This document shows positions 1 through 64,000 of a DNA stretch of 64,000 nucleotides, piece by piece. Position numbers and translations under genes: made by a program. This DNA comes from a virus. The notes beneath the pieces are model-generated. The model was not told the origin of the DNA. It worked only from the letters and a program-made list of their open reading frames with translations, and searched no databases. Location of the stretch: the IMG/VR virus record IMGVR_UViG_3300033182_000157, positions 16,036 to 80,035 of that record; one strand, given 5' to 3'. Each line of letters starts with the position of its first letter. Within the stretch, counting starts at the first letter, position 1.

Positions 1-701
1 CATCGTTTCCAAGTTTAGGAGGAGATTGGCGTTGTAGACTTTCAATGCCTTCGCATCCTTTATATTCGTCTAGTCCTGTACTAAGTCCTATAAGACAAAG
101 TAACGGACTTGTTTGGCCATATACTCCAACAGTGTCAATCATACATTCTGCTCAATATAATCCTATATCACATACACATACAAACTATCCATTCCAGGCA
201 TACAGAAACAGTACAGTTGATCAAATCAACGTTAACGGTCAGTTTTTTGTCGAAACTGAAGAAGAAGGCAAGTATTGGATTGCTATGTTACACTTCTTAC
301 GTAGTGTTACTAAAATGGCGTATGGTAATAATAATGGTGACATACAAGGTTCTCCGCCACCAGTGATGCGTTTCAGCGGTTATGGTGACTATGTATTTAA
401 CAATGTACCGGTTGTCGTCCAGCAATTTACGATTGACTTATCACCAGACACTGATTACATTAGTGTTAATGTTGACAGCGGAGCAGGAAATGCGTTTAAA
501 GAAATAACTTCTGCTATTAGGTCGATAGCCGGAGGCAGTATTCCTAGTTTTGGCGGCGGCGGTGGTGGCCAAGTACACGTTCCTATCTCAAGTTTAGTTA
601 ACGTTACATTAGTACCTGCGTACAGCAGAAGAGAACAAGCCAAATTTAGTTTGAAAGATTTTGTTAATGGTGGTCTTGTTAAAGGTGGAGGCTACATTTA
701 A
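1..701 (+). CDS. Tail/baseplate virion structural protein, 5' end cut by window edge
   Basis: The frame stays open to the left edge (first full codon at position 3), so the first ATG at 45 is probably internal and the gene is partial. The visible 230 or so residues look like a structural protein of marine T4-like phages: a short hydrophobic N-terminal part, a conserved aromatic-rich middle with motifs such as YWIAMLHFLRS and GYGDYVFNNVPVVV, a Gly-rich linker of seven glycines near residues 170-177, and a C-terminal beta segment ending FVNGGLVKGGGYI. It is followed directly by gp53 with a TAATG junction, which places it in the baseplate/tail-tube region. A gp48- or gp54-like role is possible, but I cannot assign it. 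Confidence 0.7.
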   Translation, partial: SFPSLGGDWRCRLSMPSHPLYSSSPVLSPIRQSNGLVWPYTPTVSIIHSAQYNPISHTHTNYPFQAYRNSTVDQINVNGQFFVETEEEGKYWIAMLHFLRSVTKMAYGNNNGDIQGSPPPVMRFSGYGDYVFNNVPVVVQQFTIDLSPDTDYISVNVDSGAGNAFKEITSAIRSIAGGSIPSFGGGGGGQVHVPISSLVNVTLVPAYSRREQAKFSLKDFVNGGLVKGGGYI

Positions 702-1006
702 TGGCAGTAGAATATAAAGATTCAAGTCCTTGGGGAAGAACACCTTTCAATACTGACGGACACTTAGGCATTTTTAAAATTCGCCCAGTGCCGGCAGAAG
801 ATGATGATTTCTTATATGAAATTGAACCTCAGTACATTTATAGACCAGATTTGTTGTCATACGACATTTACGGTACCCCAAAATTATGGTGGGTATTTCA
901 GCAACGTAATATGGATACACTTCAAGATCCTGTTTTTGATTTTACGCCAGGAGTAAAGATTTATTTGCCAAAAAAAGATAATTTACTGCAAGTATTAGGA
1001 GTATAA
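701..1006 (+). CDS. gp53: Baseplate wedge subunit gp53-like
   Basis: This 101-aa protein carries the signature of the T4 gene 53 family: a segment reading YIYRPDLLSYDIYGTPKLWW, then WVFQQRN and a terminal element ending IYLPKK. In T4, gp53 joins neighbouring baseplate wedges around the hub. The protein is clearly shorter than T4 gp53 (196 aa), so this is a compact version built around the LysM-like core. The ATG overlaps the upstream stop by one base (TAATG), indicating translational coupling. Position between a tail structural gene and the hub/spike genes agrees with the assignment. Confidence 0.8.
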   Translation: MAVEYKDSSPWGRTPFNTDGHLGIFKIRPVPAEDDDFLYEIEPQYIYRPDLLSYDIYGTPKLWWVFQQRNMDTLQDPVFDFTPGVKIYLPKKDNLLQVLGV

Positions 1007-1009
1007 TCT

Positions 1010-3712
1010 ATGGCAAGACCAACGGTTGACACACTATTACATGGAATCAACAAAGTAGAGAACAGTTTATCTGATCTAAAGTCTGTTGGCTCTGTTAGTA
1101 ATGCTGTTGAAACAGTTAAAAATGTTGCTAACCTTGCTAATAATATTAAAGCATCTACTGAGGCACTAGTTACAGATGCTAAGTCTTTGCTTAACGGAAG
1201 TCTTACTGGTAAAGGTGCTCTAGTAAACTTTTTAAACGGCACTAATATTTTTTCAAGTGTTAGACCTAATGTGTTACATCAGTTTAGAACATACAACTAT
1301 ATTTTTACGTTAAGTTGTTTAACTAAAGAAGAATTAAATGATCCGCTCGGATCGTATCGTTCTAACCCTCCTAAAATTGTTGTTTGTCGTAGCGGCGGCG
1401 GCACAGCAAACAAAGTAAAAACAGTATACGAAGGTAAAGGGCATGTTGAGTACTTTATTGACAATGTAGAATTAACAAATACAATGCAAAATACTAGGGG
1501 TGTTGGTTCAACATCTGCGCATAGTATTTTCTTTGACGTTACTGAACCATATAGTATGGGATTGTTTTTACAAACACTACATCTTGCTGCTCAACAAGCA
1601 GGATATACAAATTATCTTGAAGCACCATTTTTATTAAGTATTGAATTTGTTGGTAATGTTGATGACGGGTCGATGCGTAGTATACCAGAATGCAAAAGGT
1701 ATATTCCAATTAGACTTTACGAAGCAAAAATGAATGTAACAGAAGCAGGCACACGTTATGCTGTGCGAGCAAACCCTTACAATCATATAGCAACAACAGA
1801 CCAAGTTAACAAAGCTAATCAGTCAATATCCTTTTCAGGAGAAACTGTACACGATGTTTTACAAAAAGGTGAAAACAGTTTACAAATTGCCTTAAACAAA
1901 AGATTTAGAACACAACGAGAACAGCAGCCTAATCTTGTAGTTGATGAAATTTTTATTGTACTACCAAAAGACCTTGCTGCTTCATCGCTAACCGGTAGTA
2001 AGTCGCCTGGCGACTCAGAAAAAACAGGTGATATTGATGCGGCAAAAGCCAGTCCTGGTGAATTATTAAGTACATTAAAAAATGCCGCGAGTGTTGTTGA
2101 CAATGCGGTAGGACAAGTTTCACAAAATTTATCTGCTTGGAGTACACAGGCACCAGCATTAGGATCGATTTTTAACGACTTAGGAAGTATTACAGATATT
2201 TCAGCAGCAGCAATCGATACAGTTAGTGCTATACAAGATTTAGCAAGTGATAAAAAGTCAGTTCTTAGTAAAGCAATTGGAAAAATATCTGGAGCACCGG
2301 CACCTAAATCATTAGGCGAAGCAAAAAAGAAAAAAGCAGAAGCAACAGACGATATTAAAGAAAGACAATCTGGTGCTAGTGATTTCTTAATTGGCGGTGT
2401 AAAGACAACACGTGAAGGCGAGTTTGGTAATCTTGTACAAGAAGATAGCACAGTAAATGCTATTGGTTTGGCCAAAATGGGATTTGACGTAACAAGTGCT
2501 GGCGCAGGCCCTTCACCTAAAGCAAACGAAGTGTACGATAAAGAAACTAAGACTATGAGCCGCGCCCAAGTTAGCATTGACCCTGGTAAACGAGAATTTA
2601 AGTTTCCAGCAGGATCAAAAATAACTGATATGATTGAAGAAGTTATAATAAACTCTGAATGGGGCAAAAAGTTTTTAGAACGTAAAGACGACAAAGGAAT
2701 GATTGATTGGTTCTCAATAGATCCACAAGTGTTTATCAACCCAGGCAAGAATGATGCTGATCAAGGTCAAATGGGTAAAGTTTATGTATATCGTGTTATA
2801 CCAGCAAAAGTACACTCAAGCATATTTAAAAAGCCAGGAGCAAAAGGCTTTGGATATAATAAGATTGCTCCGTTAGTAAGAAAAAAATACGATTACATCT
2901 ATACAGGTTTAAACAATGACATATTAGACTTTAACATTGAATATAACTTGGCATTTGTTAATGCTGTTCCTTCAGATATGGGTAATAATAGTGACGCTCC
3001 GTCTTCTATGAAAACAGTAGAAGATAAAGACGCAGTAGAATTATCCAAAGGGGAAGTATCAAACGATCCGCAACAAGCAGTTCCTTCTGTACCAGAACAC
3101 AAATTAAATGTTAAACAAGGCGGTGTAGCAGGCAACGAAACAACAGAAGTTAGAATTTCACGTTCATTCCAAAATGCTCTTGTAAACAGTACTGCTGACT
3201 TAGTAGAAGTAGATTTAAGAATTGTAGGTGACCCTTATTTTATAAGTGATAGCGGAATGGGCAATTATACTGCTGACTTAGGACCTGTTTCTACAGAGAC
3301 AGCAGATGGCGCTGCTGATTATCAAAGAACTGAAATTGACATAATGCTTAATTTTAGAACGCCTTTAGATATTGGCGGCAAAGGCGGCTATTATGAAATG
3401 TTAGAAGATACTGTTCCTATTTCACCATTTAGTGGATTATACAAAGTAGTCGAAGTTAAGCATACATTTTCAGAAGGCGAGTTTAATCAAGAGTTACATT
3501 TAGTTAGAAGACTTGACCAAGACAAGGATCTTAGTAAGGCTGCTACTAAAAATAATGATTTGGTTACTAAGACACAAAAACCAAACGAAGATGTTGTTCC
3601 TACAACTAACGAAGCATCGCAAGGCAAGCCTAAAACATCATCAAAGCCTACAGTTACTTCGGGAACTGATACATCTAGTAGTATTTTTGGCGATGATCTA
3701 GGAGGAGCATAA
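1010..3712 (+). CDS. Large baseplate hub-like structural protein
   Basis: A 900-aa protein lying between gp53 and the gp5 spike. The N-terminal 100 residues are helical and rich in Ser, Asn and Val. The middle, about residues 340-500, is low-complexity and rich in Ala, Ser and Lys, probably a linker. The C-terminal part (about residues 770-850) has a beta-rich segment with DIGGKGGYYEMLEDT and SPFSGLYKVVEVKHTFSEG, the kind of element that closes gp27-like or late-control-D-like hub domains. The last 50 residues are polar and disordered. I infer a hub role from this C-terminal element and from the position directly before gp5. Only the structural role is firm. Confidence 0.6.
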   Translation: MARPTVDTLLHGINKVENSLSDLKSVGSVSNAVETVKNVANLANNIKASTEALVTDAKSLLNGSLTGKGALVNFLNGTNIFSSVRPNVLHQFRTYNYIFTLSCLTKEELNDPLGSYRSNPPKIVVCRSGGGTANKVKTVYEGKGHVEYFIDNVELTNTMQNTRGVGSTSAHSIFFDVTEPYSMGLFLQTLHLAAQQAGYTNYLEAPFLLSIEFVGNVDDGSMRSIPECKRYIPIRLYEAKMNVTEAGTRYAVRANPYNHIATTDQVNKANQSISFSGETVHDVLQKGENSLQIALNKRFRTQREQQPNLVVDEIFIVLPKDLAASSLTGSKSPGDSEKTGDIDAAKASPGELLSTLKNAASVVDNAVGQVSQNLSAWSTQAPALGSIFNDLGSITDISAAAIDTVSAIQDLASDKKSVLSKAIGKISGAPAPKSLGEAKKKKAEATDDIKERQSGASDFLIGGVKTTREGEFGNLVQEDSTVNAIGLAKMGFDVTSAGAGPSPKANEVYDKETKTMSRAQVSIDPGKREFKFPAGSKITDMIEEVIINSEWGKKFLERKDDKGMIDWFSIDPQVFINPGKNDADQGQMGKVYVYRVIPAKVHSSIFKKPGAKGFGYNKIAPLVRKKYDYIYTGLNNDILDFNIEYNLAFVNAVPSDMGNNSDAPSSMKTVEDKDAVELSKGEVSNDPQQAVPSVPEHKLNVKQGGVAGNETTEVRISRSFQNALVNSTADLVEVDLRIVGDPYFISDSGMGNYTADLGPVSTETADGAADYQRTEIDIMLNFRTPLDIGGKGGYYEMLEDTVPISPFSGLYKVVEVKHTFSEGEFNQELHLVRRLDQDKDLSKAATKNNDLVTKTQKPNEDVVPTTNEASQGKPKTSSKPTVTSGTDTSSSIFGDDLGGA

Positions 3713-3715
3713 TAA

Positions 3716-5065
3716 GTGGCAGAAATTAGACGTAGTCCATATCAAGCAAGTTTTCCAAAAGACGCAGGTCCTTATAGAGCAACTGTGATTAAACATCTTG
3801 ATGGCGGCTATATGGGACGCTTAAGAGTTAGTTTACGTAAAACTACAGAAGCAGGTGATCCTTTAGGTAATGAAGAAGCAGCATACGATGTTGCTTATCT
3901 AAGTCCTTTCTACGGAACAACAGGTGGCAAGCAATACTTGTCAAAAAATAAAGATTACAACAGCACACAAAAAGCATATGGCTTTTGGATGGTACCACCT
4001 GATGTTGGCACAGATGTTCTTGTAATTTTTACAGAAGGTGTTAAAAAAGAAGGTTTTTGGATTGGTTGTATTCAGTCTGAATATATTAACATGACAGTAC
4101 CAGGCGTTGCTCCAGCAACTGACACTCGTTGGAAAGAAAATGAGCCCGGCGATATTACAGGTAAGCGTTTGCCATCAGGTGAAATTAACACACTGTTAGA
4201 AGATAATAAACCTAACTCAGATCCAACAAAAATTAAACGTCCTTATCATCCACATCAAACAGCATTTTTAAAAGAACAAGGGTTGCTAGATGACTGGGTA
4301 CGTGGCACAACAACTTCTAGTGCTAGACGTGATATGCCAAGTATGGTATTTGGTATTTCAACTCCGGGTCCTATTGATAAATCAGACGGTGCTCCCAAAG
4401 GTAGATATGGATCAAATACAGACGCAGTTTTAAAACCAGTTAGTAGATTAGGTGGTACTAGTTTTGTAATGGATGACGGTGACGAAACACTTGTAAGAAA
4501 AGCACCAGCAAGTGAAGCACCGCCAGAATACGATGTAAAAAGTGATTATAATTTACCTCACAACGAACTTGTAAGAATACGTACTAGAACAGGCCATCAG
4601 ATATTATTACACAATACAGAAGATTTGATTTATATTGGTAATGCTAGAGGCACTACTTGGGTTGAACTAACATCTAACGGTAAGATAGACATTTATGCTA
4701 AAGACAGCATTAGTATGCATACAGAAAACGATTTAAACATTACTGCTGGCAGAGATATTAATCTAAAAGCAGGCGGAAATGTAAACACAAATGCTGGCGC
4801 AAGTATACTAGAAACATCAGTAGGAACTAACGAAACTAAAGCAGGTGGAAATATTGTTGAAACTGCTCCTAATATTCATATGAATGGACCAGAAGCAACT
4901 GAAGCACCGCAACCGCACAGAGTACCGCAACACGAACCGTGGAGCGGGCACGAAAACTTAAACCCAGCAGGACATACTCCTGATAAAACACAAGGAACTA
5001 CTACACCAAAACCAGAAGAAGGAGAGTTACCAATTATCCCAGACACGTTTAGAAAGGGTGTATAA
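3716..5065 (+). CDS. gp5: Baseplate central spike gp5-like, without lysozyme domain
   Basis: The gene starts with GTG at 3716, preceded by an AGGAGG-type ribosome site at about 3700-3705. The N-terminal part reads as the OB-fold of gp5/VgrG proteins (YRATVIKHLDGGYMGRLRV, later YGFWMVPPDVGTDVLVIF). The C-terminal third contains the short Gly/Asn-rich repeats of a triple-stranded beta-helix (for example DINLKAGGNVNTNAGASI), ending in a Pro-rich tail. In T4 gp5 a lysozyme domain sits between these parts; at 449 aa I see none here, so the spike probably punctures without enzymatic activity. It forms the tip of the tail below the hub. Confidence 0.85.
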   Translation: MAEIRRSPYQASFPKDAGPYRATVIKHLDGGYMGRLRVSLRKTTEAGDPLGNEEAAYDVAYLSPFYGTTGGKQYLSKNKDYNSTQKAYGFWMVPPDVGTDVLVIFTEGVKKEGFWIGCIQSEYINMTVPGVAPATDTRWKENEPGDITGKRLPSGEINTLLEDNKPNSDPTKIKRPYHPHQTAFLKEQGLLDDWVRGTTTSSARRDMPSMVFGISTPGPIDKSDGAPKGRYGSNTDAVLKPVSRLGGTSFVMDDGDETLVRKAPASEAPPEYDVKSDYNLPHNELVRIRTRTGHQILLHNTEDLIYIGNARGTTWVELTSNGKIDIYAKDSISMHTENDLNITAGRDINLKAGGNVNTNAGASILETSVGTNETKAGGNIVETAPNIHMNGPEATEAPQPHRVPQHEPWSGHENLNPAGHTPDKTQGTTTPKPEEGELPIIPDTFRKGV

Positions 5066-5083
5066 AACAAGGTAAATATTGTT

Positions 5084-5521
5084 ATGGCTAAGAGACTTTA
5101 CAAAGACGTTGTTGTCAAATCAAATAAAGTACAAGAAGACCCTGTAGTTAGCAAAGCATACAGGGGGTTATCTACTGTCGGCAGACGTTCAGGTGAAACA
5201 ACAGTCTACGACTTGGCCTTAATTAAACAAGATTTGCTAAACAACTTTCATATCCGTCAAGGCGAAAAATTAGAAAATCCAGAATTTGGAACAATTATTT
5301 GGGACGTTTTGTTTGAACCTTTAACAGACGAAGTAAAGGAAGTTATAGCAGAAAATGTTACTGAGATTATTAACTATGATCCAAGAATACAGGTAGAAAG
5401 TGTAGTCGTTGACGAATACGAATCAGGCATTATTATTGAGTGCGAATTAAAATACTTGCCATACAACATTGTAGAGCAGTTAGTTTTTAGATTCGACGAA
5501 GATAACGGATTACTGAATTAA
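5084..5521 (+). CDS. gp25: Baseplate wedge subunit gp25-like
   Basis: A 145-aa protein of the gp25/TssE family. The diagnostic central stretch is IRQGEKLENPEFGTIIWDVL followed by FEPL, with the acidic, aromatic and Gly residues that nucleate the wedge core. It is close in length to T4 gp25 (132 aa), with an N-terminal extension of about 30 residues. In the baseplate, gp25 binds gp6 and seeds sheath assembly. It lies between gp5 and gp6 as expected. An AAGG ribosome site sits at 5068-5071. Confidence 0.9.
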   Translation: MAKRLYKDVVVKSNKVQEDPVVSKAYRGLSTVGRRSGETTVYDLALIKQDLLNNFHIRQGEKLENPEFGTIIWDVLFEPLTDEVKEVIAENVTEIINYDPRIQVESVVVDEYESGIIIECELKYLPYNIVEQLVFRFDEDNGLLN

Positions 5522-5541
5522 CTACGCACTTTTCTCAATCA

Positions 5542-5550
5542 AATAAATAC
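5542..5550 (+). promoter_or_regulatory. Putative late promoter AATAAATAC upstream of gp6
   Basis: AATAAATAC in the 58-base gap before gp6. It resembles the T4-type late promoter core TATAAATA, and the same nonamer recurs before the genes at 22610, 31277 and 42279. A start point about six bases downstream would leave a leader of some 24 bases with an AAGG ribosome site. The call rests on repetition and position, not on any expression evidence. Confidence 0.55.
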
Positions 5551-5579
5551 TATTAAGAAAATGGCAAGGTACCAATAAT

Positions 5580-8500
5580 ATGTCAACTACGAACAGACAA
5601 AACAGATTATTAGTTGCTGAAGATTGGAAGAGAATCTATCAGAGCTACCAAAACGCAGACTTTAAGTCATACGACTTCGACAATTTAAGAAGGGCGATGA
5701 TTAACTATTTGCGTCAAAACTATCCAGAAGATTTTAACGATTACATTGAAAGTTCAGAATACCTTGCTCTTATTGATCTTATTGCTTTCTTAGGTCAAAA
5801 CATTTCTTTCCGTGTTGACTTAAACGCTCGTGAAAACTTTTTAGAATTAGCAGAACGTAGAGATTCAGTACTACGTATTGCTCGTATGTTGTCATACAAT
5901 CCTAAGCGTAATAAAGCAGCAAACGGATTGCTACGTTTAGAAACTGTACAAACTACAGAAACTGTATATGATAGTAATGGCACAAATTTAAGTAATGTTA
6001 CAGTAGAATGGAACGATAGTTCAAACCCAGACTGGTACGAGCAGTTTACTAAAGTTCTTAATGCTGCCTTTACAAAGCGTAATCAAATTGGTTCGCCAAT
6101 ACAACAAGAAAATATTAACAATGTTGCTACAAGTGTTTATAAAGTAAATGCTAATTCAAACAGTGTGCCTAACTATAGTTTTTCTAAAAACGTAGACGGT
6201 AAAAACTTAGCATTTGAGGTTGTAAGTTCAAGAATTACAGACGGAGAAATTTTTGAAGAAACTCCGTTGCCAGGAAACAATCTAAGTATTCTTTACAGAG
6301 ACGACGGCGCAGGCGCAGGAAGTGCTAATACAGGATTCTTTGTACACTTCCGCCAAGGCACATTACAAACAGCAGATTTTTCAATTACTAATCCAAGTAA
6401 TAACCAAGTAGTTGCTCTTGATGTTGAAAACATTAACAACGATGATTTATGGTTATATCAACTTGATTCAAATGGCAGCGAACAAAGTCTATGGACTAAG
6501 GTAGATGCTATTGAAGGTAATAATGTTGTTTACAACTCAATTAACAAAAATATTAGAAACATTTACTTTCCACAAACAAGAGTTGGTGATAGAGTAAACT
6601 TAGTATTCAGTGACGGCGTGTTCGGTAACTTGCCTAAAGGCAATTTTAGAAGTTACTACAGAACTTCTACAAATGCTTCATATACTATTGCTCCTAAAAA
6701 CATACAAAATGTAAGTGTACAAATTCAGTATGTAAGTGGAATTGGTAAAATTGAAACAGTAACACTAAACTTATCGTTAACTACTACAATTAATAACAGT
6801 TCAGTATCTGAAGATAACGAAACTATTAAAACAAATGCTCCAGCGTTATATTACACACAGGGTAGAATGATTACTGCTGAAGATTATAACGTTGCTCCAT
6901 TAGCATCAAGTCAAGATATTATTAAAGTAAAAAGTGTAAACAGAACAACAAGTGGTTTTTCAAGATACTTTGATTTAATTGATGCTACAGGAAAATATTC
7001 TAACACTAATATTTTTGCTACAGACGGTGTTGTATACAGAGAAGAATTTAATGAAAAGATTAATTTTAGTTTTACTAATAGAACAGAAGTAGAAGATGTA
7101 GTATATAATCAAATTGTTCCTATTATTCGTAACAAGAAAACTAGAAACTATTTTTATAAAAACTTCCCACAAGTTGATATGTCAACATACGATTCAAAGT
7201 TTATTAACATAACTGCTGAAACAAACTTGTGTACAGGTTATTTCCAAGATATTAACTTTGGATCACCATTTGATGTAGGTCCAATATATGCTACTGGTAA
7301 CTTTAAATATATTCAACCAGGCGCAATGTGTAAATTTATTGCTCCGGAAGGGTATCACTTTATGTTAGATCGCAATAACGAACTAATGGCAGGTGAGCCA
7401 AATCATCCAGAAGCATCAACATACAAATGGGTTAAAGTTATTAGCGTTGTCGGAGACGGTAAAGGTAATCTTGAAGGTGTTGATTATACAGGCGTTGTTG
7501 ATAATGAAGGTACTATTAAGTTTAACGACAATATTCCAACAGGCGCAAAAATTGAAAAGATTGTACCTAAGTTTTCACAAGGGTTATTAGATGAAGTTTC
7601 TACAAGAGTAGTTGACTTAATCTTTGCTTATAAAAACTTTGGTTTAAGATACGATCAAAATTCTGCTACTTGGAAAATTATTTTAGAAGATAACTTAAAC
7701 ACAGTTAACGAATTTAGTTTAGGTAAAGCAGGCGACAACACAAATCAAAACTTAGATTCTAGTTGGTTAATACTTTTTGAAAACAACGGCGAAGTATACA
7801 CTGTAACTTATAGAAATTTACGTTACATTTTTGAAAGTAAAAAACAAGTACGCTTCTTCTACGACAGTTCAGATAAGGTATATGACAGTTCAACAGGAAA
7901 AGTAGTTAAAGATCAAATTAAAGTTTTAAACATTAACAACAAGCCGGATCAAACAATTCCATTTACTACAGATTATGCTTGGGAAATTATTGCTGAATAT
8001 AAAGAACCTACGGGTTATATTGATACTAAAAAGATTGAAGTAACTTTTGCTGACTCTGACGATGACGGCGTAGTAGACGATCCAGATATCTTTAAACAAC
8101 TTGTAGCACCAGATACTAATATTATAGAAAAATATATTGTTCAACGTTTAGCAAATAACTTAGATAATGTTGAAGAATGGGGATATGTTGATTTTAGTAT
8201 AGATAATATTTTAACAACTAAGCCAAATACTACTGACGGATTGCCTGAAGGTACTGTAACGGGCGATTTGTTTTATATTATAGATACTAATACATTTGAA
8301 ACTATTAATATGTCTAACGGAAAGTGGTCCATCAACAATAGTTATAGAGCGTTTGTTGGTAGAGATGACATGAAGTTCCAATATATTCACTCTGCTGATT
8401 ATAATCAAAGAATTGACCCAAGTGCTAGTAACATTATTGATGTTTATATGTTAACAAGAAACTACGATACAGAGTTTACTAAATGGATTAAAGGTATTAG

Positions 8501-9053
8501 AACAACCAAACCTTTACCTCCTAGCACAAACCAAATGTATTTTGACTACGGAAAACAACTAGATAGTATTAAAAGTTTAAGTGATGAAATTGTTTATCAT
8601 CCTGTAAGTTACAAAGTATTATTTGGTAGTAAAGCAGATTCAGAGTTACAAGCAAAAGTTAAGATTGTAAAAAACAAAGAAGTTGTTATTAGTGACAATG
8701 ACATTAAGACTAGAGTTATTACTGCTATTGACGAGTTTTTTGATATAGAAAACTGGGACTTTGGCGACACTTTTTATTGGAGTGAACTAAGTGCTTATAT
8801 TACATACAACTTAGCACCTGATATTGTTAGTATTGTTATTGTACCAGAAGATGCTAATTCGTCATTTGGATCGTTATTCCAAATTAATAGCGAAGGTAAC
8901 GAAATCTTTAAGAGTGGCGCAACAGTTAATGATGTTGAAATCATTGACGAATTAACTGCTACAAAACTAAAAGCACAAGGTTACATTACATATAATTCAA
9001 GTGACCTTACTACAATTACTACAGCAGATTTTAACGGAGGAAGTAGTCAATAA
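5580..9053 (+). CDS. gp6: Baseplate wedge subunit gp6-like
   Basis: An 1157-aa protein with the recognisable gp6 N-terminus: FDNLRRAMINYLRQNYPEDF, then LALIDLIAFLGQNISFRVDL, and a run with RENFLELAERRDSVLRIARM. T4 gp6 (660 aa) forms the iris ring linking the six wedges; this version is nearly twice as long, with large inserted beta-rich regions after about residue 130. The C-terminal part (about 1010-1110, with DEFFDIENWDFGDTFYWSEL) matches the conserved J-like end of the family. It follows gp25, overlaps the next gene by one base (TAATG), and is preceded by a late-promoter-like motif. Confidence 0.88.
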   Translation: MSTTNRQNRLLVAEDWKRIYQSYQNADFKSYDFDNLRRAMINYLRQNYPEDFNDYIESSEYLALIDLIAFLGQNISFRVDLNARENFLELAERRDSVLRIARMLSYNPKRNKAANGLLRLETVQTTETVYDSNGTNLSNVTVEWNDSSNPDWYEQFTKVLNAAFTKRNQIGSPIQQENINNVATSVYKVNANSNSVPNYSFSKNVDGKNLAFEVVSSRITDGEIFEETPLPGNNLSILYRDDGAGAGSANTGFFVHFRQGTLQTADFSITNPSNNQVVALDVENINNDDLWLYQLDSNGSEQSLWTKVDAIEGNNVVYNSINKNIRNIYFPQTRVGDRVNLVFSDGVFGNLPKGNFRSYYRTSTNASYTIAPKNIQNVSVQIQYVSGIGKIETVTLNLSLTTTINNSSVSEDNETIKTNAPALYYTQGRMITAEDYNVAPLASSQDIIKVKSVNRTTSGFSRYFDLIDATGKYSNTNIFATDGVVYREEFNEKINFSFTNRTEVEDVVYNQIVPIIRNKKTRNYFYKNFPQVDMSTYDSKFINITAETNLCTGYFQDINFGSPFDVGPIYATGNFKYIQPGAMCKFIAPEGYHFMLDRNNELMAGEPNHPEASTYKWVKVISVVGDGKGNLEGVDYTGVVDNEGTIKFNDNIPTGAKIEKIVPKFSQGLLDEVSTRVVDLIFAYKNFGLRYDQNSATWKIILEDNLNTVNEFSLGKAGDNTNQNLDSSWLILFENNGEVYTVTYRNLRYIFESKKQVRFFYDSSDKVYDSSTGKVVKDQIKVLNINNKPDQTIPFTTDYAWEIIAEYKEPTGYIDTKKIEVTFADSDDDGVVDDPDIFKQLVAPDTNIIEKYIVQRLANNLDNVEEWGYVDFSIDNILTTKPNTTDGLPEGTVTGDLFYIIDTNTFETINMSNGKWSINNSYRAFVGRDDMKFQYIHSADYNQRIDPSASNIIDVYMLTRNYDTEFTKWIKGIRTTKPLPPSTNQMYFDYGKQLDSIKSLSDEIVYHPVSYKVLFGSKADSELQAKVKIVKNKEVVISDNDIKTRVITAIDEFFDIENWDFGDTFYWSELSAYITYNLAPDIVSIVIVPEDANSSFGSLFQINSEGNEIFKSGATVNDVEIIDELTATKLKAQGYITYNSSDLTTITTADFNGGSSQ

Positions 9054-12000
9054 TGGCTGATCAAGAAGAAATCAATTTGCCAGGTGGCGGCGAATCTAAA
9101 AAGACTTCAGCGGACTTACTGCCTAAGTATTTTAGAACTAACACAAACAAGAAGTTTCTATCAGCAACACTAGATCCTTTAATTCAGGACGGTGTTATTG
9201 AAAAACTTAACGGCTTTGTTGGACGTAAAACAAGTAAGGCACATACAGCAACAGATAGTTATATTCCAGACGTAACAAAAGAGCGTCAAGATTATCAACT
9301 TGAACCAGCAACAGTTGTAAAAGATTACAATGACAATGTGTTATTCTACAAAGATTATAATGATTATATTAACCAAATTGGAGTGTTTGGCGGCAACACA
9401 GCAAACCATAGTCGCTTAAATGCTCAAGAATATTATTCATGGGATCCAAGAGTTGATTGGGACAAACTAGTAAACTATCGTGAGTATTACTGGTTATCCG
9501 CAGGCCCCGTCGCAATTGACATTGCTGGACAAGAAAAAGGTATTACATCAACATATACTGTTGACTTAGTTGACGATGCCGGAGATCTTGCTTACGTTTT
9601 AAATCCTGATGGATTAACTCGTAACCCTACAATTAAGTTGTACAGAGGGCAAACTTATAAGTTTGAAGTAACTTCGGTTGACAACCCGTTTTTCATTAAA
9701 ACTAGAAGAACAAAAAATGGTGCTATCTACGAAGAAGGTGTAGAAAATAATGGTATTGAAGAAGGTGTAGTAACACTTACTATTACACAAAATACTCCAG
9801 ATATACTTTATTATATGAGTGACACTGACTTGGCACTTAGTGGTGTAATTCAAGTTATGTCTATTGAAGAAAATACTGAAATAGATGTTGAAAGTGAAAT
9901 TGTAGGTAAAAAGTCATATCAACTTAAAAGCGGCGATTACCTTTCAAATGGAATGAAGATAAACTTTTTAGGCGATGTTAGTCCTGAAAAGTATGCTAGT
10001 GGTAACTGGTATGTTGAAGGTGTAGGAAAAAGTATTACACTTGTAAGCGAACAAGATTTAGAAGTACCGTATAAAAGTCAAATACTAGAAGAACTACAGT
10101 TTGACACAACAGCATTTGACTCATCACCATTTGACCAATTATCAGAAAAAGACAAAGATTATATCACTATTAATCGTGCTGCTCTTGACGGTAACCAATG
10201 GAGTAGAGCAAACAGATGGTTCCATAAAGATGTAATTGAAACTAGTTATAGAATTTCTGGCATTACATCAGTACTAGATCAAACTACTAGAGCTAACAGA
10301 CCTATTGTTGAATTTATTCCTGGAATTAAATTACTTAATAACGGTTTCCGTAAAATTTCTGATGTAGACTTAGTTGATACATTTACAACTAATATTATGG
10401 CAGAAATTGAAGGTAGTATTGGTTACTTTGTTGACAATGTAGAATTACTTAGTGGTATGCGTGTAATCTTTACAGAAGATACTGATTCGCTAGTTAAGGG
10501 AAAAATTTACGAAGTTAAATCTATTAGATTTGACAATGAAAAAATTATTAGTTTAATAGAAGTTGACACAGCACAAGAAGGCGATACTGTTGTTGTAAAA
10601 AGCGGAAAAGACAACACAGGAACACAGTTTTACTTTAACGGAACTACATGGACTAAAGCGCAACAAAAACTAGGAACAAACCAGACACCTCTTTTTGAAC
10701 TATTTGACAAAGACGGTGTAAGTCTTACAGATACAACAAAATACGGAGCAACAGAATTTGCTGGTAACAAAGTATTTTCGTATAAAGAAGGCACTGGAGC
10801 CAACGACACAGTTTTAGGTTTTCCTTTAACATATCTAAACATAAACAACATTGGTGATATTGTATTTGAATGTGACCTTATTGTTAAATCTTACAATTAT
10901 GTTACTAACGAGCAAAAGTTTACCATAGATGCTGAAGATACTTTTATTCACGTATATAATAAATTCTTTGAATGGAGTCCGCATAGTGCGTGGGAAAAAG
11001 CAATATCTAAATCAAAGCAATTAGTTGTAAAAAACTATGTTGCTGATTTAATAAGAAACGATTTTGAAATTGACGTTTACAATCGTGCTGGTGATTTAAC
11101 AGACGTAAAAACTTATGTTTACGTAAACGACATACTACAAGTTATAGACGAAGATTATACTCTTTATACTAATAACTCTCGTTTGTTTATACGTTTTACA
11201 AACGATCTACAAGACAACGATACAATTATTGTAAAAACAGAAAGTTCAGCAAGTAAAAATAATAATGGATATTATGAGTTTCCGTTAAACATGCAGAACA
11301 ATCCTTCTAACGAAAATCCTGATAAAATTACACTAGGTCAATTAACTAACCATGTAGAGTCAATTACAACATTCCATCCGGACTTAATTGGTACGTTCCC
11401 AGGCAGATCAAATTTAAGAGATTTGCCTAAGCAAAGTGCTTATGGTACAAGATATGTAAAACACTCTGGACCGTTAAATATTGGATTATACCACATTACT
11501 GACAAAGCCACAAACATTGTTAAAGCAATAGACTTTGCGTCAAGAGAATACACTAAGTTTAAGAAAACATTTATTGATTTAGTGTCAACTGCTGAACTTG
11601 AAGATGATGTTGCTCAAGATGTAGATAATATCTTACAAGCAATGATGGAAGATAAGAAAACTTCTGATCCATTTTATAATAGTGGCATGGTACCATTTAG
11701 AGCATATAATGAAATTGAGCATACTGTTATTGATCCAGAATTTTTATTATACGGTATTACAGAAACTTACGATAACTCATTACATCAAGATAAAGCAATA
11801 TTAGTATATGTGAATGGTGTACAACTTGTACATGAACAAGACTATGTTTTTTCTAACGACAACTTTGTATCAATTACAAAAACAGTAGAAGTAGGCGACA
11901 AAATAATTATCAGAGAATACGATACTTTAATAGGTAACTACATTCCGCCTACTCCATCAAAGTTAGGTTTATTACCAAAAAAATATCCTACAAAATATAC

Positions 12001-15000
12001 TGACAACACTTATCAAAATCCAGTTGAAGTAATACAGTGCCACGATGGTAGTATTATGACAGCATATGGTGACTATCGAGATGACTTAATTTTAGAACTA
12101 GAAAAACGTATCTTTAATAATATTAAAATAGAGTTTTCAAATGATCTAATTGATATAAACGATTTTATTCCTAACGGATTTAGAGAAACAGATTATTCTA
12201 GACAAGAAGTAAACAGAATACTAGAACCAATGTTTTTAAAATGGCATAAAAACATTGTTAATTCTTATACTGATAACAGTTATTTCTCACCCGGATTACC
12301 TAAAACATATAACTATTCAACTGGCGAATTTAACGGTAAAACATTACCTGGTTATTGGAGAGGTATTTTCAATTATTGGTATGGCACAGATCGTCCGCAT
12401 ACACATCCTTGGGAAATGTTAGGAATTTCTAACCAGCCAACTTGGTGGGAAGAAGTTTACGGACCTGCTCCTTATACTGGCGAAAATTTAATTCTTTGGA
12501 GAGATTTAGAAAAGGGTATTATAGCAGAGCCTGGTAATAAACGAGTTAATAAAAAGTTTGCCCGCCCTGGACTACTAAGTATCATTCCTTCAAACGCTTC
12601 CGGAGAGTTACTAAGCCCAATTGAAGCAAACGTAGCACAGAATTATGAAACTAACGAATTAGATATTAACTTTGTGTTTGGTGATGAAGGTCCAGTTGAA
12701 ACTGCTTGGAGAAAATCAAGTTCTTATAGATTTGCTTTATTAACTGCTTGGATACTTGCTAAGCCTGCTCAATTGTTTGGTGTTTATCTTGATAGAGCTT
12801 ATACCGCTAGAGATGCGTCTGGTATTATCAAATATGTAGACGAGTATGTTAATCTTTCAATGTTGGCTGATAAAGTTTCTAAAACTGACTTAGCAAGCGG
12901 ATTAATAAGTTATATTAACGAGTGGTTATATTATAACGGATCATCGAATGTAAACAATTACATTTATAATCTTAAAAATGCTAAAAATCAAATTGGCATG
13001 AAACTTGCTGGCTTTACTGAGAAGGACAAGTTTAAATTAATTTTAGATAGTAGAACTCCGTTGAACGAAGGTAACGTCTTTATACCATCAGAAAACTATC
13101 AAGTATTTTTAAACAAGAGTTCTCCGACACAAAGTATTTCTTACAGCGGTGTAATTGTTGAAAAGAGAAAAGGCGGATTTTTAGTTAGAGGATATGATCA
13201 AAAATTCCCAACGTTTACTTACAAGAAAGTTATTCCTAGTAACGCAGACAGAGCTATTCGAATTGGCGCTATTAGTGAATCTTTTGTAAATTGGGCAGAA
13301 GGTAAAACTTATGTCTCAGGTCAGATTGTAAACTTTGAAGGCGGTTATTTTAGAGTCACTGAAAAGCACGTTAGTACAGGAAGTTTTGACAACGATAAAT
13401 TTGCTAGTCTGCCTGAATTACCACAAACTGGCGGCAACAGTTTTTATCATAGAGAAAAGTTCTCAGCAGTAGATTATATTACAATTTCATATGGTCATAT
13501 GTTTTATACTATACAAGACGTTGTTGACTTCTTGTATGGATACGCAGAATACTTAAAAGAACAAGGTTTTATATTTGACAACTTTGATAGAGAAAATGCT
13601 ATTTTACAAGACTGGGCAACAGCAATTAGAGAATATGTATTTTGGACTACGCAAAACTGGTCAGAAGGAACTGTTGTTGCTTTAAGCCCTGGAGCAACAA
13701 TGTTATCATTTGACGGCGAATATGCTGTAGTAGATGACATTACAAATGACTTTTATGACTACGAAATTTATAGTAGTAACGGAACAAGAATATCAATTAA
13801 CAATCTTGACATATCAAGAGATGGAACTAAGTTTAGTATTGAAACAACTTCTGACGAAGGCTTATATTTTGCTAGATTACATTTAGTTCAGACTGAACAC
13901 GCTATTGTTTTAGATAATACCACAGTCTTTAACGATACAATTTACGATAGACCATCAGGTTACAAACAAGACCGTATTAAGGTTTTAGGTTATAGAACAG
14001 TTGACTGGACAGGTAACTTATCTAGTCCTGGATTTATTTACGATGAAATTAAAGTTGTAGATTGGGAACCGTATACTGTATACAGAATTGGTGATGTAGT
14101 TAAACACAAAGAATACTACTATAGTGCTAACTCAAAAGTTATTAGCCAAGATGTATTCAATGAAGATAACTGGAGTCGCATAGACAACTTAAACAAGAGT
14201 CAATTGCTTCCAAACTTTGATTACAGAGCAGAGCAGTTTACAGACTTTTTTGATCTAGACACAGATAATTTTGACCTAGGACAACAAAAAGTTGCTCAAC
14301 ACGTTATTGGATATCAAAAACGTCAATACCTAGAAAACATTATTAATGACGATGTAAGTCAATACAAGTTCTATCAAGGAATGATTCTTGATAAAGGTAC
14401 TCGTAACGTTCTTACTAAAATGTTTGACAAGTTAGGGGCAGCAGATAAAGAAAGTTTAGAATTTTACGAAGAGTGGGCAGTACGTTTAAGCGAATTTGGC
14501 GCTGTTGATAACTTTGTAGAATTAGAATATAAAATTGATGAAGCACAATATAGATTAGAACCACAGCCGTTTGAAATTGTTGATGTTAAAGATACTCGTA
14601 GTACAGACTTGGTATACAGATATACTGCTGAAGATGTTTACGCCAAGTACGAAGGATACAACAACCAGCCGTTTAGACAGACAGAAGTACAACCAAATTT
14701 CTTAAGGTCTACAGGTAACGTTGATTCTAACGACATTGATTTTAACGTTAAAAACTACGATGATATTTTAGGTATTGATTTTACAGAAGTTAATGATGGC
14801 ACTACTATTTGGGTTAGTTTCTACGGAACTACGTGGACAGTAAAACGTGTTGTTGAAACTAATGTAGAATTTGTAGATTCTATAGTTAACGAAGATACAG
14901 GCGATTTTGTAATAACAGTAAACGCAAATGCTGAAGCATTATATACTGCGGGCGACATTATTGGTATTAGAGGCGTAACAACTGAAACTGATAAATTCTG

Positions 15001-18000
15001 GAAAATTAAATCAGTAGAAGGTGCTAACATTACTTTTGAAACACCAGACGCAATTATTCAAGAACCAGATCCCCAAGATAGTACAGCAGTTGTAATTTTT
15101 GATTTAGTAGATGCTAGATTTGATAAAATTAAAGACATTAACGAAAGTCAGTTATCAAGAGCATTTAACTTTGGTGAATTTATTTGGGTAGATGACATTA
15201 ATGGTAATTGGCAAGTACTTCAGAAACAAGACGCTTATAAAAAAATTGTTGCTACTAACCCTACACAAGGAGTAGTAAGTGGGTTTGGAAGCGACTTTGA
15301 TGTAGACGAATACACAAGAGAAATGATAGTAGGCGATTCAGTAAATCAAACTACATACATCTTTAATAGATCTACAGACAAAGCACAGTTTAATAAAGCA
15401 CAAGAACTTGAATTAATTAGCAATATACCATTAGATGAATATGGCTCAGTAGTAACATTGGCTAAAGATGCTAATTTTGCTGCAGTATCTGCTCCTGGAG
15501 CAGGAAATATTCCTACATTCTTTGTAGGCACCTGGAATTTAAGCACAACCTATCAAAAACAGGATGTTGTATTTTATAACGGTTTATGGTATACTTGCTT
15601 AGAAGATAACACTATTGGAGGAAGTAATCCAGACGTAAGTGATGTTTGGTCAGCTACAGGTCATTTGCCAGTCGGTGATGGCAGTTCGACACTTACAGGA
15701 CCAGCACAAGGTTGGGTAGGAATATTCCAACGTAATGGCGCAGGGTTCTTTGACAGAATTGCTGTACTACAAAGTCCTGATCCACAAGACAATGCTCGCT
15801 TTGGTAGTAACTTACAATTTGCTGTAGTTGGCGAAAGAGATTACAGACTATTTGTAACAGCAGAAGGTTATGACACTTACGGTAAAGTATTTGTGTTTGA
15901 TTGGAACGCTAACACAACTGGTTGGGAATATCAACCTACTAAAGATTTACCTTTACCTGCAACACTTGAAGCAGGAATGAAATTTGGTTCAAAAGTTGTT
16001 TCTACTTACAAAGGTAATACAGTAGCAGTTAGTTCAACAGAGGTAAGTTCGGCACAAGGAAGTGTTTATGTTTATAATTATGACGGTAGTACATATTCAC
16101 TAAACCAAACAATTACTAGTTCTACATTTGGAGTTGTTCCGCAAAACGGTGATTCTTTAGGTGAAGGGTTAGCAATAGACTATAACGGAAATTATATAGC
16201 CGTTGGTATTCCTAACTATGACGATAGCGAGTTATCTATTACTGATGCTGGAAGAGTAGAAGTATTAAAATTAGTAGGCAGCACTTATGTTCCTTTACAA
16301 ACTATAAGAACATTAGCAGTTGAAACACAACAGTTTGGTGTTTCTTTAAGTCTATATGGAACAACACTTGTAGTAGGTTCGTCTAATGGCGGAAGTCAAG
16401 ACGAAGGCGAAGTAGAAGTCTATAACAGATATGAAGATTTGTACACATACGATGATTCATTAAAACTTGATACATTTACTGATGGTTCAACAATAGTTGA
16501 ATTTGGTAAAAATGTATTAGCACAAAGAAATCATGTGTTTACAGGACTTGTTTCGTGGGACGGCGATAGCGGAGCAGTTATAGATTTCCGTAAAACAAAA
16601 GACAATGTTTGGGAAACTTATAGAAAAGCAGAAAACCCAGCAGACATTAAAGGTATTAAAAGTATTCTTCTTTACAATACAAGAACTAATACACTAGTTA
16701 AAGAACTTGATATTACAGATCCTTTACAAGGTAAGATATTAGGTGTAGTAGAACAAGAACTAAAATATAAAACATACTATGATCCAGCAACTTACAGTGT
16801 AGGTATTAATGGTGTTACAGTTGATGCTGTTGATGCTTGGGACGCAACACACGAGGGCGAAGTGTGGTGGGATTTAACTACATCAAGATTTGTTAATTAC
16901 CATCAGAACACTCCGTTATATAGAGCAAACAACTGGAATAAACTAGATCAACATAGTAGTGTAGATGTGTATGAATGGGTTGTAACAGAATACAAACCTA
17001 GCGAATGGGACGCTATTTCAGATACAGCAGAAGGACTATCTTTAGGCGTATCAGGAAAGTCTAAGTACGGTGATGAAGTTTACGCAACAGCAAAAGTATA
17101 TGACGAAGTGTCAAAGACATTTAAAACAAAATACTTGTTCTGGGTAAAAGGTAAGAGAACAACTCCTGACTTTAGTGATAGAACAGTAGATGTAGAATCT
17201 ATGGCTAACTTAATCGCAGATCCAAGAAGTCAAGGTTATACATTTGCCGCAGTTACAGGCACAAACAGTTTTGTATTGTTTAACTGTAAGCAATTCTTAA
17301 ATGATGACGAAGTTGCTATTAACTTTAAGTTCTGGACAACAGCAGATACAGATACTAATATTCACAGACAATACCAAATCCTTTCACAAGGATTAGATAT
17401 TAGTCAACCTAATGATACTATTGTTGATAAATGGTTTGACAGTCTAGTAGGATTTACTAAAACAGGATTACCTGTCCCTAATGTTGCGTTAAGTAAAAAA
17501 CAACGTTACGGTATTTTAAACAAACCTCGTCAGAGTATGTTTAAAAATCGTGTTGAAGCACTAAAGCAATTTGTAGAATATGCTAACTACGTTTTTGCTA
17601 ACAATATTATTGTTGATGATTTTGATTTAGCACCACTTTCTGCTAAAGAAGAATATCCAGCAGAATATACTAATGAATGGGATATTTTAATTAACGATGA
17701 TTTTGAATTAGAATTAATTTCTACAGGTAAAATAAAATCAGCAGAAATTGAACTTGTTGTTGAAGAAGGAAAAATTGTAGACGTTGCTATTATTGACGAA
17801 GGCCGCGGCTACGCTAAGCCACCAAAAATTGATATTTACGGACAAGGCATAAATGCTAAACTAACAGCAGTATTAGACACATTCGGCAGAATAATTGATA
17901 TAACAATTGATAACCCAGGTTCGGGCTATCTAACTGGAAACGATACTTTTGCTATTGTTAGAAAGTACACAGTTTTAAGTACAAATATTGAAAACAGCGG

Positions 18001-21000
18001 CAAGTGGGGAATTTACGAATACGATGAAGTAAATTCCAAATGGGCTATTGCTAGAATTCAATCGTTTGATACTACTCGTTATTGGAATTATAAAGATTGG
18101 TATGCTAGTGGTTATAGCAGTGCTACGCCAATTGACTTCCAAATTGCTGGTTCGTACGAATTAGAAAATCTAGCATCAAAACCTAATCAGATTGTTAAAG
18201 TTACAAACATTGGAACAACTGGTACTTGGTTATTGTTGAAGAGATTAAACAACAATGATGAAACTGATGTAAACTTAAATTATCAGGTAGTCGGCAGACA
18301 AAACGGAACAATTGAACTTTCAAGTTCTTTATATAACTTTGAGAAAAACTTATTAGGTTATGACGGTATTAGTTATGAAGAAGTTCCATACGATAGTGTT
18401 CCTGTAATAGAATTAAGAAACATTCTTGAAGCAATAAGAAATAACATTTTTGTTGATAATCTTATTGTTGAGTTTAACAACTTATTCTTTAACAGTGTTA
18501 GATACGTTCTTTCAGAGCAGCCAACAGTTGACTGGATATTTAAAACAAGTTTTGTAAAAGCAAAACATAATGTAGGTGAGTTAGAACAGCGTACTACATA
18601 TAAAAATGACAGTCTATCAAGTTACCAAGATTATGTTAACGAAGTAAAACCGTTTAGAACTAAGGTTAGAGAATTTGTAAGTAGTTACACTAAAGTAGAA
18701 GAAACACAATCAGTTGTAACAGACTTTGACTTAGAAAAGAATAATAGAATAATTGTTAAAGACAATCAGTTAATAACAACAGACGACAACTATTTAGACT
18801 ATCCAAATAAACATTGGACTGATAATCATACATTTAATATTACAAGTGTAGAAATTGCTGATCCAGGTTTAGGTTATCAGTCAGTTCCGGAAATTACTTT
18901 TGAAGGCGGCGGTGGCTCAGGCGCTAAAGCAAGAGCGTTTATTGGTCAAGGCGGCAAGTTAACAAATGTTATTATAGAATCCCAAGGCTCGGGTTATTAT
19001 TCTATGCCTAATGTTGTTATCAATGGATCAGTGGACGACACTGGTAGATCAGCAGTGCTTGTTCCTATAATAGGCAATAAAACTGTTAGAAAAAATAATC
19101 TTGTTATTAAGTTTGACAGAATTCAGGGAACAAAAGTTATTGAAACTTTAGACGCAGTTGATACATTTACTGATACAGGTATTTTGACTGAGTTTAGTTT
19201 AAGATGGCCAATTGATTACCAAAACGGAAACGTAGTTGTAAAAGTTAACAGTGACGAACTTTTAGAAAGTGATTTTACATTTGAAAATCGTAGCAAAGTA
19301 GTAAATGACCATACTGTTAATTATGGATTTGTAACTATCACAAATTTACCAGACGAAGATGCTATTACCTCTGTTGTAATTGAGTACACTAAAGATGTAG
19401 CATTCCTTAATGCAGCCGACAGAATACATTATTATTACAAGCCAATTGACGGACAAGCCGCTGACGATTTAGACGCACTTATGTTAGGCGTAGATTATGG
19501 TGGCGTTAATATTTCAGGCTTTGGCTTTGAACCAGTTGGTGGCTGGGCAGATGGCGAAGGTTGGGAATCTGTAAAATGGAGCGGCGGCGACGAAGCATAC
19601 AAAGATGTATCATTAGACGGTGACGGTTCGGAAATAGTTTATACATTTGGAGGCACACCAGAAGATGGAACAGTATGGAACGTGTATGTAAATGGTATAC
19701 GTATAGACGATCCTAATTTTGGAACTCCAGAGCAAACTAATAATAGTGCTGAAATGGAAACGTTTATTGGAGATGGTTCTACTACAAGCATTACAATTCC
19801 AGCCCAAGTAGCAGGAGCACAAATTATTTTAAGACCTTCGTCAAGCGACGGAAGTTTTATCCCTGTTGGTGTTGACTTAGATAGTGTTGTTACAGGTGGC
19901 GCTTTAAATTACACAAACGCTACAGGTTATAGTCCTGAAGATTTAACATTAGACGGCGATGGATTTGTTACACCAACTACTGGCGGAAGTTTAGAAGAAC
20001 ATATTCCAGGACAAATATCAGAATCAGTTAACATTTTTGTATATAACATTGCTAAGAGCGGTGGTCCAAAAGTTAATACTGTAAGTTATGTAGCAGACGG
20101 AGAATCTAAAAGTTTTGCTTATCTAGCACAACCACAAAGTAAGGATGCTATTATAGTTAAAGTGAATAATACTATTTTACGTCCAACAGACTATAAGTAT
20201 ACTCCAAACTTTGCGGCGTACACTGATTACTTAACTGGTTATAAGTCAGAGAAACAACGTGCTGAAGATAATGTAGTTAGTCTACAAAGTCAAAAAACAC
20301 AACTTGAAACAGATATTGCTAATAACACTCTTGCGTTAACTACTGTACAAAATGATCATGCGCAAAAATTAAGCGAGTTGACTTATTGGCAAAATGAAGT
20401 TATTGGGTATCAGAATTTAATTAATAACCTACTAGCACAGTTATCACAGTTAACACCTGGAACTCCTCAGTATGCTGCTAAAGAACAAGAAATTGCTCAA
20501 GCACAAGCAGGTTTAGCAGCCGCTCAAGCAGAAGTTGACACAATAACAAATGAAATAGTAATTTTACAGCAAACTGAATCAGCATTAACGAATACTATTA
20601 CAGCAGATCAAAATACGTTAGACGATGTTAACGCAGAAATTACATCTGAAGAAGAACGTATTGCTAAGTTAGAAATAGACATTCAGACAACTGAAGACTA
20701 TTTGATTAATCCAGGTAAAACTATCATTCTTAATACGACGCCAAATGCGAACGATGTAGTATCAATTACTACATTTGGTACAAACGGCAATGATATTATT
20801 ATTAATGATATGTTTAAGGGAGACGGCTCTACAAACGAGTTTGTTACTCCGTTAAAGTATACAAAAGATTTAAGAGCATTTGCTACAGTTAACGGTGTTA
20901 AACTTTCACCTAGAGTGTTTACAACAGACGGAAATTATGAAACTGCTGGGCGTTTAGGATTGCGTTTTGATCCTGTTCCTCCTGCTAACTCGGACATTTA

Positions 21001-22588
21001 TTATACTATCTATAATAATGCTGCTCCTGAATATTCTTATATTCAGCGTCAGATAATTACAACAGATATTAGCACTTCGAGTTACGAACTAGATCCTAGT
21101 CCGTTTGGCAACTTACCAGCAGAAAACTTTGTTGTTGTATTTGCTGGAGACAAACTACTCAGTGGAGGCTATACAACTACATATACTGTTGATACAACTG
21201 ATAAGTTTACATTAGATTTAAGTGACTTTGATTACGGTGATTTTAGTGCTACCGGCACAGAAGTTTATATTAATGGCGAACTTAAACAACTTGGCGCAGA
21301 TTACCAACTTGACTTCGGAACAAACTCTATAAACATAGTAGACGGAAAAGTTAAACCAGGCGACAAAGTAAAAATATATATTTCAGATGACGCAGAATAC
21401 ACTATAGCAAATAATAATATAACACTAAAAGAAACATATCCAGATAATACTAGTATTATGGTAATGTCGTTCTTTAACATCGACGCTTTCGATGTAACTG
21501 AAAGAACTAAGGAAGTATTAAGTAGACGTAAAATTAGTTCTGACAGCGAATGGTATAGAAGTAGTGTTTCTGCTAGTGGCGGAACATTGTTACTACCTGA
21601 AAAAGTTGTAGATGCTAGCCAAGTGCTTGTTGCTCTTAACGGAAAATTATTAACTGCTAGTAGAGATTATAAACTGATTGAAGGTGGATCAGCAGTGCAA
21701 GTAGAGATAGAACGTCCTATAGCAAAAACTGACGAATTTACACTTGTAATTTTTGCTTACACTCCGGCAGATGAAGGGTTTGCTTACAGACAATTTATTG
21801 ATAGTTTAAACAGAACACACTTTAAAGCAATTAATACTGCTAGAGGTGCAGAATTAGCCCAAGATTTAAATTGGAACGACAGTGAACTTGTAGTTGACGA
21901 TGCTACAGAATTAGACGAACCTGTAGCAACTAGAAATATTCCAGGAATTATATTCATTGGTAGCGAACGTATTGAATATATGAAGAAAGATGGAAATATA
22001 TTAAGTCAGTTGCGAAGAGGTACATTAGGTACAGCAGCACCACAAGTTCACTTAGCAGGATCAGAAGTACAAAACCAAGGCAAGAGTTTAACAATTGGTT
22101 ATGAAAATACTGAAAAAACTAAAATATTCTATGGCGACGGAGTTACTAAACAAATTCCATTACCATTCGAACCTCAAATTGATCTAGGAACACTAAACGA
22201 TTCGTGGAATCGAGCAGATGAAGTAAATAACGTTGCTGAAGCAATTCCTGCTACTTATGGTTTAGCCAAAGACATTGAAGTGTTTGTTGCTGGTAAAAGA
22301 TTAGATAAAAATCCATGTACGATGTATACACCGTCCATTGATCAAGATAGTCCAAACGGCAATTTAGCAATCCCAGCAGGGTTTAGTGTAACACCAAATA
22401 GTGATGCTACTAAAGTAGGTTTAGCAGAGCCTCATGTGTTGTTAACGCAGGCTCCGGCTGCTGGAGATAAGGTTGTTATTAAGTTAAAACAAGGTGTAAC
22501 GTGGACAAAACCGGGAGAAAGTTTATCAGAAGCGGAAAATTCTATAGCAGAATTCTTGCGAAGACAAACAGTTTCGTTTCCTAAATAA
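9053..22588 (+). CDS. Giant 4511-aa tail/baseplate structural protein
   Basis: One uninterrupted 13.5-kb frame occupies the position where T4 has wedge genes 7 and 8, so a baseplate or tail-periphery role is likely. Visible modules: three CBM5/12-like segments with a W...Y..GxVV...Y pattern near residues 1410, 1668 and 2156; a beta-propeller-like FG-GAP region at about 2240-2450 (repeats such as FGSKVV...VAVSS and FGVSLS...LVVGS); two GxGY...P...G repeats near 2914 and 3266; and a long predicted coiled coil at about 3728-3884 rich in Gln, Glu and Leu. The C-terminus is beta-rich. The sugar-binding modules suggest surface contact. I do not know a named homolog of this length. Confidence 0.8.
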   Translation: MADQEEINLPGGGESKKTSADLLPKYFRTNTNKKFLSATLDPLIQDGVIEKLNGFVGRKTSKAHTATDSYIPDVTKERQDYQLEPATVVKDYNDNVLFYKDYNDYINQIGVFGGNTANHSRLNAQEYYSWDPRVDWDKLVNYREYYWLSAGPVAIDIAGQEKGITSTYTVDLVDDAGDLAYVLNPDGLTRNPTIKLYRGQTYKFEVTSVDNPFFIKTRRTKNGAIYEEGVENNGIEEGVVTLTITQNTPDILYYMSDTDLALSGVIQVMSIEENTEIDVESEIVGKKSYQLKSGDYLSNGMKINFLGDVSPEKYASGNWYVEGVGKSITLVSEQDLEVPYKSQILEELQFDTTAFDSSPFDQLSEKDKDYITINRAALDGNQWSRANRWFHKDVIETSYRISGITSVLDQTTRANRPIVEFIPGIKLLNNGFRKISDVDLVDTFTTNIMAEIEGSIGYFVDNVELLSGMRVIFTEDTDSLVKGKIYEVKSIRFDNEKIISLIEVDTAQEGDTVVVKSGKDNTGTQFYFNGTTWTKAQQKLGTNQTPLFELFDKDGVSLTDTTKYGATEFAGNKVFSYKEGTGANDTVLGFPLTYLNINNIGDIVFECDLIVKSYNYVTNEQKFTIDAEDTFIHVYNKFFEWSPHSAWEKAISKSKQLVVKNYVADLIRNDFEIDVYNRAGDLTDVKTYVYVNDILQVIDEDYTLYTNNSRLFIRFTNDLQDNDTIIVKTESSASKNNNGYYEFPLNMQNNPSNENPDKITLGQLTNHVESITTFHPDLIGTFPGRSNLRDLPKQSAYGTRYVKHSGPLNIGLYHITDKATNIVKAIDFASREYTKFKKTFIDLVSTAELEDDVAQDVDNILQAMMEDKKTSDPFYNSGMVPFRAYNEIEHTVIDPEFLLYGITETYDNSLHQDKAILVYVNGVQLVHEQDYVFSNDNFVSITKTVEVGDKIIIREYDTLIGNYIPPTPSKLGLLPKKYPTKYTDNTYQNPVEVIQCHDGSIMTAYGDYRDDLILELEKRIFNNIKIEFSNDLIDINDFIPNGFRETDYSRQEVNRILEPMFLKWHKNIVNSYTDNSYFSPGLPKTYNYSTGEFNGKTLPGYWRGIFNYWYGTDRPHTHPWEMLGISNQPTWWEEVYGPAPYTGENLILWRDLEKGIIAEPGNKRVNKKFARPGLLSIIPSNASGELLSPIEANVAQNYETNELDINFVFGDEGPVETAWRKSSSYRFALLTAWILAKPAQLFGVYLDRAYTARDASGIIKYVDEYVNLSMLADKVSKTDLASGLISYINEWLYYNGSSNVNNYIYNLKNAKNQIGMKLAGFTEKDKFKLILDSRTPLNEGNVFIPSENYQVFLNKSSPTQSISYSGVIVEKRKGGFLVRGYDQKFPTFTYKKVIPSNADRAIRIGAISESFVNWAEGKTYVSGQIVNFEGGYFRVTEKHVSTGSFDNDKFASLPELPQTGGNSFYHREKFSAVDYITISYGHMFYTIQDVVDFLYGYAEYLKEQGFIFDNFDRENAILQDWATAIREYVFWTTQNWSEGTVVALSPGATMLSFDGEYAVVDDITNDFYDYEIYSSNGTRISINNLDISRDGTKFSIETTSDEGLYFARLHLVQTEHAIVLDNTTVFNDTIYDRPSGYKQDRIKVLGYRTVDWTGNLSSPGFIYDEIKVVDWEPYTVYRIGDVVKHKEYYYSANSKVISQDVFNEDNWSRIDNLNKSQLLPNFDYRAEQFTDFFDLDTDNFDLGQQKVAQHVIGYQKRQYLENIINDDVSQYKFYQGMILDKGTRNVLTKMFDKLGAADKESLEFYEEWAVRLSEFGAVDNFVELEYKIDEAQYRLEPQPFEIVDVKDTRSTDLVYRYTAEDVYAKYEGYNNQPFRQTEVQPNFLRSTGNVDSNDIDFNVKNYDDILGIDFTEVNDGTTIWVSFYGTTWTVKRVVETNVEFVDSIVNEDTGDFVITVNANAEALYTAGDIIGIRGVTTETDKFWKIKSVEGANITFETPDAIIQEPDPQDSTAVVIFDLVDARFDKIKDINESQLSRAFNFGEFIWVDDINGNWQVLQKQDAYKKIVATNPTQGVVSGFGSDFDVDEYTREMIVGDSVNQTTYIFNRSTDKAQFNKAQELELISNIPLDEYGSVVTLAKDANFAAVSAPGAGNIPTFFVGTWNLSTTYQKQDVVFYNGLWYTCLEDNTIGGSNPDVSDVWSATGHLPVGDGSSTLTGPAQGWVGIFQRNGAGFFDRIAVLQSPDPQDNARFGSNLQFAVVGERDYRLFVTAEGYDTYGKVFVFDWNANTTGWEYQPTKDLPLPATLEAGMKFGSKVVSTYKGNTVAVSSTEVSSAQGSVYVYNYDGSTYSLNQTITSSTFGVVPQNGDSLGEGLAIDYNGNYIAVGIPNYDDSELSITDAGRVEVLKLVGSTYVPLQTIRTLAVETQQFGVSLSLYGTTLVVGSSNGGSQDEGEVEVYNRYEDLYTYDDSLKLDTFTDGSTIVEFGKNVLAQRNHVFTGLVSWDGDSGAVIDFRKTKDNVWETYRKAENPADIKGIKSILLYNTRTNTLVKELDITDPLQGKILGVVEQELKYKTYYDPATYSVGINGVTVDAVDAWDATHEGEVWWDLTTSRFVNYHQNTPLYRANNWNKLDQHSSVDVYEWVVTEYKPSEWDAISDTAEGLSLGVSGKSKYGDEVYATAKVYDEVSKTFKTKYLFWVKGKRTTPDFSDRTVDVESMANLIADPRSQGYTFAAVTGTNSFVLFNCKQFLNDDEVAINFKFWTTADTDTNIHRQYQILSQGLDISQPNDTIVDKWFDSLVGFTKTGLPVPNVALSKKQRYGILNKPRQSMFKNRVEALKQFVEYANYVFANNIIVDDFDLAPLSAKEEYPAEYTNEWDILINDDFELELISTGKIKSAEIELVVEEGKIVDVAIIDEGRGYAKPPKIDIYGQGINAKLTAVLDTFGRIIDITIDNPGSGYLTGNDTFAIVRKYTVLSTNIENSGKWGIYEYDEVNSKWAIARIQSFDTTRYWNYKDWYASGYSSATPIDFQIAGSYELENLASKPNQIVKVTNIGTTGTWLLLKRLNNNDETDVNLNYQVVGRQNGTIELSSSLYNFEKNLLGYDGISYEEVPYDSVPVIELRNILEAIRNNIFVDNLIVEFNNLFFNSVRYVLSEQPTVDWIFKTSFVKAKHNVGELEQRTTYKNDSLSSYQDYVNEVKPFRTKVREFVSSYTKVEETQSVVTDFDLEKNNRIIVKDNQLITTDDNYLDYPNKHWTDNHTFNITSVEIADPGLGYQSVPEITFEGGGGSGAKARAFIGQGGKLTNVIIESQGSGYYSMPNVVINGSVDDTGRSAVLVPIIGNKTVRKNNLVIKFDRIQGTKVIETLDAVDTFTDTGILTEFSLRWPIDYQNGNVVVKVNSDELLESDFTFENRSKVVNDHTVNYGFVTITNLPDEDAITSVVIEYTKDVAFLNAADRIHYYYKPIDGQAADDLDALMLGVDYGGVNISGFGFEPVGGWADGEGWESVKWSGGDEAYKDVSLDGDGSEIVYTFGGTPEDGTVWNVYVNGIRIDDPNFGTPEQTNNSAEMETFIGDGSTTSITIPAQVAGAQIILRPSSSDGSFIPVGVDLDSVVTGGALNYTNATGYSPEDLTLDGDGFVTPTTGGSLEEHIPGQISESVNIFVYNIAKSGGPKVNTVSYVADGESKSFAYLAQPQSKDAIIVKVNNTILRPTDYKYTPNFAAYTDYLTGYKSEKQRAEDNVVSLQSQKTQLETDIANNTLALTTVQNDHAQKLSELTYWQNEVIGYQNLINNLLAQLSQLTPGTPQYAAKEQEIAQAQAGLAAAQAEVDTITNEIVILQQTESALTNTITADQNTLDDVNAEITSEEERIAKLEIDIQTTEDYLINPGKTIILNTTPNANDVVSITTFGTNGNDIIINDMFKGDGSTNEFVTPLKYTKDLRAFATVNGVKLSPRVFTTDGNYETAGRLGLRFDPVPPANSDIYYTIYNNAAPEYSYIQRQIITTDISTSSYELDPSPFGNLPAENFVVVFAGDKLLSGGYTTTYTVDTTDKFTLDLSDFDYGDFSATGTEVYINGELKQLGADYQLDFGTNSINIVDGKVKPGDKVKIYISDDAEYTIANNNITLKETYPDNTSIMVMSFFNIDAFDVTERTKEVLSRRKISSDSEWYRSSVSASGGTLLLPEKVVDASQVLVALNGKLLTASRDYKLIEGGSAVQVEIERPIAKTDEFTLVIFAYTPADEGFAYRQFIDSLNRTHFKAINTARGAELAQDLNWNDSELVVDDATELDEPVATRNIPGIIFIGSERIEYMKKDGNILSQLRRGTLGTAAPQVHLAGSEVQNQGKSLTIGYENTEKTKIFYGDGVTKQIPLPFEPQIDLGTLNDSWNRADEVNNVAEAIPATYGLAKDIEVFVAGKRLDKNPCTMYTPSIDQDSPNGNLAIPAGFSVTPNSDATKVGLAEPHVLLTQAPAAGDKVVIKLKQGVTWTKPGESLSEAENSIAEFLRRQTVSFPK

Positions 22589-22592
22589 ATAC
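22584..22592 (+). promoter_or_regulatory. Putative late promoter AATAAATAC overlapping stop of giant gene
   Basis: AATAAATAC overlaps the TAA stop codon of the giant structural gene and ends 18 bases before the next ATG. It is identical to the motifs at 5542, 31242 and 42235. It would give the 203-aa gene and the fibre genes their own late transcript. Judged from the repeated motif and position only. Confidence 0.55.
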
Positions 22593-22609
22593 AGTTAGGT
22601 AGAGAAAAA

Positions 22610-23221
22610 ATGACAAATATTAAAGAACAAAATGGAATACACGTAGAAGGACATATTAAAATATATGACCCTGAAACTCAAGAAGTTTATGTGAATAAGC
22701 GTAATGCTATCCACTATGAAAACATGAGTATTGCTTTAGCAGAAAGTTTGGCTAACGCAGGTCAAGGTAATATTTACGAAATGTCGTTTGGTAATAGCGG
22801 TACTAGTGTTGACCCTACAGGGATTATCACATACTTAACTCCAAACTCTACAGGTACTAATGCTAGTTTGTACAACCAAACTTATAGTAAGGTTGTTGAC
22901 GATCGCAGCACAGAAAATACAGACCCACTAAGAAATAAAATTGAAACACGTCACGTAACTGGTGCAAACTACACTGACATTGTTGTAAGTTGCTTACTAG
23001 ACTACGGTGAGCCAGAAGGCCAAGATGCGTTTGATAACTCTACCGATACTGAAGGCTTGTTTGTATTTGACGAATTAGGTTTAAAAGCAAAACGCACCAC
23101 AGGCGATAACTTGCTTATTACCCACGTTATTTTCCACCCTGTTCAAAAGTCATTAAACAGACTTATTCAAATTGATTATACAATTCGTGTACAAAGTTTA
23201 ACTGGCGGCGGAGAAGGATAA
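22610..23221 (+). CDS. Virion structural protein, baseplate/fibre region
   Basis: A 203-aa protein directly before three fibre genes. It opens with a beta hairpin (GIHVEGHIKIYDPETQEVYV), has a segment with EMSFGNSGTSVDPTG in the middle and closes with LNRLIQIDYTIRVQS. Proteins with this architecture occur among structural genes of marine T4-like phages next to the baseplate wedge genes, but I cannot tie it to a T4 gene number. One base separates it from the first fibre gene. A connector between baseplate and fibres is a plausible inference. Confidence 0.6.
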   Translation: MTNIKEQNGIHVEGHIKIYDPETQEVYVNKRNAIHYENMSIALAESLANAGQGNIYEMSFGNSGTSVDPTGIITYLTPNSTGTNASLYNQTYSKVVDDRSTENTDPLRNKIETRHVTGANYTDIVVSCLLDYGEPEGQDAFDNSTDTEGLFVFDELGLKAKRTTGDNLLITHVIFHPVQKSLNRLIQIDYTIRVQSLTGGGEG

Positions 23222-23222
23222 T

Positions 23223-25316
23223 ATGGCATATACACTCTACTTTACAGACGAAACTAAAGAGCCAATTACGGTTGAAGACCTTACTCTTAATAATAGTACT
23301 GACTTAAACTTTGTAGGTAAAAATAGATCAGACTACGCTGTTGCTACAGGTGAGAACTTTTTACACCTATTAGAAAATTTTGCTAATATTAGTCCACCTA
23401 ATAATCCAATTGAAGGACAACTTTGGTACAACACAGCACGTAATGTTATGTACGTATTTGATAGTACACAATGGGTTGAAACAGGTGGCCTTAAAAAATC
23501 TTCTACAGCACCTACAGCACAACAAAGTCAAGAAGGCGACTTGTGGGTAGACGCTGGAACAAAACAACTTTACTTATTTGCCAACGGTGCTTGGATCTTA
23601 GTAGGTCCTGAATTTAGCGGTGGTAGTAAAACAGGTATTATAGCAGAAGAAGTTATTGACGTAAACAGCAATCCATACATGGTTGTTAAAGTTTATATTT
23701 CAGGTGAACTTGTAGCAGTGTTTAACTCAGCAGAAGAATCTGCTAGTGTTCCTTACATTCGTCCAAGAACACGTATTCCAGGATTTGATGTATTATACAA
23801 AGGTGTTACATTAAAGAATAGTCCAACTGGAACAAACTTCAAATACTACGGAACTGTAGAAAAAGCAGAAGCATTAAGTGTTGCTGGAAGCACAATTACT
23901 GCTGATAAGTTTTTACGTAATGATACAAGTGGATCAATAAACGGTAACTTACGTATTAAAAATGACGCAGGTGTTTACTTAGGTAACGAAGGTACATTTA
24001 ATCTTCGTGTACTTTCAGGAGCAGGTGTTATTTCAAATCTTGTATCTGGTAGTGACATACAATTTAAAATTAATGATTCTGGAACAACTATAACTCCATT
24101 AACAGTTACTAGCACAGGAAATATTACTATTACAGGTAACATAGAAAATGCTGGTACTATTACAAGTGCTGGCAGAGTAATTGTAGACAACACTCAAGGT
24201 TCAACGAATACAAGTACTGGTTCAATTAAAACTGCTGGCGGCATTGGCGTAGCAGGCGAGTCGTACTTTGGTAGCAGTGTAACATTTAACGATGATCTAA
24301 CAGTAAAAAATATTATTCCATCTGCTGATGCTACTTATACATTAGGTACAACAACAAACAAGTTTAGTGTTGTTAACGCTGAAACAATTCGTACAGATAC
24401 ATTAAACGTAGAAACTATTACAGGTAGTAACTTAACTATTGAAGGTAACGTAGAAAGTGCGTCAACACTTGCTAACGCTACTACATTTAGAATTACAGGT
24501 GACGTAATTAGTAATGATATTACTTTTGACGGAGCAGCAAACGCAGGAACTGGTACATTTGTACAAGAGTTTGAAACAGCATTAGGCTCAGGGTTGATTT
24601 CAACTAAGCAGTCATTAGCAGCAGTAGATATTAGCGACAACGACGAGATATTATTAAATGCTGTTGGCGATGATTTGCGTAAAACAACAGTTGGAAATTT
24701 ATTAGGTCTTGTACCTACAATGCCAATTGGAACAGTTGTTCCTTACGCAGGTGATTGGACAAATACAGCAACTAGACCAGCAGGGTGGTTACTATGCGAC
24801 GGAAGCCAAGTTAGTCAAACAACTTATGCTGAGTTGTATATTGTATTAGGCGGAGCAAACACTAATTACCAACAACAAACACAACCAGATCCAGGAAACT
24901 TTTATTTGCCGGATTTGAGAGGAAGAACAATATTTGGTGTAGATACAATGAATAACGTTGTAGGCACCGGCGGCGGAGCAGCAAACAGAATTGCTGATAA
25001 TGCCGCAGCAAGTTTAGGTGCGTTTGGAGGATCAGAAGAAAAAGTTCTTGATGCTAGTAACTTACCAGACCACACTCACAACTTTACATCAAATGGGCAA
25101 CAATTTTATGCGTACAGAGACTTTAATGACGGGGCAACAGGTAATGGTATATCTGTAACAGACTCTGGTACGACAACTAATGGGGGCCAGTTACTAAACA
25201 ATGCTGGCGACACTGTTGATGCTGACGGTAACACAGTTAGTTTATCACAGCCGCTAAACGTACTAAACCCATTTATGGCCCTTAACTTTATTATATACGC
25301 TGGGGAAACTTCATAA
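23223..25316 (+). CDS. Tail fibre with C-terminal phage collar domain
   Basis: A 697-aa fibre. Residues 1-130 are an attachment-like module shared with the next two genes (FVGKNRSDY, ENFLHLLENFAN, GQLWYN, GDLWVD, WILVGP). The shaft is Thr/Gly/Asn-rich beta sequence. From about residue 499 it has a phage tail collar domain as in short tail fibres (gp12-like): IGTVVPYAG, PAGWLLCDG, FYLPDLRGR, SNLPDHTHNF, and the closing FMALNFIIYAGE. The collar domain is associated with receptor binding in short fibres, so this is a good candidate adhesin. The stop overlaps the next ATG (TAATG). Confidence 0.85.
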   Translation: MAYTLYFTDETKEPITVEDLTLNNSTDLNFVGKNRSDYAVATGENFLHLLENFANISPPNNPIEGQLWYNTARNVMYVFDSTQWVETGGLKKSSTAPTAQQSQEGDLWVDAGTKQLYLFANGAWILVGPEFSGGSKTGIIAEEVIDVNSNPYMVVKVYISGELVAVFNSAEESASVPYIRPRTRIPGFDVLYKGVTLKNSPTGTNFKYYGTVEKAEALSVAGSTITADKFLRNDTSGSINGNLRIKNDAGVYLGNEGTFNLRVLSGAGVISNLVSGSDIQFKINDSGTTITPLTVTSTGNITITGNIENAGTITSAGRVIVDNTQGSTNTSTGSIKTAGGIGVAGESYFGSSVTFNDDLTVKNIIPSADATYTLGTTTNKFSVVNAETIRTDTLNVETITGSNLTIEGNVESASTLANATTFRITGDVISNDITFDGAANAGTGTFVQEFETALGSGLISTKQSLAAVDISDNDEILLNAVGDDLRKTTVGNLLGLVPTMPIGTVVPYAGDWTNTATRPAGWLLCDGSQVSQTTYAELYIVLGGANTNYQQQTQPDPGNFYLPDLRGRTIFGVDTMNNVVGTGGGAANRIADNAAASLGAFGGSEEKVLDASNLPDHTHNFTSNGQQFYAYRDFNDGATGNGISVTDSGTTTNGGQLLNNAGDTVDADGNTVSLSQPLNVLNPFMALNFIIYAGETS

Positions 25317-28300
25317 TGGCATACAGAATCAATAGGACAGATGGCACACTGATAACTGAAGTTATTGACGGTACTATTGACAGCAATAGTATTGATATAA
25401 CACTTATTGGTAAAAACTACGCAGGGTTTGGTGAAATTCTAAACGAAAACTTTGTTAAGTTATTAGAGAATTTTGCGAGTGCTACAAGTCCTCAAAACCC
25501 ATTACAAGGCCAGTTGTGGTACGATAAAAACGAAAACCGTTTAAAAATTTATGATGGCTCACAATTTAGAGCAGGCGCAGGACCTATTGTTTCATCTAGC
25601 ACACCAGTAGGATTAGTTGCTGGTGATATTTGGATGGATAGCGCAGAACAAATTATGTACTTCTACGACGGTGTAGGAGATGCTGACGGAAATCCAATTC
25701 CAGCAAGTAGAATTTATAGTAAGACTCAAGGTAAAAGTGGCTTTGAAGCAGAAACTGTAAAAGATAATTTATTACAACCTGTAACAGTAACTAAAGTTTA
25801 TTCAGGTGGTGTGTTATTAGGGTTATATAGTCCAAGAGATTTTACACCGTTAGCAGGATTGTTAACAGAATTTGGTACTAGTATTGTTACCGGCTTCAAT
25901 GCTAGAGCAGATCTTAACTTTACAATTAACAATGCTACAATTGATAAAGCAAACTTCTTAGTAGACGGACAAAATATTAAACGTGATGCTTCACAATTTT
26001 TGCCAACGTACAAAGACGGACAAATTAACGGTAGTTTAAGTGTTGCTGACAACGATGGTATTACTATTGGCGCTCAAGGACAGGTTAGACATTACTTGTC
26101 TAGTGAATTATACAGTATTAGCAGTATCTATGACAACCAAAAAGTTGTGTTTGATGTTAGTGTAAATGGTGTTCGAGAAAATGCTATTACAATTAATACA
26201 CCTGAAAGAGCAGTTGGTATATTCCAACCAACTCCGTCATATGCTTTAGACGTTAGCGGCAATGCTAGAATTACAGGAAACTTGATTGTTGAAGGCGATA
26301 CAACAACTATTAGCACTTCAGAACTTAGTGTTGAAGATTTAAATATTACACTTGCGTCTGGAGCACTAACTCCGGCAGATGCGCAGGGCGGCGGTATTAC
26401 ACTCGCTGGAGCCAATGCTACATTTAATTATGATAGTACAGGTGATGCTTATTGGACGTCATCGGAAAACTTAAATGTTCCTAGCAGCCATGGTTACTAT
26501 ATTAATAAGGCAAGAGTTCTTAGTTACGATACTTTAGAATCTAGTGTAGTTAATTCTAGTTTAACTAACGTAGGGACACTAACAGATTTACAAATAACTG
26601 ATTCAGCAGGATTGTATTTACAAAATAGCGCAATACAATCAACAAACACAATTTCAATTCAACCGTCTACAGGTATTGTGATTTTTGGATCAGTCGGCGG
26701 AACTCCTTACACAGTACAATTAAAGAACTTAACAGATCCAAGTTCAAATTCAGATGCTGCTACAAAGGGGTATGTTGATACACTAGTTCAAAACAATGCT
26801 GGTGTAAACACTGTACAAGGTCAAAGCGGCACAGTACGTTTTGATTCTAATAGACTACCAGAAGGATCGCAAGGTGATGCTGTTTACTTTAACGGTTCTA
26901 ATTGGGTACCTGCTTCTTATACAAACGGCTTAGACGGTGTTAGTTTAGATTTAAATAGAAAATATTATACAGACGAGCGTGTACAAGCATATTTGTCTGC
27001 TAACAACTATACAACTACAACTTATGTAAACACTATTCGTGATAATATTGTAGGTACTCCTGCTCCTCCAAGCAACATGAATTCGTTAGCAGAAATAGCA
27101 GCAAGTATCGACAACAACCCAGATTTCAAAGCATACGTAGACGCAGAAGTTGCTACTCGTATTAGTGCTGGTGTAAACGTATTTGCTGGCGCTGGCTTAG
27201 TTGACGCAGGTAATACACAATTAACAAATGATATTACAATTAACGTAGGCGCAGGCAACGGTATTATTGCTACTGCTAGTGAAGTACGTGTTGATATGAG
27301 TGTGTTTGATACAGATGATTTGTCAGAAGGTTCTGTAAACTTATACTTCACAGCACTTAGAGCAAGACAAGCACTAACTGGAACAAACGGTGTTATCTAT
27401 AACGATATTACTGGTGCTATTGCTATTGGACAAGACGTTGCGGTTACTGCTGCTCCAACATTTGCTGGTTTGATTAGTACAGGTAATACTACATTAGGCG
27501 GTACAACTACACAGATTAACTCAACTAATTTACGTTTTGCTGGCTTAGAATTATTAATGAATTCAGATGAAACTGCTGCTCCGGTTGATAACGTAGCATT
27601 TACAGTTGAACGCGGTACATTAAGTAACGTTTCAATTCGTTGGAACGAAACAACAGATCAGTGGGAATTTTCAAATAACGGTGTTACATTTACTCCGCTA
27701 GGTAGTGCAAGTGTGTTTACTGGTGATACTGACGGCGTTCCAGAAGGTATTGGTAATCTTTACTTTACAACAGCACGAGTTGATGCTCACTTAAACGGCG
27801 GCACAGGCGTAACTTATAATACTGGTACTATTTCGATTGGACAAGACGTTGGTACAACTGCTACTGTAGATTTTGGCAACGTAAATGTTCTAAATGGTTT
27901 AGTTGATACTGACAACTTAGTAGTTGCTACTAGAGCAGAAATAGGCAGTATTGCTATTGAAAACAGTTTGATTACAAACAAAGATCCGTTAAATGCCGCG
28001 GTACAAATTGCGGCAACAGGAACAGGGTTAATTGAATTATTAAGTCCTACTACTGCTACAGATATGACAATAACACGTCTAACAGCAGACGGCGTATATA
28101 TTACAAACAATAAGATTACATCTGCTCTTTCTAGTTCTAACTTAGAATTAGATGCTGCGGGCGGCGGCATAGTTGATGTACTTACAAGTCTAAATGTTAC
28201 AGGCAACCTTACAGTACAAGGTACTACAACTACTGTAAATTCTACAACAGTAGAATTAGGTGACAATATTATTGTATTAAACAGCGGCGAAGCAGGATTG

Positions 28301-31246
28301 CCAACATCAAACGCTGGTATTGAAGTAGAGCGCGGAACTTTAAACAATGTATTAATTCAATACAACGAAGGTGCTGATGTATGGACGTTTACAAACGACG
28401 GTACAACATACTTTAATATTCCGGTTACAACATCAGATTTAGCAGAAGGAAGTAATTTATATTATACTACTGCTAGATTCCAAACTGATTTAACAAATTC
28501 AGATACTGATGCGTTAGCAGAAGGCGCAAGTAATTTTTATTACACAAGTACACGATTCTTTAATGACTTTACTGCTCAAAACACAGGTAATTTACCAGAA
28601 GGCACTAACTTGTATTACACAGACGCTAGAGCAAGAGCGGCTATTACAGTAACTGGTGATGCTACTTATGATAGTATTACAGGTGCGTTAGACGTAGATG
28701 CTCCAGTAGATAGTGTTAATGGTTATACAGGTGTTGTTGCGTTAACATCAAATGATGTAACTGAAGGCAATATTAACCAGTACTTTACACAAACAAGAGC
28801 AAGAAACTCAGTTCAAGGTAGCACAGGTGTAACATACGATAATCAAACTGGCGATATTAGCATTGGACAAGATGTTGCTACAACAGCAAATGTTACATTT
28901 AATAGTGCTACAATTACAGATACAATTGACGCATCTGGTGTTGTTACAGTTTCAGGTGATAGAAATACATTAAATTACGCTACAGATGGCCAGTTCTTAA
29001 TTACAGGTACAACTAATCCTAACTTTGTAATGTCAATGGGTTACGAAACTAACGCAGACTTTGCTTGGATTAATGTTGCTGAAACTACGCAAGGCGGACG
29101 TAACTTAATATTACAACCTACTGGAACAGACACAACAGGTCGTGTTGCTATTGGTAAAACTACAGCACAAGCATTACTTGACGTTGCTGGCACAGTAAAA
29201 GCAGAAGCAATTGATACACAATCACTCGGTGTTACAAGTCTTGTAGTTGATAGTACAATTGAATTAATTGGTAATAGAATTGGTACACTAAGCTCTAACG
29301 CAGACTTAGAACTAAGACCACAAGGTACTGGTAATGTTTACATTCCAGAAGCATATTTAGGTATTGGTTATGATAATGATTTACAAGGTCAAACACCTAA
29401 TACATTAAGTTATGCTCTTGACGTCGCCGCAGGTACAGATGTAACTGTAGGTAGATTTAAGAACGTTGATTCTACAGCAAACGCAGGTCCGTTTGTTAAT
29501 ATTTACAGAGACTCTCCAAACCCAGCAGACGAAGACTTTATTGGTGGATTACAAATTACTGGTAATGATAACTTAGGTTCAGAAACTGCGTACTGTAAAA
29601 TCCGCGGTCACATTGGCGATTTTACAAGCACAACTAAAGCGTCAAGAACTATATTTGAAAACTATAAAAATAATGCGTATGTTCAACATATATACGGCGA
29701 AGATGAAGTTGTCTTTAACGAAACAGGTGCCGATGTTAACTTCCGTGTAGAAGGTAACGGCGCCGCTGACGCATTATTTGTACAAGGTTCTGATGGTAAC
29801 GTAGGTTTAGGAACACAGAGTCCTGTACAACGTTTAGATATTAATGGTAACATTGGTATCGGTAGTATTGAAATTGTTACTTCAGGAAGAAATATTACAA
29901 ATATTGTAGATTATAGTGCTACAGGTCAGTTACAAATTGGTGGCGCAGCAACACTAGGCGATTTAACATACACTGCTGCTCATTCATTTAATGGTACTGC
30001 TACATTTACTAACTCGACAAACTCTGTAGTAATTAATGGTGCTGAACTAAGGTCGCAAGGTGGTCTTACAGTAAGACTAGACACCGACGTTTCAGGCGGT
30101 GCTAACGAGTATTTTAAAGTAATTGACAATAGTGGCACTGAAAGATTAAGTGTTAAGTCGAGTGATGGAACAGTAAAAATTGCTAATGCGTTTACATTAC
30201 CAGTTGCTGATGGAACATCTAATCAAGTTATAGTGACAGATGGACTTGGTACATCAACTTGGCAAACTATTTCAAGTACTATTATTTCAGAAGGTACTAA
30301 CTTATTCTATACGCAAGGACGTTTTGATACAGCATTTAGTAACAAATCGACTACTAACTTAGGTGAAGGTTTAAACTTATACTATACTGATGCTAGAGTA
30401 CAACAAAAACTAGCAGACGTAAGTGGTTCAGTTATTCCTGATACTAATAACGTTTACGATTTTGGTTCACAGGTAAACAACTTTAGAACAGGTTATTTTG
30501 GATCAGGTATTGGTGTAGGTCTAAACACAGCACTTTCAGCAGAAATACACGTAAGCGGCAGCGGAGACCAAGAAGCAAGAATACAATCTACATCAAATGG
30601 TGAAGCATTATTCTACGGTATAGGTAGTGGTACTGGAAACGGCGGCCGCTTTAAAGGTAATCCAGATACTTACATAGGTGGATCTAACTCAAGTACCATT
30701 TACTTTGAAAGTGGTCTTTCAGAAATTATGCGAATGAACGCAAGTCAATTTATTGTCGGCGGCGGCGCATACGCAGATACAGCAAACCGTGTAATGATTT
30801 CTACTAGTGGCGACATTACATTTGGCACAAACACTACTGCTAACAGAACTGTACAGCAGTTTAACAACGCAAACGGTGAAATTGGTAGTATTACAACATC
30901 AGGTACTGCTACAGCGTTCAATACAACTTCAGATTACAGATTAAAAGAAGTTGTAAGTAATATTGACGATGCGGCAGAGCGTGTTAAAGCATTGAAACCT
31001 ATCAAGTTTAAGTACTTGGCAGACGAAGATGAATTAGTAGTAGATGGTTTCTTAGCACACGAAGTACAAGAAGTAGTACCAAATGCTGTTTACGGTGAAA
31101 AAGATGCCGTAGAAGAAGACGGTCGTGTTAAACCACAACAACTAGATCATAGTAAACTTGTTCCGTTACTAACAAGTGCGTTACAAGAAGCATTAAACAA
31201 GATAGACGAACTCGAAGCTCGCCTATCAAATTTGGAAAACAAATAA
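25316..31246 (+). CDS. Long tail fibre with S74 intramolecular chaperone
   Basis: A 1976-aa fibre. It starts with the same N-terminal module as its neighbours (IGKNYAGFGEI, ENFVKLLENFA, GQLWYD, GDIWMD). The shaft carries eight copies of a roughly 19-residue motif of the form EGxNLYYTxARxxxxL between about residues 667 and 1685, interleaved with GVTYNxxTGxISIGQDV elements. The C-terminus (about 1870-1976) is a Peptidase_S74 chaperone domain beginning TSDYRLKEVV and ending in a short coiled coil (LNKIDELEARLSNLE). In this family the domain trimerises the fibre and cuts itself off, so about 107 residues should be lost from the mature protein. Confidence 0.88.
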   Translation: MAYRINRTDGTLITEVIDGTIDSNSIDITLIGKNYAGFGEILNENFVKLLENFASATSPQNPLQGQLWYDKNENRLKIYDGSQFRAGAGPIVSSSTPVGLVAGDIWMDSAEQIMYFYDGVGDADGNPIPASRIYSKTQGKSGFEAETVKDNLLQPVTVTKVYSGGVLLGLYSPRDFTPLAGLLTEFGTSIVTGFNARADLNFTINNATIDKANFLVDGQNIKRDASQFLPTYKDGQINGSLSVADNDGITIGAQGQVRHYLSSELYSISSIYDNQKVVFDVSVNGVRENAITINTPERAVGIFQPTPSYALDVSGNARITGNLIVEGDTTTISTSELSVEDLNITLASGALTPADAQGGGITLAGANATFNYDSTGDAYWTSSENLNVPSSHGYYINKARVLSYDTLESSVVNSSLTNVGTLTDLQITDSAGLYLQNSAIQSTNTISIQPSTGIVIFGSVGGTPYTVQLKNLTDPSSNSDAATKGYVDTLVQNNAGVNTVQGQSGTVRFDSNRLPEGSQGDAVYFNGSNWVPASYTNGLDGVSLDLNRKYYTDERVQAYLSANNYTTTTYVNTIRDNIVGTPAPPSNMNSLAEIAASIDNNPDFKAYVDAEVATRISAGVNVFAGAGLVDAGNTQLTNDITINVGAGNGIIATASEVRVDMSVFDTDDLSEGSVNLYFTALRARQALTGTNGVIYNDITGAIAIGQDVAVTAAPTFAGLISTGNTTLGGTTTQINSTNLRFAGLELLMNSDETAAPVDNVAFTVERGTLSNVSIRWNETTDQWEFSNNGVTFTPLGSASVFTGDTDGVPEGIGNLYFTTARVDAHLNGGTGVTYNTGTISIGQDVGTTATVDFGNVNVLNGLVDTDNLVVATRAEIGSIAIENSLITNKDPLNAAVQIAATGTGLIELLSPTTATDMTITRLTADGVYITNNKITSALSSSNLELDAAGGGIVDVLTSLNVTGNLTVQGTTTTVNSTTVELGDNIIVLNSGEAGLPTSNAGIEVERGTLNNVLIQYNEGADVWTFTNDGTTYFNIPVTTSDLAEGSNLYYTTARFQTDLTNSDTDALAEGASNFYYTSTRFFNDFTAQNTGNLPEGTNLYYTDARARAAITVTGDATYDSITGALDVDAPVDSVNGYTGVVALTSNDVTEGNINQYFTQTRARNSVQGSTGVTYDNQTGDISIGQDVATTANVTFNSATITDTIDASGVVTVSGDRNTLNYATDGQFLITGTTNPNFVMSMGYETNADFAWINVAETTQGGRNLILQPTGTDTTGRVAIGKTTAQALLDVAGTVKAEAIDTQSLGVTSLVVDSTIELIGNRIGTLSSNADLELRPQGTGNVYIPEAYLGIGYDNDLQGQTPNTLSYALDVAAGTDVTVGRFKNVDSTANAGPFVNIYRDSPNPADEDFIGGLQITGNDNLGSETAYCKIRGHIGDFTSTTKASRTIFENYKNNAYVQHIYGEDEVVFNETGADVNFRVEGNGAADALFVQGSDGNVGLGTQSPVQRLDINGNIGIGSIEIVTSGRNITNIVDYSATGQLQIGGAATLGDLTYTAAHSFNGTATFTNSTNSVVINGAELRSQGGLTVRLDTDVSGGANEYFKVIDNSGTERLSVKSSDGTVKIANAFTLPVADGTSNQVIVTDGLGTSTWQTISSTIISEGTNLFYTQGRFDTAFSNKSTTNLGEGLNLYYTDARVQQKLADVSGSVIPDTNNVYDFGSQVNNFRTGYFGSGIGVGLNTALSAEIHVSGSGDQEARIQSTSNGEALFYGIGSGTGNGGRFKGNPDTYIGGSNSSTIYFESGLSEIMRMNASQFIVGGGAYADTANRVMISTSGDITFGTNTTANRTVQQFNNANGEIGSITTSGTATAFNTTSDYRLKEVVSNIDDAAERVKALKPIKFKYLADEDELVVDGFLAHEVQEVVPNAVYGEKDAVEEDGRVKPQQLDHSKLVPLLTSALQEALNKIDELEARLSNLENK
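27318..30420 (+). repeat. Eight-copy EGxNLYYTxAR protein-level repeat in fibre gene
   Basis: Within the long fibre gene, eight degenerate copies of about 57 bases encode a motif of the form (L/V)xEGxxNLYYTxARxxxxL. Examples are GSVNLYFTALRAR, GTNLYYTDARAR and GLNLYYTDARVQ. Three are followed by an IGQDV element. The copies have diverged at DNA level. Such repeats build regular beta shafts and are recombination points for changing fibre length. Confidence 0.7.
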
Positions 31247-31250
31247 ATAC
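31242..31250 (+). promoter_or_regulatory. Putative late promoter AATAAATAC upstream of third fibre gene
   Basis: AATAAATAC overlaps the TAA stop of the long fibre gene and ends 26 bases before the next ATG, with an AGGAA ribosome site between. It is identical to the copies at 5542, 22584 and 42235. Called from motif identity and position only. Confidence 0.55.
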
Positions 31251-31276
31251 AATAGAACATATTAGGGGTTCAGGAA

Positions 31277-32776
31277 ATGGCTTATACAATTAACAGTTTT
31301 ACCGGTGTCAATACAGACATCACACTTGAAGACGGTACTATTAACCAAGCAACTGCGTTAAAGTTTATTGGTAAAAACTATGCCGGCTACGGGGAGATAC
31401 AAAATGAGAATTTTTATCACCTATTAGAGAATTTTGCGGGTACTGGAGAACCAGGTAGAAAAACTACTGGTATGATTTGGTACGATTCGTCCACAACTAA
31501 ATTAAGATATTATGATGGACAACGATTCCGCCCAGCAACAGGCGCAGAAGTAAATGGTTCTGAACCAGAAGGACAAGCGGCTGGTGATTTTTGGTTTGAT
31601 AGCCAAAACGATCAAATTTTTGTGTACAACGGAACAGAGTACATTCTAGTTGGTCCACAGTCTAGTTCACAAGGACAAGTAACACAACTTGAAACTGGGA
31701 CAGCAAAAGTTGAAAATGAAAACACACTAAAGCCTATTATTAGAGGCTATGTAAATGGTGAAGTTGTATTTGTTATTTCGGGCGGTACTGACGGTTTTAA
31801 CATTGACTCAGCAGAACCTGAAAACGCTGATCTAGTTGGATTTACTGTCATTAAGCCAGGCCTAACCCTAAAAAATACTCCAGCAGACGGTAAAACAACA
31901 GGTAATCAACGCTTTTGGGGTACAGCAAGTGCCGCTGAAAGTCTAATTGTAAACGGCGCAATTCTTAACGCAGACGAGTTTGTAGAAAAAGCAGATCCAG
32001 AAATGACTGGACAAGCACACATTCGTGTTGACGGCGCATCGGGTGGCATCACAATTGGTACTGCTGACAACTATAAGTTGTACAATCAAGGCAATGATGC
32101 TTATATTGCTAACGAAGGCGGCAGTAACATTGTATTTAGGGCAGATGCTACTGACAGATTTAAAATTAGTTCAGATAAGTTTTTACCTGTAACAAATAAC
32201 ACTTACGATTTAGGTGAATCGTCGACTAAGTTTAGAACAGTTTATGCTACAACATTTAGTGGACTTGCTACAAATGCTTCTCAAATTGAATATGATGGTG
32301 ATGGCAGTGGACTTTATGCAAGGGCAACTATTGCTAATAACACTTTAACTATTCCTGTACGTGATTCAAACGGTACAATATTTGCTACAACATTTGACGG
32401 TGTATCAACAAGCGCACAATACGCTGACTTGGCAGAGAAATACACTACAGATGAAGAATATGATGTTGGTACTGTAATGATGATTAGTATGGAAGAAGGC
32501 AGTGAAGCAACTGCTTGTACTAAAAACGGTATAGCAATGGGCGTTATTTCAGCAGAACCTGCTTACTTAATGAACTCAGAAGCAGACGGCCAGGCAATTG
32601 GTTTGAAAGGTCGAGTTCCTGTAAAAGTAGTTGGTACTGTTAAGAAAGGTCAAGCAGTATACGCATTTAATGGCGGTGTAGCATCAACAGAAATTAGCGG
32701 TTCTTTAGTAGGTATTGCTTTAGAATCTAGTGATGATACTGAAGTGTCATTAGTAGAATGCGTACTTAAAGTATAA
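31277..32776 (+). CDS. Third tail fibre, shared N-terminal module
   Basis: A 499-aa fibre-like protein. Residues 1-130 repeat the module of the two upstream fibres (FIGKNYAGYGEI, ENFYHLLENFAG, GMIWYD, GDFWFD, EYILVGPQ). The C-terminal part (about 375-499) contains YADLAEKYTTDEEY, a segment with ATACTKNGIAMGVISAEPAY, and GRVPVKVVGTVKKG. This type of C-terminal domain is frequent in marine phage fibres and recalls the Peptidase_G2/IMC auto-cleaving chaperone. The shared N-terminus suggests all three fibres use the same docking site or bind one another. Confidence 0.75.
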   Translation: MAYTINSFTGVNTDITLEDGTINQATALKFIGKNYAGYGEIQNENFYHLLENFAGTGEPGRKTTGMIWYDSSTTKLRYYDGQRFRPATGAEVNGSEPEGQAAGDFWFDSQNDQIFVYNGTEYILVGPQSSSQGQVTQLETGTAKVENENTLKPIIRGYVNGEVVFVISGGTDGFNIDSAEPENADLVGFTVIKPGLTLKNTPADGKTTGNQRFWGTASAAESLIVNGAILNADEFVEKADPEMTGQAHIRVDGASGGITIGTADNYKLYNQGNDAYIANEGGSNIVFRADATDRFKISSDKFLPVTNNTYDLGESSTKFRTVYATTFSGLATNASQIEYDGDGSGLYARATIANNTLTIPVRDSNGTIFATTFDGVSTSAQYADLAEKYTTDEEYDVGTVMMISMEEGSEATACTKNGIAMGVISAEPAYLMNSEADGQAIGLKGRVPVKVVGTVKKGQAVYAFNGGVASTEISGSLVGIALESSDDTEVSLVECVLKV

Positions 32777-32788
32777 TAGGTTTTTATA

Positions 32789-33835
32789 ATGGCTCAAATT
32801 AGTGCTCAGAACTTTAATAAACTAAGACAACGTATCTTAAACGTAGTAAATAATTCAGACTACGGTACAAATCCTCAAACGGACCAAGCAGTTGGCGGAT
32901 ACGGTCAAACGTACACAATTAATAGTGCTACAGTAGGCGGGATAATTGGCACTTTAGAGCATAGACAATTATATCAGGCGATAGCAGCAGCAAGATTACA
33001 CCAAACTGGCTCGCTACCTACATTAGTATCACCTATTGATGAAGATGATATTATTGGTCAAACAGAAACAAAACGATTATCAGGACAAAATGTTGTAACG
33101 GATGACTTATTAGCAGGTTACGATGATATGGAGGCTGCGATTGCTGCAGCTGAAGCAGATTTAAGAAATGATGTACACGCCCTAGGATCAAGAGAATTGT
33201 TTGATTTACGTTCTACTACTAGATCTTCAAATTGGGGAAACACGCAAACAAGTACAGAAATTAACTGTGAGTTTCAGGTAGACTTTGGTAGTGCAGCAAA
33301 TGCTAGAAAGTTTTTCAACACTGGCGGCGATATTAGAATTACAGCACAGCATAACATTCAAAATGGCGTAGCGGCAAGTGCTGCCAAAGACACTAGTTGG
33401 CAAGTACTACTAAACAACTTTAGTTATATTTTAAAATCACGTTCGTCAGCAGGTTCAGCACAACAAATCAACCAAGGTTGGGCAGGATTAACAAATTCTT
33501 ACGCTCAAGTTGGTTATTATGCTAACGCTGGTGGCGGAGTTTATGCAGAAAACTATGTTAAAATTTCAGCAAAAGTTGACCAAGCAACTAACACAGCAGG
33601 AAATAGCCGTTATTTGTATATTAAAGTTGAACTAGTTGATGCTGATACAGGTGACGGAGCAAATTTAGGTTATAATCCTCCACTAGGTGTTGACGAATTT
33701 GTATCCGCTGGAACAGTAGTTGTATTATCTGAATACAGAGCAAACGCAGGACAATTATCAACGCCAGCAGGAACTATTAATGGTGTAGCAGTAGCACAGC
33801 CTAATGTAACATTCCTTAACGGCAACGAACTGTAA
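32789..33835 (+). CDS. Virion structural protein with FFNxGG beta domain (paralog 1)
   Basis: A 348-aa protein paralogous to the next gene. Both have a helical N-terminus (FNKLRQRILNVV here) with a segment around HRQLYQAIAAARLHQTG, and a C-terminal beta domain containing FQVDFGSAANARKFFNTGG followed by DIRITAQ. The FFNxGG signature is common in tail or neck accessory proteins of marine phages. The gene sits at the end of the fibre cluster and is probably in the same transcript. Exact virion location is unknown. Confidence 0.6.
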   Translation: MAQISAQNFNKLRQRILNVVNNSDYGTNPQTDQAVGGYGQTYTINSATVGGIIGTLEHRQLYQAIAAARLHQTGSLPTLVSPIDEDDIIGQTETKRLSGQNVVTDDLLAGYDDMEAAIAAAEADLRNDVHALGSRELFDLRSTTRSSNWGNTQTSTEINCEFQVDFGSAANARKFFNTGGDIRITAQHNIQNGVAASAAKDTSWQVLLNNFSYILKSRSSAGSAQQINQGWAGLTNSYAQVGYYANAGGGVYAENYVKISAKVDQATNTAGNSRYLYIKVELVDADTGDGANLGYNPPLGVDEFVSAGTVVVLSEYRANAGQLSTPAGTINGVAVAQPNVTFLNGNEL

Positions 33836-33846
33836 GAGGTAGATAA

Positions 33847-34866
33847 ATGGCGGCAATTGGAGATTCGGTCACAGCAAGTGATTATAATAATATTCGAGCA
33901 AGAATAAATGCTGTCACAGCCGGTTATTATCTTTCTAATTATCCAGGTCTAAATACAGTATCTGAAGGCGATACAATCGATGATGCTCATTTTGATTCTT
34001 TAGAGCAAGCAATTACATATCTATATCTCCACCAAAACGGAACAGATCCTGGCATAACACAAAATGACGCAGGTGATACTATTTTAGCAGGTGACGGCGC
34101 CGGCGGCTCTATTACTAGAGGTATTGAAGATTACAGTGCTGTATTGACTGACGTAGAAGGTGGAACGGCAAATCACGCTGCAAATCAATATTCGCAAACA
34201 GGCACAGCAGGAAAAGCAACAAGCACTACTACCTGGGGCGGAAGTACATCGTGGGACGGTCCTGAAACGTTTGAAAATGACGAAGGTAATATATCTGCTG
34301 GACCGGGCGATTTTAGAGCTGGCTTAAACGAAAATGGTCGAGTTGAAATTACTTGGACTATAAACTTTGGTAATACTACAAATTACAACAGCTTTTTTGC
34401 GTTAGGTTGCAATCTAACATTTAAGGCTAGATTAGGAAATAGTAGCGGAACAGTTTATACAAGTGAACCAACTCAAGCAAAACGTGCTTGGTGGTATAAT
34501 CATTTAAATGTTGCTAATCCTATTAACTATGTAATGGATAAAGCAGCTCTTGACGCGGCTACTACAACTTACGCAAATGTAATTAACAAATCAGACAGTG
34601 ATGACGCAACATATAGTGTTAACAATACCCAGTTAGCAATTAGAAAAAATGCTGCGGGCACAAGTTTTGATTTACGCTTACGTTGTAACGATTGGGATGA
34701 TGCTTCAGTTGAATGGCCAGGCGAACCTGAAGATGAGAACGTAAATGGATCTGTAATATCGTGGGTAGACATGAAACGTATTACTGCTTCTACTAACGCA
34801 TACGTTAATACCGACACTTCACAACCATCTATAACCAACGGTGGTTATACAGTTGTTGATATCTAA
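33847..34866 (+). CDS. Virion structural protein with FFNxGG-like domain (paralog 2)
   Basis: A 339-aa protein resembling the preceding gene: N-terminal DYNNIRARINAV, then HFDSLEQAITYLYLHQNG, and a C-terminal domain with VEITWTINFGNTTNYNSFFA followed by LGCNLTFKARLG. The glycine pair of the FFNxGG motif is altered, so this copy has diverged. A GAGGT ribosome site precedes the ATG. It is the last gene of the virion module; its 3' end contains a perfect inverted repeat, and a sigma70-like promoter follows within ten bases of the stop. Confidence 0.6.
   Translation: MAAIGDSVTASDYNNIRARINAVTAGYYLSNYPGLNTVSEGDTIDDAHFDSLEQAITYLYLHQNGTDPGITQNDAGDTILAGDGAGGSITRGIEDYSAVLTDVEGGTANHAANQYSQTGTAGKATSTTTWGGSTSWDGPETFENDEGNISAGPGDFRAGLNENGRVEITWTINFGNTTNYNSFFALGCNLTFKARLGNSSGTVYTSEPTQAKRAWWYNHLNVANPINYVMDKAALDAATTTYANVINKSDSDDATYSVNNTQLAIRKNAAGTSFDLRLRCNDWDDASVEWPGEPEDENVNGSVISWVDMKRITASTNAYVNTDTSQPSITNGGYTVVDI
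34830..34849. repeat. Perfect 8-bp inverted repeat at end of virion module
   Basis: TATAACCA-ACGG-TGGTTATA, lying in the last codons of the second FFNxGG gene. The stem is AT-rich and no T-tract follows directly, so it is not a standard intrinsic terminator. It could be a weak terminator or a processing hairpin at the boundary between the virion genes and the enzyme island, or it may be chance. Confidence 0.3.
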
Positions 34867-34875
34867 AAACCACTC

Positions 34876-34904
34876 TTGACATCTTGTGTGTTTTATAGTA
34901 TTAT
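34876..34904 (+). promoter_or_regulatory. Strong sigma70-like promoter opening the enzyme island
   Basis: A perfect -35 TTGACA at 34876-34881, a 17-base spacer, and a -10 TATTAT at 34899-34904; TATACT also follows at 34904-34909. The first island gene starts at 34931, leaving a leader of about 20 bases with an AAAGG ribosome site. This host-type promoter contrasts with the AATAAATAC motif before virion genes and suggests early or middle expression by host polymerase. Confidence 0.75.
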
Positions 34905-34930
34905 ATACTATAAACTAAAGGCGTTTTCTT

Positions 34931-35263
34931 ATGGACCAAAGACTAGAAACTGTATTACAAGATGTTGATCATATCAACACTATTAACAATCAAAAAAGAT
35001 TACTAAAAGAGCAATATGTTGAAGATTGCGTTCTTTACTATAACGGCGGAAAATTTACTGTAACTAAAGAACTACTAGGATTTACAACACAACTAGGAAC
35101 ATCATACATTACAGACGATAATCTAGTACCAGTTGAAATTGATAAAGACGAGTTTAATCGTTTAATATCTAGTGTGTATTGGAACGCAACAAAAAAGTAT
35201 CACGCAGCATATCAAGAACTTATAAAAAACTCTAGAAATATTGAGGAACTACTCAATTTATGA
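34931..35263 (+). CDS. Small conserved phage protein of unknown function
   Basis: A 110-aa acidic, largely helical protein and the first gene after the sigma70-like promoter. It begins with a helix (LETVLQDVDHINTINNQK), has a short beta part with LYYNGGKFTVTKELLGF, and ends in a helix rich in Tyr and Asn. Small proteins of this shape occur in T4-like marine phages, but I know of no assigned function. No enzyme motif or membrane segment is visible. Its stop overlaps the next start (ATGA), so it is coupled to the glycosyltransferase-like genes. Confidence 0.6.
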   Translation: MDQRLETVLQDVDHINTINNQKRLLKEQYVEDCVLYYNGGKFTVTKELLGFTTQLGTSYITDDNLVPVEIDKDEFNRLISSVYWNATKKYHAAYQELIKNSRNIEELLNL

Positions 35264-36120
35264 CAGCAGGAGTTTTGTTTTTTGCGTATAACAATGATCT
35301 TGTTGACTATATTAAACAAGCAATTTATAACGCAAAACTAGTTAAAAAGCATTTAAACTTGCCAGTAGCAATAGTTACTGACAGTGTTAATTATCTTGAA
35401 AAAACGTATCCGTGGTATAAGAAATATGTTGATTATGTTATACCTAAAGGAACTGGACAAAATACATTTTCAAAAAAACACTATTATGCCGGTGAACACT
35501 TCTCTACTATGGCAGAATGGAAAAACGTGAACAGATTTGATGCGTATAACCTTTCACCATTTGATACCACCATTGTTTTAGATACTGATTACTTAATTAG
35601 TAACAACAACTTTCTTAAAGTATTAGATCAAGATGATGACTTGTTTATATACAAGGACAGTTATGATATTTCCTTAACAAGGAATATTCCAGGATTTGAA
35701 CGTATTTCAGATGATACCCTTGACTTTTATTGGGCAACAGTTTTAATTTTTAAGAAAACAGAGCGTACAAACCGTCTGTTTAAACTTGTACAATTTATAA
35801 GAGAACATTATCATTATTTTAGAACATTGTATAGAATACCTTTAAAGACTTTTAGAAACGATTTTGCGTTTAGTATTGCTATACATATTCTTAATGGATA
35901 TACTATAACAGACTGGCCTAAGATATTACCAGGTAAGATGTTATATTCTAGTCCAGAAGATGATTTGCTTACAATTAAAGATGAAAAATATACGTTTGTT
36001 GTAGGTAATAAATTTAGACGAGATAAAGTTAATGTAGTAACATTGACAGGCAGTAATATTCACGTTATGAATAAACTTCATTTAAATGAATTAATAGATA
36101 AGGAGTTTGAGCATGAGTAA
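35260..36120 (+). CDS. GT-A type glycosyltransferase-like protein (paralog 1)
   Basis: A 286-aa protein with the layout of a GT8-like nucleotide-sugar transferase. An N-terminal Rossmann-like half (VLFFAYNNDLVDYIKQA) is followed by a segment with RFDAYNLSPFDTTIVLDTD, where residues 108-110 (DTD) would bind metal and the sugar nucleotide. The next gene shares the ...AYNLSP(F/Y)D.T.VLD(T/A)D block, so the two are tandem paralogs. The acceptor is unknown; phage-encoded transferases commonly modify DNA, virion proteins or host surface glycans. Confidence 0.65.
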   Translation: MTAGVLFFAYNNDLVDYIKQAIYNAKLVKKHLNLPVAIVTDSVNYLEKTYPWYKKYVDYVIPKGTGQNTFSKKHYYAGEHFSTMAEWKNVNRFDAYNLSPFDTTIVLDTDYLISNNNFLKVLDQDDDLFIYKDSYDISLTRNIPGFERISDDTLDFYWATVLIFKKTERTNRLFKLVQFIREHYHYFRTLYRIPLKTFRNDFAFSIAIHILNGYTITDWPKILPGKMLYSSPEDDLLTIKDEKYTFVVGNKFRRDKVNVVTLTGSNIHVMNKLHLNELIDKEFEHE

Positions 36121-36883
36121 AGGTTATGTAATTTTTGCTCAACCTAACGGTAAAAGCGATTATATTGCTCAAGCAGAATTGTTAGCGAAGAGTATACAAA
36201 AGTATAATACTATAAACAATGTAACAATAATATCAGAATTTGACGAAGATGATGCTGCGAACACAGATTGGAAAATAGAAAATCGATGGAAGGCATATAA
36301 TTTATCACCATACGATGAAACAGTAGTGTTAGACGCAGATATGTTGTTTTTTAGAAATGTAGATCATTGGTGGAATAAACTTGCTAACTATGATTTATTT
36401 TTTACTAGTGATGTATTAACATATAGAGGCGAAACTGTTACTAGTAATTACTATAGAAAAACATTTGAAAAGAATAATTTGCCTAATTTGTATTCAGCAT
36501 TTTATTACTTTAAAAAGACTGAAATAACAAAGCAGTATTTTAAATTGTTAGAATCTATTATGAAAAATTGGAAAACGTATTATCAACGTTATCTAAAAAA
36601 TATGTATCAAACTAAACAAAGTTTTGATCTATCATCTGCTTTAGCAGTAAAACTTTTAGGATTAGAAGATAGCGTTACGGATAATACACAAATACCAACA
36701 TTTATACATTTAAAACCACACGCACAAAATTGGAAAGCAGTTTCTGAAAAGTGTACTACAAGAATACCAGTGTATAAATTTAACAATAATTTAATGTTAG
36801 ATAGTTATATGTGTAACGATATTCTACATTATGTAGAAGATGAATTTGTTACACCTGAAATAAAGGAGTTCTTTAATGAATAG
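36113..36883 (+). CDS. GT-A type glycosyltransferase-like protein (paralog 2)
   Basis: A 256-aa tandem paralog of the preceding gene. I chose the ATG at 36113 over an upstream TTG (36107) because AAGGAG at 36100-36105 is well spaced for it. The shared block reads RWKAYNLSPYDETVVLDAD, with DAD at residues 74-76 as the likely metal-binding motif. The C-terminal half contains FIHLKPHAQNWK, an HxK/H element reminiscent of GT8 C-termini. It overlaps the upstream gene by 8 bases and the downstream one by 8 bases (ATGAATAG). A sugar transferase acting with its neighbour is a reasonable inference. Confidence 0.65.
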   Translation: MSKGYVIFAQPNGKSDYIAQAELLAKSIQKYNTINNVTIISEFDEDDAANTDWKIENRWKAYNLSPYDETVVLDADMLFFRNVDHWWNKLANYDLFFTSDVLTYRGETVTSNYYRKTFEKNNLPNLYSAFYYFKKTEITKQYFKLLESIMKNWKTYYQRYLKNMYQTKQSFDLSSALAVKLLGLEDSVTDNTQIPTFIHLKPHAQNWKAVSEKCTTRIPVYKFNNNLMLDSYMCNDILHYVEDEFVTPEIKEFFNE

Positions 36884-37424
36884 TGCTGAAGAACGTAAAA
36901 GAATATTTAGAGAACAGTTACAAAAAACACAACAACAAAAGTTTTATGTAGGTTTTGAGGATTCTGGGTTTATTACAAGCGTTGTATCCAATCCGGAACA
37001 ATTAACTACAAAGGCTTGTGAAATTTCTAAAGAACTAGCAGAAGGATTTTTATCAGGTACGATAAACAAAGACACTTATATTGCTCTTCCTATAGGCGAT
37101 GGTTGGGAAATAGTTAAGAAAGAACAGCAAAAAAATGTTGCTGAAGTTTCTCGTAATTTTTATAGGGTAGAAGAAAAGCAAGATAAAGTACAATTAGTGA
37201 TTAATGTACAGGATAGTACACTTACATTAGAAGTCGATAGTAGTGTAGATAAAAGTACACTAACGTCCTATGGACTATATGTTTGTGATAAAAACTGTTT
37301 TCACATGTTACATCAATCTATTGTATTAGACCCAGAAAGACGAGTATATCCTTTAACAAAAGTAGATGATATTGACATATACGCAGGCGCCCACGCAGTA
37401 GGATTAGGCATAACTTATGTTTGA
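36876..37424 (+). CDS. Unrecognised 182-aa protein in the glycosyltransferase operon
   Basis: No family recognised. The protein starts with a charged helix (AEERKRIFREQLQKTQQQK), continues as mixed alpha/beta with LPIGDGWEIVKKEQ and a beta-rich middle (VQLVINVQDSTLTLEVDSS), and ends with IYAGAHAVGLGITYV. There is no signal peptide, membrane segment or catalytic motif I can point to. It overlaps both neighbours by 8 bases, so it is translated together with the glycosyltransferase-like genes and may serve as a partner or substrate protein. Confidence 0.5.
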   Translation: MNSAEERKRIFREQLQKTQQQKFYVGFEDSGFITSVVSNPEQLTTKACEISKELAEGFLSGTINKDTYIALPIGDGWEIVKKEQQKNVAEVSRNFYRVEEKQDKVQLVINVQDSTLTLEVDSSVDKSTLTSYGLYVCDKNCFHMLHQSIVLDPERRVYPLTKVDDIDIYAGAHAVGLGITYV

Positions 37425-38745
37425 ACTAAAGTTTACTGATTACAATTTTTATTTTTTAGATCAAGGCAGTCCTAATGTCGAGGAAAACTACTACGATCTA
37501 ATTAACAAAGTGCCTTGGGCAATTAGAACAAACGCATTACCTTCTAATGAAAAGTATTTTGTTATAACAGACAATAGTAAGTTAGATGATAACTTTTTCA
37601 ATTTTACAACTAAGTTTGAAGATACGGTAGAAAATTCTACAATAGTATGGCAAAATGTAAGTGCTACTAATAGACTAACTTTTAATTCTAGCGGTTTACG
37701 TTGGGTAGGCGGCGATAGTTTTTCATTTGAAATACCTCAAGTAGGTGCGTATGTATTTCATAGTAGTTCTAACACACAAGCATACGATACAGCATACAAC
37801 GAAGTAACAAACTTAATAAATGAACATAGTTTAAAAAACATTAGCAACAGCGATTACAAAAAAATATTAGTATGGTGTAATGTTGGTGCTGATGTAGATT
37901 ACGGAGTTGAAAGTACTAAAGGTGCTAGACAAGCACTAGTTGACAACAACTTTGAAATAGATTTTGACGAGCCATATACTCCGTTACAAAGTGAATTCTT
38001 TAAAACAGTATACAAAACACCATATAGAATTGCTAATAAAATGATTAGAGAAAACGTTAATAGCAAATATGACATTGTGTTTATTTCTTATAACGAACCA
38101 AATGCGGAAGAAAATTGGCAGGCACTAAAAGCACGTTTTCCTAGAGCAAAAAGAGTACACGGTGTAAAAGGAATACACCAAGCACACATCGAAGCAGCCA
38201 AACAATGTTCTACAGAAATGTTTTGGGTAGTTGATGCAGATGCTAAAATTGACGAAGAGTTTAAATTTAACTATCTTGTTCCTAAACATGAATTAGACTT
38301 TGTTCACGTATGGCGTTCAAAAAATCCTGTAAATGATTTAATTTACGGATACGGCGGAGTAAAACTATTACCAACACAAAAAACAATCAATATGGATTTA
38401 TCTAAACCTGATATGACAACGAGTATATCAGATAAATTTAAACCAATGGGAACAGTATCAAATATTACAGCGTTTAATACAGATCCTTTTAATACTTGGA
38501 AATCAGCGTTTCGTGAATGCTGTAAATTAGCAAGTAAAAGTATTGACAGACAACACACTGAAGAAACAGAAGAACGTTTAACACATTGGCAGTTTGAAGG
38601 TGCTAATAGAAGATACGGAGAGTATGCTCAAATGGGCGCAAAACAAGGACGTGATTACGGAGAAGCAAATAGCAAATCTCCAAAAGACTTACGTAAGATA
38701 AATGACTTTGATTGGCTAAAGGAACAGTTTAATGAAAATACGTGA
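37417..38745 (+). CDS. Double-unit glycosyltransferase-like protein
   Basis: A 442-aa protein that appears to be an internal duplication. The first unit (about residues 1-190) begins with a degenerate block containing SPNVEENYYDLINKVPWA and ends with LVWCNVGADVDYGVES plus GARQ. The second (about 215-442) begins with VFISYNEPNAEENW and KRVHGV, has a DADA motif at about 272-275 typical of GT-A metal sites, and ends with RRYGEYAQMGAKQG and DFDWLKEQF. The same unit occurs once in the next gene. Proteins of this kind are found in marine T4-like phages as putative glycosyltransferases. The first unit has probably lost catalysis. Confidence 0.55.
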   Translation: MFELKFTDYNFYFLDQGSPNVEENYYDLINKVPWAIRTNALPSNEKYFVITDNSKLDDNFFNFTTKFEDTVENSTIVWQNVSATNRLTFNSSGLRWVGGDSFSFEIPQVGAYVFHSSSNTQAYDTAYNEVTNLINEHSLKNISNSDYKKILVWCNVGADVDYGVESTKGARQALVDNNFEIDFDEPYTPLQSEFFKTVYKTPYRIANKMIRENVNSKYDIVFISYNEPNAEENWQALKARFPRAKRVHGVKGIHQAHIEAAKQCSTEMFWVVDADAKIDEEFKFNYLVPKHELDFVHVWRSKNPVNDLIYGYGGVKLLPTQKTINMDLSKPDMTTSISDKFKPMGTVSNITAFNTDPFNTWKSAFRECCKLASKSIDRQHTEETEERLTHWQFEGANRRYGEYAQMGAKQGRDYGEANSKSPKDLRKINDFDWLKEQFNENT

Positions 38746-39646
38746 TATTGATATTATATATCTAAGTTATGACGAGCCTAACGCTGATGAAAATTACGCC
38801 GACTTGCTTACAAAAGCACCGTGGGCCAAACGTGTACACGGAGTAGAAGGTAGCGATGCTGCTCATAAAATGTGTGCTGAAATGTCAGAAACAGATCGCT
38901 TTATTACTGTTGACGGTGACAACAAAATTTATGCTGACTTTTTAGAGCAAGAGATAGATTTTAATCAACACAAATACATAAGTGAAAGCGTGTTAAGTTG
39001 GTGCGGTTATAATGTAGTCAATGGACTGATGTATGGCAATGGCGGGTTAAAATGCTGGCCTAAAGATGTTGTTTTAAATATGAAAACACACGAAGCAAGT
39101 GATCCAAACGATTTAGCAGCTCAAGTAGAATTCTGTTGGAACTTAGATTATGTACAAATGAGTAGTTGCTATTCAAAAGTATATAACAATGCCAGTCCTT
39201 GGCAAGCCTGGAGAGCAGGTTTTCGTGAAGGTGTTAAAATGAGTTTAGATCAAGGTAAGAGGTTTAATAGTCTTACATTTAGGGAAGAAGTATATTGGCA
39301 AAACTTACATAGGTTACTTATTTGGTGTAACGTAGGAAGCGATGTTGAAAACGGACTATGGGCAATGTATGGCGCAAGACAAGGCGCATACATGACAAAT
39401 CTTACAGACTGGGATTATGTAAATGTACGTGATTTCAAATACTTGAACAATCTCTGGAAAACTCAAGTAAGTAAAGAAGTAAATGAAGATAATTTAATGG
39501 ACAAAATAAACGATGTAGGAAACGCTCTACAACGTGATTTACATATTGCTGTAACTTCAGTGTTTACTCCAACACAAAGTAAACAGTTTAAGGAAAGTTA
39601 TACTAATACAGATAGGACAGGACAAGGATTTATTGATGTTGAATAA
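38732..39646 (+). CDS. Single-unit glycosyltransferase-like protein
   Basis: A 304-aa protein equivalent to one unit of the preceding gene: IIYLSYDEPNADENY, KRVHGVEG, then DGD at residues 61-63 in the place of the DxD motif, and later LIWCNVGSDVENGLWAMYGA with RQ. The shared order of motifs with both halves of the upstream gene shows repeated duplication. It overlaps that gene by 14 bases and the following radical SAM gene by 11 bases, placing all of them in one operon from the promoter at 34876. Substrate unknown. Confidence 0.55.
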   Translation: MKIRDIDIIYLSYDEPNADENYADLLTKAPWAKRVHGVEGSDAAHKMCAEMSETDRFITVDGDNKIYADFLEQEIDFNQHKYISESVLSWCGYNVVNGLMYGNGGLKCWPKDVVLNMKTHEASDPNDLAAQVEFCWNLDYVQMSSCYSKVYNNASPWQAWRAGFREGVKMSLDQGKRFNSLTFREEVYWQNLHRLLIWCNVGSDVENGLWAMYGARQGAYMTNLTDWDYVNVRDFKYLNNLWKTQVSKEVNEDNLMDKINDVGNALQRDLHIAVTSVFTPTQSKQFKESYTNTDRTGQGFIDVE

Positions 39647-41018
39647 ACTTGTAAAACGTTTAGGTAGACGATTAAAAATTGTAAAAGATCCTATTGATCG
39701 TATGTCAGAAGTAAAAGCAATTACTGATCAAATATCTCCTACCTTTTGTTTAGCAAAATGGCATCATACTACTATCTATTTACAAACTGGAGAAACACAC
39801 AGTTGTTATCATCCAGCACCGCATACAATACCGTTAGAAGAAATAGAAACAAATCCAAGTGCGTTACATAATACAAAAGAAAAGAAACAACAACGTTACC
39901 AAATGCTAAAAGGCGAAAAGCCTAGCGGTTGTCAGTATTGTTGGAACATTGAATGTATGGGCAAGGATTATATTAGTGACAGGCACGAACGTAATAGCGG
40001 AATCTATACAAAGCAACGACTACAAGAAATAGAAACAAACGATTGGAACTTTAATGTAAATCCTGAATACATTGAAATTTCGTTTGGCAATGAATGTAAT
40101 TTACGTTGCGGATACTGTCACCCTAAAGCAAGTAGTAGTTACTATAAAGAAATAGAACATTATGGCCCTTATAAAACTAAAAATCATACACAACACATAC
40201 GTAAATTAAACATTTATAAAAAGGAAGAAGAAAATCCTTATGTAGAAGCATGGTGGCGTTGGTGGCCTGAAGTAAGTAAAACTCTAAATATTTTGCGTAT
40301 TACCGGAGGGGAGCCACTACTACAACAAAGTACTTGGCGTCTGCTTGACGATTTAGAAACTAACCCTTTACCTAATCTTGAACTAAACATTAATTCTAAC
40401 TTAGCAGTAAAAAATGTACTAGTAAGACGCCTTGCTGATAAAGTAAATCATTTAGTTAAAAACGGAAAAATAAAACGTTTTAAACTTTTTACAAGTTTAG
40501 ATACTTGGGGCAAACCTGCCGAATATATTAGAACAGGTTTAGACTTACAGGTGTGGGAACAAAACTTTGATACGTGGATGACAAAAACAGATCAGCCTAT
40601 AACATTTATGGTAACGTTTAATATACTTTCAGTTACTACATTTGATCAATTGTTAGCAAAATTTTTAGAATGGCGTAAAAAATATCAAACAGGAAAAAGA
40701 CGTATTAGATTTGACACTCCGTATTTAAAAGAGCCTATTCAATATGATATGAATATACTTCCTAAAAGTTTTATGTCTTATATGGAACAACATTTACAGT
40801 TTATAAAAGACAATCAAGATGAAAATGACGTAAACAAATTTTCAAATCTTGAGTATGAAAAGTTCCGTCGTGTTGTAGATTATATGCGTACTACAGAATA
40901 TAGTACAGAGCGTTTAGAAGAAGGGCGTAAAGATTTTGTTATATGGTTTACTGAACACGATAAACGTAGAGGTACAAATTTTGCTGAAACGTTCCCAAAA
41001 CTAAAAAACGTTTTTTGA
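39636..41018 (+). CDS. Radical SAM enzyme with N-terminal twitch-like Cys segment
   Basis: ATG at 39636 is preferred to the TTG at 39633. The 460-aa protein has an N-terminal Cys-containing part (C38, C57, C99, C102) like the twitch domain that holds an auxiliary iron-sulfur cluster, then the radical SAM CxxxCxxC site (C154, C158, C161; NECNLRCGYC) and an SAM-contacting ITGGEPLL motif near residue 222. The C-terminus ends with RGTNFAETFPKLKNVF, a tail resembling that of the twitch radical SAM gene at 54243 (TNFKETFPEL). It would cleave SAM to start radical chemistry on an unknown substrate. It is the last gene of the first island operon and overlaps a convergent gene by 18 bases. Confidence 0.8.
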   Translation: MLNKLVKRLGRRLKIVKDPIDRMSEVKAITDQISPTFCLAKWHHTTIYLQTGETHSCYHPAPHTIPLEEIETNPSALHNTKEKKQQRYQMLKGEKPSGCQYCWNIECMGKDYISDRHERNSGIYTKQRLQEIETNDWNFNVNPEYIEISFGNECNLRCGYCHPKASSSYYKEIEHYGPYKTKNHTQHIRKLNIYKKEEENPYVEAWWRWWPEVSKTLNILRITGGEPLLQQSTWRLLDDLETNPLPNLELNINSNLAVKNVLVRRLADKVNHLVKNGKIKRFKLFTSLDTWGKPAEYIRTGLDLQVWEQNFDTWMTKTDQPITFMVTFNILSVTTFDQLLAKFLEWRKKYQTGKRRIRFDTPYLKEPIQYDMNILPKSFMSYMEQHLQFIKDNQDENDVNKFSNLEYEKFRRVVDYMRTTEYSTERLEEGRKDFVIWFTEHDKRRGTNFAETFPKLKNVF

Positions 41019-42233
41019 TTGGTAATGTTCGTCTACTTGAAGGTTGCCATTAGTATATCTTATAGAGTTTTCAACAAGTAATAAAAACTCATCTACACTG
41101 TACTGATTGTAGTCTGCTCTTTTATAGTTATAATTTAAGACATCGACATTTCCTAAAGACCAATCTATTTGTTGTGTACGATTCATTTTAGAAAGCAGTT
41201 TACATACTCTTTTAAGTTCTTTTTCTAAAGCAGCCCATCGTTTTGCTGGATCTCTTATAAAATCAAATTCATAATCAAACCAGTCAGTATAAAGTTTATA
41301 TCCTAATCTTGCTAGGTTATAGTTTTGCCCCATTTGCCCCCAAATAATTATAGGTACTTTTTGGGCAACAACTTTAAAAGTTTTTTCACTGTAGAACAGA
41401 CTAGTTTCATTCCAGTCACTTTGCATTGTTTCGCAGGTTAGGTTAAACAATACTTGTTGATTTAGTTTTATACCTAAGTCGTTTGCCCAGTTAGTTTCAA
41501 AGTCTTCAGTGTCGACAATCATGGGAGTATTTTTTGACATAAACTTATCCATAGAGTCAGTATGAAAATAATTGCTACGATATTCACCGGGACGTACTTT
41601 GTCGTGACTAATTAATCCGTGTTTTGCTAATCCGCTATCGTGTAAACGCCAAACAGCATAACTCCTCCAAAAACGTTTACGTCTATTTAAGTTAAGAAAG
41701 TATTTTCCGTTATAATTTTCTAACAATGATATATGTCTTGGCTTAGATTTGCCAGCATCTATGTACATTGCTTTTTGAAAACTGTCCCAATGCATCATTT
41801 CTATAACATTTATTTTATTTTTCTTTTCGGTTAAACCATGCCAATATACATCAAATATTCCTTTTTCTCGTAAATTTCCGCTAATAAAAAATATTCCAGC
41901 AGGGTCAATATTATGCTTTACCGCGCTATTATATAATGCTTGTGAAACAGCATGATGTGGAACAGCCCATCCTTCATGAGAACCGTCTAGTACAAATACA
42001 CATTGTTTGTTGCGTAACAGATCTAAAAAGTTAGTCTTGATGCTACCTAAGATATCACTATCAAGATATATTCCTTGTTTATATGAATACTGACACATCA
42101 TTACACAGACCTTGTCAAATTCTCTATTCTTCATAAACGACAAGTGTTTACGATAATGATGAAAACTACCAGGCGGGTCTATCATCTCTCTAACATAAGT
42201 TGTGTCATTTAGCCATTCAGAAAAATATATCAT
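41001..42233 (-). CDS. Glycosyltransferase-like protein, minus strand
   Basis: The start is taken as ATG at 42233 rather than the TTG three bases upstream. The 410-aa protein contains LFYSEKTFKVVAQKVPIIIW followed by GQMGQNYNLARLGY. This SEK(T)...K..P...G block matches the nucleotide-sugar-binding C-terminal half of fucosyltransferase-like and related phage glycosyltransferases. The middle is rich in Arg and aromatics (YFLNLNRRKRFWRSY). Located on the opposite strand, it overlaps the 3' end of the radical SAM gene by 18 bases and is divergent from the dehydrogenase gene. Assignment to a specific GT family is uncertain. Confidence 0.55.
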   Translation of the reverse strand: MIYFSEWLNDTTYVREMIDPPGSFHHYRKHLSFMKNREFDKVCVMMCQYSYKQGIYLDSDILGSIKTNFLDLLRNKQCVFVLDGSHEGWAVPHHAVSQALYNSAVKHNIDPAGIFFISGNLREKGIFDVYWHGLTEKKNKINVIEMMHWDSFQKAMYIDAGKSKPRHISLLENYNGKYFLNLNRRKRFWRSYAVWRLHDSGLAKHGLISHDKVRPGEYRSNYFHTDSMDKFMSKNTPMIVDTEDFETNWANDLGIKLNQQVLFNLTCETMQSDWNETSLFYSEKTFKVVAQKVPIIIWGQMGQNYNLARLGYKLYTDWFDYEFDFIRDPAKRWAALEKELKRVCKLLSKMNRTQQIDWSLGNVDVLNYNYKRADYNQYSVDEFLLLVENSIRYTNGNLQVDEHYQSKNVF

Positions 42234-42234
42234 C

Positions 42235-42243
42235 AATAAATAC
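42235..42243 (+). promoter_or_regulatory. Putative late promoter AATAAATAC upstream of nucleotide-sugar dehydrogenase
   Basis: AATAAATAC in the divergent gap, ending 35 bases before the dehydrogenase ATG at 42279. It is identical to the copies before gp6, the 203-aa gene and the third fibre. It is the only perfect copy noted within the enzyme island and suggests that this gene is made late. Confidence 0.5.
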
Positions 42244-42278
42244 TCTTATAATAACAGCAATATTTAGTGGAGTAATTT

Positions 42279-43505
42279 ATGAAGATTGGATTTATTGGCG
42301 TAGGCAAACTAGGTATGCCTTGTGCGGAAGAAATTGTACACAAAGGACACACTGTTGATGGGTACGATGTAGCAGAAGTACAAAGCGACTATGTAAACGT
42401 AGTAAATTCAATTGAAGAAGCAGTATCAAATAAGGAAATTGTGTTTATTGCTGTACCTACTCCGCACGATCCATTATATGATGGCAATGCACCAACAGCA
42501 CATTTACCTACAAAAGATTTCTCATACGATATTGTAAAAGAAGTTTTGTTTGAAGCAAACAAGCATATGACTGAAGATCAGTTATTAGTTCTTATTTCAA
42601 CAGTACTTCCAGGAACAACTCGTCAACAGTTTGTACAGTTAGTTACTAATACACGTTTTGTATATAACCCTTACTTGATTGCTATGGGCAGTGTAGCATG
42701 GGACATGGTAAATCCAGAGATGGTAATGATTGGCACAGAAGATGGACGCGAAACAGGTGATGCTAAACAACTTGTTGAATTTTATAAAACTGTAATGGAA
42801 AACGATCCGCGTTATGTTGTTGGAACTTGGGACGAGTGCGAGTGTATTAAAGTATTTTATAACACATTTATTTCTACTAAAATTAGTTTAGTGAATATGA
42901 TACAAGACGTAGCAGAAAAGCAAGGTAACATCAATGTTGATGTTGTTACTAAAGCACTTGCTGAAAGCACAATGCGTATTATGGGCAAGCAGTATATGAC
43001 TGCTGGAATGGGCGATGGCGGTGCGTGTCATCCACGTGATAATATTGCTCTACGTTATATGGCAGAAGAACTTGATTTAGGATATGATTTGTTTGATGCT
43101 ATTATGAATGCTCGTGAAATACAAGCAGAAAATTTAGCAAAAGAATTAGTAAAACACTCTAAAGAAAATAAGATGCCTATCTATATTCACGGTAAAGCAT
43201 ACAAACCAAAAGTATCGTACTTAGACGGTAGTTATAGTTTGTTAGTAGGACACTATTGCGAAGCAATGGGATACCCTGTAAAATATATTGATCCTTATAC
43301 TGGAGATGATTTTGAACCTAGCAAGCCGGGTGTATTTTTGTTAGCACATTCCGCAGAAGTAACGTATGAATATACAGGTAAACAAAGTACAGACGAATTA
43401 TATTGTGTTATACCAATGGGAAGTATTGTAATTGACCCTTGGCGTAAGTTTCAATCTCAAGCAAGTAAAGTAATACACTACGGAAATACCCGGAATAGAG
43501 CTTGA
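42279..43505 (+). CDS. UDP-glucose/GDP-mannose 6-dehydrogenase-like enzyme
   Basis: A 408-aa member of the nucleotide-sugar dehydrogenase family, which oxidises the sugar C6 alcohol to a carboxylate with two NAD+. The N-terminal Rossmann motif is GFIGVGKLGMP (residues 4-14). Residue 250 is the catalytic cysteine in GGACHPRDNIA, and YNTFISTKISLVNM carries the conserved lysine. IDPYTGDDFEP near the C-terminus fits the NAD- and substrate-binding domain. Product would be a uronic acid nucleotide sugar for the neighbouring transferases. Substrate specificity cannot be read from the sequence. Confidence 0.85.
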   Translation: MKIGFIGVGKLGMPCAEEIVHKGHTVDGYDVAEVQSDYVNVVNSIEEAVSNKEIVFIAVPTPHDPLYDGNAPTAHLPTKDFSYDIVKEVLFEANKHMTEDQLLVLISTVLPGTTRQQFVQLVTNTRFVYNPYLIAMGSVAWDMVNPEMVMIGTEDGRETGDAKQLVEFYKTVMENDPRYVVGTWDECECIKVFYNTFISTKISLVNMIQDVAEKQGNINVDVVTKALAESTMRIMGKQYMTAGMGDGGACHPRDNIALRYMAEELDLGYDLFDAIMNAREIQAENLAKELVKHSKENKMPIYIHGKAYKPKVSYLDGSYSLLVGHYCEAMGYPVKYIDPYTGDDFEPSKPGVFLLAHSAEVTYEYTGKQSTDELYCVIPMGSIVIDPWRKFQSQASKVIHYGNTRNRA

Positions 43506-43530
43506 CATTTCTAATAAGAGATGTTACTAT
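43502..43530 (+). promoter_or_regulatory. Sigma70-like promoter placed on top of a start codon
   Basis: TTGACA at 43502-43507 overlaps the stop of the dehydrogenase gene; a 17-base spacer leads to TACTAT at 43525-43530. A start point six to seven bases further falls at about 43537, exactly the ATG of the next gene, with no ribosome site between. This predicts a leaderless transcript unless read-through from upstream supplies a leader. Confidence 0.6.
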
Positions 43531-43536
43531 GTATAG

Positions 43537-44592
43537 ATGCAAAATGTCAACGATATTAAAACAGTTCATATTGAGCTAACTGATAAATGCCAAGCACAAT
43601 GTCCAATGTGTGCTAGAAACTATCACGGTGGCAAACCTCGTCCTTTTATTCGCAACGGCGATATTAGCATTGAACAATTTAAAGAATGGTTCCCTAAAGA
43701 CTTCCTAGCACAACTATCTAATTTTTATAGTTGTGGCAATTACGGCGATCCTGCTTTTGCTAGAGATTGTTTAGAAATCTATTCGTATGTACGAGAATGT
43801 AACCCGCATACAAGACTAGCAATACATACTAACGGTGGTATGCGAAATCCCGAATGGTGGACTAAACTAGCACAACACAACATTGAAGTTGTGTTTGCTG
43901 TAGACGGATTCAAAGGTAAACACGAGTTATATCGTAAGAACACAAATTTTGATAAAGTTATTGAAAATCTAACAGCATTTATAAACGCAGGAGGCACTGC
44001 AAAAGTTGATAGTCTTGTTTTCGCACACAATGAACGCGATGTAGAAGAACTAGAACAATATCTATTAGGGTTAGGTGTAGAAAGTGTAAATTTTGTTAGC
44101 ACAACAAGATTTTATGAAATGACAGAATTTGAAGTACATGATAATAATGGAAATGTACAATATAAAATACATCCTGCTCAGACGCCTAAGTATAAACGAA
44201 CACCAAACAACACGTTAAACGCATTAGTGGATAAAGAAGTACGAGATGCTGCTCTTGAAGCAGCAGAGATATCTCCTATATGCGAGAGCGAACAAGGTAT
44301 ATATGTTGATCCTTACGGAAATATATCACCGTGCTGTTGGATAGGTGGCGACTATTTAGAAGAACCAGTTAAAGAAACACTGCCGATACATTATCTTAGA
44401 AACATAAGTGTAGAAAATACTCAACAAATAATGAACGAAATAGGTGTTCCTAAATGCCAAGATGGTGTACTTGGAACTAATACAGTCTTGTTTGAAGAAC
44501 TTAACAAGTACTGGCAAGGTCCTGATAAATGTATGACTTGTGTGAAGGTATGCTCTAAAGCATTATATAATAGTAGAACGAAAAATGACTGA
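43537..44592 (+). CDS. Radical SAM/SPASM-type enzyme
   Basis: A 351-aa protein with the radical SAM site at C18, C22 and C25 (TDKCQAQCPMCARNY). SCGNYGDP stands where GGEP usually occurs. The C-terminal third has further cysteines, including CESEQGIYVDPYGNISPCCW and CMTCVKVC, a SPASM-type set for auxiliary iron-sulfur clusters. SPASM enzymes typically modify peptides, cofactors or sugars. No ribosome site precedes the ATG, which coincides with the predicted start of transcription. The 3' end overlaps the next radical SAM gene by 8 bases. Confidence 0.82.
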   Translation: MQNVNDIKTVHIELTDKCQAQCPMCARNYHGGKPRPFIRNGDISIEQFKEWFPKDFLAQLSNFYSCGNYGDPAFARDCLEIYSYVRECNPHTRLAIHTNGGMRNPEWWTKLAQHNIEVVFAVDGFKGKHELYRKNTNFDKVIENLTAFINAGGTAKVDSLVFAHNERDVEELEQYLLGLGVESVNFVSTTRFYEMTEFEVHDNNGNVQYKIHPAQTPKYKRTPNNTLNALVDKEVRDAALEAAEISPICESEQGIYVDPYGNISPCCWIGGDYLEEPVKETLPIHYLRNISVENTQQIMNEIGVPKCQDGVLGTNTVLFEELNKYWQGPDKCMTCVKVCSKALYNSRTKND

Positions 44593-45562
44593 CATTCCAT
44601 GGGATAATATTACACGATTTGGCCAAAAGACCCTCCTAAAGAGCCATCTTTTTACAGTCTCTTGGATCACCACTAGATATTGTAATTATGAGTGCTCTTA
44701 TTGCTGGCCTCACGCAAGATCTAGTACCCCAGATACAAACCCACTAGAATTGTACTTAAACACGATGGATAGTATCAAGGCACAGGCAAGAAACAATGGT
44801 TTTACAGATTTCCACTTCAGTTTTAGCGGAGGAGAACCTACAGTAAATAAGCACTTCTTGCCCTTAGTAGAACACTACTGTAACGACGAAGCACCAGAAT
44901 ATCAAAGCATACACATGACTACAAATCTGTCCCCAGGCAGCAAGTGGTGGAATAAGTACTTAGAAGCAACACAAACTCTACAGCGCAGAAGCGTAACAGC
45001 AAGTTTCCACGACGAGTTTGCTAAAGAACAAGAGTTTGGAGATAAGTGCTTACAACTAATGAATGGAGGAGTATATGTTACAATCAATCAAGTTATGGTT
45101 CCAGAAAAGTTTGACGAGCTTTACGAACGCTTGGGAAGATTTGCCGCCAGAGGTATTAATGTCACTCTCAAACCACAGTCCAATCCTACCGCTACAGCAG
45201 TGGTTGAAGGCTACACAGAAGAACAAATCCGAATCATGCGAGAAGGATTCCCACAGCAGTGGCAAGGCGAATCAGTCGCACAAGTTGCACTCTACGACAA
45301 AGAAGGACAAGAGTACGAATTAGATCAAGCAGAACGTTTTAATGCGTTTGGATTCAATAAATTTGAAGGTTGGTATTGTAACGCAGGATATCAAGGTATT
45401 GTAATACGTGAGAATGAAGTTAAACGTAGTTACAGTTGCCACGAAGAACCATTAGGTACACTAGAAAACTTTAAGATATTCGATGGCCCTCGTAGATGTA
45501 TAACTCCAACTTGCGTTAGTTCGGCAGACTCAAAACTGCCAAAGGTAAAATATGAAGGTTGA
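44585..45562 (+). CDS. Radical SAM enzyme with locally high GC
   Basis: A 325-aa protein with C33, C37 and C40 in TRYCNYECSYCWPHA and an FSFSGGEPT motif. C-terminal cysteines (WYCNAGYQ, SCHEEP, CITPTC) suggest at least one auxiliary cluster. Base use is unusual: by hand count line 45241-45300 is 31/60 G+C and 45121-45240 is 57/120, while lines in nearby genes run at about 25%. The C-terminal third returns toward the local average. The gene may be a recent acquisition or a chimera. It sits between another radical SAM gene and a methyltransferase, overlapping both. Confidence 0.82.
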   Translation: MTDIPWDNITRFGQKTLLKSHLFTVSWITTRYCNYECSYCWPHARSSTPDTNPLELYLNTMDSIKAQARNNGFTDFHFSFSGGEPTVNKHFLPLVEHYCNDEAPEYQSIHMTTNLSPGSKWWNKYLEATQTLQRRSVTASFHDEFAKEQEFGDKCLQLMNGGVYVTINQVMVPEKFDELYERLGRFAARGINVTLKPQSNPTATAVVEGYTEEQIRIMREGFPQQWQGESVAQVALYDKEGQEYELDQAERFNAFGFNKFEGWYCNAGYQGIVIRENEVKRSYSCHEEPLGTLENFKIFDGPRRCITPTCVSSADSKLPKVKYEG

Positions 45563-46148
45563 ATTAGAAGATGTATTGTTTTGGATGGACGCTATTCGCA
45601 ATAGCGATGATCGTTATCGTACACTTGAAAGTTTCTGGAAAGGACAGATTCATAGTAAGCAATGGCTTATTGAACGCCTTGAAGAACACGCTCTACCAAG
45701 CAAAAATAATATAGAAATACACGGAGGTTGGAATGGAGTTCTTGCTAGTCTTATTTTTAATAGCAGCATTAATGTTGGACGAATCACAAGTGTAGATGTT
45801 GATCCTGTATGTAAAGAAATTGCTCATACAGTGAATAAAGCATATGAAATGCGGGGTATGTTTAAGGCTGTAACAGAAGATATGTGTACTCGTAATTACA
45901 AAGCGGATATTGTTATTAACACAAGTTGCGAGCATATTACTCAAGAACAGTACGAGCAATGGTTAAGCAATGTTCCCCAATTAGCAACTATTGTTTTACA
46001 AAGTAATAATTATTTTGCTTGTGAAGAACATATTAGATGTGTAGAAGATTTAGATGAGTTTGTAGAACAAAGTAACATACGTGTATTTTGGAAAGGAGTT
46101 TACGAAACTCCGACGTACAGTAGATTTATGATTATTGGAAAGAAGTAA
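45552..46148 (+). CDS. Class I SAM-dependent methyltransferase-like protein
   Basis: A 198-aa protein with a Rossmann-type methyltransferase pattern: a degenerate motif I (EIHGGWNGVLASLIF), the acidic strand-2 end (ITSVDVDPVC) that would hold the SAM ribose, and a motif IV-like DIVINTSCEHI. The glycine loop is less regular than usual, but spacing fits. Substrate unknown. It overlaps the upstream radical SAM gene by 11 bases, and its stop overlaps the downstream oxygenase start (TAATG), so it is part of the coupled operon that begins at 43537. Confidence 0.65.
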   Translation: MKVELEDVLFWMDAIRNSDDRYRTLESFWKGQIHSKQWLIERLEEHALPSKNNIEIHGGWNGVLASLIFNSSINVGRITSVDVDPVCKEIAHTVNKAYEMRGMFKAVTEDMCTRNYKADIVINTSCEHITQEQYEQWLSNVPQLATIVLQSNNYFACEEHIRCVEDLDEFVEQSNIRVFWKGVYETPTYSRFMIIGKK

Positions 46149-46807
46149 TGGAAGAGCGTGTAAACAAGTTGCTACAGATGTTTGTTGATGGTGAGTTAGG
46201 CTGGCTTGAACTTGATACTTCGTTTACACCTTATTATGAACCTACTGAACTAGAAGCAGTTGAACCTTATTATGTAGAACATCGTGAAGGGGAAAATCAC
46301 GAAGGTTGGGAAAGTTGTTGTATACACGGACTAGGTCCCAACAAAACACGTATTTGTTACGACTACGGATATGATAATGAAATAGAAGCACCGTACTACT
46401 GGACTGAAGTGGCAGAAGCAGCACCGAGAGCGGCACAGTTTTGGAAAGACTTCCCAGCAGAGCGATTTGCTCGTATGAGATTTATGAAATTAAAGCCAGG
46501 TGGAAACATAGGACTACACAATGACAGACCTAAACAATTTCCGCCTAGTTTAGTTGACTTTTTATTACCTATAAATGTAGCAATTACACATCCGGAAGAT
46601 TGTCGTATGTTTGTAGAAGGATACGGTTTTGTTCCGTGGGAGCCTGGAAAGGTATTTCTTGTGAACATAATGCAAAATCATATGGTAATTAACAATTCAG
46701 ATCAAGATAGAATTCATATGATTGCTCAAGTACATCCTGGCAATCGTAAAAAAGAATTTATGGACCTATTAATTAGAAGCGCAGTAAAAAATGGTTACGA
46801 AGTTTAA
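46148..46807 (+). CDS. Aspartyl/asparaginyl beta-hydroxylase-like 2OG oxygenase
   Basis: A 219-aa protein with a double-stranded beta-helix oxygenase signature: HND at residues 124-126 (MKLKPGGNIGLHNDRP) as the HxD iron ligands, H178 (NIMQNHMVINNS) as the distal ligand, and R188 (DQDRIHMIAQV) for 2-oxoglutarate. These positions fit the aspartyl/asparaginyl beta-hydroxylase group. Such enzymes hydroxylate amino acids or peptide side chains. Five more HxD...H oxygenases of this type lie further downstream. It overlaps the next gene by 17 bases. Confidence 0.78.
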   Translation: MEERVNKLLQMFVDGELGWLELDTSFTPYYEPTELEAVEPYYVEHREGENHEGWESCCIHGLGPNKTRICYDYGYDNEIEAPYYWTEVAEAAPRAAQFWKDFPAERFARMRFMKLKPGGNIGLHNDRPKQFPPSLVDFLLPINVAITHPEDCRMFVEGYGFVPWEPGKVFLVNIMQNHMVINNSDQDRIHMIAQVHPGNRKKEFMDLLIRSAVKNGYEV

Positions 46808-48128
46808 AGCAAGAACATCTAGCAATATAGCATTCATATGTCTTGATATTTTAAAATATGTCAAGGACACGTATATTAGAGATATAGTAAAGAATATTGC
46901 AGATTTTACGGTACAGAATTTAGTTGACCATGGATATGATGTGTATATTACTAAAAGATACACAGATGGCCAACGTTTATTTTTAGATGATGTTATTAAA
47001 CAAATTAGGAACGATTATACTCACGTAGTTGTTTATACAAATGACACAGAGTTTGAAGGCGGCGGATTTTTTAGTGCCCTTGAAAATTTAGTACAGGAAG
47101 ATTTTTTTGTTGCTGGGCATATTTTAGATCGTAGTAACTTTGATGCTTATTACGAAATACACGATCAATGTTTTGTAGTTAATTTAAAACAATACATTGA
47201 TTTAGGCACTCCAGAAATTGGCGACCAGGAAGAAGTATCAGAAGTTAATTTATTAGAAATTGTTCCTAGTACAGATCATTATCACGACAACTACACACCA
47301 AAGAGTGTTTGTGTAAGTGATACGTTAAAAAAATTTAAGAATGTTCCATTTGGATGGAAGTGGCTAAACACTGGCGCACGAATTAAAGTGTTTGATGAAT
47401 CAATTAGAAACGCAAAACGAAACTATTATGCTCGTTATCCGGAAGAGTTTCATAAAAATATTGCTTATAATTTTAAAAAACATCATTATGCTAGTTCAGA
47501 ATTATTTTATCCGGCAAATACAGAAGAGCCTGTAGAATTAGACATTGATATAATTGAGCAAATTGCTGTCTCTGCAAGCGGGTTAAATTTTTTATATTAC
47601 TTAGACAAATACGGATATAATGAAAATACAGAAGTTATTTTTTATGATAACAACCCAACCAGTTTACGTATGATGGAAAAGGTTGTATCTTGTTTTGACG
47701 GAACAGATTATGTTAAATTTGTAAAAGAAAATTGTACAGGAATATTTGCTAGTGACAAAGCAATACAAGACCATTGGGATACATTTAAAAAGTTGTGGCC
47801 AATTGTCAATAAAGTTAAGTTTCGTTTTGATAATATAGATGCAATGTACGAAGTACCTCCAAGTTTATGTAACGGTAAAAATAATATCTATAATCTTACT
47901 AACGTATTTTCATACGAGCCTAATATAGCGTTTCGTTCACTTTCTCACAGAGTTGCTTCACAAAATTTATTAGTAAAAAGGTTGAAAAAATCTTATAATG
48001 ATGTTAACATTATAATACCTATATATGCAGATCAAGTATTTGGATCTGAACGGCCAAGAAGCCTAGTAGCAAAGGATTTAGAAATTGTAGAGTTTGATAA
48101 TCTTACTCTACCTAATTGGTATGAATAA
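46791..48128 (+). CDS. Unrecognised 445-aa protein, possible Rossmann-fold enzyme
   Basis: No family recognised with certainty. The N-terminal part (SNIAFICLDILKYVKDT, then HVVVYTNDTEF) looks like an alternating alpha/beta domain of a transferase. A second domain (about residues 245-380) has a segment reading SASGLNFLYYLDKYGYNENT then EVIFYDNNPTSLRMMEKVVS, similar in layout to a SAM- or nucleotide-binding fold. No signal peptide or membrane segment is visible. It is coupled to the oxygenase upstream (17-base overlap) and to the PLP enzyme downstream (ATGAATAA, 8 bases). Confidence 0.5.
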   Translation: MVTKFKARTSSNIAFICLDILKYVKDTYIRDIVKNIADFTVQNLVDHGYDVYITKRYTDGQRLFLDDVIKQIRNDYTHVVVYTNDTEFEGGGFFSALENLVQEDFFVAGHILDRSNFDAYYEIHDQCFVVNLKQYIDLGTPEIGDQEEVSEVNLLEIVPSTDHYHDNYTPKSVCVSDTLKKFKNVPFGWKWLNTGARIKVFDESIRNAKRNYYARYPEEFHKNIAYNFKKHHYASSELFYPANTEEPVELDIDIIEQIAVSASGLNFLYYLDKYGYNENTEVIFYDNNPTSLRMMEKVVSCFDGTDYVKFVKENCTGIFASDKAIQDHWDTFKKLWPIVNKVKFRFDNIDAMYEVPPSLCNGKNNIYNLTNVFSYEPNIAFRSLSHRVASQNLLVKRLKKSYNDVNIIIPIYADQVFGSERPRSLVAKDLEIVEFDNLTLPNWYE

Positions 48129-48954
48129 AAAGTTATTAGAAATAGACCAGCCAAAGCCTTTATACGATAATCGTATTCAGGAAGAAATTAGACGAGTAAT
48201 GTCGGGAGATATTAGTCCTGATATTTCTGATGCTGTTTATATGGACTTTTTGTTAGAAGCAGAAGACTATATTTTTTCTAGCGAGTTAAATGAACTATCA
48301 GGCAATACAGCATTTCCACGTAAAGACATTATTATTGGTTGTACGCAATTTATTGATAACTTGTATATGCAAGGTTCAGTACAAACACTACCAGGTGATT
48401 ACAAATACCACGAACGTTTAGGAAATACTCCTGTAGAGTTTGCTAATTTAAAACCAGGCGTTCCGTTAATTATAGCAATGCCGTTTCCTAGTATAGGAGA
48501 TAAGTTGCCCTATATGGAAACCGTATTAAATCATTGTTTGGATCAAAATATTCCAGTACATATCGACGGTGCTTGGGTAACTTGTAACAAGAATGTTTTC
48601 TTTGATTTTGATCATCCTGCGATACACAGTTTTGGTATTAGCCTAAGTAAAGGATTAGGACTAGGTTGGAATCGTGTAGGCATCCGCTGGCACAGAGATC
48701 CAGAAGTAAAGGATTCTATTAGTATAATGAATGACTTTAAAATGAATCTGCGAGCAGTTGTAAAAATAGGCTTACATTTTGTAAGACACTTTCCTGTTGA
48801 TTATGCGTGGAACGCACACAGCGAAAACTACGACCGTATTTGTAAAGAATTAAACTTACAACCAACAAACAGCATTCACCTTGCTATGCGTGATGGTGAG
48901 CCAGTTGGTGTTGGAAAATTATTAAGCGAGTTAGAAAATGAAGATACCGTTTGA
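48121..48954 (+). CDS. Short PLP-dependent aminotransferase-like enzyme (paralog 1)
   Basis: The ATG at 48121, overlapping the upstream stop, is preferred to a TTG 27 bases earlier. The 277-aa protein has fold type I aminotransferase landmarks: IIGCTQFIDNLY (residues 71-82) at the cofactor phosphate site, D149 in VHIDGAW for the PLP ring nitrogen, and K177 in SFGISLSKGLGLGWNRVG as the Schiff-base lysine. Typical class I/II enzymes have about 390 residues, so this is a shortened form, missing parts of both ends. A second copy lies at 59681. Its amino donor and product are unknown. Confidence 0.7.
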   Translation: MNKKLLEIDQPKPLYDNRIQEEIRRVMSGDISPDISDAVYMDFLLEAEDYIFSSELNELSGNTAFPRKDIIIGCTQFIDNLYMQGSVQTLPGDYKYHERLGNTPVEFANLKPGVPLIIAMPFPSIGDKLPYMETVLNHCLDQNIPVHIDGAWVTCNKNVFFDFDHPAIHSFGISLSKGLGLGWNRVGIRWHRDPEVKDSISIMNDFKMNLRAVVKIGLHFVRHFPVDYAWNAHSENYDRICKELNLQPTNSIHLAMRDGEPVGVGKLLSELENEDTV

Positions 48955-49636
48955 CAACGATTGGAAAAGCGTAGCAATAAGTGTAAGCGGTGGAGCAGAT
49001 AGTGCTTTACTTGCTTATCTAGTTTGTAAAAAAGTTACAAATCAAAAGGTACATATTATCAGCCATATACGTTGTTGGAAAACAAAGCCGTGGCAGGAAA
49101 CAGATGCCAAACGTGTATATGCTTGGCTACAAACTCATTTTCCAGATATTGACTTTGAACGTCACGTTAATTTTATTGCTCCTGATTTAGAATACGGAAG
49201 TCAAGGACCTATTATCACAGACGAATATGGAAAACGTGTTAGTGGTGATAACGCAGAGCAAAGAGGCTTTGCTGAATACATTTGTCACAAACACGATGTT
49301 AATTGTTATTACAATGGCGTTACTAGAAATCCACGTGATACAGAATTTGATGGAATGACAGAACGTGATATTGAAAAAACAGACGACAACAAACATTTAG
49401 AATTTATGGAACATATGGGTCGCTTCGCAGCACACCCTTTCCGGTTCATCAGTAAAGATGAAATAGTAAAAAAATACAAAGAAGAAAACATTATGGAATT
49501 GTTTAATATCACACGCAGTTGTGAAGGCACGTTTGAATGGTTAGATTACCGCAATTATAAAGAGGGAGAGGAAGTTCCTGTGTGCGGAGAATGTTTTTGG
49601 TGTCACGAACGTAACTGGGCGGTAGATAATTCGTGA
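48938..49636 (+). CDS. QueC-like PP-loop ATPase
   Basis: A 232-aa protein of the PP-loop ATPase superfamily. The PP-loop is SGGADS (residues 17-22), and a four-cysteine site (C195 and C216, C219, C222 in VPVCGECFWCHER) matches the zinc site of QueC, which makes preQ0 from CDG for queuosine or 7-deazaguanine DNA modification. No QueD, QueE or folate-type cyclohydrolase is recognisable in the window, so the real reaction may be a different ATP-dependent amidation. It overlaps the PLP enzyme by 17 bases and the B12-type radical SAM gene by 4. Confidence 0.7.
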   Translation: MKIPFDNDWKSVAISVSGGADSALLAYLVCKKVTNQKVHIISHIRCWKTKPWQETDAKRVYAWLQTHFPDIDFERHVNFIAPDLEYGSQGPIITDEYGKRVSGDNAEQRGFAEYICHKHDVNCYYNGVTRNPRDTEFDGMTERDIEKTDDNKHLEFMEHMGRFAAHPFRFISKDEIVKKYKEENIMELFNITRSCEGTFEWLDYRNYKEGEEVPVCGECFWCHERNWAVDNS

Positions 49637-51120
49637 AGGCTGTAATTTTTACAGGCCACGATCGTCACGCTGGTTTAGATCGTACAAATGGAGCATATCG
49701 TATCGCTACATTCTTGCGCTCGCACGGATGGGACATTGAAGTAATTGACTTTATCTATATATGGACATATGAACAACTTGAACAACTGATAGAACAGCGA
49801 AGTAACCTTGATTGGATTGGTATTAGTTCTAGTTGGTTAGAATTAATGGATGATCAGCAGTCTGTTTTTAACTTAATGAAATTACTTTCTAACATTAAAC
49901 AAGATAATCCTAATATTAAAATTATTGCTGGCGGTCAAAGTATAACAACAACTGGTCAAATATATAACGATGTTGATTATGCTATTAATGGTTTTGGAGA
50001 AGTTGCTATTTTACATTTATTAAAATATTTGTATAGCAACGGCGAAAAACCTAAAATGCAATTAGTGCCAGAAACTAACACTTATGTCATCAACGCCAAC
50101 ATTGAATATCCTGCTTGGCCTATATCAGATTTAACAATAACATACGAAGATAGAGATTTTATAGATCCTAGAGAAACGCTGAGTTTAGAATTTAGCAGAG
50201 GTTGTAAGTTTGCTTGTGCCTTTTGTAGTTATCCTGTGCTCGGAGTTAAAGAAGATACAACTAGAGATGTAATAGGTTTAGAAAATGATTTGAAAAGAAA
50301 TTATGATCGGTATGGTGTAACAAACTATCAAGTAGTAGATGAAACACTAAATGACAGAGATGAAAAACTTGTAAAGATTGGAAACATAGTAAAGAATTTA
50401 AATTTCCAACCTAATTTTAGTGCTTTTATTAGAGCAGACATTTTATTCTCAAAACCACAACAAAGAGATATGCTTGGTGATGCTAAAATATGGGGACAAT
50501 TTTACGGTATTGAAACTTTTAATCACAAAACAGGAAAAGCAGTTGGAAAAGGTTTAGATCCTGAAAAGATAAAACAAGGGTTGTTAGATACTAGACAATA
50601 TTTTAATAATAATTTAGGAAAGTACAGAGGTACCATATCATTAGTATATGGATTACCTTATGAAACAGTTGATACTATTAACGATGGTCTTAAATGGTTA
50701 GAAAATAATTGGAGAGATCAGGGGATTGTAACGTTTCCTTATACAATAGGAACCACAGATGTAAAATCTAAAATAGAAAAAGATATAGAAGGATATGGGT
50801 ATAATGTTCTTAACACAATTCCTATACTAACAGAAGCGTTTAGCAGAGCAAGTTATTACGGCAAAGATGCCAATGACTGGGATAATGGCTTTATGACAAA
50901 ACAACGGGCTATAGAGTTGGCGGAGTACCAACAAACAAAAGTTTATGGAAAATCAAACAATTGGGACCTGTGGAGTCTAATGGGGTGTGCTGATAGCATT
51001 GATGAAGCCATCAGGGATTTTTCAGAAATAGAAATTACAGAAAGTCGCAAACGTGCTAATGCTGTTGTAGAAAGCATAAAATACAAATACGTAGAAAAGA
51101 AGTTAAATTATGGATCATAA
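49633..51120 (+). CDS. B12-binding-type radical SAM enzyme
   Basis: The gene starts with GTG at 49633. The 495-aa protein has an N-terminal alpha/beta domain (WDIEVIDFIYIWTYEQLEQL, WIGISSSWLEL, IKIIAGGQSIT, DYAINGFGEVA) that looks like the cobalamin-binding domain of class B enzymes. The canonical DxHxxG was not located, although TGHDRHAG occurs near residues 7-14. The radical SAM site is at about C191 (SRGCKFACAFC). Class B enzymes methylate unactivated carbons or rearrange rings. It overlaps the next radical SAM gene by 11 bases. Confidence 0.78.
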   Translation: MKAVIFTGHDRHAGLDRTNGAYRIATFLRSHGWDIEVIDFIYIWTYEQLEQLIEQRSNLDWIGISSSWLELMDDQQSVFNLMKLLSNIKQDNPNIKIIAGGQSITTTGQIYNDVDYAINGFGEVAILHLLKYLYSNGEKPKMQLVPETNTYVINANIEYPAWPISDLTITYEDRDFIDPRETLSLEFSRGCKFACAFCSYPVLGVKEDTTRDVIGLENDLKRNYDRYGVTNYQVVDETLNDRDEKLVKIGNIVKNLNFQPNFSAFIRADILFSKPQQRDMLGDAKIWGQFYGIETFNHKTGKAVGKGLDPEKIKQGLLDTRQYFNNNLGKYRGTISLVYGLPYETVDTINDGLKWLENNWRDQGIVTFPYTIGTTDVKSKIEKDIEGYGYNVLNTIPILTEAFSRASYYGKDANDWDNGFMTKQRAIELAEYQQTKVYGKSNNWDLWSLMGCADSIDEAIRDFSEIEITESRKRANAVVESIKYKYVEKKLNYGS

Positions 51121-52375
51121 AAGTTGTACATTTTGTATGCACCCATTTACAGGATTAGCAACACGAGAAGACGGAGCCATACAGGCTTGCTGTCGTAGCC
51201 ACCCTGTTGGTTTTATACAAGACGCACCTTTAGAAGAAATTTGGAACGGTGATACCATGAAACGTATCCGCCAGCAGGTTCTTAATGACGAACGCCCTCC
51301 AGAGTGCGAACCTTGCTTTAGTTTAGAAGACCAAGGTGTAGAAAGTTTGCGTCAGCGCCACATAAAAGGATTTATACCAGAGGCTAGGGTCAACTTATAC
51401 CCTAACGCATTAGACGCTTTAAACGAAGATTATAGCATGCCATTTGAAATTCCTACTATGGAACTTAAACTTAATAATCTGTGTAATTTAAAATGTCGTA
51501 TGTGCCATCCAATGGACAGTACTAGTTGGAATGACTGGGACCAAGTTGAAGAATTTTACAAAAACGATGATAACATTATTGCTAAGATAGTAGATGATTT
51601 TAACTTAAAAGAAAAGCCATTCTTAGACAAGTTTCAAGATGACCCACATTGGTGGGCTAGTTTAGAAAAACTGTTGCCGCACTTTCGTCGTGTAGAGTTT
51701 GCCGGCGGCGAACCACTAATGGATCCTCAGCATTACAAAATACTAGATATGCTACAGCCTTATGCTCATCAGATAGAAATTAAGTATGCTACTAATCTAA
51801 CTACACTAGGTATTAAAGGCGGCAGAACAGTACACGACTATTGGCCTAAGTTTAAGAGCGTAGCAGTTAATGTTAGCCTTGACGGCGTTGGTGACAGTTA
51901 TAACTATATCCGTGGTAATGCTAACTGGGATGATGTAGTTGCTAATATTCGAGAGATACAAAAGTTTGATAATATTAGTCGTATAGTAGGTGCTTGTACT
52001 GTACAAGTTAGTAATATACTTGAATTAGATAAAATTGCAAAAACATTTTTAGACGATTTAGGTATTGTGTTCCATACACATCGTGTAAGTTATCCTAAAG
52101 AACTTTGCGCTCAAGTATTACCCCGTGGTTTGAAAGAACTTGCTATTCGTAGAATGAATGCTATTAAACCTTGTATTGAGGAATTTTCAGCAGTTAAAAA
52201 ATATCCTCAATTACTAGAATATACATTAGGACAGTTTGATGATAATATTAACTTTTTAAGATCCAAAGATCAAAATCATTTGTGGAGTGATTGTGTAGAA
52301 TTTAACCGCAGATTAGATAAAACAAGAAATCAAAGTTTCTTTGATGTTACTCCGGAGTATATTCCATATGGATAG
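51110..52375 (+). CDS. Radical SAM enzyme with N-terminal twitch-like Cys segment
   Basis: A 421-aa protein with the pattern of marine phage twitch radical SAM proteins: N-terminal C6 and C9 (SCTFCMHPF), a CC pair at 27-28 (IQACCRS), CEPCFSLEDQG, then the radical SAM site around residue 125 (NLCNLKCRMC) and an FAGGEPLMDP motif. The N-terminal cysteines would hold an auxiliary cluster. The target is unknown. It is a paralog of the genes at 39636, 54243 and 58133 and overlaps the downstream radical SAM gene by 8 bases. Confidence 0.82.
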   Translation: MDHKSCTFCMHPFTGLATREDGAIQACCRSHPVGFIQDAPLEEIWNGDTMKRIRQQVLNDERPPECEPCFSLEDQGVESLRQRHIKGFIPEARVNLYPNALDALNEDYSMPFEIPTMELKLNNLCNLKCRMCHPMDSTSWNDWDQVEEFYKNDDNIIAKIVDDFNLKEKPFLDKFQDDPHWWASLEKLLPHFRRVEFAGGEPLMDPQHYKILDMLQPYAHQIEIKYATNLTTLGIKGGRTVHDYWPKFKSVAVNVSLDGVGDSYNYIRGNANWDDVVANIREIQKFDNISRIVGACTVQVSNILELDKIAKTFLDDLGIVFHTHRVSYPKELCAQVLPRGLKELAIRRMNAIKPCIEEFSAVKKYPQLLEYTLGQFDDNINFLRSKDQNHLWSDCVEFNRRLDKTRNQSFFDVTPEYIPYG

Positions 52376-53264
52376 AGTAACGTCAAAGTGGCCGCACCAA
52401 GATAGTGTTAAAGTAGAATGGAACATAGGTAAACGTTGTAACTTAGACTGTGCGTATTGTCCTGCGGAAATACACGACAATCATAGTCCGCATCAGCACT
52501 ATTCCGCAATGTTTGATGTTATAGATCAGTTAACTGACATAGGTAAGCCTATTCGTTTAAGTTTTACTGGCGGCGAACCATGTATACACCCTGATATAGA
52601 AGACATCCTTGAATACGCACATCAAAAGTGTGATTGGATTAATGTGACTACAAACGGGTTACGCCCTGGTGCTTGGTACGCAGAGCAACCTGTATCGCAT
52701 TATGTGTTCAGTTTACATTTTGATAATGAACACTGGGAACGTGCTATGGATAATATTACTATGTTCGCACAACTAAATGAAGTAGAGCAAAACATACCGT
52801 TTATGATTAACGTTATGGCACACTATAATCACATGAAGGAAGTTAAACAAGCCGTAGCACGTTTTGAAGGACATAATATTAAGTATGTAATTAGACGTAT
52901 TCGATGGACTGAAAAGCATGACTGGTTTGACGATATGCGATACAATGAAAAAGATTTACAATGGATTTTAGATCAAGATGCTACTGTGCTTCCTAATTGT
53001 ATTGTTGACGATGAGATACAAATTCATGCCAATGATATTATTAAAAAGAACATGAATTGTTTTAAAGGGTGGAAGTGTTCAGCAGGTATAGAAAGTTTAA
53101 TGGTTAACTGGGACGGCGAAGTACATCGTGCTACTTGTCGTGTAGGCGGTAGTTTAGGAAATATTTACGAAGGTACATTTGAAGTTCCTGAAGAGTGGGT
53201 AACTTGTACACGAGATTGGTGTACTTGTGCTGCTGATATTCCGTTATCTAAATCTGCTTCGTAA
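52368..53264 (+). CDS. Radical SAM enzyme with C-terminal Cys cluster
   Basis: The ATG at 52368 (GGAG upstream) is preferred to a TTG at 52341. The 298-aa protein has C24, C28 and C31 in KRCNLDCAYC, an FTGGEPCIHPD motif, and C-terminal cysteines in WKCSAGIESLMVNWDGEVHR, then TCRVGG and CTRDWCTC, a twitch/SPASM-like set. It resembles the minus-strand gene that converges with it (FTGWKCNIGLDSVFINFDG there). The two share an arrangement and probably a common ancestor. The 3' ends overlap by 17 bases. Confidence 0.82.
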   Translation: MDRVTSKWPHQDSVKVEWNIGKRCNLDCAYCPAEIHDNHSPHQHYSAMFDVIDQLTDIGKPIRLSFTGGEPCIHPDIEDILEYAHQKCDWINVTTNGLRPGAWYAEQPVSHYVFSLHFDNEHWERAMDNITMFAQLNEVEQNIPFMINVMAHYNHMKEVKQAVARFEGHNIKYVIRRIRWTEKHDWFDDMRYNEKDLQWILDQDATVLPNCIVDDEIQIHANDIIKKNMNCFKGWKCSAGIESLMVNWDGEVHRATCRVGGSLGNIYEGTFEVPEEWVTCTRDWCTCAADIPLSKSAS

Positions 53265-54246
53265 TATGTGTTTCGGGACTACAAACACATAAGCATTTAC
53301 TACAAGTTGCTTGTTTTAAATCTATATTAAATTTAGTAGTAAAATCTTTATCTAGTATATTGTGAAAATAGTCTAATCCGTAGATGTATTCTCCACAAGC
53401 TCCTTGTATTGTTCCATCAAAGTTAATAAACACACTATCAAGACCAATATTACATTTCCAACCTGTAAAACTGTTTAAGTTTTTGTTAAGGTATGTTTGT
53501 GATCCTGCTCTAATCTTTTTACCATCATCAAATGTGCCAATGCTTTCTGTATAACGTATTTCGCCATTTTTTAACAAATGCCTATTTTTCCATAACCACG
53601 TTAATGAAGCCATTCTTTTAACGCCCCATTTCATATATGCTTTTTGTTCTTTAGTATAGTGTTGTTTGTTATCTTGTTCAATAACTTCAGCAACAGTTAT
53701 AAACCATTTGTGTTTGCTATTCTTTTTCATATATTCTACAGTAGCAACACAGTCGTCCCAACACGTTGAATCCATTAAAACTTTTACAGTTATCTTTTTA
53801 TTAAATTCAAACATTGTATCTGCAACAGCAATCGTATGATCGACATCTGCTTCTTTTACGTGATGTGTTAAATGTACGTTATCAATGTTTTCGCCGTGTT
53901 CTTCCCACCAACGTAAAGTACGTGATCCGTTAGTAACTAGAGAAATGTATATGTTATTGTTTTCTCTTATGCGAGAAACAAACTGATCTAAGTCTTTCCA
54001 AAGAGTAGGCTCACCACCGATAATTTGTAAGTGTGTTTTTTTCTTACCTAATCTTGTTTCGTAAGTTTTAATTAAGTGATTAAAGTTATTGACAATTAAG
54101 TCCATATCTTTAGGACTGCGAAACTCCCCGCTATTACTTCCTGGAAAACAATAACGACATTTAAAATTACAAACGTTATTAGGTAACCAACGTAAGTCTA
54201 AATGAGATGGATCTCTAGTAGATTCTATTTTTATAAGTTTACTCAT
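53248..54246 (-). CDS. Radical SAM enzyme with C-terminal Cys cluster, minus strand
   Basis: A 332-aa protein with C26, C30 and C33 (NVCNFKCRYC), an IIGGEPTLWKD motif and a C-terminal cysteine set (WKCNIGLDSV, GACGEY, CSKCLCVC) for an auxiliary cluster. It forms a two-gene minus-strand unit with the twitch radical SAM gene at 54243 through a 4-base ATGA overlap. It resembles the convergent + strand gene at 52368 in length and motif order, so the pair may have arisen by an inverted duplication followed by divergence. Confidence 0.82.
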   Translation of the reverse strand: MSKLIKIESTRDPSHLDLRWLPNNVCNFKCRYCFPGSNSGEFRSPKDMDLIVNNFNHLIKTYETRLGKKKTHLQIIGGEPTLWKDLDQFVSRIRENNNIYISLVTNGSRTLRWWEEHGENIDNVHLTHHVKEADVDHTIAVADTMFEFNKKITVKVLMDSTCWDDCVATVEYMKKNSKHKWFITVAEVIEQDNKQHYTKEQKAYMKWGVKRMASLTWLWKNRHLLKNGEIRYTESIGTFDDGKKIRAGSQTYLNKNLNSFTGWKCNIGLDSVFINFDGTIQGACGEYIYGLDYFHNILDKDFTTKFNIDLKQATCSKCLCVCSPETHITKQI

Positions 54247-55661
54247 AGTAAATGTGCCAGTTCTGGAAATGTTTCTTTAAAATTAGTATGTCTATGGTTG
54301 TCCATCTTATGGATATATTCTTTAAAATCAGGAAGCAAGTATGTATGATCTTCTGCATCCATCCAATCTAATATACTTTCCCAACGACTCCATCCGTAAG
54401 GATTAACTTTCCAAAACTCGTCATCTTGTGTATAGTTTCCCCAAAGCCAATCTTTAAGTTCTAAAAATAAACGTCTTACTTCTTCTTTATCTTCTTTAGG
54501 AAGAACACGTAAACTTAACCAAGTAGGAATCCAAAGTAAATGTACACTCATTAAACCACCGCCGTATGTGTGTCCTACAGCATTTTTGTCTAAATTAATT
54601 TTCTTAAAATTACTTTGTACTTTCCACTTAATAAAATCAGGAACGTGTTTGATGTTTAGTATCTGTACAGCAAGAGCAATACTAGCAGTAATGTTCTCTG
54701 GTGCTTGTTCAATTTTCCAAAGATTTTCTTCTACCTTCTTCCAATCTAACGGATAACGTATGTATTCTCCACGAGGGCCAATGCCATCTAAACTACAACC
54801 GTACTTAACTTTTTTGAAGTGTTTCCATATATCAATAATTTCTTCATCGACTAACAAACCGTTAGAGTTATAACGCACACTAATTTTATCAGCATATCCA
54901 CGTTTAATAATTTCTTCCAAGAACATCTTGTGTTCTTTAATCATTAAAGGTTCGCCACCAGCAAAGTATAGTTGTTTAATATTAGGAATCTGTTCATACA
55001 CTTCTTCCCAAAACTCTGGATTTTCGTGCCAAAAGTTATTAAACTCTTTACGGTCCCATGACATTTGCTTTTTAATAAGTTTACTTTCAAATGTAGGATA
55101 AATTATTTTATGATCTTTAACCCATTGACTACTATCGTGCGGACTACACATAATACACTTTAAATTACAAGTATGTCCTAAACGTAAATCAAAGTATTGT
55201 ATTTTATGAGGTACAGAACCGTCTTCTGCTGTTTCTGCAATTAGCTCTTGTATATCTATTTCTTCTTCGTAATACCAAGTGCCTGTTTCCCAAATACGTT
55301 TACTAACAATACCGCGTTCTTCTTCATCAAAACATTTTTTACAACTAGCAGGTATTTTACCTTCAAGCATTGTTTTACGAACACTTTTCATATAGTCATT
55401 ATTAAATGCTTCTTTAACTGAATCCTTACCAAAGTTAGCAGGTTTTCCGTCTTCCTTTTTAACAAGTCCAACTGTATAATCTCCGCTGTCTGCACCACTA
55501 GCATTAGCAACACAACAAATACGCATATCGCCGTTAGGGCGTGTTGCTAAATGTAGCCAAGGTAATACACAAAATGTACATGATCTTGATACATCTTCTA
55601 TTTGTTGTTGGTATTTTCCTACTTCGCTGTCGATCGGGTTATAAAAGTATTTTTTGGTCAT
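54243..55661 (-). CDS. Radical SAM enzyme with N-terminal twitch-like Cys segment, minus strand
   Basis: A 472-aa protein with twitch-type cysteines C28, C31, C49, C50, C107 and C110 (RSCTFCVLPW, MRICCVAN, CKKCFDEEERG), the radical SAM site C165, C169, C172 (GHTCNLKCIMC) and YFAGGEPLM. It has the fullest twitch-like segment of the four such genes. The C-terminus (HTNFKETFPELAHLL) resembles that of the gene at 39636. An AGAGGA ribosome site lies just upstream of the ATG at 55661, and a GGTAAATACC sequence further upstream may be its promoter. Confidence 0.83.
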   Translation of the reverse strand: MTKKYFYNPIDSEVGKYQQQIEDVSRSCTFCVLPWLHLATRPNGDMRICCVANASGADSGDYTVGLVKKEDGKPANFGKDSVKEAFNNDYMKSVRKTMLEGKIPASCKKCFDEEERGIVSKRIWETGTWYYEEEIDIQELIAETAEDGSVPHKIQYFDLRLGHTCNLKCIMCSPHDSSQWVKDHKIIYPTFESKLIKKQMSWDRKEFNNFWHENPEFWEEVYEQIPNIKQLYFAGGEPLMIKEHKMFLEEIIKRGYADKISVRYNSNGLLVDEEIIDIWKHFKKVKYGCSLDGIGPRGEYIRYPLDWKKVEENLWKIEQAPENITASIALAVQILNIKHVPDFIKWKVQSNFKKINLDKNAVGHTYGGGLMSVHLLWIPTWLSLRVLPKEDKEEVRRLFLELKDWLWGNYTQDDEFWKVNPYGWSRWESILDWMDAEDHTYLLPDFKEYIHKMDNHRHTNFKETFPELAHLL

Positions 55662-55674
55662 AAATCCTCTTATG

Positions 55675-55683
55675 GTATTTACC
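55675..55683 (-). promoter_or_regulatory. Possible late-promoter-like motif upstream of minus-strand radical SAM pair
   Basis: On the minus strand the sequence GGTAAATAC lies 14 bases before the ATG at 55661 with AGAGGA between. It shares the core TAAATAC with the AATAAATAC motifs but lacks the leading AA, so it is a weaker match. Position in the divergent gap supports it. Confidence 0.3.
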
Positions 55684-55723
55684 AGGTTGTATTAACTACG
55701 CATTTTAATGTGGTAAATATTTG

Positions 55724-56395
55724 ATGCTAGTAAAAACTGACATAACGCACAACGCAAACGATGTACTAGAGTTAGTAAAACACTTTCAACCAGGCAAAAA
55801 TGTTCTAAATGTTCCAACAGGACGCTTCTTTTATGACCCGTGGGTCACTATGCCAGCGTATAAAGATACAGCAATAGATGTACTTTTGAAAAAAATACCT
55901 AATGTAGGCGAAGCACGAATAAACATTCTTGCTCCTGGCGAAAGTTATATGGCTCATGCTGACATTGATGATAGACATCACTTGAATTTAGATGGTGAAT
56001 ATTCCTTTTTGATTGACTTAGACAATAACATTATGTACAAACTAGAGTGCGACAATACAGTTTATTGTATGGATACGTCAAGAATACACACTGCTAGTAA
56101 TTATGGATATAAAAATAGGATACAATTAGTTGTTAGAAAACTTTTAGTTGATTCTACACTTATTGATCCTATACATTTGAAAATTACAGCAGTTGAAGCA
56201 CCTTATAATCTTCGTTATTTGTTTGATAATACGTTTAGTATAACACTAAACAAACTAAACAAAAAGGGTGTATTAGCATCGTTTGAAAAAGTATCTGACG
56301 TGTCTATATCTTTTGCGGTTGAAAAGGAGTTTTTATCAGAAATTGATAAATGTGTAGTTAGTTGCGGATTCAAAGTAAAGGTAGAATACTTATGA
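55724..56395 (+). CDS. AspH-like 2OG oxygenase
   Basis: The ATG at 55724 is preferred to a TTG three bases earlier. The 223-aa protein has HAD at residues 78-80 (PGESYMAHADIDDRHH) as HxD ligands, H122 (DTSRIHTASNYG) and R132 (NRIQLVV) for 2-oxoglutarate, the same spacing class as the gene at 46148. The C-terminal 80 residues form an extra domain not seen in the other oxygenases here. It heads the + strand operon running to 61163 and overlaps the next start by 4 bases (ATGA). Confidence 0.72.
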   Translation: MLVKTDITHNANDVLELVKHFQPGKNVLNVPTGRFFYDPWVTMPAYKDTAIDVLLKKIPNVGEARINILAPGESYMAHADIDDRHHLNLDGEYSFLIDLDNNIMYKLECDNTVYCMDTSRIHTASNYGYKNRIQLVVRKLLVDSTLIDPIHLKITAVEAPYNLRYLFDNTFSITLNKLNKKGVLASFEKVSDVSISFAVEKEFLSEIDKCVVSCGFKVKVEYL

Positions 56396-57036
56396 AGTGG
56401 GATTATTTTTATAAATTTGACGAAGGTCACGACGGTGCTCCTGCGAATGTATTATACGAGCCATTTATTTCTGAAGATAAAACTTTATTCTTAATGCATT
56501 TTAATAACGACAACGATTATTTTGAGAATTTACATTACTCAGAAGAAATGGTAGATTTTTATTTTCGTAGAGAAGCAGGGTGGTTAGAAAAATTTGCTGA
56601 TTGTAATTTTACTCCTGAGATTGTTGACATTGATTATTATGAACGCAAGATTCTTTATAAATGGTATGATAAAAATTTAAACAGAGGATTGTTTGGAAAC
56701 GAATTTCAACTTCCAGATAATTGGCAACAACAAGTTAAAGATATTATTTCCAAGTTTGATGAACACGGTGTTTTTAAACTAAACTTATATCCGCATACGT
56801 TTTATTTTGATCAAGATGAAAATCTTCGTGTAAGCGATATGTATGCGTGTATTGATAAAACAGATTATATGATAGAAGATTATCTTATTAAACCTGTGCT
56901 AGATCCTACTGGCGGAATCAGTAGTGACAGGTTTACTATGTTTACCGATAACGGAATGGTAGATTTAAAGAAAGTATATGATTTAACTATGAGTATTAAC
57001 TATGGTGAATGGCCGGGAGATTTTTTAAATGGCTGA
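56392..57036 (+). CDS. Kinase-fold-like protein (paralog 1)
   Basis: The ATG at 56392 overlaps the upstream stop; longer starts are not supported. The 214-aa protein has a layout like small-molecule kinases: an N-terminal lobe (EPFISEDKTLFLMHF), then a region FKLNLYPHTFYFDQDENLRV followed by SDMYACID that lines up with the catalytic and metal-binding loops (H..HP.N..., DxG). Several catalytic residues are not standard. A second protein with an equivalent YSMHPSSYFIVDGKLKSINY block lies at 61974. This is an inference from layout only. Confidence 0.45.
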   Translation: MKWDYFYKFDEGHDGAPANVLYEPFISEDKTLFLMHFNNDNDYFENLHYSEEMVDFYFRREAGWLEKFADCNFTPEIVDIDYYERKILYKWYDKNLNRGLFGNEFQLPDNWQQQVKDIISKFDEHGVFKLNLYPHTFYFDQDENLRVSDMYACIDKTDYMIEDYLIKPVLDPTGGISSDRFTMFTDNGMVDLKKVYDLTMSINYGEWPGDFLNG

Positions 57037-57574
57037 GTTTATTGGTATATGCGATACAATCGATTGGAGTGCTTTATGTACCCAATTAGCAGAACAAGAA
57101 GCAGCATATATTGGACCACGACATGATGTAGGACACGATGTTCCGGGAGTTGAAGAAGTTGCCGGACAACTACGTGACGCTGGTTATCAGATGAAACATG
57201 AAGGCGGAAATGCTAGTTGGGATATGTACTTAGCAGGTGTAAACTTTGATGAAAGCATAGTACAGCAATTTATGGATTTTGTTGGAATGGACAGTTATAT
57301 TAATTGTTGGATAAGTCGTGTTAAACCTGGAGATGTTGCTCCATGGCATTGGGACATAACAGATGACGAAGCAACGTTAAACGCAGGTAAGCCTCTTGTT
57401 CGTTACCATTGCCATATAAGTCCACCTGAACCAGGACACGTTCTAATGGTTGAAGACCAATGTTTGTATATGCAAGAGCAAGGAGCAGTTTGGAAGTGGC
57501 CTGATCGTAAAAGTTGGCACGCCGGTGCTAACGCAGGATTAGTTCCAAAGTACCTGTTTAATATATGGGGTTAA
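57029..57574 (+). CDS. AspH-like 2OG oxygenase (tandem paralog 1)
   Basis: A 181-aa protein with HWD at residues 107-109 (GDVAPWHWDITDDEA) and H164 (KSWHAGANAG) as iron ligands, and K174 where Arg/Lys for 2-oxoglutarate is expected. The middle block RYHCHISPPEPGHVLMVEDQ is shared with the next gene. The small size suits a single beta-helix domain. It overlaps the kinase-like gene by 8 bases. Amino-acid or peptide hydroxylation is the family's usual chemistry. Confidence 0.7.
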   Translation: MAEFIGICDTIDWSALCTQLAEQEAAYIGPRHDVGHDVPGVEEVAGQLRDAGYQMKHEGGNASWDMYLAGVNFDESIVQQFMDFVGMDSYINCWISRVKPGDVAPWHWDITDDEATLNAGKPLVRYHCHISPPEPGHVLMVEDQCLYMQEQGAVWKWPDRKSWHAGANAGLVPKYLFNIWG

Positions 57575-57575
57575 T

Positions 57576-58136
57576 ATGAAAAAATATATAGGAAATTGTT
57601 CAGATGTTATTGATTGGAATGAAGTTCTAGAACAATTATATAACTCGCAACCCGAGAAACACGGATATAATAATCCATACGGTATAGATCACGATTACCA
57701 CGATATTGATCCTCTGCATCTAAAAGGTATTGAAACATATAAAGATAGACAAGAAGCGGTAGAATTTTTTACCTATGTAAACGGTAAAGAATATGATATG
57801 AGTGTCAATGATAAATTTGCAGAATGGTTAGGCTGTAAACCTTTCTTGTCGTGGATTAGTAGAATAGATCCTGGACGTTGTGTTCCGCCACATATTGATT
57901 ACGATGATGTTATTATGCTTGAAGAAGCAAATATATCAGAAGATAAATGGTTACGGTATCACTGCCATATTTCAGAACCTGAGATTGGTGCTGTTCTTAT
58001 GTTAGATGATGGTTCTAGTTACCATATGGAAGAACAAGGTTCGGTATTTCAATGGCCGGAAGTACGGAGTGTTCACAGTGGTGTAAATAGTGGCTGGAAA
58101 CCTAAATTCCTTTTTAACTTTATAGGTATTAAATGA
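57576..58136 (+). CDS. AspH-like 2OG oxygenase (tandem paralog 2)
   Basis: A 186-aa protein following its paralog after one base. Ligands are HID at 106-108 (CVPPHIDYDD) and H167 (RSVHSGVNSGWKPKFLFN), with a Lys nearby for 2-oxoglutarate. The block WLRYHCHISEPEIGAVLMLD is aligned with the upstream gene. Both begin alike (IGICDTIDW and IGNCSDVIDW), confirming a tandem duplication. The stop overlaps the next start (ATGA). Confidence 0.7.
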   Translation: MKKYIGNCSDVIDWNEVLEQLYNSQPEKHGYNNPYGIDHDYHDIDPLHLKGIETYKDRQEAVEFFTYVNGKEYDMSVNDKFAEWLGCKPFLSWISRIDPGRCVPPHIDYDDVIMLEEANISEDKWLRYHCHISEPEIGAVLMLDDGSSYHMEEQGSVFQWPEVRSVHSGVNSGWKPKFLFNFIGIK

Positions 58137-59215
58137 GTTATTGTAATGCTCCTTGGCGCAGAATTTTTATAGATGCTAGTGGAAAGAAATATCCTTGCTG
58201 CCAGTTTGATCGTCGAGGCGAATACAATTTAGATGAAATAAAACAAAAAATGTTAAACAGAGAGCCAGTTAAGCAATGTGAACGATGCGATGTTCAATCG
58301 CAGTCTGGCGAAATATCATTGAGAGAACAATATAATAAACTTTATGGGTATCCATTAAGACCTACTATTCGTGATGTAGAAATAGGGGTTGACAACGTGT
58401 GTAATTTACAATGTCTAATTTGTTCTAGTAGGTCTAGTCATAAATGGTTTGATGTAGAGAATAAATTATTTGGCGATACTGTTAGTCCAACAAAGTATCA
58501 ACAGCACGAAGAATACAAAACTATTGATTGGAAAAATGTAAGAAGTTTACATTTATATGGGGGCGAGCCTTTTTATAGTCCTAATGTAGAAACAATGTTA
58601 GATTATATTTCTAATAAAATAGATTGGAAAAATTTTAAACTAAGTGGGTCTACTAATTGTACACGTATGCCTAAAGACTCTTTGTTAGAAAAAATAAAAT
58701 CGTGTAAAGAGTTTCGTTTTAATCTAAGTATAGATGGTTATGGAAAGATAAACGACTATTCTAGAAAAGGTAGTAATTGGAATGACGTATTAGAAAATAT
58801 GCGTAAATGGCATACATTAGCAGAAAAACATGACAATATTCTTATAGAAGTTTTCTCTACGGTATCAATCTATACGGCTAATATGTACGACAAGTTAGAA
58901 GAGTTTATAAGAGAAAACTTTCCACACTTTAAAATAGTGTTTCAGCATTTGCAAGTGCCTGAATGGCTGTGTATTTCAAATACACCTTTAGAATATAAAC
59001 AAATGGTTAAACAATATACAACTAATGAAACTATTTTAAAAGTTTTAGACGTAGAAGGTCCTGACTTATTCGATCAGTTTGTATATTTTACAAATAAAGT
59101 TAACCCTGACGGGCTAGAGGAAGCAAATCCTAATTTGTATAAGTTTATGAAAAATTATGAATTACACGATTGTAAGGATGCTATAGTACAAAAGATAAGA
59201 GAATACAAAGTATGA
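58133..59215 (+). CDS. Radical SAM enzyme with short twitch-like Cys segment
   Basis: A 360-aa protein with N-terminal cysteines C4, C22, C23, C49 and C52 (SYCNAPWRR, YPCCQFD, CERCDVQSQSG), the radical SAM site C90, C94, C97 (DNVCNLQCLICSS) and a LYGGEPFYSP motif. It is the shortest of the four twitch-type genes here, with a compact N-terminus. It is coupled by 4-base ATGA overlaps to the oxygenase upstream and the SDR-like gene downstream, linking the three chemistries in one operon. Confidence 0.82.
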   Translation: MSYCNAPWRRIFIDASGKKYPCCQFDRRGEYNLDEIKQKMLNREPVKQCERCDVQSQSGEISLREQYNKLYGYPLRPTIRDVEIGVDNVCNLQCLICSSRSSHKWFDVENKLFGDTVSPTKYQQHEEYKTIDWKNVRSLHLYGGEPFYSPNVETMLDYISNKIDWKNFKLSGSTNCTRMPKDSLLEKIKSCKEFRFNLSIDGYGKINDYSRKGSNWNDVLENMRKWHTLAEKHDNILIEVFSTVSIYTANMYDKLEEFIRENFPHFKIVFQHLQVPEWLCISNTPLEYKQMVKQYTTNETILKVLDVEGPDLFDQFVYFTNKVNPDGLEEANPNLYKFMKNYELHDCKDAIVQKIREYKV

Positions 59216-59694
59216 AAATTTTAATGACAGGTCATACACAGGGATTAGGCAAAACACTATATGATTACTTTTCTAAAGAAAATGAAGTAGTTGGTATTAG
59301 TCGTTCTACTGGACACGATTTAAAAAATCAAAATACTATTGATTATATTATCAGTGAAGCAGAAAATTATGACATCTTTATTAATAATACATTCCAATTT
59401 GAAAAACAACTAGAACTTGTAAAAGCACTTCGTGGCAAAACTCGTATAGTAAGTTTTGGAAGTATTGCTAGTATCTTTTCACAAAACGTTGAATGGAACA
59501 TTTACGGCAAGTACAAAAAAGATTTAGAAGATTACCACAGACAACAAAGTAGCGGAGGAGCAAAAGATATATTATTGATTAATATCACAGAAGCAACCAT
59601 TGAAAAGTCTAGTGACGATATTATTAAACTAATGGAACTTTGGATTGAAAGTCCTGTTATTACTTTTGCGGAGTTTAGTAATGACATTATGTAA
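59212..59694 (+). CDS. Short SDR-like NAD(P)-dependent oxidoreductase
   Basis: A 160-aa protein with short-chain dehydrogenase landmarks: TGHTQGLG at residues 6-13 (TGxxxGxG), INNTF at 57-61 in place of NNAG, a serine-bearing strand (SFGSIASIF, S84/S87) and Y98/K102 as the YxxxK pair (IYGKYK). Classical SDRs are about 250 aa; this one is truncated mostly at the C-terminus but retains the catalytic set. It overlaps the PLP enzyme start by 14 bases. It may reduce or oxidise the same intermediate. Confidence 0.7.
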   Translation: MKILMTGHTQGLGKTLYDYFSKENEVVGISRSTGHDLKNQNTIDYIISEAENYDIFINNTFQFEKQLELVKALRGKTRIVSFGSIASIFSQNVEWNIYGKYKKDLEDYHRQQSSGGAKDILLINITEATIEKSSDDIIKLMELWIESPVITFAEFSNDIM

Positions 59695-60589
59695 AACTCC
59701 GGATAGTTATAGTGTTGAATATATCCAAAATAATGGAATAAAAGAAAACAGAATTATTCCGTTATTTGATTTAAAAATAGAGCAAGTAATACACGAAGTT
59801 ATATGTAATAAATTGGATATATTTGATGAAAGTTTGCCAATAGTAAACAAACAGTACACAGCAGATGTAATAGATCGCTTTATAAACACCTTTACAGAGC
59901 ACGTACAAGCGTCACAGCGCAACGATCTTTCTGGCTTTGAAGCATATAAGCGAGTTGATATTTGCGCAGGCTGTACGCAGTATATAGACGATTTATATAT
60001 GAAGCACAGCCAAATTCAAGTTCTAGAAAATGAGTATAATTACCATAAACTTTTAGGAACCAAAAGTGTAACAGTAGACACACTTCAACCAAACGTACCT
60101 CTTATTATAAGTTTACCATTTTGCCACGATGCGAGAGTACATCCGGATTTAGATACTATTTTAGAAATTGCTCTACAAAAGAATATTCCGGTCCACGTAG
60201 ATGCTGCTTGGATTGCTTGTGCTAAAGATATTAAATTTGATTTTAGCCATCCTGCTGTTCATAGTTTTGCTATCAGTATGAGCAAAGGATATGGGACTAG
60301 CGGATGGAATAGGATAGGACTACGTTGGACTAGAGAGTTTGCTATTGACAGTATTACACTGCTAACTGATTTTTATCAGCACACAGCATTTCCTATAGCA
60401 GTTGCTAATTACATGCTGGACCGTATCCCGCCTGATCATTTGTGGAACACGCATGAAGAAAATTATTATAAGGTGTGTAAAGACTTTGATCTAGAACCTA
60501 CACAAGCAATTCATGTAGCAACACAAGGTCCTAATTGTATCTACGGTGTAGCACCTTTATTGCGTTATTTGGAGTATAACAATGAATAA
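59681..60589 (+). CDS. Short PLP-dependent aminotransferase-like enzyme (paralog 2)
   Basis: The ATG at 59681 (GCGGAG 7 bases upstream) is preferred to a TTG at 59645. The 302-aa protein is a diverged copy of the gene at 48121: CAGCTQYIDDLY at about 95-106, D174 in VHVDAAW, and K202 in SFAISMSKGYGTSGWNRIG. Shared blocks such as NYHKLLGTK/KYHERLGNT and PLIIS(L/A)PF support common ancestry. The N-terminus is longer than in paralog 1. The next gene starts inside its stop (ATGAATAA). Confidence 0.7.
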   Translation: MTLCKTPDSYSVEYIQNNGIKENRIIPLFDLKIEQVIHEVICNKLDIFDESLPIVNKQYTADVIDRFINTFTEHVQASQRNDLSGFEAYKRVDICAGCTQYIDDLYMKHSQIQVLENEYNYHKLLGTKSVTVDTLQPNVPLIISLPFCHDARVHPDLDTILEIALQKNIPVHVDAAWIACAKDIKFDFSHPAVHSFAISMSKGYGTSGWNRIGLRWTREFAIDSITLLTDFYQHTAFPIAVANYMLDRIPPDHLWNTHEENYYKVCKDFDLEPTQAIHVATQGPNCIYGVAPLLRYLEYNNE

Positions 60590-61163
60590 TTTCCATAGAT
60601 ATCTTAACTTGCCATTTGAAATATCAAAGCCTGATATATTTTCTAACGTAACCAGAGATTGTGTGAAACACGAAATGCTTCCTTTAGATTTTCCCGAAGC
60701 ACAACCGTTATTTAAATTTTTAGATCAGTTTAATTTAATGTGCGATCATCTAGAATACTTCTATACTCCTCCAAAGGGAGGAAAGGTTCTCATACATACA
60801 GATAATGGGCGTTTTGATAATATGACAAAAATAAACATCAGTTGGGGGTCAGAGGATGCGGTAACACGATGGTGGGATTGTCCTAATTATAGACCTTTAG
60901 AATTTGAAGGAGATAGCGATACCTACGGAGAAACAGATTCTTATCACAATGTATATACAGCAGACGAAGACGATTCGACATTCTTATACGAAGCAAATAC
61001 AAATCGCCCTAGTTTATTAAATGTAGGTTTATTTCATTCAACATATAACCCATCAGATATAGGACGATATACTCTTTGTTTTATTTTATTTCACAAGGAT
61101 ACAGAAAAGAATGTACAGTGGGATGAAGCACTAGAAATTTTTAGTAACTATCTAAGTGACTAA
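60582..61163 (+). CDS. AspH-like 2OG oxygenase
   Basis: A 193-aa protein with HTD at residues 72-74 (GKVLIHTDNGRFDN), H152 (NVGLFHSTYNPSD) and R162 (GRYTLCFILF): the HxD...H...R set of 2-oxoglutarate oxygenases. SWGSEDAVTRWWDC in the middle matches the strand that shapes the active site. It follows the PLP enzyme with an 8-base overlap and its 3' end overlaps the convergent oxygenase gene by 23 bases. Two oxygenases facing each other is a notable arrangement. Confidence 0.7.
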   Translation: MNNFHRYLNLPFEISKPDIFSNVTRDCVKHEMLPLDFPEAQPLFKFLDQFNLMCDHLEYFYTPPKGGKVLIHTDNGRFDNMTKINISWGSEDAVTRWWDCPNYRPLEFEGDSDTYGETDSYHNVYTADEDDSTFLYEANTNRPSLLNVGLFHSTYNPSDIGRYTLCFILFHKDTEKNVQWDEALEIFSNYLSD

Positions 61164-61947
61164 TACCTAATGTTTTACGAAACTCTTCTGTAAATTTACC
61201 GTCAATGCGTAAGGCGTAAGTTTGAGCCATAACACGATTGCCGCCGTGCCAATCTTGATCGTTCCACCACGCTGCTCTGGTATTTAGGCTGTACTTGTTT
61301 TTAGTTTTAGGATCCCATAAGTAAAACTGATTACGAGTATCAGGACGAATATGTATAAATTCATTACGGTGAGGATATGTTTTATTAATGCCGTTATTAG
61401 CATCTAAGTCCCTGTGCTCAAATGGAAGACCGTCGTGTTCGCAGTGAAAGAATATAACACGACCGATGTGTTCAAATATACCTTCTTCTTTTAGTTTAAG
61501 AACCCAATTAACTGTTTTAGGAAAATACTCTGCTTCTTCTGTAAGTTGTCTTTCTCCTGGGCGATCGTTCCAATCACCTTCTTCCCATAAGAAATAATAT
61601 ATGTAAGGATCGTAGGCACCCATTGCCATCTTAAGATAGCGTGTAAATAAGTTACGTTGTTTATAATCTTTAAAGTCAGTTGGCCACAATTTCATACCCT
61701 CTGCTTTAATAGGGTCGTCATCTGGAAGAGCCATAAAGTCATTCATTGCTTGATATATAGGAGTCCAATTAACTTTGTAACTCATATCATCAAATGTAAA
61801 ACCGGGTTTCATCCAAGTACCTTCTTTGGCAAATTCTCTCGCCAACGCAAACCCTTTATATATTTCTGGTTGTAATTTATCAAACGTACTCATATCCAAG
61901 TACGGTTCTAAGTCAAAGTATTTTTGTCCGCCAATTCCTTTTATCAT
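61141..61947 (-). CDS. AspH-like 2OG oxygenase, minus strand
   Basis: A 268-aa protein with HRD at residues 178-180 (GLPFEHRDLD), H234 (NDQDWHGGNRVM) and R247 (ALRIDG). PHRNEFIHIRPDTRNQFYLW lies between the ligands, a block I associate with similar oxygenases in T4-like marine phages. It has a longer helical N-terminus than the others in the window. It lies alone on the minus strand between two + strand units; its start faces a divergent gene across a palindrome. Confidence 0.68.
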   Translation of the reverse strand: MIKGIGGQKYFDLEPYLDMSTFDKLQPEIYKGFALAREFAKEGTWMKPGFTFDDMSYKVNWTPIYQAMNDFMALPDDDPIKAEGMKLWPTDFKDYKQRNLFTRYLKMAMGAYDPYIYYFLWEEGDWNDRPGERQLTEEAEYFPKTVNWVLKLKEEGIFEHIGRVIFFHCEHDGLPFEHRDLDANNGINKTYPHRNEFIHIRPDTRNQFYLWDPKTKNKYSLNTRAAWWNDQDWHGGNRVMAQTYALRIDGKFTEEFRKTLGISHLDSY

Positions 61948-61951
61948 AATA

Positions 61952-61969
61952 ATACTTATCGGTAAGTAT
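61952..61969. promoter_or_regulatory. Palindrome in divergent gap
   Basis: ATACTTA-TCGG-TAAGTAT, a perfect 7-bp inverted repeat centred in the 26-base gap between two divergent genes (starts at 61947 minus and 61974 plus). It could be an operator or a symmetric promoter element serving both genes. The gap is too short for two ordinary sigma70 promoters. Confidence 0.35.
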
Positions 61970-61973
61970 ATGT

Positions 61974-62660
61974 ATGAATACAGATTTTGAATATTATTAC
62001 AACAATGTTCCTGGACACGGCAAGTGTAGAAATAATCTAATTTATACCAGCCTTGTTAATAAAGAGCAGACTAAGTTTGTTCAATGGTATTATAATGATA
62101 CTGGATATCATAAAGGACAGAACCAAGTTGTTGATCCGTATAAAATGAGAGAAAAGTGGGATAGAGAAATACATTATCTACATCTTATGGGCACACATTT
62201 TCCTCAGCACGTTCCTACTTATGATGTAGATATTTTAGAAAGAAAAATTTATCTAGATATACAAGGCCCTGATTTTTGGGAGATGGCAGGGTGCCTAACT
62301 GAAAATTACGATAAAATATTACCAGACTGGCAAGACCAAATGCTTGAAATAATCAAAGCACATAAAAGTTTAGGGCTACACAAATATAGTATGCATCCAA
62401 GTAGTTACTTTATAGTAGATGGAAAACTTAAAAGTATTAATTACTTTTTTACATACCAAGAAGATGAGCCATTTGTTAGCATAGCAGATGTTGAAAGCCA
62501 CATATACAGCACTCGTCAAGATGAAATGCGTAAGCACTTAGAAACACTAGGCATTGAATGGGATAAACCACAACCTTGGGAAGTAATGGATAAACTATGC
62601 TGGAATAGTTTTAGAACAAACTACCCGGAAGATTTTATAGAGAAAGCACTTAATGTATAA
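61974..62660 (+). CDS. Kinase-fold-like protein (paralog 2)
   Basis: A 228-aa protein with a kinase-like order of motifs: an N-terminal lobe with KFVQWYYND, a helix (YKMREKWDREIHYLHLM), PTYDVDILERKIYLD as hinge, and HKYSMHPSSYFIVDGKLKSI followed by NYF in the positions of HxD...N and DFG. The Asp residues of both catalytic motifs are altered, so it may be inactive or binding-only. It resembles the protein at 56392. It is coupled by 8 bases (ATGTATAA) to the GNAT-like gene. Confidence 0.42.
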   Translation: MNTDFEYYYNNVPGHGKCRNNLIYTSLVNKEQTKFVQWYYNDTGYHKGQNQVVDPYKMREKWDREIHYLHLMGTHFPQHVPTYDVDILERKIYLDIQGPDFWEMAGCLTENYDKILPDWQDQMLEIIKAHKSLGLHKYSMHPSSYFIVDGKLKSINYFFTYQEDEPFVSIADVESHIYSTRQDEMRKHLETLGIEWDKPQPWEVMDKLCWNSFRTNYPEDFIEKALNV

Positions 62661-63207
62661 GATAGTTCCCTTTTCAGATGATTTAAACTTAGAAGAATTT
62701 TATATCAAAGCAAAAGCAAAAGGTTATGAAAACAATTCAAGTCGCTTTTGGTTAAAAGACTGTTTTCGCAACGAAACAGAAAGCGAAACTTGGATTCTAT
62801 TTTATAACGATAAAGCGGTAGGAAGTGTGGCAGCACATTCGTTTCCGGAGATGGGAGAGAACGCATATCGCATTGCTGCTCGTACTTGTATACTAACAGA
62901 TGAAATAGATACTCCTACACTAAGAACACGTAATCAAATAATTACACACCAACACGCAACAGGGCAGTTTCTTATTCCTGCTTGTATAGAATGGGCAGGT
63001 AAAGAAAACAATCTGTATATAACATCTAATAAGTTAGAAGCAGGATCACAACGACTAGTACATACTGTTTATTTTCCCGCAATGGAAAAAAGCGGACAAG
63101 TAGAAAACCACGGTGAAATAGAATACCGTGGTGCTAATCAAACTGTTTGGAAATTAAACGTAGAGAGATTCTACGAAGAACTAAACAAATATCCTAGATG
63201 GAATTAA
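62653..63207 (+). CDS. GNAT-like acetyltransferase, tentative
   Basis: A 184-aa protein whose centre resembles the GNAT fold: WILFYNDKAVGSVAAHSFPE is the beta2-beta3 hairpin, YRIAARTCILTD the beta4 strand, and a helix with RTRNQIITHQHATGQFLIP follows where acetyl-CoA binds. A clear Q/RxxGxG/A loop is missing, so the call is tentative. It overlaps the kinase-like gene by 8 bases, and its TAA stop overlaps the convergent stop in the sequence TTAA. Confidence 0.4.
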   Translation: MYKIVPFSDDLNLEEFYIKAKAKGYENNSSRFWLKDCFRNETESETWILFYNDKAVGSVAAHSFPEMGENAYRIAARTCILTDEIDTPTLRTRNQIITHQHATGQFLIPACIEWAGKENNLYITSNKLEAGSQRLVHTVYFPAMEKSGQVENHGEIEYRGANQTVWKLNVERFYEELNKYPRWN

Positions 63208-63428
63208 GTAAACGGTAATGCGTCAATTTTTGATCTAATTTCAGAATGTTTTGAATTACCAGTTGAAATCCACGTATTATCACCGTCTTTAATCCAAACA
63301 GCATAGTCTGAACTTACCCACGGCATTCCGTAAATATCTAAAAACTTTATAAGACCAACATCGTTTAGATTTAGTACAGAAACTATTTGGTCGTCTGATA
63401 ATTTCAATACGCCTGCGTTATAACTCAT
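63204..63428 (-). CDS. Small hypothetical protein, minus strand
   Basis: A 74-aa acidic protein without recognised family. It contains LSDDQIVSVLNLNDVGLIKF, then GMPWVSSDYAVWIKDGDN and a C-terminal helix. The start overlaps the stop of the upstream minus-strand gene by 4 bases (ATGA), so the two are coupled, and the reading frame is probably real. No membrane segment or catalytic motif is seen. Confidence 0.5.
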   Translation of the reverse strand: MSYNAGVLKLSDDQIVSVLNLNDVGLIKFLDIYGMPWVSSDYAVWIKDGDNTWISTGNSKHSEIRSKIDALPFT

Positions 63429-64000
63429 GCTAAGTCTCCTAAGTTGTAAGTGAATACTGAAGAATCTAAATTTGAAACGTATGTTTGGAAAACATTTGGA
63501 TTATTGTGAGCATTAGGATTAAGACTTACTGATAAACGTTGTTTCAAATGTGCTAAGACAGTAATTAAATGCTGCGAATACTCATTTACGTCAATAGATT
63601 GACGATTAGTGTAATTTAATGGAGGAGCCCAAAACCACTCGTTATCAGCATTTCTAAAATATTTACTTAGACCGAATACAAATTCACCTTCATTACTAGG
63701 CCACACTTTCATGCCCGCAGGCTGTTCTGCTAAAACGTTTAATGTGTCTACTGTACTAACAGCATAACTATTAAGAATGTTAGTTAATGAAATTGTTTCG
63801 TTATTAAATGCTGCTGTAATTGATGGTGATGTATTAGCATACGGTTTGCTGAATACATTATAAATCCATGTCTGATAATCTATAGTAACTTCTTCGTGGG
63901 TTTCGCAAACAGCAACAGAAATATTAGATTGGCCCATTAGCGTTCTAAACTGATTATGTTGACTTGCTGAAGTCAAAAGCCATGTATTGTTTAGTGTGTA
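63425..64000 (-). CDS. Unrecognised protein, 5' end cut by right window edge
   Basis: The frame stays open to the right edge on the minus strand (the TTG at 63976 is not a convincing start), so the gene is partial at its N-terminus. About 190 C-terminal residues are visible: a polar helix-rich protein with VAVCETHEEVTIDYQTWIYN, VWPSNEGEFVFGLSKYFRNA, WFWAPPLNYTNRQSID, and an Asn-rich end. No family recognised. It is coupled to the 74-aa gene by a 4-base overlap. Confidence 0.5.
   Translation of the reverse strand, partial: YTLNNTWLLTSASQHNQFRTLMGQSNISVAVCETHEEVTIDYQTWIYNVFSKPYANTSPSITAAFNNETISLTNILNSYAVSTVDTLNVLAEQPAGMKVWPSNEGEFVFGLSKYFRNADNEWFWAPPLNYTNRQSIDVNEYSQHLITVLAHLKQRLSVSLNPNAHNNPNVFQTYVSNLDSSVFTYNLGDLA

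Follow-up and report, generated by a model that had tools for sequence, protein, structure and literature searches.

Radical SAM clusters in phages

Dense clusters of radical SAM (rSAM) genes are a known feature of certain phages, noticed since 2010 without explanation in the passages concerned. Campylobacter phages CP220 and CPt10 encode 11 and 12 rSAM proteins, respectively, with an exchangeable five-rSAM module; like the phage described here, they are T4-related myophages with clustered rSAM genes and en-masse replacement (PMC2853527). The host-recognition clusters of pelagimyophages carry rSAM cassettes in a variable island by the tail-fibre region, together with glycosyltransferases, as in our locus (PMC7029224). 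The T4-like ocean genome TARA_ERS488813_N000010 possesses 12 rSAM genes, interpreted as Fe-S metabolism (PMC5332604); its likeness to our phage, in rSAM number and T4-like character, is by description only. The passages concerned in these three papers give no product. Finally, cyanophage S-SSM6a harbors an amino-acid/sugar metabolite cluster proposed to yield a capsule decoration or a secondary metabolite (PMC7824862); it shares with our locus sugar- and amino-acid-modifying enzymes including several 2-oxoglutarate (2OG) oxygenases, but has a halogenase and carbamoyltransferases, and its description, in the part consulted, does not mention rSAM.

The window analyzed here is a stretch of 64,000 nucleotides from an 80-kb T4-like phage record of IMG/VR, with nine rSAM genes all located within 39636-59215. 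An earlier note, made from the letters alone, saw in it a pathway with no recognisable precedent, which the clusters published in 2010, 2017 and 2020 contradict. Described clusters with a known product would have refuted that note: clusters there are, while a product is not given. In the stretch of CP220 examined, the rSAMs score 64-105 bits against our families, apart from one at 20, and the amidinotransferase scores 107 bits against family f28, which is lacking from the window's island. The CP220/CPt10 module is smaller than the island, no rSAM of these phages exceeds the N-terminal twitch cut-off, and the CP220 stretch has no match to the island oxygenases, kinase-fold (KinF), methyltransferase, PP-loop or PLP families. 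The pelagimyophage cluster lies between VrlC and gp14; its tail-fibre adjacency is found in the window's type of locus and not in the related 270-kb record G006. Pelagibacter phage Mosig EXVC030M exhibits distant homologues of the methyltransferase (annotated there as a putative methyltransferase), PLP, oxyD, f15, SDR and two rSAM families; it has only two PF04055 matches, and other genes in it bear the annotations ArnB-like aminotransferase, carbamoyltransferase and nitroreductase. Mosig, on SAR11, and Vibrio phage K566 are cultured distant relatives of the system.

Enzymes of the island and their recurrence

The CX3CX2C motif occurs in nine of the 46 window proteins of at least 100 amino acids (300 residue shuffles: mean 0.09, maximum 2), and all nine match PF04055 at E<=6.8e-4 in per-protein profile searches. 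Seven exceed the curated cut-off (29.5), 39633 (20.3 bits) and 49633 (27.2) being below it; a genome-level search of the whole 80,035-base record returned nine matches, eight called over cut-off. The nine frames of the earlier note are thus borne out, with starts at 39633 and 52341 here instead of 39636 and 52368. GGEP is exact in seven, a GDP-type variant in 43537 and absent in 49633, so that the earlier count of eight was fair. Subfamily models, as proposed in the note, and family alignments together upheld the division into four N-terminal twitch, four C-terminal Cys and one B12-type protein. NF033640, the sole NCBIfam model whose cut-off is passed by any of the nine, exceeds it (170 bits) in 39633, 51110, 54243 and 58133; C31, C49, C107 and C110 of the N-terminal cluster are invariant across 28 alignment rows. 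C-terminal cysteines are conserved in the families of 43537, 44585, 52341 and 53248; none of these four proteins matches the SPASM model PF13186 at E<=0.1. B12-binding PF02310 passes its cut-off in 49633 (39.4 bits vs 32.1), supporting a class B rSAM.

The island core (43537-63207) holds eight of the nine rSAM genes, interleaved, as the note had seen, with real oxygenase, PLP and PP-loop genes: several 2OG-type oxygenases, two kinase-fold proteins, a methyltransferase, PLP enzymes, a QueC-like PP-loop protein, an SDR and a GNAT (Table 1). As judged from its position, the remaining rSAM gene (39633) closes a tail-linked block of glycosyltransferases and is separate from this core.

Table 1. Features of the tail-linked block and the island. 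Glycosyltransferase and GNAT labels, the HRD motif and gp numbers are assignments of ours, made by eye or on general background.
Position	Strand	Feature	Evidence and remarks
31243..31249	+	T4-type late promoter core ATAAATA	upstream of tail gene 31277; one of 4 in window
34876..34904	+	sigma70-like promoter	11/12, consensus match only; gap before glycosyltransferase run
35260..36120	+	glycosyltransferase-like, tail-linked block	by eye, no Pfam match; collinear in G006
36107..36883	+	NDP-sugar transferase, tail-linked block	PF03407; collinear in G006
37417..38745	+	glycosyltransferase-like (GT37417 family), tail-linked block	by eye; family of 69 members
38732..39646	+	glycosyltransferase-like (GT37417 family), tail-linked block	
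39633..41018	+	rSAM, N-terminal twitch, end of tail-linked block	NF033640 323.7 bits
41001..42236	-	protein without Pfam match	relatives in G021 and G026
42236..42242	+	T4-type late promoter core ATAAATA	before gene 42279
42279..43505	+	UDP-glucose/GDP-mannose dehydrogenase, accessory	PF00984, PF03721
43502..43530	+	sigma70-like promoter	10/12, extended -10; before rSAM 43537
43537..44592	+	rSAM, C-terminal Cys cluster, core	PF04055 42.8 bits, conserved Cys
44585..45562	+	rSAM, C-terminal Cys cluster, core	PF04055, conserved Cys
45552..46148	+	class I methyltransferase-like, core	alignment motifs
46148..46807	+	Asp/Asn beta-hydroxylase-type oxygenase (oxyD)	PF05118 43.5 bits
46791..48128	+	family f22, no function assigned	often adjoins oxyD
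48094..48954	+	PLP aminotransferase-like	label from motif SxSKG; often adjoins PP-loop gene
48938..49636	+	QueC-like PP-loop protein, core	PF06508 20.9 bits, below cut-off 22; conserved Cys
49633..51120	+	B12-binding rSAM, accessory	PF02310, PF04055
51110..52375	+	rSAM, N-terminal twitch, core orthogroup	NF033640 334.6 bits; one per complete island
52341..53264	+	rSAM, C-terminal Cys cluster, core	PF04055, conserved Cys
53248..54246	-	rSAM, C-terminal Cys cluster	PF04055, conserved Cys
54243..55661	-	rSAM, N-terminal twitch, core orthogroup	NF033640 405.6 bits
55721..56395	+	oxygenase-type (oxyB), core	HxD...H motif
56362..57036	+	kinase-fold family (KinF)	
57029..57574	+	oxygenase-type (oxyA)	HxD...H invariant; profile matches beta-hydroxylase 7v4f
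57576..58136	+	oxygenase-type (oxyA)	HxD...H invariant; profile matches 7v4f
58133..59215	+	rSAM, N-terminal twitch, accessory	NF033640 186.8 bits
59212..59694	+	short SDR / RmlD-like	weak, 18 bits vs cut-off 27
59645..60589	+	PLP aminotransferase-like	alignment
60582..61163	+	oxygenase-like (oxyE)	by eye, no Pfam match
61141..61947	-	oxygenase-type (oxyC), core	structure model pLDDT 89.9
61974..62660	+	kinase-fold protein (KinF)	catalytic-loop Asp replaced; model pLDDT 92.2, kinase fold Z 12.3
62653..63207	+	GNAT-like acetyltransferase	by eye; family in 33 loci

PDB profile searches gave no match for oxyC at E<=1 or for the PLP family at 0.01, and weak ones only for the PP-loop protein; in PHROGs, nine of ten other proteins of the run have no match at E<=0.01, the tenth, the PP-loop protein, weakly matching QueC-like entries. 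Among ten extra families from relatives, five have Pfam matches (two below cut-off), the clear ones being class-III aminotransferase, TauD and GDSL lipase.

The island might instead yield a free small molecule (a nucleoside- or aminosugar-like metabolite, an antibiotic or a cofactor), set free at lysis or serving the infected cell itself. The rSAM profiles reach cytosylglucuronate decarboxylase and BtrN, which we take to be an aminocyclitol enzyme, the N-twitch domain resembling that of BtrN (4.5e-7). The oxyA profile and the oxyC model, for which 2OG oxygenases make up most of the Foldseek matches listed, both lead to 7v4f, a beta-hydroxylase that takes part in making a nucleoside antibiotic. 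The f28 family that matches the CP220 amidinotransferase occurs in four of 15 records, the core can stand far from tail genes, and others have partly interpreted the comparable cyanophage cluster in this way (PMC7824862). These similarities are, however, at the superfamily level only, and no self-resistance or export gene is recognised in the window's island. We consider a free metabolite rather doubtful.

Far less probable is nucleobase hypermodification of phage DNA or tRNA, as would fit the QueC-like protein and a QueD-type PTPS in nine of 17 records. PTPS is missing from G000, G010, G020, G021 and G022 and C5 DNA methylase from all 17 records, several of which are fragments, and the late promoters described below also argue against it. 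Deazaguanine or cytosine hypermodification was rejected, as these anchor enzymes are lacking from the window's type of phage, PTPS being absent from G000 (an incomplete record) and the four close relatives searched.

By gene content and order, the island core recurs across many environmental viral records. At least five rSAM genes are present in 41 of the 48 records searched, drawn from those behind 150 loci found with rSAM queries; this is not a frequency, since the records were hand-picked, mostly among the longer ones, through those queries. Match scores reveal near-duplicates (G022, G023 and G025; G032 and G033; G010 and G011). In 15 records, searched with profiles built from loci that the window's own proteins had retrieved, N-twitch and C-Cys rSAMs are present in 15, KinF and oxyA in 13, PP-loop, oxyC and SDR in 12, and oxyB, methyltransferase and GNAT in 11. 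Fifteen strand-aware adjacencies recur in at least four of 12 records (500 shuffles: mean 2.0, maximum 6), the top adjacency count, 8, being equalled by one shuffle. The duplicate G023 was left out of the 12- and 14-record counts (order, promoters, trees), and G040 and G026 of the gene-order count; the content, order, promoter and tree comparisons, like the searches of 17 records, used the first 60 kb of G006, 40-100 kb of G010 and 40-120 kb of G036. None of nine capsid-selected relatives (from 80 loci; some are fragments) has five or more rSAM genes, and the island is therefore dispensable. PF13884 is found in only 5 of 40 records, and S74 tail fibres were rejected as a common partner.

Relocation, exchange and promoters

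In G006, genes from gp23 through the tail to the glycosyltransferases run collinearly with the window from 171.5 to 110.4 kb, and the relative of 39633 (41%) is likewise placed after glycosyltransferases. The G006 core lies at 10.9-32.7 kb, ~78 kb from this block, so that the tail adjacency seen in the window is not general. By gp23, gp20 and gp6, the nearest record is G021 (87, 84 and 71%; G006: 82, 70 and 44%). Conversely, 54243 and 51110 share 63 and 62% identity with their G021 counterparts vs 73 and 72% with those of G006, and their trees agree with the closer G006 relation (support 100/100 and 98/96). Since position differs and core-gene trees disagree with structural similarity, these comparisons show that the core changes its genomic location and passes between related large phages.

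The evidence does not reach unrelated lineages. No structural homologues were found in G005, G001, G024, G015, G032, G040, G026 or the partial G006 and G036, but the full G006 sequence, with homologues of 23 of the 32 proteins preceding the window's rSAM run (gp23 82%, gp20 70%), led us to drop the reading of several unrelated backbones. Non-island ORFs are shared with G006 by G005 (45/64), G001 (34/50), G024 (32/48) and G036 (26/68), at mean identities of 57-63%, and G015 shares 35 of 47 with G036; all five thus look like pieces of G006-like genomes. G032, G040 and G026 have fewer ORFs in common with these.

The motif ATAAATA, which we take to be the T4 late promoter consensus, occurs four times in the window vs 37 expected. 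Of its 73 occurrences in islands, 36 fall within the 8-60 b preceding an ORF start, as against a mean of 4.8% and at most 11.3% for 20 permuted motifs; of the sigma70-type sites, 3 of 18 in islands are placed upstream of ORFs vs 87 of 191 outside. T4-type late promoters therefore dominate in islands over the other type compared, although G040 and G026 have no such sites at island gene starts, and in G022 and G032 they make up a minority. Motif statistics thus show island promoters mainly of the T4 late type, and the genes are probably expressed late; the two sigma70-like sites at gaps in the window, before the 35260 run and before 43537, suggest that part may be early.

Earlier authors proposed that such genes boost host metabolism in a general way or are Fe-S auxiliary metabolic genes (PMC2853527, PMC5332604, as far as the passages go). 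The rarity of early-type promoters in islands and the single NCBIfam model matched speak against this, as does a prokaryote-genome scan with 24 relatives, few of full length, and we regard it as highly improbable. A cellular origin was rejected too: among the 24 loci, the nearest lie on a 3.5-kb contig bearing the label Thermoplasmata, which has only island-type rSAM genes and is likely misbinned, and in a Bdellovibrio MAG (31% identity).

Late promoters would also suit enzymes that modify proteins, by altering virion or host proteins after translation or as a RiPP system. SPASM/twitch rSAMs, Asp/Asn- and Pro-hydroxylase-like oxygenases, the kinase fold, GNATs and methyltransferases are all common among protein modifiers. 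Furthermore, the C-terminal 115-131 residues of tail fibre 31277 match giant proteins located 6-21 kb from the rSAM cluster in G001, G005, G024 and G040 (33-41%). There is, however, no room for a separate precursor gene in 34931-63207, because no gap is wider than 59 b and genes overlap or touch at 26 of 31 junctions, and PqqD matches none of 17 records. Lacking both precursor gene and RRE there, a RiPP cluster was set aside, although a precursor may lie elsewhere in the genome, and protein modification as a whole appears unlikely.

A candidate surface decoration

Our tentative preference is for a late-expressed island, comprising eight of the nine rSAM genes, that makes an amino-acid- or sugar-like decoration displayed at a surface. 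The eight would be steps of one phage-borne biosynthetic island in which auxiliary-cluster rSAMs, Fe(II)/2OG-type oxygenases, a PLP enzyme, a PP-loop ligase, a methyltransferase, a GNAT and an SDR would probably act on an amino-acid- or sugar-like building block, oxidising, aminating, methylating and acylating it. The resemblance of the N-twitch domain to that of BtrN speaks for this reading as well; against it, neither an NDP-sugar nucleotidyltransferase nor an exporter is recognised by Pfam annotation of the window's island. The product would probably end on tail fibres or the host envelope, where it may change adsorption or exclude rival phages; the tail-linked glycosyltransferases and one N-twitch rSAM may attach or complete it. 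The phage-encoded biosynthetic or modification pathway suggested by the earlier note is well supported by conserved content and order, relocation, exchange, invariant catalytic motifs and late promoters; 39633 belongs rather to the tail-linked block. A broader proposition is more speculative: a pathway centred on viruses and able to relocate, with five or more conserved radical steps and at least three oxygenase families, would be expressed from late promoters and form a virion or cell-surface decoration of a class not known before. The conserved gene set and order, relocation, exchange and late promoters unite scattered sightings of phage rSAMs into one testable system, which would reveal new radical chemistry and perhaps a novel means for large environmental phages to modify surfaces.

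The radical SAM genes and their neighbours

The 80,035-base viral record, of which the window covers bases 16036-80035, encodes a gp23-like capsid protein, a gp20-like portal, an SbcC-like subunit and a baseplate wedge. The nine radical SAM (rSAM) proteins that the earlier note had recognized from motifs, and their subtypes, agree with profile searches and a motif check: the record-wide search yields nine PF04055 matches, every one inside the region named in that note. Seven of the nine proteins pass the per-protein Pfam cut-off. The others are the B12-type 49633 (genes are named by start coordinate) and 39633, which falls below the cut-off yet scores 323.7 bits with NF033640, the type called N-twitch here; C-Cys designates the type with a C-terminal Cys cluster.

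Features of the window around and within the rSAM-rich gene run (island core)
Feature	Position	Remarks
Tail genes	end at 34866	
Glycosyltransferase-type gene run	35260-39646	after the tail genes
N-twitch rSAM	39633	after the glycosyltransferase-type run
Unknown gene	41001	between rSAM 39633 and dehydrogenase 42279
Sugar-nucleotide dehydrogenase	42279	named by Pfam; precedes the island core
Island core	43537-63207	after dehydrogenase 42279
Asp/Asn hydroxylase	46148	named by Pfam
PP-loop protein	48938	sub-threshold Pfam hint; SGGADS loop plus QueC-like invariant Cys (alignment)
Oxygenase-type family	55721	sub-threshold Pfam hint; invariant HxD...H in aligned relatives
Oxygenase-type family	57029/57576	invariant HxD...H in aligned relatives
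SDR	59212	sub-threshold Pfam hint
Oxygenase-type family	61141	invariant HxD...H in aligned relatives

The profile of the 57029/57576 family matches the beta-hydroxylase 7v4f at 7.9e-4. The model of 61141 has a pLDDT of 89.9, and its assignment to the 2-oxoglutarate oxygenase fold is reasonable but not close, because such oxygenases predominate among the 50 Foldseek matches listed and the best of these reaches E 9.7e-5 with a TM of ~0.3. The 61974 model (pLDDT 92.2) exhibits a protein-kinase fold (Foldseek, 7.5e-7; VIA-align, Z 12.3, rmsd 3.5 across 181 residues). In the catalytic loop of this family, the alignment shows K-x-[S/T/N]-x-[H/Y]-P in 20 of 20 sequences; the Asp appears to be replaced, which suggests an atypical kinase or a pseudo-kinase. 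To note, both kinase-fold proteins of the window (56362-57036 and 61974-62660) display this seeming replacement and are possible pseudokinases. Proteins 48094 and 59645 have an SxSKG lysine motif in common in the alignment.

Outside the core, a single ORF of 4511 amino acids (9053-22588) lies between the baseplate and tail-fibre genes, as in records G010 and G020-G023. The intergenic stretch that follows the tail-fibre genes contains an inverted repeat, TATAGTA/TACTATA (34894-34912), which overlaps a sigma70-like promoter. Giant proteins of ~2.2-2.6 thousand residues in loci L176, L187-L188, L191 and L236-L237 have a C-terminal end that matches the C-terminal end of the window's tail-fibre protein 31277.

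Recurrence, relocation and exchange of the island

Relatives of 54243 are encoded by 229 viral stretches, of which 80 were kept, while 53248 and 49633 as queries return 41 and 30, respectively. Among 48 whole records chosen from rSAM-query matches, a sample biased by design, 41 carry five or more PF04055 matches and 22 carry nine or more, with a maximum of 15. Family profiles were applied to 15 records: N-twitch and C-Cys rSAMs occur in all 15, rSAM_43537, the kinase-fold family and oxygenase-type family oxyA in 13 each, PP-loop, oxyC and SDR in 12 each, methyltransferase, oxyB and GNAT in 11 each, B12-rSAM in 10, and PLP and island family f22 in 9 each. The main cluster of G040 and of G026 is a six-gene rSAM array only. 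In one typical layout, N-twitch and C-Cys rSAM genes face a C-Cys and N-twitch pair. Gene order is conserved, as 15 strand-aware neighbour pairs are seen in at least 4 of 12 records, where 500 shuffles of the order give 2.0 such pairs on average and 6 at most; the top count for a single pair, 8, is matched at least once by the shuffles.

Published precedents exist for dense rSAM clusters in phages. The available text of PMC2853527 reports 11 and 12 rSAM genes in CP220 and CPt10, with an exchangeable five-rSAM module; our PF04055 search likewise counts 11 in CP220. Twelve are mentioned for a 183-kb T4-like ocean genome in the consulted part of PMC5332604. Vibrio phage K566 (L251, 11884-18626) has four N-twitch genes close together, one annotated merely as hypothetical. 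In a Bdellovibrio MAG (L153, 8974-12239), two N-twitch and one C-Cys rSAM genes lie near glycosyltransferase-like genes. A 3537-base contig of a Thermoplasmata MAG (L152) holds island-type rSAM genes only, 59% identical, and is probably a misbinned phage piece.

In the window, and likewise in G010, G020, G021, G022 and G023 (the last two being near-duplicates), tail and glycosyltransferase genes come first and the core after them. The 270-kb record G006 keeps the structural array in the window's order: gp23 stands at 171.5 kb, the glycosyltransferases at 112-115 kb and a 39633-like rSAM at 110.4-111.8 kb. The core of G006, however, lies at 10.9-32.7 kb, ~78 kb from the tail block on the linear record. 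Because G006 keeps the 39633-like gene with the tail block and the core at such a distance, the core is, judged by gene order, separable, and 39633 is part of the tail block.

Similarity to the window ranks G021 and G006 one way by structural genes and the other way by the core. In G021, the nearest record by structural genes, gp23, gp20 and gp6 are 87, 84 and 71% identical, against 82, 70 and 44% in G006. For the core proteins 54243 and 51110, identity is 63 and 62% with G021 but 73 and 72% with G006, and it reaches 76% in G001. In the N-twitch tree, the sequences of 51110 make up one clade and those of 54243 another, both at 100/100 and both with 12 rows, one for every complete island. Copies from the window cluster with G006, G005 and G001 (51110 also with G024) at 98/96 and 100/100, apart from a clade of G010, G020 and G021; the tree's own warning of long branches concerns other parts, the branches of these clades being short. 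These comparisons document exchange of the core at the sequence level, limited to related large T4-like phages, since G005, G001, G024, G036 and G015 appear to be fragments of genomes that resemble G006. Among nine capsid-selected relatives the island is accessory, as they carry 2, 1, 0, 0, 3, 0, 0, 0 and 0 rSAM genes.

Promoters and timing

ATAAATA, the core motif of T4-type late promoters, has 4 copies in the window versus 37 expected, always on the + strand directly upstream of a gene (5580, 22610, 31277, 42279). The motif is depleted in the 15 records as well as in the window, and many of the remaining copies stand at gene starts, a late-promoter signature. The islands of 14 records contain 73 copies, where 20 control motifs made by permutation average 281 and never fall below 80. 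For 36 of the 73 (49%), an ORF starts 8-60 b downstream, versus 4.8% of controls (maximum 11.3%); outside islands the figure is 135/241 versus 7.2% (maximum 25.9%). The upstream fraction of island sites is 7/9 in the window's record, G010, G020 and G021 pooled, 14/19 in G024, G005 and G001 pooled, 3/10 in G022 and 6/22 in G032, and no site stands at that distance in the G040 and G026 islands. Sigma70-type sites behave in the opposite way. Outside islands, 87 of 191 lie upstream of ORFs, where 60 permuted controls have a mean of 2.75 and a maximum of 26; within islands the count is 3 of 18, with 0.63 as the control mean and 3 as the maximum. One of these three belongs to the window itself and precedes 43537; a second good match in the window, at 34876, precedes the glycosyltransferases. 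Because of these statistics for the two site types, the islands as a class look late-expressed, and the window's copy may have an additional early start.

What the island may make

The run contains no precursor gene (largest gap 59 b) and PqqD is found in 0 of 17 records, which argues against a RiPP pathway. Known nucleobase pathways are disfavoured because PTPS, as searched, is absent from records of the window's type and C5 methylases from all 17 records. QueD-type PTPS genes do occur in the island-bearing G001, G005, G006, G024, G032, G036 and G040; none was found in the window's record, G010, G020, G021 or G022.

The enzymes themselves have distant likenesses. N-twitch domains resemble those of BtrN in profile comparison, not closely, and rSAM-core profiles match cytosylglucuronate decarboxylase, MoaA, NifB, viperin, tetraether synthase and sulfatase-maturase, none closely; family f28, present in 4 of the 15 annotated records, matches the CP220 amidinotransferase. 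Next to the reading placed first below, a free metabolite is the likelier rival and modification of proteins by these enzymes the less likely one. A cyanophage cluster with 2OG oxygenases is interpreted, in the portion of PMC7824862 available, as serving surface decoration or a secondary metabolite, and the accessible text of PMC7029224 places rSAM cassettes and glycosyltransferases in pelagimyophage host-recognition clusters. In the parts of the open-access literature at hand, the island as a single shared system, or its product, was not found described, which is weak evidence.

At the level of sequence, the island stands as a set of radical, oxygenase and group-transfer enzymes that is inherited together and changes its place in the genome, with promoters that are mainly of the late type by motif statistics. 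Its product is the part that we infer, and the reading tentatively placed first is that these phages would use it for a sugar- or amino-acid-derived decoration of the virion or the host surface.
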